DNA from: Alphaproteobacteria bacterium
GTDB taxonomy: Bacteria > Pseudomonadota > Alphaproteobacteria > UBA2136 > UBA6156
Length of the DNA: 34,666 nucleotides
Reading direction: 5' to 3'
NCBI GenBank assembly: GCA_027483385.1
Contig: JAIXUT010000185.1
Coordinates: forward strand, 1-34,666
A program made the translations under genes and the position numbers. Below, piece by piece: positions 1 to 34,666 of the stretch. Every line of letters starts with the position of its first letter. Positions within the stretch are counted from its first letter, which is position 1. A model generated the notes under the pieces. That model worked only from the letters and a program-made list of their open reading frames with translations. It made no database searches and was not told the DNA's origin.

Positions 1-195
1 CAGGTAAAAGGATTGGTAGCAATCAGCGGATATGACAGCCCTAAAATGAATGATCTATTCAAAGGCCTTAATAAATTCAAGTTTAAGGCAAAAGTGCTGC
101 CCATGTCAACCAATAAGCGGTCAGTCTCGGAATGCTTGTGGACCAATTACGATCCTGCGGTAAAAACCGGGCAAACTAAACTTTCCTTCTCATGA
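1..195 (+). CDS. C-terminal fragment of DNA adenine (N6) methyltransferase, truncated by window start
   Basis: Frame open from base 1 (QVKGLVAISGYDSPKMNDLF...KRSVSECLWTNYDP); resembles the C-terminus of phage Dam-type D12 methylases. Confidence 0.6.
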   Translation, partial: QVKGLVAISGYDSPKMNDLFKGLNKFKFKAKVLPMSTNKRSVSECLWTNYDPAVKTGQTKLSFS

Positions 196-455
196 CCGAC
201 CAAATCGAACTGCTAAAAGCCACTAAACCCGATCCCCACTATAAACCAACCTACAGCATCGCCCAAGGCATTACCGCCTGGCGTTTTTCCGACCTGGTAC
301 GTCGACACGGATATGATCGGGCGCTATGGTGGGCGGAATTCGTAAGGGATCGGGTGCCGGGAATATCAGAAGAAACCACATTGCTCAAAACATTTGCTGC
401 ATTCTGTGCAGCAGAACAACTACAAGAAAATGAAACAACGACCCATTCTATTTAG
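192..455 (+). CDS. Hypothetical protein
   Basis: ATGA overlap with upstream gene, 87 aa ORF. Confidence 0.6.
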   Translation: MTDQIELLKATKPDPHYKPTYSIAQGITAWRFSDLVRRHGYDRALWWAEFVRDRVPGISEETTLLKTFAAFCAAEQLQENETTTHSI

Positions 456-1092
456 CGGCGAAATGGTCCGCGCAATTCTTGAAGGACGTAAAACGCAAAC
501 GAGAAGAGTAGTGAAACGTAAATTCCCGTTTGGCGAAATAGAACCAACCGTTACATCAATAGGTGGTTGTCCAGTACATTTCCCCGATGGATCATGGGAA
601 TACGAATGGTGTCCTTATGGCTGGATTGGCCATCGTATTTGGGTGCGCGAAACGTGGGCGCAAGGCCAGGACTTGTTTATCGATTACCCATCATGGCTTT
701 ACCGTGCCGATAAAACGGCAAGACACCACGGATACGATAAGCCAGGCAGCGAATTAGATACCTATGCATGGGCCTGGGATTGTGTAAAATGGAAGCCATC
801 AATATTTATGCCGAGAGATGCATCGCGTATCACCCTTGAAATTACAGGCATAGGATGTGAGCGATTACAAGATATTTCGGATGAAGATGCCATTGCTGAA
901 GGAATAATGCCGCTTTTACATGAAGACGGGAATACTTATTACGCTAACTACGGGAAAGAAGACATAGGCACATTTTTAACTCCAAGGGAATCGTTTCGCA
1001 CTCTATTTACGAGCATTAATGGACAGGAATCATGGGATTTAAACCCGTGGGTATGGGTAATCGAGTTCAAAATACTTGAGCCATGCCGATAA
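430..1092 (+). CDS. ASCH-domain-like phage protein
   Basis: Start taken at the internal ATG 430: MKQRPILFSGEMVRAILEGRKTQTRRVV..., a typical phage ASCH-like N-terminus. Confidence 0.65.
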   Translation: MKQRPILFSGEMVRAILEGRKTQTRRVVKRKFPFGEIEPTVTSIGGCPVHFPDGSWEYEWCPYGWIGHRIWVRETWAQGQDLFIDYPSWLYRADKTARHHGYDKPGSELDTYAWAWDCVKWKPSIFMPRDASRITLEITGIGCERLQDISDEDAIAEGIMPLLHEDGNTYYANYGKEDIGTFLTPRESFRTLFTSINGQESWDLNPWVWVIEFKILEPCR

Positions 1093-1484
1093 GACGCCAC
1101 TTATACCCGGAAAATTGGGATGAAATTTCCCTTTCAGTCCGCGAAAAAGCAGGCTGGTGCTGCGAGTGGTGCCATGCCAAGAACAAAACAGTCATCCAGC
1201 GCAAGCCCGTGCGCACCATGCCTGATTGGGTGGAAGTGCTGTTTGTACTGGAAACGACAGGTGCCTATGAGAGCACCGAAAAAATGATCTGGAAACGCCT
1301 AAAATTCCACGGGCTGACCAGGATCATATTAACAACGGCCCACCTGGACCGCGATCCAGGCAATAATGAGATGGACAATTTGGCTGCGCTTTGCCAGCGC
1401 TGCCACTTGCGGTATGACATTTATCAGCATTTGCGGGCGCGTAAGTATGGGCGCGCGAATAGTGAGCAGCCTAAACTGTTTTGA
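1083..1484 (+). CDS. HNH endonuclease-like protein
   Basis: CEWCH ... TTAHLDRDPGNNEMDNLAALCQRCHLRYD matches the HNH fold signature. Confidence 0.75.
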   Translation: MPIRRHLYPENWDEISLSVREKAGWCCEWCHAKNKTVIQRKPVRTMPDWVEVLFVLETTGAYESTEKMIWKRLKFHGLTRIILTTAHLDRDPGNNEMDNLAALCQRCHLRYDIYQHLRARKYGRANSEQPKLF

Positions 1485-1487
1485 GCC

Positions 1488-2030
1488 ATGGAATCAAAGA
1501 TCATTTCAGAGGAAATATTAAGGCTTCACATGGTTGAAGAAAGCGAGAAACTACTTTCACTCATCAAGTCTGGCGAAGTATCCAATCAGTTGTATTTAAT
1601 CAACGCGATGGTACGAATTTACCGATATGAAAAAGAATATAGTTGGGGTACACGACAATTGATATATGAAAATGTAGGCTTTAAGGTTGAAAGATTTATG
1701 CGTTGGAAGTGGTTTTTCCGCTACTTACAAGCAAAGGAACAAATTAAAACGCCCAGACAACTTGTGCAAATTGAGTGCATTTCGTATGTAAATCCTGACC
1801 GTGATAAGGTATTGATAAAGGTGCTTAGCAACAAGTTAATTGCGGCAAAAAGAGATAGAACGAAGGCGCAATTTGCCATTGAAAAGGGCAAAAAAGTAAA
1901 GGAATCTACTTCGCTTTTTTCGTATGAAGATGATCCCGACTATTTGAAAGCCTTGGAATATCTATCAGGTAAAGAAAAACTGATTGCAGAAATCGAAGCG
2001 GAAATCGCTCAATTAAATAAACATTCATAA
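1488..2030 (+). CDS. Hypothetical protein
   Basis: 180 aa ORF, collinear with neighbours. Confidence 0.65.
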   Translation: MESKIISEEILRLHMVEESEKLLSLIKSGEVSNQLYLINAMVRIYRYEKEYSWGTRQLIYENVGFKVERFMRWKWFFRYLQAKEQIKTPRQLVQIECISYVNPDRDKVLIKVLSNKLIAAKRDRTKAQFAIEKGKKVKESTSLFSYEDDPDYLKALEYLSGKEKLIAEIEAEIAQLNKHS

Positions 2031-2060
2031 CCGGCGAAAGCCACAAATACCCACACAACA

Positions 2061-2345
2061 ATGCAAAATTTTCAAGTAGAAATCACCCACACAATCGAAT
2101 TGATTGTGCACGAAGAAACGGAAGCATTCAAAAACGCATTTGAAGGCTATAAGTCGGTAATTAAAGACGGCGATGAAGACCAGATGATCCAATATGTAGC
2201 GTCCCAGGTATTGAAGCACGGTTATCGTAGAATGATTGAAGGGGTAGGATACGTTTCGTGTAATGGCAACTGCGGAAATATGGAATTATACTGCGGCATT
2301 GATGTCCTGTACGATGATCCATTTGAAAACACTGAAATATTGTAA
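2061..2345 (+). CDS. Hypothetical protein
   Basis: 94 aa ORF with A/C-rich leader ACACAACAATG. Confidence 0.65.
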   Translation: MQNFQVEITHTIELIVHEETEAFKNAFEGYKSVIKDGDEDQMIQYVASQVLKHGYRRMIEGVGYVSCNGNCGNMELYCGIDVLYDDPFENTEIL

Positions 2346-2365
2346 CTCAAAAAACATTCAAACCG

Positions 2366-2614
2366 ATGTTGCCTCTAAATAAAATTAATCAAATACGCCG
2401 AAAATCGCCAAGCAAGATTGCTGACTTTCTGAATAAGCACGGCAATAAGCCCGTTCGAATTTGGTCAAATCAGTGGGGTGCTTACTGGCGTACTGCCCGC
2501 GCAGGATATTCTTTTTTAAGAGAAGAAGCCGGTACCTATACTTTTTCAGACGCATTCGATGCAACCAGCCATTGTGGCCCTGAAAAACAAATCTATTATG
2601 ATTTCATTCGCTAA
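2366..2614 (+). CDS. Hypothetical small protein
   Basis: 82 aa ORF preceded by AACATTCAAACCGATG leader. Confidence 0.6.
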   Translation: MLPLNKINQIRRKSPSKIADFLNKHGNKPVRIWSNQWGAYWRTARAGYSFLREEAGTYTFSDAFDATSHCGPEKQIYYDFIR

Positions 2615-2627
2615 AACATTCAAACCA

Positions 2628-2903
2628 ATGGAAAAAGAACACATGGTAACAATCATTGAGGATATTCTTGATGAAGTTAAACGCGCTGAAACGAAGCATC
2701 CAGAATGGCCTTCGGATATTATTCATGCCTCTGCAATAGTAGGGGAGGAAAGCGGCGAACTTACCCGGGCATGTTTGCAATTTATCTATGAAGGAGGAAG
2801 TAAATTAGAGGCTAGAAAGGAAGCCATTCAAGTAGCATGCACTGCAATCAGATTCTTGAAAGCGCTAGATGAATTGCACTATATACCTTCCAAATCTTTT
2901 TAA
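2628..2903 (+). CDS. MazG-like nucleotide pyrophosphohydrolase-type protein
   Basis: Start set to ATG 2628 after AACATTCAAACCA; IVGEESGELTRACLQFIYEGG...EARKEAIQVACTAIRFL is MazG-like. Confidence 0.6.
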   Translation: MEKEHMVTIIEDILDEVKRAETKHPEWPSDIIHASAIVGEESGELTRACLQFIYEGGSKLEARKEAIQVACTAIRFLKALDELHYIPSKSF

Positions 2904-2904
2904 A

Positions 2905-3180
2905 ATGAAAAAATACCGCAGAGTTGACGCCATTGGCAAGCCTTACGGCCATTGCCATAAAGTAAACAAGGGAAGCGACCATGAGTATTTGCAAGGGGCC
3001 TATACCTTCAAACACGGCATAGTAACCTTTTACAGCGAACCTCGCTTTGCTACATTTTCATTCGTGTATAAAGGGAGAATGCATTCTCTCAATATATCCG
3101 AAATTAAATATCCATTCACTGAAAGGCAATTGATCATCCGGGCTGGAAAGTTCGGGCGGGAGGTTGTTGAAGAAAATTAA
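2905..3180 (+). CDS. Hypothetical protein
   Basis: ATG 2905 immediately follows the upstream stop; MKKYRRVDAIGKPYGHCHKVNKG... Confidence 0.6.
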   Translation: MKKYRRVDAIGKPYGHCHKVNKGSDHEYLQGAYTFKHGIVTFYSEPRFATFSFVYKGRMHSLNISEIKYPFTERQLIIRAGKFGREVVEEN

Positions 3181-3193
3181 AACATTCACACCA

Positions 3194-3436
3194 ATGCTTG
3201 CAGAGACACAACAAATTCGGGAACAGGGATTGTATATAACTGACCAATGCTAGATAAGCCGATCTTATTCGGATGAGGTATGTGTTATGCTTCCTTGTGG
3301 GTACCGTCAGCGGTTTTTTACAACCGAAAAAGAAGATAGGGAACTGATTGAAATTTGCAAAACCATGAAGTCGAAAGGCATTGAAAGCGCACGGTTTGCA
3401 TTTGATTTTTTACCCCAAATAACTATTCCATTTTAA
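3194..3436 (+). pseudogene. 80-codon reading frame interrupted by one in-frame TAG (3251-3253)
   Basis: Shared AACATTCACACCAATG leader; translation MLAETQQIREQGLYITDQC*ISRSYSDEVCVMLPCGYRQRFFTTEKEDRELIEICKTMKSKGIESARFAFDFLPQITIPF, open in the same frame on both sides of the TAG. Confidence 0.55.
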
Positions 3437-3465
3437 CCCAATTTTCACAATAAACAATTTTAAAA

Positions 3466-3927
3466 ATGAAACCAACCGGAGTTAAAATCGTCGTTGAGCG
3501 ACAAGATGGCCAAATTACAACCTGGCATGACGTTCTTGATAGAAGAGTAGAGTCAATCATTTTGAACGTTATACAACAGAAGGGGTGGGAAAATGGGAAA
3601 GTAATCGAAGCCTACATAGAGTTCAATTTTAACGGATACTACAAAGTCCACCTTGACTGCGCCAGACTAACGAAGGTGTTACAGATGATGGGCTATAAAT
3701 CAAATATGGATGTATTGTGCAACACGGAGTGGTTTTCAATGAAGAAAAATCCACCTAAAAGTGAAGACCGTTGCATAATGGTTTATTACGAAGATGAGGA
3801 TAGTCGTTTGCATCTGTTGACTTCTATGACTTACTCCCTCGGTAGGTTACTTGATGATGATTTTAATGAAGTTAATATCGAAGACAATATGATTTGGTCA
3901 TATTGGCCAGATCCAGTATTCAAATAA
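3466..3927 (+). CDS. Hypothetical protein with DUF551-like C-terminus
   Basis: EWFSMKKNPPKSEDRCIMVYYED...WSYWPDP resembles the DUF551 pattern. Confidence 0.5.
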   Translation: MKPTGVKIVVERQDGQITTWHDVLDRRVESIILNVIQQKGWENGKVIEAYIEFNFNGYYKVHLDCARLTKVLQMMGYKSNMDVLCNTEWFSMKKNPPKSEDRCIMVYYEDEDSRLHLLTSMTYSLGRLLDDDFNEVNIEDNMIWSYWPDPVFK

Positions 3928-3966
3928 CTCCAAGCACCCAATTTTTTACAATAAACATTCAACACA

Positions 3967-4182
3967 ATGGAACAAGAGATAATTTTCAAGGCTGTGCCTG
4001 TAAACGAAAGACAGCCAAAAGAATTTGGGACAATACACGTAGTGTTAATTGATGCAAGACTTACAATGATGGCTCAATATAACCCACAAGGCTGGTGTTA
4101 CCTATCTGGTATACCAGCAAAAAAACAGCCGGAATTGATTGGAGGGAAAGGGGTTTCTCACTGGCTTGAAAGACAATATTGA
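3967..4182 (+). CDS. DUF551-like small protein
   Basis: VPVNERQPKEFGTIHVVLIDARL...VSHWLE; leader AACATTCAACACAATG. Confidence 0.5.
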   Translation: MEQEIIFKAVPVNERQPKEFGTIHVVLIDARLTMMAQYNPQGWCYLSGIPAKKQPELIGGKGVSHWLERQY

Positions 4183-4208
4183 TTAATACCAAAAAACAAT
4201 TACATTTG
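4179..4208 (+). promoter_or_regulatory. Canonical Bacteroidota promoter TTG-N19-TACATTTG
   Basis: TTG 4179-4181, 19-nt spacer, TACATTTG 4201-4208; matches TTG-N19-TAnnTTTG. Confidence 0.6.
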
Positions 4209-4231
4209 CAATGGTTTTTTGGGGTTTATTT

Positions 4232-4267
4232 ACACTCTTCGTCCGCATGGTTGAAGGGTGTTTTTTT
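4232..4267 (+). terminator. Intrinsic terminator
   Basis: ACACTCTTC / GAAGGGTGT stem followed by T run. Confidence 0.75.
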
Positions 4268-4269
4268 AT

Positions 4270-4304
4270 GTCCTTTTGCTAGGTAGGGTGGTGAATGAAC
4301 TTTG
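4270..4304 (+). promoter_or_regulatory. Late promoter motif copy 1: GTCCTTT-N24-TTTG
   Basis: GTCCTTT 4270-4276, TTTG 4301-4304, ATG at 4309. Confidence 0.7.
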
Positions 4305-4308
4305 TTTA

Positions 4309-5079
4309 ATGAAACCGATATTCATCCGCGACTTAATCACCCACAAACTCACGCGCCCGGCACTGCGCGATCCAGTACATTATCAATTGCGCCAGGTTAA
4401 GGCAATTGTTGTTCACTGGACGGCCAACCAATCGAAAGGTGCCAACGCTCAAGCCAACCGAAACTATTTCAACAATGGCGCTCCGGGCCCAGGCGGCACT
4501 TTCCGGCCAGCATCGGCACATTACCTGGTCGATTCCAATACCATCATACAGGCGCTTCCTGATACCGAAGTAGGCTTCCATGTGGGCGACAAGCCACTGG
4601 GGCAATACAAGCCCGCAGGCAAAGAAATGATCAAAGGCACCCGCCTTACACCCAACTACTTCACCATCGGGCTTGAGCTGTGCGCCAATGCCGATGGTAA
4701 CTGGACCGAAACCTGCGACAATGGCGCAATGCTAGCCGCTACCTTGCTGTACAAGCATGGGCTAGATCTCCCCCACCTATTGCGCCATTTTGATGTGACG
4801 GGCAAAAAATGCCCACTTCCCATGATTGAAGAATGGGCATGGATGGCATTCGTTAAAAACGTAATGCTGTACTACCAGCAACTCGATGCGCTCAATCTAC
4901 ACCCTGCTATTGTTGATACAGACGAATTGAACGTTCGTAAGGGACCCACTGCGAAATATCCGATCGCTTACACGCTTCTGAAAAATGAGCGGGTACTGGT
5001 GGAAGAAATACCCGCATTGGGATGGGTTTCTATCGGGCAGGATCAGTGGGTTAAAGCCAATTTTTTACGGCCGGTGTAG
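4309..5079 (+). CDS. N-acetylmuramoyl-L-alanine amidase endolysin with C-terminal SH3-like domain
   Basis: VKAIVVHWTAN...SAHYLVDSNTIIQALPDTEVGFHVGD...TIGLELC...HFDVTGKKCP (Amidase_2 pattern); C-terminal LNVRKGPTAKYPIAYTLLKNERV... SH3-like. ATG 4309 chosen over the listed 4258 because of the promoter. Confidence 0.85.
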   Translation: MKPIFIRDLITHKLTRPALRDPVHYQLRQVKAIVVHWTANQSKGANAQANRNYFNNGAPGPGGTFRPASAHYLVDSNTIIQALPDTEVGFHVGDKPLGQYKPAGKEMIKGTRLTPNYFTIGLELCANADGNWTETCDNGAMLAATLLYKHGLDLPHLLRHFDVTGKKCPLPMIEEWAWMAFVKNVMLYYQQLDALNLHPAIVDTDELNVRKGPTAKYPIAYTLLKNERVLVEEIPALGWVSIGQDQWVKANFLRPV

Positions 5080-5080
5080 T

Positions 5081-5114
5081 GTCCTTTCCAACAGATCTGT
5101 ATTCCCTCAAATTG
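5081..5114 (+). promoter_or_regulatory. Late promoter motif copy 2 (variant GTCCTTT-N23-ATTG)
   Basis: GTCCTTT 5081-5087, ATTG 5111-5114. Confidence 0.5.
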
Positions 5115-5137
5115 CAGCCATAAAATCAACACACAAC

Positions 5138-5578
5138 ATGAAGAATCCATTTTTGTCCAAAAACTTTTGGGCCAACATCCTCAACATCCTGGTTGTATTC
5201 TTGATCGGTGCAGGCATTGCCGTACCATCCGATACTGGCTCCGACCTGATGGATGCCATCCTGAAGTTCAATCCGTTTTTGATCGGCAGTTTGCTCATCA
5301 GCAACATTATGCTGCCGCTGTACAAAACGATCCGCAACAAATCGGGTACCTGGATGGCAAGCCTGTTAAGTACCAATTTCTGGGGCCAAATTGCCAGTGC
5401 AATTCTTTGGATCGCCACCTTTTATGGCGCTGTTATTCCGGATAATACTGCGGGTGAACTGGTGACCAATTTTGCTTCCCAAAACTGGGGGCAACTACTC
5501 AGTATTTTATTTGTAAATGTATTGCTACCAGTGCTTCACATATTTGTGAAGCCAAAAGTTATTGCAGCGCAAGGATAG
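5138..5578 (+). CDS. Putative holin / multi-TM membrane protein
   Basis: Several hydrophobic segments, directly after the endolysin; start at ATG 5138 after ACACACAAC leader. Confidence 0.55.
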   Translation: MKNPFLSKNFWANILNILVVFLIGAGIAVPSDTGSDLMDAILKFNPFLIGSLLISNIMLPLYKTIRNKSGTWMASLLSTNFWGQIASAILWIATFYGAVIPDNTAGELVTNFASQNWGQLLSILFVNVLLPVLHIFVKPKVIAAQG

Positions 5579-5602
5579 AAAGCATTCACTTTTCATTGCT
5601 TA

Positions 5603-5638
5603 AAAAGGCCTGGTATGAAATGTCATATCGGGCCTTTT
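5603..5638 (+). terminator. Intrinsic terminator
   Basis: AAAAGGCC / GGCCTTTT with inner TATGA/TCATA stem. Confidence 0.75.
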
Positions 5639-5666
5639 GTCGGTCAAAAAATCGGCACTATTGTTG
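5637..5666 (+). promoter_or_regulatory. Canonical-spacing Bacteroidota promoter TTG-N19-TATTGTTG
   Basis: TTG 5637-5639, 19-nt spacer, TATTGTTG 5659-5666 (one mismatch to TAnnTTTG); overlaps terminator tail. Confidence 0.45.
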
Positions 5667-5724
5667 TATATACCACTAATTGTCAAACACTTATTAGTTC
5701 TTATCATTCTAAATTGTCGGCAAT

Positions 5725-6243
5725 ATGAGTAAGATTATCGTTGAGGGCTATTTGCCCATTGAGCCGGGATTATTAGTGTATCTAAAGTACCGTGAAAATT
5801 TAATAGAAGGTCGGCCGCTCGTTTTACCAGGACAATCCTCCATTGCCAATATGCTTACCGCCATGATGAGCATGGCCATCATTTTTTACGATGAAGGGCG
5901 CGATCCACAACTTACGCCGCTCGAGTTACAAGCGCTCACCGCGCGCATCCGATTTGAGGCACACGGGCCAATTGCCCGCTACGAAATATTCAATGTAGCC
6001 GACCGTATTGCGCTGCATTTCAACTCATTTCTGTACAGCAGTATGCAAGACGATGTGCTGCAACTTGTCATGGACGGCAAAAGCCGGGGCAAACACGAGC
6101 AGGATACCATCGGCGAATATTTACGCCGCGCCGGTCTGGATGATTACTACGAGTATGACTCCATGAAAAAAGCGCAATACCGCGCCCGCAAGTATCGGGC
6201 ATTGCATCCGATCAAAGGACGCCAGTGGGCGCAGCAGTGCTAG
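5725..6243 (+). CDS. Hypothetical protein, candidate regulator by position only
   Basis: 172 aa ORF; no recognisable motif. Confidence 0.65.
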   Translation: MSKIIVEGYLPIEPGLLVYLKYRENLIEGRPLVLPGQSSIANMLTAMMSMAIIFYDEGRDPQLTPLELQALTARIRFEAHGPIARYEIFNVADRIALHFNSFLYSSMQDDVLQLVMDGKSRGKHEQDTIGEYLRRAGLDDYYEYDSMKKAQYRARKYRALHPIKGRQWAQQC

Positions 6244-6253
6244 TATTGTCCCT

Positions 6254-6288
6254 GTCCTTTCAGAGCAGGGTAGGGTAGCGCACATTTG
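6254..6288 (+). promoter_or_regulatory. Late promoter motif copy 3: GTCCTTT-N24-TTTG
   Basis: GTCCTTT 6254-6260, TTTG 6285-6288, ATG 6293. Confidence 0.7.
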
Positions 6289-6292
6289 CGCT

Positions 6293-6781
6293 ATGTCATT
6301 TCAAATTGTATATACTTCTTGCCAATCCGGCACCCTTCCAGGTGCAGGGAAATTGGAATTTGTGCCGATCAGCGAGGTAGATACTACCACGTTTATTCGG
6401 GCATTTTCAGAAGGATACAATCAGCAGCCCGCATTTACCAGTGTAGCCTGGTACACAATTCCTTACGTTTCTGGCTCCGGCCAATGGAATGAGGATCAAG
6501 TTGAAAATGACCAGGGCGAATACTTCAACCTGAATCTATCGGCAGTCATGCCATCGGATATTCCCGATGTGCGCGGCTGGTGCAATCTCATGAAGCAACA
6601 GCGGTTCATCGTGCGCGTTACGCGCGAAGGTCAGCCACTCCTGCTCGGATCACCCGAACAGCCCTTACGTTTTGAAAGCAAATTCGATAGCGGTGCCGAT
6701 GGTGCCGATGGTCGAGTACACCGCATCACTTTTTCCGGCGTTTCGCTCTGCAAATCGCCCGGTTATATACCTGTTTTCTGA
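6293..6781 (+). CDS. Phage structural/hypothetical protein
   Basis: 162 aa ORF, 4 nt behind late promoter copy 3, stop overlaps protease start. Confidence 0.65.
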   Translation: MSFQIVYTSCQSGTLPGAGKLEFVPISEVDTTTFIRAFSEGYNQQPAFTSVAWYTIPYVSGSGQWNEDQVENDQGEYFNLNLSAVMPSDIPDVRGWCNLMKQQRFIVRVTREGQPLLLGSPEQPLRFESKFDSGADGADGRVHRITFSGVSLCKSPGYIPVF

Positions 6782-7926
6782 TGAATCATAAGAATCAACC
6801 ATATTACAAACTGCTCACCGAGCAGGGCGCTACCGAAGCAACCATATTCCTGTACGGTTACATTGGTGAAGAATGGTCCTGGGATCCAGCAAAGTACGAA
6901 TACGTCCAAAAGGGCGTAACGGATATTGAGTTTGTGAAAGAACTCAATGCTTTGGCAGCGCAATACCCGGTTATCCACTTGCGCATCAATTCTCCAGGAG
7001 GTGACTTTTTCCATGGCAATGCGATCATGTCGGCCATTCAAAACAGCGCCGCCGAAATCCATACCTGGAACGATGGTATTTGCGCCAGCATGGCCGCCGA
7101 TATTTGGATGTGTGGCAAACAGCGCCACATGGCCAAAAATGCGCTGTTGATGGTGCATCCAGCATGGAACTATTGCTCAGGCAATGCCCAAACCATGCGC
7201 GAATGTGCCGAAGCGCTGGACAAATTCACCGAAAGCGCCATCACTGCCACCGCTGCCAGCATTGGAATTACCGCCGATGAAATGCGCAGCCGATACTACG
7301 CCGATTACAAGGATCACTGGCTCACGTACAGTGAAGCCGTGACCGATGGCCTGGTATCCGACACTACCGAATACGCTGCCGCCGATCCGATGAAGGTTTC
7401 GGCTGGCATGCCTTATAAACAGCTGCTGGAAACGATGATTACCAGCGAGGCCACCGTCAAAAAAGAGGCTGATACCTCTATTATCGGTCGTATTAGAGAG
7501 GTTCTGAGTGATATGCTCGGTACCCAGAAACAACAACCTGTTATCACTCAACAAAAAGACATGAAATTCGAAGATTTCAAAAAAAGCCTCGAGGATGGCT
7601 CGCTGGATCCAGCGGCGGTAAAAGCCGAACTGGATGCCTTGGAAGCCGCTAAAGCGCCAAAAACGGATTCCGAAAGTGAAGCGATCAAAGCCTTGCGCGA
7701 TGAATTCACGGCGGTAAAAACCGAACTGGAAAATACCCGTAAAGCGCTGAATGAACTGGGCGCAAAGCCTGGTGCTGAGCGCAGCACGCCGGATGCTCCG
7801 GAAACGGACCTTCCAATCGCAGGTATTGGCACACCCGATGCGAAAAAAGCCCTGGATGAAGCCAATGCGAATTTGGCAAAAACTGCGGCTTTGGGCCAAA
7901 ACCCATACACGCAACGTGTGATCTAA
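6781..7926 (+). CDS. ClpP-like prohead protease fused to scaffold-like C-terminus
   Basis: LRINSPGGDFFHGNAIMSAIQ...GICASMAADIWMCG...ALLMVHPAW (S14 serine, histidine motifs) followed by a charged coiled-coil tail. Confidence 0.85.
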   Translation: MNHKNQPYYKLLTEQGATEATIFLYGYIGEEWSWDPAKYEYVQKGVTDIEFVKELNALAAQYPVIHLRINSPGGDFFHGNAIMSAIQNSAAEIHTWNDGICASMAADIWMCGKQRHMAKNALLMVHPAWNYCSGNAQTMRECAEALDKFTESAITATAASIGITADEMRSRYYADYKDHWLTYSEAVTDGLVSDTTEYAAADPMKVSAGMPYKQLLETMITSEATVKKEADTSIIGRIREVLSDMLGTQKQQPVITQQKDMKFEDFKKSLEDGSLDPAAVKAELDALEAAKAPKTDSESEAIKALRDEFTAVKTELENTRKALNELGAKPGAERSTPDAPETDLPIAGIGTPDAKKALDEANANLAKTAALGQNPYTQRVI

Positions 7927-7973
7927 TCAATCACGTAATCAAAACACGCTCACTTTTTTATCTGTAAAAAAAT

Positions 7974-8939
7974 ATGAATCATTTACTCTCCATTGAGGCA
8001 ACTGCGGCCATGCTGAATCAGCAAGTGGTGCAGTTTTCTCCTGAAATCAAAACCAAGTTCCGGGTAGGGCTTGAATTTGAAAATATGTTGCCATTTGTAC
8101 AGGCCGATAAAATGTACTCAGCGGTAAACGTCACTACCGGTGATATTTTGCAGCCGTACCAGCCCCGATTTACGCCCAACAACCAGGAGGCTTTTGACGC
8201 CGTTGACAATACCCTTCGGCCGATCAAATTGGACCTTGAATTCACCGAGGAGCAACTTGAAAAGTTCTACGATAAGTGGGCTGCAAACTGGTTTGAAGGC
8301 GGTAAAGATCCAATGCAATGGACTTACCCCAAATACATAATCGAAGCGGAAATCATGCCGTCTTTCCGTGACAATCTGAACGATGCCGCATGGGCAGGTG
8401 AATATGTAGCGCCTACTGCTGGTGTACCGGGTGCAGTATTGGAATCGGTAAACGGTTACAAAAAAGCCATCGCCGACGCCATCACCGCAGGCAAGCTGGT
8501 ACCGGTAGCCTCTGGATCATATACCGCATCGGATATCCGCTCCAAATTGGAAGACTGGATGCTAGCCATGCCCCGCGAAGTGCGCGGCCGGAGCGGTAAA
8601 ATCCTCATGTCTGATTCGTGGATGCGCAAGTACTACTACGATTACCGTGGCGATTTCAATGTATCTACCTGGCAGCAACTTAACCAGCAAATGGGCGGCT
8701 TGACTGTGGATGGTACTAACTGCATGATTGTAGGCGTGAAAGCCATGGAAGGCAGCAACCGGTGGATTTTCCTTCCCGATAATCAGCAAAACATGATCAT
8801 CGGTACGCGTCGTGGCTACCCACAGTACCCGCAGTTCATTTTCCAGGCTGACCTGTACACATTGAAAGCCAAGGCGGTTATTTACCGCTTCTTTGGCTTT
8901 GAGTACTGGTCGAATTTGTATGTGAACGACCAGGCGTAA
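7974..8939 (+). CDS. Major capsid protein
   Basis: 321 aa, directly after protease/scaffold; composition and position consistent with MCP. Confidence 0.75.
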   Translation: MNHLLSIEATAAMLNQQVVQFSPEIKTKFRVGLEFENMLPFVQADKMYSAVNVTTGDILQPYQPRFTPNNQEAFDAVDNTLRPIKLDLEFTEEQLEKFYDKWAANWFEGGKDPMQWTYPKYIIEAEIMPSFRDNLNDAAWAGEYVAPTAGVPGAVLESVNGYKKAIADAITAGKLVPVASGSYTASDIRSKLEDWMLAMPREVRGRSGKILMSDSWMRKYYYDYRGDFNVSTWQQLNQQMGGLTVDGTNCMIVGVKAMEGSNRWIFLPDNQQNMIIGTRRGYPQYPQFIFQADLYTLKAKAVIYRFFGFEYWSNLYVNDQA

Positions 8940-8980
8940 CCCGCTTTCGCTAGGGCTACAGCGGGTAAATCATTTGAATA

Positions 8981-9020
8981 GCCGGGTGGGCAAAAGCCAA
9001 GATTGCCGCCCGGCACTTTT
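8981..9020 (+). terminator. Terminator or attenuator downstream of MCP
   Basis: GCCGGGTGGGCAA / TTGCCGCCCGGC followed by CACTTTTTT; preceded by a second hairpin ACCCGCT/AGCGGGT 8939-8966. Confidence 0.65.
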
Positions 9021-9047
9021 TTCACAAAATAACCTTCTACATATATC

Positions 9048-9401
9048 ATGTCAGATCAGGAAAAAGAACTCAAAAAGCAATTGGATGAGGCCCGCAAAGA
9101 AGCCGCCGACCTCCAAAAGCAAATTGCTGCCGCCGCAGCCGAAAAAAAGGTAGCAGAAGATGCCCTCCTTTCCTTGCAGGCTGAAATTGCTTCCGGCAAA
9201 GCACAACCCAAGGTAACGGGCACCTACAAAGGCCATGCATTCGATGCCGGACACTTGCGCGTGCGTGATGGTAATGGCGTACTTCACGATGCCCAAATCC
9301 TCATCAATGAGGCAGCGGATGGTGAAGGCAACGCAGCAGCCTGCGCAGTGTTGGATCGCCTTATCGAAATCAACTATGCCCACTTCCAAAAAGTAGCATA
9401 G
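9048..9401 (+). CDS. Small coiled-coil structural protein
   Basis: N-terminal coiled coil KELKKQLDEARKEAADLQKQIAAAAAEKK. Confidence 0.6.
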   Translation: MSDQEKELKKQLDEARKEAADLQKQIAAAAAEKKVAEDALLSLQAEIASGKAQPKVTGTYKGHAFDAGHLRVRDGNGVLHDAQILINEAADGEGNAAACAVLDRLIEINYAHFQKVA

Positions 9402-9432
9402 TCTTTCCAATCACTTCAAAATACGCATAATC

Positions 9433-9981
9433 ATGTGTGAAATTAATAAATTAACCAATGGCTCATGCCTAACCAATGCCGCTGGTATAAAAGGCACAGG
9501 CTACATGGCGCCCGCTGAAGAGTTTGCCTCCTGGCCTGCATACCAGACACCCAGCGCGGCTGGCGATGGTAAAACGGTCCAGTTGTCTGGTAACTTTTCT
9601 TTCACCGGCGCGGGTAGCGGCAAAGGGTATTTCCGGTCTTTCCCCATGCTTATGGAGAAGGGTGGAGTGAGTTACAAGGCCGTTGGCGGTACTGGCTCAA
9701 AATCACTGGAGGTAATTTTTACCTTTTATGTTGTCGGCTTGGATGCGGTGCAGTTGGAATGGCTGAAGGATGTTAAAAACATCCCAGGCGTATTCTTGTG
9801 TCCTGATAAAAACGGTACCTTGCATACGTTGGGCACCAAGGATGATCCAGCCTACCTCCAAGAGGCGGATGGCGGCACCGGTGTTGCCGCCACGGATGAT
9901 CGTGGTACTTTATACACAATTCGTTGGATTACCAGCACGCCTACTTTGTACACTGGAACGATCAACCAAACGCCAATCTAG
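9433..9981 (+). CDS. Putative major tail (tube)-like structural protein
   Basis: 182 aa, beta-rich Gly/Thr-rich, position after head genes. Confidence 0.35.
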   Translation: MCEINKLTNGSCLTNAAGIKGTGYMAPAEEFASWPAYQTPSAAGDGKTVQLSGNFSFTGAGSGKGYFRSFPMLMEKGGVSYKAVGGTGSKSLEVIFTFYVVGLDAVQLEWLKDVKNIPGVFLCPDKNGTLHTLGTKDDPAYLQEADGGTGVAATDDRGTLYTIRWITSTPTLYTGTINQTPI

Positions 9982-9982
9982 T

Positions 9983-10210
9983 ATGTCAGAAAAGGAGAAG
10001 TTTACCACGACCAATACACTTCCTGATTCAATTAAGGAAAAGTATGAATTGGAAAAACTGGAGGGCGGTCCTGTATTCGCCTTGCCGCATTATGGCCAGG
10101 GATCGGTAGATTTTTCTACCATCGAATTGGATACCTGTGAGGCGCTCATCAAAGCGGGATTTCCGCACTTGAAGCGCCGACCTGAAAAAGTAAAGGGAAT
10201 TAAGGAGTAG
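9983..10210 (+). CDS. Hypothetical small protein
   Basis: ATG 9983 just after upstream stop; MSEKEKFTTTNTLPDSIKEKYELEKLEGG... Confidence 0.6.
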   Translation: MSEKEKFTTTNTLPDSIKEKYELEKLEGGPVFALPHYGQGSVDFSTIELDTCEALIKAGFPHLKRRPEKVKGIKE

Positions 10211-10238
10211 TTTGAATTTGTTTCATGAGTCTCGTTGG

Positions 10239-10267
10239 GCCCGCTTCACATCGAAGCGGGCTTTTTT
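10239..10267 (+). terminator. Intrinsic terminator
   Basis: GCCCGCTTC-acatc-GAAGCGGGC-TTTTTT. Confidence 0.9.
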
Positions 10268-10269
10268 AT

Positions 10270-10304
10270 GTCCTTTTCTGATGACCCGTGTGCTGCAACC
10301 TTTG
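10270..10304 (+). promoter_or_regulatory. Late promoter motif copy 4: GTCCTTT-N24-TTTG
   Basis: GTCCTTT 10270-10276, TTTG 10301-10304, ATG 10309. Confidence 0.7.
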
Positions 10305-10308
10305 CAGT

Positions 10309-10986
10309 ATGACGATGTACGACTACTTTTTACAAGAGAAAATGACGTTTGCGCAAGGGGTAAATATCATGAATAATTATCCGATTGCCAGCCTTGGGAT
10401 TACTAAGTCGGCTGCTGAAAACCTAAACAATATTGCCAGAAAACGCAAGCCTACGGAGGCAGAGCGGGGTAAATTATATATTGCATTGCGGGGCATACCT
10501 TACAAAGCAACAGAAAAGCCAGCACCTGAGCCACCCAAGCAAAAGCCAATACCTATACCGGTACCGATACAAGAACCTGCGCCTACGCCGGATGATTTTC
10601 GAGCACACCCGCTATTCAAACAGGCAAAGGAGTTGCACAAGCGCCAAAGTTATGTGCACGCCCTGATGGCCAATGCCGCCACCGATGAGGAGCGCGCCCA
10701 GCACGCCATTGAACTGATGGAAACGATCACGCCGCAACTCGATGGGCTCTATGATCGTATGCGCAACCCTGAGCCCAGTACTGCCTACACTTTCAAATAT
10801 GAAGTACAAGGGTATGATCAGAACGAACCTGCGGCCGACCTAAAAAAACTGCTGAGTCTGCGCACGCGGATTAGCAAATTAAACAAGATCATTCCGCAGG
10901 CAAAAAGCCTTGAACGGCGTAAGGAACTGGAGGCTGAATTAGCCGCCAAAATCGCCGAAAAAGAACGAATCGAAGCCGCAAAATGA
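10309..10986 (+). CDS. Hypothetical protein, Pro-rich linker and C-terminal coiled coil
   Basis: ATG 10309 set by promoter; overlaps next gene by ATGA. Confidence 0.65.
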   Translation: MTMYDYFLQEKMTFAQGVNIMNNYPIASLGITKSAAENLNNIARKRKPTEAERGKLYIALRGIPYKATEKPAPEPPKQKPIPIPVPIQEPAPTPDDFRAHPLFKQAKELHKRQSYVHALMANAATDEERAQHAIELMETITPQLDGLYDRMRNPEPSTAYTFKYEVQGYDQNEPAADLKKLLSLRTRISKLNKIIPQAKSLERRKELEAELAAKIAEKERIEAAK

Positions 10987-11639
10987 AGAATATAGCAAGT
11001 ATAAAAGCCAGTGATATCACGCCCGAATTGCTACCCGAATACCGGTGGCGTGAACGCATGCATGGCCTTAGCGAAAGCCAAATCGTAATTGATTGGCTGG
11101 ATAATAATTACGACTTTCCGCTCAAGCCCAAAGAGGAACATATCCGCGATCGATGGTTTGCCGCCAGGGCTTATTTCATGAAGGGATTGAAGTACATGAA
11201 GATCCTGGATAAGTTGCAAGCCGAGTTTGAAATATCGGTCAGCCAGGCGCGCAACGACATTCGCAATATGCGCCACGTATTCGGCGAAATTGGCGAAATA
11301 CCAAAAGATGTGCATCGGCAACGCGCAATCAGCATGGCACTGGATGCCTACAAAAAAGCCAAGAAAAACGATGATGCGGATGCCATGGTAAAGGCCACCA
11401 ATACCTATATGGCTGCTGCAGGACTGGACAAGGACGATCCTGATCGGATTGATCTGGAGAAACTCATGCAGGAACGCAACTATGTGGAGGTGCTGGATCC
11501 GGATGTCCGCAGTCTGATTATGAACTTCATTCAACAAGCCGGTGGTAGTGTGGACATTACCAAATTTTTTGAAACCGTAGCGAAGGCAAAGAACGCCGAA
11601 TACGTAAACTACGAAGAAATGCCCGCCGATGACGAATAG
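10983..11639 (+). CDS. Putative terminase small subunit
   Basis: Directly upstream of and overlapping the large terminase; helix-rich N-terminus; family not recognised. Confidence 0.45.
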   Translation: MKNIASIKASDITPELLPEYRWRERMHGLSESQIVIDWLDNNYDFPLKPKEEHIRDRWFAARAYFMKGLKYMKILDKLQAEFEISVSQARNDIRNMRHVFGEIGEIPKDVHRQRAISMALDAYKKAKKNDDADAMVKATNTYMAAAGLDKDDPDRIDLEKLMQERNYVEVLDPDVRSLIMNFIQQAGGSVDITKFFETVAKAKNAEYVNYEEMPADDE

Positions 11640-13257
11640 ACCGCCCACCACTTCTGAAATGATCAAGGAGCGCATTGGGCGCTTGCACAACGGCGGTGGC
11701 GGTGATTGGAAAACCCTCAAAGACCAGGTGGATGAGCACTACCGGACCATCCCATACAACGCTGCGCAGCAAATTGCCATCCTGAGCACGGCCATGCTCA
11801 AAACGGTGAAGGAACTGGATTTGGAATGGGGTAGGGGAACGGGCAAAACCACGGTATTTGCCCGATACAGCCGCGTAATTGCCACTGAAATGCCGCGCGG
11901 ATCCTTTCAGTGGATTGTACCGACTTATCAGAAATTCCTGACCGAAATTATACCGGCGTACATACACGCCTTGGAAATGCAAGGGCTGTATAAAGACCTG
12001 CATTATTTCATCGGTCGACGCCCGCCATCAAAATGGAAATGGCCAGAGCCTTACAAGCCACCGTTGAAATACGACAACTTTATCACGTTTTACACCGGCT
12101 TTGGTTTTCACCTGCTCAGCCAGGATATTTCCGGCAGCGGCCGGGGATTGAGCACCGATGGCGAATTTGCAGATGAGGTGGTAATGCTGGACCCGAAAAA
12201 GATGGATGAAAACAGCACGCCCAGTATTCGAGGTAGTAATTACCGTGTGCTGGGGAACAACCGGTGGTTTGATTTTCGGTTGAAAGCCAGCAGTACCGCG
12301 CTCACGCCTGCTGGTTCATGGTTCACCGATCGAGAGGAACTCGCGCAAATGGATGATGGCCAGCGGCATTTATTCCTGAAAGCCAATTGCATTTGCAACA
12401 TGGCGAATTTGAAACCCGACTACCTTTCGGTTGCAAAAAAATCGGCACTCGATCTGGAAATATTCAATGCGGAGTACTTGAATATCAGGCCTCGATTTGT
12501 GCGCGGTGGTTTTTATGCGATGCTGGAGGAAACACGGCACTGTTACACCAACTACAATTATTCGTTCTACACACCCGATGCAGTGGGCATCAAGGCAACG
12601 TGCCAGGGTGACAGCGATCTTACGCCAGGTGAAAAATTATTGATCGGAATGGACTTTGGTGCAGCGATCAATAGCATCACGGTAAGCCAGCAATACCCGG
12701 GAGAATTCCGGACGCTTAAAGAGTTTTTCGGCAAAGGGGCCGAAGGGAAAACACAGGATGATGTGTGTGAAGAGTTCCATCAATACTACTTGCCACACCA
12801 GGCGAGTAATCCGCACATTTTGTTTTTCTACGATGCCACGGGTAATTCGGCCACTGGTAATACGAAACTCAACCGGGCACAACAGGTAGAACAATATCTC
12901 AGCGCGCGCGGCTGGAAAGTGCGGCGTATGACGGTGAGCGGTACCAATCCGCACCATTTTCAGAAATATTTGCTTTGGGAGCGGATATTCAATGAGCAGG
13001 ATCCTCGATTCCCGCGCTTCCGAATCAACAAGCAAAATGCAAGGTTTACATACCTGAGCATGTCGCGCGCGCGCTCGAAAAAGCGGCCCGATGGCACCAT
13101 TGGGAAAGACAAACGGGAAGAGCGCAGCGATAACCCCAACCGACAACTGGCAACCGATCTATCTGATGCGCTGGATAATCCTGTGTATGTGCTGTACGCG
13201 CACCTGATGCGCGATTATGGTCCCTCATTGCCCGACAGCAATATGAGCGGCAGATAG
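11629..13257 (+). CDS. Terminase large subunit
   Basis: Walker A LEWGRGTGKTTVFARYS; acidic DGEFADEVVMLD; LLIGMDFGAAINSITVSQ nuclease-domain-like segment. Confidence 0.85.
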   Translation: MTNRPPTTSEMIKERIGRLHNGGGGDWKTLKDQVDEHYRTIPYNAAQQIAILSTAMLKTVKELDLEWGRGTGKTTVFARYSRVIATEMPRGSFQWIVPTYQKFLTEIIPAYIHALEMQGLYKDLHYFIGRRPPSKWKWPEPYKPPLKYDNFITFYTGFGFHLLSQDISGSGRGLSTDGEFADEVVMLDPKKMDENSTPSIRGSNYRVLGNNRWFDFRLKASSTALTPAGSWFTDREELAQMDDGQRHLFLKANCICNMANLKPDYLSVAKKSALDLEIFNAEYLNIRPRFVRGGFYAMLEETRHCYTNYNYSFYTPDAVGIKATCQGDSDLTPGEKLLIGMDFGAAINSITVSQQYPGEFRTLKEFFGKGAEGKTQDDVCEEFHQYYLPHQASNPHILFFYDATGNSATGNTKLNRAQQVEQYLSARGWKVRRMTVSGTNPHHFQKYLLWERIFNEQDPRFPRFRINKQNARFTYLSMSRARSKKRPDGTIGKDKREERSDNPNRQLATDLSDALDNPVYVLYAHLMRDYGPSLPDSNMSGR

Positions 13258-13261
13258 GCTT

Positions 13262-13296
13262 GTCCTTTGGGATCGATGGGACACAAGCCATTTTTG
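13262..13296 (+). promoter_or_regulatory. Late promoter motif copy 5: GTCCTTT-N24-TTTG, nested in a hairpin
   Basis: GTCCTTT 13262-13268, TTTG 13293-13296; inside hairpin 13257-13289. Confidence 0.65.
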
Positions 13297-13339
13297 TGTC
13301 GCTAATCGAAACACGTTTCAACATTTTTCACAATAAAAA

Positions 13340-14191
13340 ATGCAGATGAAAAACATTTTTTACGCGCTCACGCTGATGCTGGCTTTGTTCCAGGTGGCAG
13401 CCAGCGCCCAAACAGTGACACTAACGCCGAGCGCGTTGGAAATTGTCGCCCCTAGTGCAAATGCACGCACTTTTTACGCCATTGATGAGGTTTACTTGAT
13501 TTACCAGGCATCTACCGCCAAACTGGAAATTAAGGAAACTGGCACCAATACCCGATTGTGGTATGGTGATACCAGCTCGGTAACGATCAGTGGATCAAGT
13601 ATCTGGAGTTCAAAACTTACCAAGTTTGCCTTGTGGTTCCAGGATGCAACGACTACCAACGGGTACCGGTTCTTTTTCCCACATGATGAGGTTGGTTATC
13701 GATACCGCAGCAGCAATGGTGTTTTAACGGTTTTTGATGAAGACACCAAGAGCATTATTTATGCGCAAAGTATTGACTCGGTAAAGATTAGTGGCGTCAC
13801 GGGCGCAAGCAACAAACTTGCCTACTTACGTGGTAAAAAGTTCCTGCGCGACTACTACAACATGAAAGTAGGGGATGTCCCTACCGCAGTGGTAGGTGCT
13901 GCGGCCGGGAGCGGTGCTACTGTTACCATTGCGGGAAATGCAACGTGCGGGACCATTACGCTTACGCCCGCAGGCACGCCCACCACAACTGGTGTTTTAT
14001 GCACGGTTACACTACCGGTAACATACCCCAATAAAGCAATTGTGTCAATTACCCAATATGATCCAGATTCGGGCGCCAATGCAACACGATGGTTTGCGGA
14101 TAGTACTGCAGGTGCATTTACGCTCAATGCTTCAGGTACCGCTCTGGCAACCACGGCTTACATATTCAGTTACCAGGTAAGCGGTTATTAA
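13340..14191 (+). CDS. Signal-peptide-bearing fibre-like protein
   Basis: N-terminus MKNIFYALTLMLALFQVAASAQ; C-terminal beta-rich region ATCGTITLTPAGTP...FSYQVSGY similar to phage fibre C-termini. Confidence 0.55.
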   Translation: MQMKNIFYALTLMLALFQVAASAQTVTLTPSALEIVAPSANARTFYAIDEVYLIYQASTAKLEIKETGTNTRLWYGDTSSVTISGSSIWSSKLTKFALWFQDATTTNGYRFFFPHDEVGYRYRSSNGVLTVFDEDTKSIIYAQSIDSVKISGVTGASNKLAYLRGKKFLRDYYNMKVGDVPTAVVGAAAGSGATVTIAGNATCGTITLTPAGTPTTTGVLCTVTLPVTYPNKAIVSITQYDPDSGANATRWFADSTAGAFTLNASGTALATTAYIFSYQVSGY

Positions 14192-14219
14192 GATACAATT
14201 GGTTTTGGATGGAAGAGAT

Positions 14220-14253
14220 GCTCAGGCCGCAATGGCTTGGGCATTTTTGTTTT
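14220..14253 (+). terminator. Intrinsic terminator
   Basis: GCTCAGGCC-gcaat-GGCTTGGGC (two G-T wobbles) then ATTTTTGTTTTT. Confidence 0.75.
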
Positions 14254-14261
14254 TACCCTTT

Positions 14262-14296
14262 GTCCTTTCTACCCGCCATCACGCCACGCACTTTTG
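14262..14296 (+). promoter_or_regulatory. Late promoter motif copy 6: GTCCTTT-N24-TTTG
   Basis: GTCCTTT 14262-14268, TTTG 14293-14296, ATG 14302. Confidence 0.7.
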
Positions 14297-14301
14297 CACC
14301 G

Positions 14302-14853
14302 ATGGCGCAGTATCTTTCCAACATAGCAGACTACTACAAGTACCTGTGCGAGCAGCACCCGCTGCTACTGCACTCCAATACGAGTGGAGCACGGGTATTT
14401 GAAGTGAAAGCCTACGAACAGGCCTTTTCGGACTTCCGCACTGCCATAAAGCCGAAAGATTATTTTGTACGCATGATATTGCCCACCATGACCATGCGCA
14501 GCCAGCAAATGCAGGCAGTGAAAAACTACCAGGTAGGCCTGGTGTTTGGCAAATTTTACAGCCGCCGCGAAGGATCCAGTACCGATCTACTCAACGCCTA
14601 CACAGATGCTGAAAAATTAGCAGATTCATTCATCACGCGCATGGTGGCCGATAGTCGCAATGGGCACCCGTTGTTTTTCGGAAGCATTGATGTCGTAGAT
14701 AACTTGAAAGTTCAAGGCGATTTTTGGCAAGCCGAAGGTGATGGATCGTATGGCGCGGTGATGTACCTCTTTGATTTTTCCACCTTCCGTGGCCTCGATG
14801 CGGATTGCTCCGATGTTGTATGGCTTGACGGCGGATTAACTCCTTATCCATAA
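14302..14853 (+). CDS. Phage structural/hypothetical protein
   Basis: In-frame ATG 14302 (MAQYLSNIADYYKYL) 5 nt after TTTG; listed ORF start 14209 lies upstream of the promoter and inside the terminator. Confidence 0.65.
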   Translation: MAQYLSNIADYYKYLCEQHPLLLHSNTSGARVFEVKAYEQAFSDFRTAIKPKDYFVRMILPTMTMRSQQMQAVKNYQVGLVFGKFYSRREGSSTDLLNAYTDAEKLADSFITRMVADSRNGHPLFFGSIDVVDNLKVQGDFWQAEGDGSYGAVMYLFDFSTFRGLDADCSDVVWLDGGLTPYP

Positions 14854-16535
14854 TGGCAATCGCACTGCTTACACAGCCGGGCGATATTTGCTTTGCCCGC
14901 AACCAATGCATCTGGAAGTTTCGCGCTGCTCAAATGATCGGTGGCGACTTGTACGATGCAATGGGCGTTTATACGGATTTATCCTATTCGCTCAGCGATC
15001 GGTTTACGGCCGGTGAAACGGTCACGATTACCTATACCGATGCCGACAATACCAGCCAAACCGTAGTTTTTACTGCGGCAAATCTGTACACTGGTACCAA
15101 TCAATTACCTACCAATACCTGGACGGGAACCAATGGCGACTACTGGGCAACAGTGGTGCAAATCATTCAACAGCACCCACGTATTGCGCCTTGGTTTACA
15201 GTCCGTTCTATATCGGTTTCCGGAAGTTTGAAACTGCGCATGCAAGCCCTTGAAGTTGTTGGATGGGTACTTTCTGTTGCCAATACCCACGGTTTTGCTA
15301 TCATGGATCACGCTGCTACCGATGATATGACGCCGGATAATTACAAGATCCGGTTTGAGGTGTTTTTCGAAACCCAATACAAAAGCGGCACCTACGAGCA
15401 GGTTGCACAACTGGAAGGCTTGCCAGAGCCCGGCACCGGCTTTTGTTACTTTGATATATCGAGCGTATTGGAAGGGCAGTGCCAATCGGAGCGGGTAGAG
15501 CCGCTTGTACCTGTATGGGGCACCGATGAAGTTACCCTTGCGGATAATTTGCGCCGGTATTATGTGCGGTGGACCGAAGAGTACGGATCGCCGGTGGTGG
15601 TGCAGGATTGGGATTACAGCGCAATAAAATTGGTGATGGATGGCGGCGTAAGTCAAACACTCTTTGGGTTATTTGACTATCTGAGTGCAATTGATTCGGA
15701 TAATTCACTGCTTACCTGGATGCCTGGTGATCAGCAAGTAATACTCAACCAACCGGTGTTTTTGAACTGGTTTAACTACTACGGGATTGCAGTAAAGCCG
15801 GTTGTAAAGGTGGTTTGGTACAGCATTAATGATAACAGTGCCAGTGCGGCCATTTATCGGTACACTGCAGGTGCCCTTTTTATTGCGGACAAGGAGACGG
15901 CCATCATTCCTGTAAGCCCCACAGCGCTTGGTATTGATAACCAGGATGCGGCGTATCGCTACACCGTACAGGTAGGGTTTGATGATCCAGAGGTAAGCGG
16001 GTTTTCGTTTACGGCGCTGAGTGCTGAGCGTACTTATTACATCAATCGGGATTATCAGCGTAGTGAGCGGTTTGTGTGTTATTTGAATGCATTTGGCGTG
16101 CCGGAAGTATGGCGTTGTACGGGTGCACACGGCAAGAAATTGAATATAGATCGCTCTGTGTCCGAGCGATCGCTTTTACCGGGTTACAATGAATTGGCTA
16201 CTGAGCGCTTCCAATACGCACAGCAATTTGACAATACATTCACGTATCGAACAGGGTTTGTTAGAAGGGAAGAAGCGGACTCTTTGCAAGAGGTCTTACT
16301 TTCCGCTTCTGTGTATGATGTAAGTGTGAAGGGCTATATACCCTTATTGCTTACCAGCAATGATTTTGAAGTGACCGATTCTAATCGGGACTTGCATGCA
16401 TACCAGTTTAATGCGCGGCCTCGCAGAGATGAGCGCAACTATTCCAACTTTAAACAAAGTGCTTTAATGGCAGCATGGGAAGATCCTGGAGGAAATGCCT
16501 GGATGGATACTTTCGCAATGCCATGGCTAACATAA
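14853..16535 (+). CDS. Putative tail structural protein
   Basis: 560 aa in tail/fibre block. Confidence 0.45.
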   Translation: MAIALLTQPGDICFARNQCIWKFRAAQMIGGDLYDAMGVYTDLSYSLSDRFTAGETVTITYTDADNTSQTVVFTAANLYTGTNQLPTNTWTGTNGDYWATVVQIIQQHPRIAPWFTVRSISVSGSLKLRMQALEVVGWVLSVANTHGFAIMDHAATDDMTPDNYKIRFEVFFETQYKSGTYEQVAQLEGLPEPGTGFCYFDISSVLEGQCQSERVEPLVPVWGTDEVTLADNLRRYYVRWTEEYGSPVVVQDWDYSAIKLVMDGGVSQTLFGLFDYLSAIDSDNSLLTWMPGDQQVILNQPVFLNWFNYYGIAVKPVVKVVWYSINDNSASAAIYRYTAGALFIADKETAIIPVSPTALGIDNQDAAYRYTVQVGFDDPEVSGFSFTALSAERTYYINRDYQRSERFVCYLNAFGVPEVWRCTGAHGKKLNIDRSVSERSLLPGYNELATERFQYAQQFDNTFTYRTGFVRREEADSLQEVLLSASVYDVSVKGYIPLLLTSNDFEVTDSNRDLHAYQFNARPRRDERNYSNFKQSALMAAWEDPGGNAWMDTFAMPWLT

Positions 16536-16539
16536 AGAT

Positions 16540-16962
16540 ATGGCTAAGGTAGATACGTTTACGCTTCAAACTACGCTTTACAGCGACACCAGGATCCCGT
16601 TTCAATTTCGTGGAAATGGTTTGCCAGCCGCACCTAGAGGTGTTGAGTTATCGGTATTGCTTGCATGGATTGAAGCGAATATATCCATCAATGGCGCTGA
16701 TCCAGTTAGCGCCAGCATCACCACTGGCGCGCCGAGCGTCGCAATACCTGCAGGGAAACTCCTGGAAAAATTTGTGGTAATTGGTGCGGCATCAGGAACG
16801 TTTTCGCTCGGCACTACCGTAAGCGGAACCGACCTTTTTGAATCAGAGCCCTATGATACAAATGGGGCCGTTTTCGTAATTGAAAAATACTTCAAAACGG
16901 CAGGAAACATCTATTTCAGCGGCTTCACTGGCACATTAACTGTAAAACTTTACTATCGATGA
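16540..16962 (+). CDS. Hypothetical protein, tail/fibre-associated
   Basis: 140 aa ORF; overlaps start of the giant fibre. Confidence 0.6.
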   Translation: MAKVDTFTLQTTLYSDTRIPFQFRGNGLPAAPRGVELSVLLAWIEANISINGADPVSASITTGAPSVAIPAGKLLEKFVVIGAASGTFSLGTTVSGTDLFESEPYDTNGAVFVIEKYFKTAGNIYFSGFTGTLTVKLYYR

Positions 16963-19900
16963 AATTCATACGTTGCTTAATTGCATGTGTTCTTATTGCT
17001 ATTGCGGCACCTGGTTATACGCAAACGACTACCGCGCAAAAGGTAATCGTAAAAGAAAGGTTGATACTGACCGGTGATACGCTCACCGATGTGATTAAAT
17101 CCATCAGTAATGCGGCGACGCACTATCAAACACCGACCGGAAAGGCGGTATACGATTGGGTAACCGGCACCTTTTTACAAACCGTTGCAAAAACCACGCG
17201 CTTTTCTGGATCCGGCACCACGGGCAGCCCGCTCGAGTTGGCGCAGCAAGGCGCATCCAGCGGCCAGATACTCAAGTGGAATGGTACATCCTGGGCACCT
17301 GCTGCGGATGCTACTGGCACAACATTATCAGCCGATAGCCTTATGCGTGCCGTTGGGCTTTATACTGCGAGTAGTGGCACGCTGCCTACGTTTACCCCAA
17401 ATGCGAATTATGGACCGTTTTGGGCGAAAAATACAACGGATGGGGTGTTTTATAGATACGACCGTTCCACTAGCGCCTGGGTAGTTGATACGTATGCTTT
17501 AACGGGTGCCATTACAAAAACTTCCGGTTCTACTGTTACCACATTGGCCAGCAACCAGGTAGACAGTACGCATGTAAAACCGCGCAGCATTGCAGGCGGC
17601 GACATAGCACTGGCAACTATTGCAGGGGCAAATATGCAATTAAATTCGCTAGATAGTACGCACGTTAAGCCTAGAAGCCTGGCTGGTTCAGATATACGGC
17701 TGGCAACCATTGCTGGCGTTAATATCCAAAGTGCTACAATTGATAGTAATAATATTAAACCACTATCTATACCAAACAGCGACTTGGCTGGTGGTATTAC
17801 TTTGTCAAAATTAGGCCAGAGCGCAGCCGCAACGGGCCAGGTAATAAAATGGAATGGTAGCGGCTGGGTACCGTCTGCGGATCTAGGCGGCTGGGGGCTA
17901 ACTGGTAATACTGCAACTGCTGGGAGTGATTTTCTAGGTACGACTAATCTTGTTTCTTTAGCGTTCCGAACCAACAACCTGCAAAGAATGAAAATAGACT
18001 CTTTGGGGAATGTAGGTATAGGCGTTAATTTGCCTTTAGCGCGCATGTACGTCGTAGGCGCTGGCTCCACCTCCTCCACATGGACGGCGCAGTTTCATAA
18101 CTTGACGGGGTCGAATAATGCGCTGCGGATTAGGGATGATGGGGCTGTTTTTGTGCCGGGTGGGATAACCGTTGGGGCTTCCAACTCCATCAACGGGTTA
18201 TTTATGGGTGATGCTACATCTGGACAGGAAAGCATCATATTAAGGTCTTCTGTGTTTCCCTCAACTACGGGTCTTTCTGACATAGTTTTTGGAAATGGGC
18301 AAGGATCACCGACAATAACATCTGGAGTACGCAACTTAGTAGGAATATCAACGGGTTTTGCTCCTACTTCTGGGACCGGGGAATTGCGTTGGTTCAACGT
18401 CAGCCCTAATGTAAATCAAACTGGAGGCGCTTCCGGCGCGTCCATCGGATTCCTTGCAAACCCAATTCTCACAAATGCTGCCTCTTGGAGGTCGTTCGAA
18501 TACCGCAACAATAGCGGATGGGGTATTTATGGAGTAGGCACTGCCAACAACTATTTAAATGGTTGGTTGGGCCTCGGTACTACAACTATGAGCGCTGACC
18601 GATTTGATATTCAAGGGACGGCGGTATCTGACGGCCCTGCGACAAGTGGTGAATTGGCCACAACTGCTACCGGAACAGGTTGGACAGGCACTTCGTTTGC
18701 CACGGGGTATCAGGACACAGGTGGTGCGGGAACAGGCCCGCTTACGGCTAATTCACTTACAATTGTAAGTGGTGCATTTTATCAGGTTAATTTCACTGTA
18801 ACAGGCCGTACTGCTGGCTCTTTCGTAGCAACTTTAGGAGGCATAACTTCCGCAGCATTTATAGCAACAGGGCAATTCCCTCAACAACAGACAACCTCAA
18901 CTGCTACGTTGGTAATTACGCCAACGGCAGACTTTGATGGAACTGTAGTGGTAAGTGTTCGTAGAATCACCGCGGCTACACCATTAATTGCATATAAAAG
19001 TAGCAGCGGTGGTATTACGCTTACTGTGCAAAGCAATACAACAAGTAATACAATCATAGGTAACAATAGTGGTCACTTTTCTTCTGTATCAGGAGGAACG
19101 GGAATTAAGAAAACACTTTTTGGTTCTAATGCGGGCAATTTAGTTACAACAGCAACGAATGTCAGTTCATTTGGTGCAAATTCAGGGTTTACTAACACTA
19201 CGGGGACATTTTGGAGCGCGTTTGGTGCTGATGCAGGTTTATCAAACCGTACAGGTTCGCATTGGACAGCGATAGGGGCAAGCGCTGGTCAGGCGGCATT
19301 AGGAACAGATTGGACAGCAATAGGTTCTTACTCCGCATATCAGAACACGTCTACCACAGCAAGATGGGTGGCGATGGGGAGATTTGCAGCGGGTTCCAAT
19401 ATTTCCGGTCAAGATTTCGTCGCACTTGGTTACATATCTGGTGGTACAGGTTCTAATTACGCTGCTGTTGGGTATCAGGCTGCGCGTTATAGCGACGCCA
19501 ACGGGTATGTATCTATAGGTGGTAATTCAGCGCTAAACCACATTAGCGGGAATCAGTTTGTTGCAATTGGTATCGACGCTGGATCGTACACAAATGCGTT
19601 AGGAAATTCACAATACTTTGCTAATAGCGTGTACATAGGTGCTGGTGCGCGATCTACTAACGGCACAAGTGGTTCGCCTACATCTAATGAGGTAGTAATT
19701 GGAGGCCTAAACGCTCAAAGTTTAGGAACCAACACTACTGTAATAGGCACCAGCGCCACCACACAAACATGGCTGGGTGGAAGCCTTACGCTAGGCACTA
19801 CAGGGGCACCAGCAGCCCGATTGCATGTGCAAATTGGCACCGCTACCGAGATAGGCTTAATTGTACGCGGCGCAGCCGGGCAAACAGCAAATCTTGCTCA

Positions 19901-20753
19901 GTTTCAGAACAGCGCAGGAACAGCATTAACATCTATCACCTCGAACGGGTCTATTGTTTTATCTAACTCTACCGACCTAAATTGGAATACATTTTCCAAA
20001 ATATCATCGGCGGCAAACGGGAATCTTACACTCTATAATAATTCATATAACGGATTCGGTATTCTACAATTTGGCGGTACGGGTCCCACTATGCCAGGAT
20101 TAAAACGGTTTGCTAACAATACTTTGCAAGTAATCTCTAGTGACGATGCAACAGCGTCTAATTTACTTGTTACTGGGAGTCTGGCTGTAGGCGCAACGAG
20201 TGCGGCTGCCAAAGTGCATATTGTGGGCACTGGGGCAACTAGCGCAACGTGGTCCTTGCAAGTACACAACAACGCCACCAATAACGCGCTGATGGTGCGC
20301 GACGATGGCCGCACAGGCCTAGGCACGGCCACACTAGCCGCCGCAACGCTAACAATAGCAGCTGGCACAACCAGCACAGCACCGCTTAATATCCCAGCAG
20401 GGACCAATACAACCACCATAGCAGCCGGTAATATTGAAAACAACGGCACCGACTTACAATACTCGCCAGACGCATTCTCACGATATGTTTTGATCAAAGG
20501 ATATAGTGGTACAAGCCCATCTTTAGATTTTCCGGCGATGGCGCAGGGTACAGGCGCCGTATTAACATTCACTGATTCGAATGCAGCATCAGGTGATATC
20601 ATCACAATAAGCAATCCATTCGCTTCTGGAGGCTCATTTACTTTCACCGCTGGTTGTTCTACTTCAGGAACTATCTGGGTCAATGTTATTAGTTGGGGAT
20701 CTGGTACTAATGATCCAGGTGCCGCCACATTCAAGTATCGAATCTTAAAATAA
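16959..20753 (+). CDS. 1264-aa tail-fibre/adhesin-like protein with Sec signal peptide and YadA-head-like repeats
   Basis: MKFIRCLIACVLIAIAAPGYTQ; repeated DSTHVKPRS..ATIAG units; WTAIGSYSAYQNTST-type AIG/ALGY repeats; three related (A/L)-R/K-(M/L/V)-(Y/H)V modules. Confidence 0.7.
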   Translation: MKFIRCLIACVLIAIAAPGYTQTTTAQKVIVKERLILTGDTLTDVIKSISNAATHYQTPTGKAVYDWVTGTFLQTVAKTTRFSGSGTTGSPLELAQQGASSGQILKWNGTSWAPAADATGTTLSADSLMRAVGLYTASSGTLPTFTPNANYGPFWAKNTTDGVFYRYDRSTSAWVVDTYALTGAITKTSGSTVTTLASNQVDSTHVKPRSIAGGDIALATIAGANMQLNSLDSTHVKPRSLAGSDIRLATIAGVNIQSATIDSNNIKPLSIPNSDLAGGITLSKLGQSAAATGQVIKWNGSGWVPSADLGGWGLTGNTATAGSDFLGTTNLVSLAFRTNNLQRMKIDSLGNVGIGVNLPLARMYVVGAGSTSSTWTAQFHNLTGSNNALRIRDDGAVFVPGGITVGASNSINGLFMGDATSGQESIILRSSVFPSTTGLSDIVFGNGQGSPTITSGVRNLVGISTGFAPTSGTGELRWFNVSPNVNQTGGASGASIGFLANPILTNAASWRSFEYRNNSGWGIYGVGTANNYLNGWLGLGTTTMSADRFDIQGTAVSDGPATSGELATTATGTGWTGTSFATGYQDTGGAGTGPLTANSLTIVSGAFYQVNFTVTGRTAGSFVATLGGITSAAFIATGQFPQQQTTSTATLVITPTADFDGTVVVSVRRITAATPLIAYKSSSGGITLTVQSNTTSNTIIGNNSGHFSSVSGGTGIKKTLFGSNAGNLVTTATNVSSFGANSGFTNTTGTFWSAFGADAGLSNRTGSHWTAIGASAGQAALGTDWTAIGSYSAYQNTSTTARWVAMGRFAAGSNISGQDFVALGYISGGTGSNYAAVGYQAARYSDANGYVSIGGNSALNHISGNQFVAIGIDAGSYTNALGNSQYFANSVYIGAGARSTNGTSGSPTSNEVVIGGLNAQSLGTNTTVIGTSATTQTWLGGSLTLGTTGAPAARLHVQIGTATEIGLIVRGAAGQTANLAQFQNSAGTALTSITSNGSIVLSNSTDLNWNTFSKISSAANGNLTLYNNSYNGFGILQFGGTGPTMPGLKRFANNTLQVISSDDATASNLLVTGSLAVGATSAAAKVHIVGTGATSATWSLQVHNNATNNALMVRDDGRTGLGTATLAAATLTIAAGTTSTAPLNIPAGTNTTTIAAGNIENNGTDLQYSPDAFSRYVLIKGYSGTSPSLDFPAMAQGTGAVLTFTDSNAASGDIITISNPFASGGSFTFTAGCSTSGTIWVNVISWGSGTNDPGAATFKYRILK
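17562..17831 (+). repeat. Three tandem 90-bp repeats inside the fibre gene
   Basis: Units start at 17562, 17652, 17742 (DSTHVKPRSIAGGDIALATIAGANMQLNSL / DSTHVKPRSLAGSDIRLATIAGVNIQSATI / DSNNIKPLSIPNSDLAGGI...). Confidence 0.75.
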
Positions 20754-20777
20754 CGGGGGAACCCATAAACGACAACT

Positions 20778-21380
20778 ATGAAATACCTTTTCTTTTTATT
20801 TTTCAGCCTTGTGTACTTAAATATAAGTGCACAATCTCAGGTAGTTTTGGATACTACCTATAATACCTCAAAATCAGGTTTTTTATATACAATAAACCTA
20901 GTTCAGTATGCTGATGGATCATATACAGAGCGGGCAACCATACAAGGCGATAGTATCTCTATTTTAAATGACCAAGTGCAAAAAATAGAAACTAGATGTA
21001 ATATGATCGCAGAAGCCGCTGTAATCGCAATGCAAGCCCGTCAGGCAAGTATTGATTTCGCAAAGATGGATACGCTTTGCATATCACTTACTGCACGATC
21101 GCCCGTAAAGCAATTAATGGATGCTTACAGCGCCGAGTTAAGCATAGGGCAATGGGTAATTATAATCAATGGTACAACAACCAATGTAACGTTCCCGGTG
21201 CTTTCCACCAACCAAAGAAAGCGATTACTTCCGGCAGGTAGTACTGCTAAAACAATGCTCATTTTTGGCAAAATGATGCGACTCATAAACTATCCAGCGA
21301 CCGGAATAAACCTCTTATTCCGGGTAAAGGAAGGATTGTGGCAATCAATTGATAAATCGGTCATCTTAAAAAAAATCTAG
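20778..21380 (+). CDS. Hypothetical secreted protein
   Basis: Signal peptide MKYLFFLFFSLVYLNISAQ. Confidence 0.65.
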   Translation: MKYLFFLFFSLVYLNISAQSQVVLDTTYNTSKSGFLYTINLVQYADGSYTERATIQGDSISILNDQVQKIETRCNMIAEAAVIAMQARQASIDFAKMDTLCISLTARSPVKQLMDAYSAELSIGQWVIIINGTTTNVTFPVLSTNQRKRLLPAGSTAKTMLIFGKMMRLINYPATGINLLFRVKEGLWQSIDKSVILKKI

Positions 21381-21381
21381 C

Positions 21382-21975
21382 ATGAAGCACCTATTTACAT
21401 TGTTTTTTCTGCTTTGCCTGCTACAACTAAGCATCGCACAACAGGCCCCTAATTACCAGTTAGTTCCAAATTTCAATGTACCACCGATCTATCAAGGTAT
21501 TTACCTCGATAAATCCTTTGATAAAGGCCCATTGGTAGAGCGCCCATATTCTTATCCAGATCCTACCTTCAACTGGAAGCAAGAAGCAAAGCGCACAATC
21601 GCCCCTGCATCCCTGGCATTCGCCTCCGGAATATTCGGCGGGCTACACGAAGCCCTGCTATGGCGCAAAGACGTATTTTTCAAACGCTTCCCAAACGCCA
21701 ATCGCCAATACTGGGACAACTCAATTTCCTGGGAAAACAAATACTGGAGGCGCTGCCCCGTGCAGTTGAGTGATGCATACCACTTCACGGCCAGCGCGCA
21801 CCATATGTTGCTTTTTTCGGCAGGCGTTACGGCAACCGTACCCATCGCTACCCAGTGGAAAAGGTCTGGCAAATGGTGGTACCCCATTGCCCGCATCGCC
21901 ATGCAAAGCGCCGCAATAAGTGCCGGGTATTACCTGGGCAGTGAACTTACATTCTCCCAGTTTTTCAAAAGATGA
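21382..21975 (+). CDS. Hypothetical secreted/membrane protein
   Basis: Signal peptide MKHLFTLFFLLCLLQLSIAQ plus C-terminal hydrophobic segments. Confidence 0.65.
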   Translation: MKHLFTLFFLLCLLQLSIAQQAPNYQLVPNFNVPPIYQGIYLDKSFDKGPLVERPYSYPDPTFNWKQEAKRTIAPASLAFASGIFGGLHEALLWRKDVFFKRFPNANRQYWDNSISWENKYWRRCPVQLSDAYHFTASAHHMLLFSAGVTATVPIATQWKRSGKWWYPIARIAMQSAAISAGYYLGSELTFSQFFKR

Positions 21976-22136
21976 TCACCACGCACGAATGCATCACCAT
22001 CATCTTGCTGGTGGGCAATTTGAGTGGGATATACCATGCATGGCCACGAATAGCGCATAAGAAATGGGCGATCCCTGCAGGAGTAGGGATCGCCCTTATT
22101 TCATTGGCAATCGTTTACCGTATTTTCTGCACATGA
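21972..22136 (+). CDS. 54-aa two-TM membrane protein (not in ORF track)
   Basis: MITTHECITIILLVGNLSGIYHAWPRIAHKKWAIPAGVGIALISLAIVYRIFCT; ATGA overlaps at both ends. Confidence 0.6.
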   Translation: MITTHECITIILLVGNLSGIYHAWPRIAHKKWAIPAGVGIALISLAIVYRIFCT

Positions 22137-23971
22137 TAGCCTTAAAAACGAATAACAAAGTACTAGAATTGGCAGCAGGAGCATCGCTGTCCATCACGGC
22201 AAGCAATCCGGCATTCGATAAGGATTTTGTCGATCGGGTGTTCTCGTTTCCGTTCAAAATCGCGCTTTCTCCTAACAATCTGTACGCCGTAAAGCATTTC
22301 AATCGCTTCGACAGCAAGCGGCCAAGCCAGCCCACAGCAACGGTGTATATTGATAATTTCACAGTATCGCCCGGATACTTGAATATCCTGAGCGTTACTG
22401 AAACGGAAATTGAAAGTACGTTTCAAAATGAAGCCATCAACTGGCTCAGTACAATAAAGGAATTGAAAATCCGGTCCTTGATGCCGGTAATTACAATACC
22501 CCGCGTTGTTGAGGCGCATTGGGTGCTGAGCATCCAGGCAACGCCACCATGTCAATACGCCATTACAATCAACGGGGTACAGTATTCACATTACCATGTA
22601 CCGGCAGGATTTACAGAGATACCCGCCGCAATGGCCGCTTTAGCCGCGCTCATCAATGCGGATTATCCGGGCGTTGCCAGTTTCCCTGGTAGTTTTGAAC
22701 TGCATCCGGATGATACGATGTTCCCATTTGTGGTAGAACTGCATACCATGGTGAATTTTTTGCCGAATACCTTTTACACCTACGCCAAACGTAACAACTT
22801 CAATCTCCAGGCGCATATTACAACTTTAGAAAGCACACCAGTTGCAACGCATTGCTGGCCGGTTATTCGCAATACGGGGTTTTATACGATTCAAAAGAAC
22901 CCGTATTATGAAAACTATATTAATTACCGACACGGCGCAACAAAGGGGCAAAATGTGCCGCGTGATGATAAATACTTTAAGTTTAACTACTGCCCGCAGG
23001 TGAAAGTCAAGTATGTATTTGACCGCATTGCTGAGCAAATGGGCTTTGCCTGGGAGGGTGATTTTTACAATAGTCCGGAATTCGCCGCATTGTGCATTTA
23101 TGGTAATTATGCGGGCGATCATACGCTGTTTGAGGGCTACGAAACCGGATTAAAATACCTGAATGGATTCACGGAAACCTACGACCTGGCCAAGCAAGTT
23201 CCGGATATTGATGCGCAGACATTTGTACTGCGCATTTTGGATATCCTCAATATTTACCCGGTAATACAGAAAAAGCGGGTAGTACTTAAAAAGCGGCGAG
23301 ATCAACTCAAAGCCCGCATTTTGAATGCCGATAATGCGGTATCGCCTACAACGATCAAAATGCAAATCGTTACGCCAAAGGGATTTACCATGCAGTTTAA
23401 GGAGGAAACCAGCGACACCTACACCGATGCAACCCAGTTAGAGCCACTGGTATTGGGCGCTGGTACCACATTGAAAGAATTTGAAGCAAGGCCACTCAGC
23501 GATTTTCAGCCCATCATTGATTACCTGGGCGGTGCCGCATTTCGGGTGGCCGCATTGATTGCCCTGGGCAACAGCGAAGAGGTTGATTTAGGCGTGAAAA
23601 ATACGGCCGGGTTCAGGCTGTTTTTTTGCTGGGGACTGCACCAGGGAGAATCCTATAATTACATGCTCGGTACCCACTTGAATACCGATTACGCCGGGAA
23701 TATTCTCGGTGATTTTTCTTTGGAACTCGATGGTGCCGATGGCCTGTACCAGCAACTGCACCAGGGCTGGATTGAACTGGGCGATGGCGCGCCCATGGAG
23801 TGTACTGCCGCGCTCACACCTGGCCAACTCACTAAGTTATTCCAATGGACTACACCGATCGTTACTTTTTACCATCGCCTTGGGGTGGTAAAGGCTATCG
23901 TGAAATACTTTGAGGTTACGGCCGCTCAGAATGGCCTGAGTACGGTGAAACTTACCATGGTGAAGTTATAG
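22133..23971 (+). CDS. Putative tail-associated protein
   Basis: In-frame ATG 22133 (MIALKTNNKVLELAAG) overlapping the upstream stop; large ORF in tail block. Confidence 0.5.
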   Translation: MIALKTNNKVLELAAGASLSITASNPAFDKDFVDRVFSFPFKIALSPNNLYAVKHFNRFDSKRPSQPTATVYIDNFTVSPGYLNILSVTETEIESTFQNEAINWLSTIKELKIRSLMPVITIPRVVEAHWVLSIQATPPCQYAITINGVQYSHYHVPAGFTEIPAAMAALAALINADYPGVASFPGSFELHPDDTMFPFVVELHTMVNFLPNTFYTYAKRNNFNLQAHITTLESTPVATHCWPVIRNTGFYTIQKNPYYENYINYRHGATKGQNVPRDDKYFKFNYCPQVKVKYVFDRIAEQMGFAWEGDFYNSPEFAALCIYGNYAGDHTLFEGYETGLKYLNGFTETYDLAKQVPDIDAQTFVLRILDILNIYPVIQKKRVVLKKRRDQLKARILNADNAVSPTTIKMQIVTPKGFTMQFKEETSDTYTDATQLEPLVLGAGTTLKEFEARPLSDFQPIIDYLGGAAFRVAALIALGNSEEVDLGVKNTAGFRLFFCWGLHQGESYNYMLGTHLNTDYAGNILGDFSLELDGADGLYQQLHQGWIELGDGAPMECTAALTPGQLTKLFQWTTPIVTFYHRLGVVKAIVKYFEVTAAQNGLSTVKLTMVKL

Positions 23972-23972
23972 C

Positions 23973-24007
23973 GTCCTTTCGCGTAGTGGTGGCCGGTCAC
24001 AACTTTA
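23973..24007 (+). promoter_or_regulatory. Late promoter motif copy 7: GTCCTTT-N24-TTTA
   Basis: GTCCTTT 23973-23979, TTTA 24004-24007; ATG 24044. Confidence 0.6.
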
Positions 24008-24043
24008 CGGGCGAAACGATTCTATCACTACAAACCATTACCC

Positions 24044-25009
24044 ATGGAAGAAGTACCAGTAACAAAAATTACCATCGAAATAAGCGGCGTAAAACGCGAT
24101 GTGACCGTTCCATCGTCTTGGAATGACCTGTCGCTGCGCAGTTTGCTCCTATTTTATGAAACCATGTTCACCACGCCGGGTGATGAGTTTACCCAGAGCG
24201 CGTTTACCATGGTGAAACTCCTAAGCATGGCTCAGTACATGCTTAAACTAGATAACGCAGCGCTGGCCTCCTGGGAGGCCGATTGTATTAGTAACGCCGC
24301 CGCCGATCCCGATGCTTTGGTATCCGGCGAGGACGCTTTTCTCGATGAATTGCACCAGGTATTGCATGCCACGATCAGCGGCTTATTTATCATCGAAAAA
24401 ACGGAATCGGGCGCTACGACCTATGCGCTGAAGTACAACCGGACCGTCAACCCGTATCCATCGCTACACTACACGCCCAAAGCCGAAAAGGGCACGCGAA
24501 AAATGGCCAAAACACAGGTGCTCTATGCACCGGGTGATAGCCTTGGAAACATCACGATATATGAACTTGGCTACACGTTTACCCTGTTCGAAACTTACCT
24601 GGAAACACAGGACGAAAGTTTCGCGGATACCTTGATGGCCGTGCTCTATCGCCCATCAAGACCATTAACGAGAAAGGAGAAAGACAGCAACTGGAGCGGA
24701 GATCGACGCATGCCATTGCGGGGCTATGAGGCAAAAATTATCGAACGGTCCAAGATGATGAAAACGCTGGATCCGATGTGCCGGCGCGTGATTATGTTTT
24801 GGTTCGCGAGCTGCCGGCATGCGATTGTGAGTGCGCATCCAAAGGTTTTCAGCAGCGCCGGGAGTGATAATCAAAAGGAAATCGGCTACGGCTGGGGCGG
24901 TGTACTGCTCAGTATTGCCGGTGGACCTGCGCATCTCAATGAGGTCGCAGACCAGCACTACAGTAATGCGCTTACTTGGCTGAGTATGAAGGCCGATCAG
25001 AATCAATAA
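24044..25009 (+). CDS. Hypothetical phage protein
   Basis: 321 aa ORF downstream of motif copy 7. Confidence 0.65.
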   Translation: MEEVPVTKITIEISGVKRDVTVPSSWNDLSLRSLLLFYETMFTTPGDEFTQSAFTMVKLLSMAQYMLKLDNAALASWEADCISNAAADPDALVSGEDAFLDELHQVLHATISGLFIIEKTESGATTYALKYNRTVNPYPSLHYTPKAEKGTRKMAKTQVLYAPGDSLGNITIYELGYTFTLFETYLETQDESFADTLMAVLYRPSRPLTRKEKDSNWSGDRRMPLRGYEAKIIERSKMMKTLDPMCRRVIMFWFASCRHAIVSAHPKVFSSAGSDNQKEIGYGWGGVLLSIAGGPAHLNEVADQHYSNALTWLSMKADQNQ

Positions 25010-25027
25010 CGTTTTAAAATCACATTG

Positions 25028-25309
25028 ATGAAAAAGATCACAAAGGTTGCCCTGGCGCAACTACTTCACGAAAAAACCGGCCACCCATCTACCACTGCAC
25101 TGGAGGTACTTAATGCGATTGATGACATCATCGCGGCTGAAATGAAAAAGGGCGGAAAAGTTTACTTGGACAACATTGGCACGTTCGAACGGGTTGAAAA
25201 GCCCGCTACTCGGAAGTTTAGCCCGACCAAAGGGGAGATTATTGATATTCCAGCGCGCGTGGTCGTGAAACTCAAAGCGTCAAAGACGTTGGTGGATCGC
25301 GTGAAGTGA
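25028..25309 (+). CDS. HU/IHF-family DNA-binding protein
   Basis: MKKITKVALAQLLHEKTG...VYLDNIGTFERVEKPATRKFSPTKGEIIDIPARVVVKLKASKTL. Confidence 0.85.
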   Translation: MKKITKVALAQLLHEKTGHPSTTALEVLNAIDDIIAAEMKKGGKVYLDNIGTFERVEKPATRKFSPTKGEIIDIPARVVVKLKASKTLVDRVK

Positions 25310-25358
25310 AGCGAGGTTGCTTAGATAGACAATCTTGAAACAATCTGAGTATCTGCTG

Positions 25359-25394
25359 AAAAAGCCGCACGGACATAATCCGTTGCGGCTTTTT
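25359..25394 (+). terminator. Strong bidirectional-type intrinsic terminator
   Basis: AAAAAGCCGCACGGA-cataa-TCCGTTGCGGCTTTTT. Confidence 0.9.
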
Positions 25395-25446
25395 CATTAC
25401 TAATCGCATATTGTAAAAATATTTTCAAAAAAAGTAAACAATACTA

Positions 25447-25476
25447 TTGACAAGTAAATAAAAGTGTTTACCTTTG
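25447..25476 (+). promoter_or_regulatory. Canonical Bacteroidota promoter TTG-N19-TACCTTTG
   Basis: TTG 25447-25449, TACCTTTG 25469-25476, spacer exactly 19. Confidence 0.75.
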
Positions 25477-25517
25477 TAGGGTCAAAGCAATTAAGCAATG
25501 ATTTAAAATAGAAGAAT

Positions 25518-25688
25518 ATGAAACCCGATTTTATTCCCGCCGAATTAATTGGCAAATTTGAAACAATCACTGAGGCTGCTAATGCCTTGTTAACTTGGAA
25601 AAAAGAAAACCGTGGTCCTGGTCGTCCACGTACGCTCGATTCAGGCGTTAAACTATCAATATTGAAGAAATTGTTAAAAACAGTATGA
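25518..25688 (+). CDS. 56-aa protein with GRPR motif, partner of XRE gene
   Basis: MKPDFIPAELIGKFETITEAANALLTWKKENRGPGRPRTLDSGVKLSILKKLLKTV; stop overlaps start of 25685 gene. Confidence 0.6.
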   Translation: MKPDFIPAELIGKFETITEAANALLTWKKENRGPGRPRTLDSGVKLSILKKLLKTV

Positions 25689-25930
25689 AATCTGGCGAAC
25701 TGATTGCTGAAATTCGCAAGTTTAGAGGCAAGACACGCCAGGAACTTGCAAGTTTGCTTGGAGTATCGAAGCAACGAATGAGCGCGATAGAAAGTGCATC
25801 TGATGTTTCTTTGTCTATGATGCAACGTATCTGTGCGACGCTTGATTTTGAAATAATTGCATTTCCGATTGAATCACGGCCCGCTAAACAATCGGCTGAT
25901 ATAACGCTTTCGGAGCCTGAAAAAGAATGA
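25685..25930 (+). CDS. XRE-family HTH regulator
   Basis: GELIAEIRKFRGKTRQELASLLGVSKQRMSAIESASDVSLSMMQRICATL. Confidence 0.85.
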   Translation: MKSGELIAEIRKFRGKTRQELASLLGVSKQRMSAIESASDVSLSMMQRICATLDFEIIAFPIESRPAKQSADITLSEPEKE

Positions 25931-25965
25931 AAACATAAATCGTTTACACAAAAAATAACTCAACA

Positions 25966-26250
25966 ATGCAAATTACAGAAATAACAGATGAAGCGCTCAA
26001 AGCATTGGGTGTAAAATTTGAATACCAATCAAACTATCCTGGTCACGGTGGACGCATAATTGACGCTGGCCCATTTAAGGACTTTAATTTGCGCCCTTCC
26101 ATTGCAACCAGAACAGGCTTTTGGTATGCCGATATTCCAGATGGCAAAGACAAGGAAATGCAGGAAAAATTTTCAGGGCATTTTTATCGCAGAAATGACG
26201 GCCACCCAATTATTTCGGCTGGATTATTGCTCACCACTAAATCTAAATAG
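25966..26250 (+). CDS. Hypothetical protein of moron-like cassette
   Basis: 94 aa ORF with AACTCAACAATG leader. Confidence 0.6.
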   Translation: MQITEITDEALKALGVKFEYQSNYPGHGGRIIDAGPFKDFNLRPSIATRTGFWYADIPDGKDKEMQEKFSGHFYRRNDGHPIISAGLLLTTKSK

Positions 26251-26251
26251 C

Positions 26252-26512
26252 ATGCAAGTTTATGTAATAACAGGCCCTTCGCCCAACAAAAACACATTAC
26301 GGTCAAGTATTTCCAAATGCGAAGACGGTACACTTGATCAATATGTTCCGAATGCTTCTGAAAATTCTCATCCATTAGGGCGCTGCCGAAGATACTATTG
26401 CAACAGTAGGCACCAATCGATGCTGTTTATTGCTAGTGATCTACCAATTGATAAAGTTATAAAGCATGCGGTAGAATCTAACATACTGGTATTGGATTCA
26501 ATGTACGCTTAA
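26252..26512 (+). CDS. Hypothetical protein of moron-like cassette
   Basis: ATG 26252 immediately after upstream stop; MQVYVITGPSPNKNTLRSSISKCEDG... Confidence 0.55.
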   Translation: MQVYVITGPSPNKNTLRSSISKCEDGTLDQYVPNASENSHPLGRCRRYYCNSRHQSMLFIASDLPIDKVIKHAVESNILVLDSMYA

Positions 26513-26520
26513 TTACTTTT

Positions 26521-26551
26521 ACAAAGCCCCGTGCAACACACGGGGCTTTGT
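26521..26551 (+). terminator. Intrinsic terminator/hairpin
   Basis: ACAAAGCCCCGTG-caaca-CACGGGGCTTTGT, perfect 13-bp stem. Confidence 0.8.
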
Positions 26552-26593
26552 AATTTAATGTATTTTATTACTTAAAAGGCTATTTAACATCTT

Positions 26594-26628
26594 GTCCTTT
26601 CTAAATGCCACCTACACGGCCATTTTTG
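26594..26628 (+). promoter_or_regulatory. Late promoter motif copy 8: GTCCTTT-N24-TTTG
   Basis: GTCCTTT 26594-26600, TTTG 26625-26628, ATG 26637. Confidence 0.7.
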
Positions 26629-26636
26629 CCAGCATT

Positions 26637-26999
26637 ATGATAGCAATTAAGGACGTATTGGCCCACATGCACGCGGGAAAGCCTTTTAGCCTGCGCGCAG
26701 TACGCTACGATAAGCGGCGGCGTGAACGCATTGGGCAAATCATCGAGGTGCCTGAAGCCGTGCTCGTATGGGGCGATGGCGGCAATGATCGCGTTGCACA
26801 ACTCCCTGAGCAGCGCCAACCCACGGCGCTCGAGCGCTCCTATTTTGCTGCCGAAGAGGCCCCGCGCAAAAATCCCAACCACGAAGCGAACTACACCCGC
26901 AACATTCGCATGCTCGTGGATGGCCAGCCAACAGAGTCAATGATGAAAATTCATCCATTGCTCATCATTCAATTCAACGGACAAGTAACCACGCCATGA
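26637..26999 (+). CDS. Hypothetical phage protein
   Basis: In-frame ATG 26637 (MIAIKDVLAHMHAGKPFSLRAVRYDKRR) downstream of promoter copy 8; overlaps portal start. Confidence 0.6.
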   Translation: MIAIKDVLAHMHAGKPFSLRAVRYDKRRRERIGQIIEVPEAVLVWGDGGNDRVAQLPEQRQPTALERSYFAAEEAPRKNPNHEANYTRNIRMLVDGQPTESMMKIHPLLIIQFNGQVTTP

Positions 27000-28375
27000 G
27001 TACGCCCAATCAAAACGTCATCACGCTGCACGCTATGCAGATCGGCGATAAAATACAGGTACTGCATGACGGCGTACTTACCCAGGAATATAATGTAACG
27101 GGTGCAGGTGCTCAAAAGGCCGATAAAACAACGGCACCGATCCCAACCTGGACGGAAGTCGGCACCCGGTGGGCATATTGGGGTGATAATGACCTGCTGC
27201 CCACCGATATGCGCAAAAAGATCGAGGCGGTCCCGATCGCAGGCGCTACGCTGGAAAAGAAGATCAATATGCTCCAGGGTAACGGTATTGTGTATTACAA
27301 CACGGCCGATATGGCCAAGGGCCCCAATGTGGAGCGGCAATCATTTGCTGAAATCGAGGATTGGTTGGCCGAAAATCGCATCCAGGAGGAATGGTTCGCT
27401 GCCCAGTGCGCAGACTATGCGCTGCCTTATAATGCTTTTAGCGAAATGATTATGAGCCGCGACAAAACTAAAGTCACAGGCTTATATCATATCGGTGCTG
27501 AAAATGCGCGCTTGAGCAAAGCAAATGCTCGTAACCAGATTGATTTTCTGTTGCATTCTTACCATTTCCCATTTGGTACCGCGCAGGATGATACTACACG
27601 GGTAGCAATACCACTGTACAAGTGGTACGATCGCCAAAACTTCCTCGATGGACTCCAGGGCCGCAAATTCGCCTGGCATACACGCTTCCCAACCCCTGGG
27701 ATGATCTACTATGCGCGCGCCTGGTGGCTCGGATTGTTTAAAAACAAGGGCTGGCTCGATGTTTCGGCGCAAGTGCCGCTGATTGTGCATGGTATGCAGA
27801 CAAATCAGATCTCGCTAAAGTACATCATTGAAATACCTGAAATTTTCTTCATCATCCGGCATCCGGATTGGACCACTTACGACCAGGCGCAGCGCCAACG
27901 GGTAATTGATGAGAAAGTAGCCGAAATCAATACATATCTGGCCGGTCCCGAGGCTGGATTGAAGAGCATCGCTTATGTTTTCAAGGAAAACGAGATCACA
28001 GGCAATGCGATGGGTAAAATCAACATCATTCCGGTTGATGATAAGTCAAAAAGCGGCACTTGGGTGCCAGATTCGTATGCTGCCGATGCACAGATCGTGC
28101 AAGGCTTCGGCATGGATCCTTCACAGATCGGATTGGCACCAGAAGGCGGAAAAATGGGCTCCGGATCCGGTAGCGATAAGCGAGAATCCTATAATTTGAT
28201 GATTACGCTCAATACACCCGACCAGCGCCGCATTTTGGAGCCTTTGAACTGGATCAGCCGTTACAATGGTTGGGGCGTGACGTTCGTGGTGGACCACACG
28301 GCACACACCACCACCAATCAGCAAGAAAGCGGCCTCAAGCCAACGCCGACAACCACAATAGTAACTCCTAAGTAA
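26996..28375 (+). CDS. Portal-like protein
   Basis: WAYWGDNDLLPTDMRKKIEAVPIAGATLEKKINMLQGNGIVYY...; length and content match Bacteroidota phage portal-like proteins. Confidence 0.6.
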   Translation: MSTPNQNVITLHAMQIGDKIQVLHDGVLTQEYNVTGAGAQKADKTTAPIPTWTEVGTRWAYWGDNDLLPTDMRKKIEAVPIAGATLEKKINMLQGNGIVYYNTADMAKGPNVERQSFAEIEDWLAENRIQEEWFAAQCADYALPYNAFSEMIMSRDKTKVTGLYHIGAENARLSKANARNQIDFLLHSYHFPFGTAQDDTTRVAIPLYKWYDRQNFLDGLQGRKFAWHTRFPTPGMIYYARAWWLGLFKNKGWLDVSAQVPLIVHGMQTNQISLKYIIEIPEIFFIIRHPDWTTYDQAQRQRVIDEKVAEINTYLAGPEAGLKSIAYVFKENEITGNAMGKINIIPVDDKSKSGTWVPDSYAADAQIVQGFGMDPSQIGLAPEGGKMGSGSGSDKRESYNLMITLNTPDQRRILEPLNWISRYNGWGVTFVVDHTAHTTTNQQESGLKPTPTTTIVTPK

Positions 28376-28406
28376 TCTTAATCCCCCCGTCAAAACATGC
28401 AATCTC

Positions 28407-28802
28407 ATGCTAAAATTTCTGAACGATGCGCTTCCCATCCTCACATTTTTGAGTGGGAGCGGAATTATGTACCTCCTGCTTTTCCGGCAGAAATATCGCC
28501 GGGCATCCAATCGAATGGTAGAGGACGAATTCATGTCCTTATCGCTGGTGGTCGACAAATCGACCCGCCAAATATCGGAATTGAGCGACCGGCTGCGGGA
28601 AATGGAGGAAATGCGGTATCAACTCACTGTGCAGATCAACGAGGCGAAAAAAGTCATTGAGGACCTTAAAAGTGAAAATAACACACTGAAAGCATTGATT
28701 GACCAATTAAATAACCATGAAGCAAATGAATCAATTGTTGACAGAAGCCCAAAAGGTAAGCGAACGCGCAAGCGCCCTACTGGCCCAAGCGTACAGCCTT
28801 GA
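28407..28802 (+). CDS. Membrane-anchored coiled-coil protein
   Basis: N-terminal TM then long coiled coil. Confidence 0.6.
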   Translation: MLKFLNDALPILTFLSGSGIMYLLLFRQKYRRASNRMVEDEFMSLSLVVDKSTRQISELSDRLREMEEMRYQLTVQINEAKKVIEDLKSENNTLKALIDQLNNHEANESIVDRSPKGKRTRKRPTGPSVQP

Positions 28803-28902
28803 AAGTGATATGCGCACACTACTCAATCAACTCCCGCTGCCGACAAAAACGAAGCGGGTAAATATCCAACAGCATGGCAGAGTTATTCAGCACATTCGCT
28901 GA
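28717..28902 (+). CDS. Small coiled-coil protein bridging two overlapping genes
   Basis: Different frame; overlaps neighbours by 86 and 29 nt; fills the 28803-28873 gap. Confidence 0.4.
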   Translation: MKQMNQLLTEAQKVSERASALLAQAYSLESDMRTLLNQLPLPTKTKRVNIQQHGRVIQHIR

Positions 28903-29896
28903 CTTCAAACAATACGTCGGTGGCCGGGTCAACCAATCGGTTGAACTGGATTCGCTGGCATCCCATATTTACGAGGCAGCACGGCGTCACATTTCGCCGT
29001 ACTTGGGGCAAGCGCAGTATACAGCGCTGTTGTCCGGTTCACTCAGTGGTGCGCAAACGGCATTGCTGCCATTTATCAAACGCCCGCTTGCATTGCTTAC
29101 GCTGTATGAGTACAGCAAAGTGGCAGGGGTTGAATTTGGGGAGAGCGGCATGCACCGCATTGAAACACAAGACCGTAAGTCTGCATACCGCTACCAGGAG
29201 AAGCAATACCAATTGGATTGCTTGGAGAAAGGGTATGAAGCCCTGGAGATTATGTTGAAGTTCCTTGATGATGGCAAGGCGACCTACACTGACTGGGCAG
29301 CCTCGGAAGAGGCTAAGGTCCATCGCACACCCCTACTCAACTATGCCTCGGACTTCCGGCGCCTTACCCATATACAATGTGATCGCTACACCTTTGAGGC
29401 CTTACGACCCATCATATCCGAGGTGCAGACCTATGCCGTACAGAAGGCACTGCCATCTACCTTCTGGTCAGCCTTCCAGTCGCGCCACTTGGCAGGCACA
29501 CTGACCACCGAGGAGAAAGCCTTACGCGAGATCATGCGTAAGGCTATTGCACATAAGGCCATGGAAGAGGCAACCAAGCTACACTGGATCCAGTTAGGTG
29601 GTGGCCGTGTATTCGTATCGGAAGAGTTCGGAGAGCAAGCCCAGGTCAATCGCACCATGCCCAATGGATCAGCAGCAGGGCTATACATCCCACGCGCTAT
29701 CTGGGCTGATCGGCACAGTGAAGCATGGAAAGCATACATCATGGAGAATGCTTCATCGTTCACAACTGTATTCGATACGGCAAGTGGAGGCAGCAACAGC
29801 AGCGCCGATGCCTGGCACATCGCCACCACCGATGAAGCCGATGCCGAAGCCATTGCACTCGATGAGGTACGGCGTCGGCCAGTGTTCAGGCTATAA
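28874..29896 (+). CDS. Putative head-tail connector-like phage structural protein
   Basis: 340 aa downstream of portal; FSTFADFKQYVGGRVNQSVELDSLASHIYEAARRHISPYLG resembles DUF6712-type Bacteroidota phage proteins. Confidence 0.45.
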   Translation: MAELFSTFADFKQYVGGRVNQSVELDSLASHIYEAARRHISPYLGQAQYTALLSGSLSGAQTALLPFIKRPLALLTLYEYSKVAGVEFGESGMHRIETQDRKSAYRYQEKQYQLDCLEKGYEALEIMLKFLDDGKATYTDWAASEEAKVHRTPLLNYASDFRRLTHIQCDRYTFEALRPIISEVQTYAVQKALPSTFWSAFQSRHLAGTLTTEEKALREIMRKAIAHKAMEEATKLHWIQLGGGRVFVSEEFGEQAQVNRTMPNGSAAGLYIPRAIWADRHSEAWKAYIMENASSFTTVFDTASGGSNSSADAWHIATTDEADAEAIALDEVRRRPVFRL

Positions 29897-29918
29897 CAAC
29901 CCCATCATAGATCACAAC

Positions 29919-29954
29919 GCGAGGGCGCAATCGAGCAATCGGCTGCGCCCTCGC
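29919..29954 (+). terminator. Perfect 11-bp hairpin after connector gene
   Basis: GCGAGGGCGCA ... TGCGCCCTCGC; no T tract, so terminator assignment uncertain. Confidence 0.45.
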
Positions 29955-30135
29955 TGCATATATCCCGGTTTTTGCGATGAATAATCAACCGGCGCGTCAG
30001 GCGAAGGCGGGATTCTCGCGTAATTCAAAACCATGGTTGAAAATATTTGACTTCCATAAATACTAACAGCTCAACTCGTTGACATTCAGCAAAATGTATT
30101 TTGGTAAATTGTGCTGAATGTGATGCGATTTTACT

Positions 30136-30170
30136 GTCCTTTTGATTCAAATCGGGCGAATGAATCTTTG
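30136..30170 (+). promoter_or_regulatory. Late promoter motif copy 9: GTCCTTT-N24-TTTG
   Basis: GTCCTTT 30136-30142, TTTG 30167-30170, ATG 30175. Confidence 0.7.
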
Positions 30171-30174
30171 TAGC

Positions 30175-30627
30175 ATGGACAATAAGGAAAAGTTTAAGGA
30201 TTTAAATGATGCCGTATACGACTGGGCCAAACGGCAGCGTAATCTGATGAAAGAACAGGTTGGCCGCATTACACTGCGGGATAAGCATGCCATACAAAAA
30301 GCAATATGGGCTGCTCAAAATGACAATGATTATAAGCCATTGAAGACCAGCATTGGCAGTCGGCCAAAGAAAAACTATGGAAATGTATACCGTATAAACT
30401 TCCCATTTTCAAAGCAAGGGATTTGGCTTGAACACGGCGTTGGAAAGGGGCGAAAAGTTGGCACATCAAAGGCAAATCCTAAACCCTGGATCGCACCCAT
30501 TTTAGATGAATCATTACAGGAACTTGCTGATATAATCGCAAAGGAATATGCAGACATTACTGCAGGTGAAATCAAATTCTTTGTACCTGGCATCATTGAC
30601 CGCCGCATTCAAATAAATAATGGCTAA
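30175..30627 (+). CDS. HK97 gp10-like minor tail/neck protein
   Basis: GIWLEHGVGKGR...KPWIAPILDESLQELADIIAKEYAD. Confidence 0.6.
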   Translation: MDNKEKFKDLNDAVYDWAKRQRNLMKEQVGRITLRDKHAIQKAIWAAQNDNDYKPLKTSIGSRPKKNYGNVYRINFPFSKQGIWLEHGVGKGRKVGTSKANPKPWIAPILDESLQELADIIAKEYADITAGEIKFFVPGIIDRRIQINNG

Positions 30628-33364
30628 TCAATCACGCCAGGTTTCCATATTTATCAATGGTAGAGAGGTAAATAATACCTTAAAGTCGATTGCTGCTGAA
30701 CAGAAGAAGGTCAGCAATGAGCTGGCTACGATGACACGTGGCACGGATGAATATGAAGCAAAGTTTAAAGAACTAAAATCTTTAAATGGTATACTAACAG
30801 AGCATAGAGAAGGGCTTCGCGGTATCTCCCAAGGTTTAACCTTGGGTAAAATTGGGCTTGATAAGTTTGTGGGCGTAGCGGCTGGTGCGTTTGCAGTTGA
30901 TGCGGTTTTGAATTATGGGAAAGCCGCGTTTAGCAATGCCACTTCCCTGGAATTGATGGGCAAAAAAGCCCAGAAAGTTTTTGGCGAATACCTTCCACTC
31001 GTAACCAAAGAAGCCGAAAAAAATGCGGCAGCGATGGGGCTTACCAATGCCCAGTATTTAGCTGCGGCCGCAGGCATCCAGGACTTGCTGGTACCGATGG
31101 GATTCCAGCGCGATACCGCTGCCGGTATTTCTACGCAGTTGGTCAATCTTTCCGGTGCCCTGGCCGAATGGTCCAATGGAGAACGCAGTGCAAAAGAAGT
31201 TACAGAAATACTCCAGGCGGCATTGCTCGGAGAACGCGATGCACTCAAAGGCCTGGGTATTGATTTACAGCAGGCGCAAATTGATGCTGAACTGGCAGCG
31301 CGCGGATTGAGTAAACTCACTGGCAATGCAAAACAACAAGCCGAAGCAAGTATTACCCTTGATCTCATCCTGCAAAAAAGCCAGGATGCGCAAAAGGCTT
31401 ACGCCGAAGGATCTGGAAGTATGGCACGGCAAAGCGCTGAACTTACGGCAAAGTTCCAAGAGGTATATGATAAAGTATCTACCCTGCTCATACCAGTATT
31501 TCAAGGTCTTTTAACGATTGCTGATCCGGTTATTGGAGCACTTGGCGATATTGCTGGAAGTGTGGTAGATTTGATAAATGCCGCATCAGGGACCGAAGCA
31601 AAACAAAACATAACAGATTTATCTAAAGCCTATGATGAACTTACGGCTGCAGTAGATCAGTCAAATAAAATGCAGTTCCGGGCTTCTGATGCTTATGAGG
31701 AAAGCCGCGCGGGATCCGTACAACTTACAACTGATTCACAGGAACTTGCAAAAGTAACTGCCAAAATTGGAGCATTACTACCTCAAGTAGTTGAACAGTG
31801 GGATGATAATGGGAAAGCCATCTTAATCAATTCAGAGGCGCTTAAAAAATACATTGAGGATCAAAAGAAAGCCGCCGCTGCCGAAAAAGCCGCCGCCGAT
31901 GCAGCCGCCGCAGCCGCCGCTAAAAAAGCAGCCTATGCAAAAGATGCTGATAAACGCGCCAAAGAAGCCGCCAAATTAATAGAGGATGAAAAGGCGCTGG
32001 CTGAAAAAGTCAAACAGTATCGCCTTGACTTACTTTCTCAGCAGTCAAATGATGAAATTCAAATTGCCATCCGCAACGTAGAAAAGAAGTATGATGCGGA
32101 AATTAAAAAGGCGGTTGAACTGGAAAAGAAGGGCGTAAAGGATGCCACGGTACAGCGCATTGCACTCGAGGAAATCAAAGGGGAAGAGATCGCATTTGTA
32201 ATCCGGAAGATTGCTGAAAAAGCCCGGGACGAACAGGAGAAAAAAGCCTATGAAACGGCAAAAGCCGTAGCACAAAAGGAGTTGGATGCTGCGATTGAAA
32301 CCGAGAAGTTCAAGGAAGAGCGCGATGCATCGAGAAAAAAGGCGCAAGAAGATATAAAAGCCTTCGAACAGGAAGGAACGCTCACTGAACAGGAGCAGCA
32401 ACTTGCTCAACTGGATACCCAATACCTGGCATTACTTGCTCAGGCAGATGAATTCGGGGTTGATTCTGTAGCAATCACGGCAGCCTATGAGCGCCAAAAA
32501 GCCGATATTGTAAAGAAAAGCGCTGAAGAGCGCCTACAATATGAAAAAGACCTCGCCGATGCACAGCGAGACGTAGAAATTGAGAAGTACAACGCGATCG
32601 CCGAAGGTGCCGGGTTGGTTAGAGGCTTGCTGGATGAAAGCAATGCCATATCAAAAGCCTTATTTGTAGTTGAAAAAACGGCCGCAATTGCCTCGGTGAT
32701 CATATCCTTACAAAAAGAAAAGGCGGCGATCCTGGCTGCAGCGCGATTAGGCACGCCATTCGATCCCACCGGTATTGCCGCACTCACTTTGGCGGCTCCA
32801 CAGCTGGCCAAAGCCAATATCCGTGCGGGAATTTCGGTGGCAACCATTGGCGCCACTGCCATCAAGGCATTCGTGCCGCAAAAATTTGATGGTGGTTATT
32901 ATGATGTGATTGGGCAAACGGACAAACGGAACTACCGAGCCAGAGGGATTGGTACACCAGTTACCGGATTACTTCCAAATTTCCCGGTGCTGTTTCAATC
33001 CGGAGCCACCGGTGGCCCAGTGCTGGCCAGCGAACGTGGCCGTGAATACTTTGTAGCAAATAAAGACCTGGCCAATCCGCGCGTAGCCTCTTACGTGGCC
33101 ATGATCGACAACATCACCCGTGGGCGCAGCGTTGCGCAATTCGCCACCGGTGGTATCAATCCAACTACGGCAACCTTGCCATCCGCACCCGCGCAGGACC
33201 AAATGATGATACGGGAATTTACCAACTCGATTGCAACGCTCAATGCGATTTTGGCGAAAATGCTAAACAATGGCGTGGTGGCCATCGTGCCAGATAAAAC
33301 TACAGTAGATATTTTTGATCGATTCAATACGATTAATAATGCGTCTGGTGGTTTTTATGAGTAA
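30620..33364 (+). CDS. Tail tape measure protein
   Basis: 914 aa, helical/Ala-Lys rich, TMP-type N-terminus with AAMGLTNAQYLAAAAGIQDLL. Confidence 0.85.
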   Translation: MANQSRQVSIFINGREVNNTLKSIAAEQKKVSNELATMTRGTDEYEAKFKELKSLNGILTEHREGLRGISQGLTLGKIGLDKFVGVAAGAFAVDAVLNYGKAAFSNATSLELMGKKAQKVFGEYLPLVTKEAEKNAAAMGLTNAQYLAAAAGIQDLLVPMGFQRDTAAGISTQLVNLSGALAEWSNGERSAKEVTEILQAALLGERDALKGLGIDLQQAQIDAELAARGLSKLTGNAKQQAEASITLDLILQKSQDAQKAYAEGSGSMARQSAELTAKFQEVYDKVSTLLIPVFQGLLTIADPVIGALGDIAGSVVDLINAASGTEAKQNITDLSKAYDELTAAVDQSNKMQFRASDAYEESRAGSVQLTTDSQELAKVTAKIGALLPQVVEQWDDNGKAILINSEALKKYIEDQKKAAAAEKAAADAAAAAAAKKAAYAKDADKRAKEAAKLIEDEKALAEKVKQYRLDLLSQQSNDEIQIAIRNVEKKYDAEIKKAVELEKKGVKDATVQRIALEEIKGEEIAFVIRKIAEKARDEQEKKAYETAKAVAQKELDAAIETEKFKEERDASRKKAQEDIKAFEQEGTLTEQEQQLAQLDTQYLALLAQADEFGVDSVAITAAYERQKADIVKKSAEERLQYEKDLADAQRDVEIEKYNAIAEGAGLVRGLLDESNAISKALFVVEKTAAIASVIISLQKEKAAILAAARLGTPFDPTGIAALTLAAPQLAKANIRAGISVATIGATAIKAFVPQKFDGGYYDVIGQTDKRNYRARGIGTPVTGLLPNFPVLFQSGATGGPVLASERGREYFVANKDLANPRVASYVAMIDNITRGRSVAQFATGGINPTTATLPSAPAQDQMMIREFTNSIATLNAILAKMLNNGVVAIVPDKTTVDIFDRFNTINNASGGFYE

Positions 33365-34552
33365 CTAATCACCATCATCTTTTTTAAGATGGTTCATGGG
33401 CAGCGAGATATTTAGATCCTTGATGATCGGGTTCACAACGCCCAACCGTTTCACATATCGCTGGAAAACTTCCAGGCTATTTTGCCGGAAATGGTGCATC
33501 GCCGAAACAACATCCACACCGGAATCAAGTAGGAAAAGTGCCAGCGTATCTTTCAATGAATATAACTGAAGGCCTTTTGTACTCTGCAAAAGGCCTTCAG
33601 TTTGCATTCTCCGGATGGTTACCCGGAACCGTTCGGATAGTGTATTCTCCCCGATCCGGTCGGGCCTCGGAAATAACTCCTTATTGTGCCGCCCTTTTGC
33701 CTTCCCGAAAACGTAATACGTTTCCGGATATTCATGCAGATTGAAGGACTTCAAGACTTCAATCAAGTCAGATGGGATCGTGATCGTTGAGTTTCGGCGG
33801 TTTTTCGAATCCTTTCCGGCAAAGCGCACAACTCCTGTCGCAAAATCAAATGCCCCGCAGCGCAAATCCCGTTCCTCTCCTGGTCGAATGGCCAGATAAC
33901 CGAGCAGCAAACTGCACAGGTATAAGCCGCGGTCATGGCGCGCAACATATTGCATGTACTTTTCAAATTCTTGTTTGGAAAATGGGCGACGCTGCGGATC
34001 CCCTTCTACCCTGTTTTGAATCTTCTTGCAGAAGTTTTCATCGATATACCCACGTTTTTCGAGTTCGGTGAACAGGCTTCGAAGGTTGTTCTTTCTGGTA
34101 TTGTGCGTAGTATTGGATACTTTCAACTTAACGATGTTGTAATCGAAGTACCCTTGCACCGTGCTCAATGTCAATTGCTTACAACGCAATGTTTGCAGGC
34201 CTGACTTCACCAGGTATTCAGAAAACCACCGCGCAGTCTCGCGGAACGTTTTCATGGTTTTCACCTTATCACTTCTTTTCAGGGAAACAGCCAGTTCGAG
34301 GGCGGTAATGAAAAACTCATCACCTGGCTGCATGGGCAGTGGCGAAACTTTCGCCCGGATAGCCTCCAGCATTTTGTTGGCTTCGATCAGCCGTACATCA
34401 AGATTTGTTATTGAATTCAATTCGAGGCCGTCTTCAGTTGCGCTTTTTCGAAAGCGTCGGCGCTTACCATCCGATCCAGTGAAGTACCACTGGATGTACC
34501 ACGTTTTGCCAGTCTTAAGTTGTGGTTGGGAATCTGCTACACGTTTGGACAT
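33365..34552 (-). CDS. int: Tyrosine recombinase / phage integrase
   Basis: AIRPGEERDLRC, AGKDSKNRRNSTITI, LYSLKDTLALFLLDSGVDVVSAMHHFRQNSLEVFQRYVKR. Confidence 0.85.
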   Translation of the reverse strand: MSKRVADSQPQLKTGKTWYIQWYFTGSDGKRRRFRKSATEDGLELNSITNLDVRLIEANKMLEAIRAKVSPLPMQPGDEFFITALELAVSLKRSDKVKTMKTFRETARWFSEYLVKSGLQTLRCKQLTLSTVQGYFDYNIVKLKVSNTTHNTRKNNLRSLFTELEKRGYIDENFCKKIQNRVEGDPQRRPFSKQEFEKYMQYVARHDRGLYLCSLLLGYLAIRPGEERDLRCGAFDFATGVVRFAGKDSKNRRNSTITIPSDLIEVLKSFNLHEYPETYYVFGKAKGRHNKELFPRPDRIGENTLSERFRVTIRRMQTEGLLQSTKGLQLYSLKDTLALFLLDSGVDVVSAMHHFRQNSLEVFQRYVKRLGVVNPIIKDLNISLPMNHLKKDDGD

Positions 34553-34562
34553 TTTTTTTTTG

Positions 34563-34603
34563 GCCTGAACTGGTCTGCCAAGTTATTTGGCAGACCATCA
34601 GGG
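34563..34603. promoter_or_regulatory. Long inverted repeat upstream of integrase (operator or att/core-like)
   Basis: CCTGA-ac-TGGTCTGCCAA-gttat-TTGGCAGACCA-TCAGG. Confidence 0.55.
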
Positions 34604-34666
34604 CAAAAAAGGTGTAACTTAATGATCTTTAGGCGTTTAGTTGCCTATATGGTGGCGGAGGCCGGA

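Follow-up and report, generated by a model that had tools for sequence, protein, structure and literature searches.

The element TGTCCTTT-N24-TTTG is very probably a real and widespread promoter class of Bacteroidota phages, and it is a feature of a phage family across the phylum, not of a single phage. The preferred reading, with a probability of about 0.55, is that the driver of this class is an activator encoded by the phages themselves, from the family to which the protein of window gene 5725-6243 belongs. A more far-reaching version has roughly even odds: that this protein, which has no known fold match, stands for a family of phage late activators not described before, which commandeers the Bacteroidota primary sigma factor through TGTCCTTT throughout the phylum to give mostly leaderless late mRNAs, and that box and protein diverge together.

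The window, the whole stretch of 34,666 nucleotides analysed here, lies within a 211,752-base contig of a 6.28 Mb genome. GTCCTTT starts on its + strand at 4270, 5081, 6254, 10270, 13262, 14262, 23973, 26594 and 30136, exactly the nine positions of the original prediction. The lone copy on the - strand, also foreseen, is at 6214-6220 and stands without a paired box, and TGTCCTTT does not occur on that strand of the window. The extended box is TGTCCTTT in eight of the nine copies and CGTCCTTT at 23973. The spacing claimed from the outset is exact: 24 nt separate the two halves in eight copies, which end in TTTG in seven cases and in TTTA at 23973, while the copy at 5081 has, on recheck as before, ATTG after 23 nt. 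Shuffling gives an expectation of 0.13 GTCCTTT/TTTG pairs even with gaps of 22-26 nt permitted, against the seven observed at exactly 24 nt. The A of nAnnTTT[GA] is present in all eight N24 copies, and GTCCTTT-N21-ANNTTT[GA], seen eight times on the + strand, averages 0.007 occurrences over 2000 first-order Markov sequences, none of which has more than one. The copies and the genes around them are collected in Table 1. Among the products originally assigned to the downstream units, the endolysin, the ClpP-like protease, the terminase, HU, the portal and the tape measure hold up, and the holin and the capsid protein are named by position only. No Rfam family was found in the window.

Table 1. 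Predicted late promoters and genes of the window; bracketed distances run from the end of TTTG to the ATG
Feature	Coordinates	Strand	Remarks
Predicted late promoter P1	4269-4304	+	TGTCCTTT-N20-GAACTTTG; ATG 4309 (4 nt); heads amidase endolysin
Endolysin (N-acetylmuramoyl-L-alanine amidase)	4309-5079	+	PF01510
Atypical copy P2	5080-5114	+	TGTCCTTT, ATTG after 23 nt; precedes ORF 5138-5578
ORF, originally termed holin	5138-5578		After P2; no PHROG match
Candidate late activator, 172 aa	5725-6243	+	Family without known match; directly before P3 at 6253
Predicted late promoter P3	6253-6288	+	TGTCCTTT-N20-CACATTTG; ATG 6293 (4 nt); kept in IMGVR_UViG_3300010885_077192
ClpP-like head maturation protease	6781-7926	+	
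Probable major capsid protein	7974-8939	+	Position after protease; common to 11 motif-phage lineages; no Pfam or PHROG match
Predicted late promoter P4	10269-10304	+	TGTCCTTT-N20-AACCTTTG; ATG 10309 (4 nt); heads terminase operon
Terminase large subunit	11629-13257	+	
Predicted late promoter P5	13261-13296	+	TGTCCTTT-N20-CATTTTTG; leader of about 40 nt to ATG 13340
Predicted late promoter P6	14261-14296	+	TGTCCTTT-N20-CACTTTTG; ATG 14302 (5 nt)
Predicted late promoter P7 (variant)	23972-24007	+	CGTCCTTT-N20-CAACTTTA; leader, then ATG 24044
HU-type DNA-binding protein	25025-25309	+	phrog_379
XRE-type HTH	25685-25930		
Predicted late promoter P8	26593-26628	+	TGTCCTTT-N20-CATTTTTG; ATG 26637 (8 nt); heads small gene and portal
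Portal protein	26996-28375	+	
Predicted late promoter P9	30135-30170	+	TGTCCTTT-N20-AATCTTTG; ATG 30175 (4 nt); heads neck/tape-measure genes
Tail tape measure protein	30620-33364	+	
Integrase-like gene	33365-34552	-	Right edge; profile family in 9 motif-phage lineages

The original prediction proposed a scan of related Bacteroidota phages, and both the box and its exact spacing prove to be conserved in unrelated phages and prophages, which strengthens the promoter reading and the assignment of the downstream half to the Bacteroidota -7 type. Six exact sites recur in IMGVR_UViG_3300010885_077192, the nearest relative, whose terminase is 98% identical. A scan of viral_contigs with TGTCCTTT-N21-ACTTTTG gave at least 120 loci; among the matches listed, the TGTCCTTT copies other than the seeds include 23 with TTTG after 24 nt, and no other gap accounts for more than five. 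Pooling of phage and prophage sequences across several classes of Bacteroidota gives 139 cases with a gap of 24 nt and again five or fewer at each other gap. Each of twelve virus records that contain seeds has 2-6 sites, and their reversed controls have none. In genome_contigs (257 Gb), 31 of the 35 matches to an 18-base pattern bear Bacteroidota names, where by our own arithmetic about seven chance matches would be expected over all bacteria. These Bacteroidota matches span Bacteroidales, Flavobacteriia, Sphingobacteriia, Chitinophagia and Cytophagia, and many stand before phage genes, namely the tape measure gene, tail genes and a small pre-portal gene homologous to that at 26637, which in Mucilaginibacter, Pedobacter, Bacteroides and Zunongwangia is headed by a TGTCCTTT promoter predicted to give a leaderless mRNA. 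The box also emerges when it is not used in the selection: among 67 starts from 14 phage lineages, chosen as nAnnTTTG-N3-8-ATG followed by an ORF of at least 70 aa, GTCCTT is at the predicted place in 29, and with one mismatch in a few more. The cultured Polaribacter phage Leef_1 (Helgolandviridae, NC_062750) resembles the window prophage in having a related portal, a homolog (gp39) of the 5725-6243 protein and six TGTCCTTT copies, all on the + strand, including N23 and xTTG variants like that of P2. However, its -7 boxes are weaker and more degenerate still. Promoters are not discussed in the Leef_1 paper (PMC8776804).

The canonical sigma-ABfr promoter consists of TTTG at -33 and TAnnTTTG at -7 (PMC7366714, PMC6847099). 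The TGTCCTTT promoters have in common with it A-11 and T-8 T-7 T-6 G-5, with a start expected 4-5 nt downstream, but they lack a conserved T-12, and an invariant 8-bp TGTCCTTT at -40 to -33 replaces the weak -33 element. A-11 and TTTG were entry requirements for the pooled set; position -12 is T in just 35% of the 130 pooled sites and in none of the eight window boxes, a departure from the sigma-ABfr form TAHHTTTG. Likewise, positions -35 to -32 are TTT followed by Y, with G at -32 in 9%, unlike the TTTG of a -33 element. The motif is a repeated, strand-biased element scattered over the late region, as a packaging, recombination, replication or post-transcriptional signal might be, and a non-promoter role of this kind was weighed; the fixed distance to a -7 box and an ATG, together with placement just after the T-runs of upstream terminators, is the geometry of a promoter and leaves such a role highly improbable.

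Many of the predicted late mRNAs should lack a leader, a feature of the start geometry that was absent from the original prediction. An ATG stands exactly 4 nt past TTTG at 63 of 130 non-redundant sites (48%), a set drawn in part from loci found with a pattern demanding N4-ATG, compared with 1.8% of other nAnnTTTG sites in the same DNA. The same distance occurs at nine of 23 non-seed sites, among the matches listed, in viral loci found without the ATG demand, and at many sites in loci found through the 5725-family protein. Since the mapped transcription starts of F. johnsoniae are 4-5 nt beyond the -7 box (PMC6847099), late mRNAs with an ATG 4 nt past TTTG should begin at or beside that codon. 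Leaderless mRNAs would set these promoters apart from those of their hosts, where they are rare: 87% of F. johnsoniae leaders exceed 10 nt (PMC6847099), and 3.7% of B. thetaiotaomicron 5' UTRs are shorter than 10 nt (PMC7366714). The activity, start sites and timing of the TGTCCTTT promoters are here predicted from sequence.

In an all-against-all comparison, the motif phages prove to have a virion module in common (portal, adaptor, tape measure, terminase, capsid and protease), along with one small non-virion family, that of 5725-6243. Because of the shared module, the co-occurrence of motif and family is partly kinship. Members are 8-27% identical to the 5725-6243 protein, which has no match in Pfam, PHROG or NCBIfam, but an iterated profile gathers 50 members with good E-values, and the consensus contains a conserved C-terminal helix pair, D-x2-I-R-x-F ... 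FDNLKRWYYRER. With the first protein query, the motif lay on the same strand as the genes in all 16 loci, and for the most part downstream of the 5725-family gene; the protein-only search of viral_contigs gave 33 loci altogether. Among 25 whole virus records found by the protein alone, 24 carry the motif, with 83 sites and none in reversed controls, and the sole motif-free record is an 11.6-kb fragment. The gene adjoins the protease in most phages, but in Mae-Yong924-2 it is in the early region beside a helicase, away from the virion genes, and such variable position suits a regulator better than a virion component. AlphaFold models, with pLDDT up to 84, show a mixed N-terminal region, one long helix and, at the C-terminus, a basic helix pair; the PDB gave no significant match, DNA-binding folds included, and a PDB sequence search was uninformative. 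A ribbon-helix-helix domain, a hunch from a weak BFVD match, was dropped. The single significant BFVD match is a protein of Leef_1, a phage reached also through its portal; tblastn against INPHARED gave no match, and the homologs in Leef_1, Mae-Yong924-2 and MT835542 come from the fold search, the portal search and the profile.

Some motif-bearing records gave no detectable homolog. G044 has five motif sites and nothing beyond a 10% profile hit; in G045 and G056 neither a 5725-family homolog nor terminase, capsid or protease homologs were detected; and G050, also without a detected homolog, ends at a contig edge. Searches of the early genes with Pfam and PHROGs gave no activator, and the XRE-type HTH was set aside, its matching profile family occurring in only six lineages. 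The original prediction had allowed for either a dedicated activator or an alternative sigma factor: the co-occurring 5725 gene favours the former, and the latter is not supported, since Sigma70_r4_2 (PF08281) has no match above cut-off in nine motif-bearing virus records, with weak matches below cut-off in two. The 5725-6243 protein is the best candidate for the late activator, and DNA binding by it is a prediction.

A random sample of the phylum held two further genomes with a 5725-family protein. The G153 prophage has the shared virion module and a divergent 5725 homolog, and no TGTCCTTT with a -7 box. Instead, GTCCTA[ACT], which lacks the TTT, occurs six times on the gene strand and not at all on the other, mostly at the usual distance to a -7-like box, with an ATG 4 nt beyond that box at two copies; this is a single instance, looked for in hindsight. 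The contig of G207 stops next to the 5725-family gene.

The chromosomes of the host genus point in a different direction. In stretches of genome sampled from 21 host-genus genomes, outside the window phage, TGTCCTTT..ANNTTTG has a gap of N24 in 49 cases and N25 in 14, with mostly 2-6 elsewhere. That is about two real-looking chromosomal sites per genome without the 5725 protein, whose family only the window genome encodes among the 21. Some of these sites stand in tandem pairs ahead of a small secreted-peptide gene and have an ATCTGCC-type element upstream; others precede a conserved short transcript-like (small-RNA-like) element that ends in a terminator-like hairpin. Rfam gave only implausible miRNA matches at the host loci, and no clear -33 element emerged from 400 kb of host chromosome scanned de novo for spaced k-mers. 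A host factor, either a regulator or a minor sigma, might read TGTCCTTT and be exploited by the phages, with the 5725 protein acting otherwise at the early/late boundary. This is somewhat unlikely, since chromosomes beyond the host genus are not enriched (19 against 37 in reversed controls outside the class, 29 against 31 among class-mates, by our own tally), the well-formed copies in Bacteroides, Caecibacteroides and Zunongwangia fall inside prophages, and a phylum-wide host factor without chromosomal targets would be odd. Either the host genus owns a factor with the same preference, or one host factor serves both.

The same lack of enrichment bears on the idea that sigma-ABfr itself reads TGTCCTTT as no more than a strong -33 element, so that no activator is needed. 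The -7 half is indeed sigma-ABfr-like, and the TTT (-35 to -33) coincides in part with the canonical -33 TTTG, yet if it were strong and constitutive, such a promoter should turn up in chromosomes too and would express late genes in lysogens, and the -7 box is weakened, more so in Leef_1. Direct reading is improbable on these grounds. Under activation by a phage protein, TGTCCTTT-N24-TTTG would serve a large family of temperate Bacteroidota siphophages as their late promoter. Its 3' half would be a weakened primary-sigma -7 box that retains A-11 and TTTG and has lost T-12, while its 5' half (TGTCC from about -40 to -36 and, contiguous with it, TTT from -35 to -33) would take the place of the -33 element and be bound by the activator, which would recruit or reposition the host sigma-ABfr RNA polymerase. 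The candidate, 5725-6243, near the early/late boundary, would have a promoter of its own, not of the TGTCCTTT type. Transcription would start 4-5 nt past TTTG, and about half of the late mRNAs would begin at the A of ATG.

No paper on the motif was found within the open-access literature, and late transcription control appears to be undescribed for these phages. A single portable signal allows late operons and their start codons to be predicted in prophages of Bacteroides, Alistipes, Mucilaginibacter, Polaribacter and others, and points to a testable activator gene. It also makes leaderless translation testable in a phylum without Shine-Dalgarno use, and TGTCCTTT promoters could furnish gut Bacteroides with inducible promoter parts.

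Middle promoters of phage T4 combine a MotA box with a host -10 element and work by sigma appropriation, with AsiA as co-activator. At the level of sequence, the TGTCCTTT promoters are similar in that a phage box replaces the -35 region and a host -10-type box is kept, but no homology was found, and late rather than middle genes are involved. In phages Mu (C/Mor) and P2 (Ogr) and in Gram-positive phages (ArpU/RinA), small phage proteins made before the late genes activate several late promoters. The 5725 candidate, whose gene lies near the early/late boundary, would resemble them as a small phage protein that is produced ahead of the late genes and activates several late promoters. It differs from them in having no Pfam, PHROG or NCBIfam match and a predicted fold without a significant PDB match.

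The late region of the prophage contains a gene for an XRE-type HTH protein, and no GTCCTTT box lies directly before it.

Position of the HTH gene in the window
Feature	Position	Strand	Location
XRE-type HTH gene	25685-25930	+	inside late region

TGTCCTTT is the upstream box of the proposed late promoter. At loci L032-L037 and L049, TGTCCTTT promoters stand in tandem, and in most genomes some 225-380 bp separate them; an ATCTGCC-N-G-N-ATTGAAAT element lies upstream, and a gene for a short secreted peptide, with the terminus DYII..D..P, comes after them. In three Chitinophagaceae genomes (L178, L195, L203), a predicted DJ-1/GlxA-type regulator gene is preceded by a TGTCCTTT-N20-TACTTTTG or CACTTTTG-like box, with its ATG 4 nt past the box. 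In the prophages of Bacteroides xylanisolvens (L241) and Zunongwangia (L208), the box is lengthened to TGTCCTTTTTTAAGG, which contains the palindrome CCTTTTTTAAGG. Several TGTCCTTT promoters in the host genus (L002, L039-L041, L044-L047) are followed by a conserved element that has CTTTTCATGAGATTATA as its core and includes a hairpin resembling a terminator, possibly a small RNA or leader family absent from Rfam.

The reported host of phage Mae-Yong924-2 (L283, MZ570427) is Microcystis. The phage has four TGTCCTTT-N24-TTTG sites, two of them with the full nAnnTTTG box, and a member of the 5725 family, the relatives of the window's candidate late activator. Its portal resembles those of Bacteroidota phages, and the phage may in fact infect a member of the Bacteroidota present in the culture.
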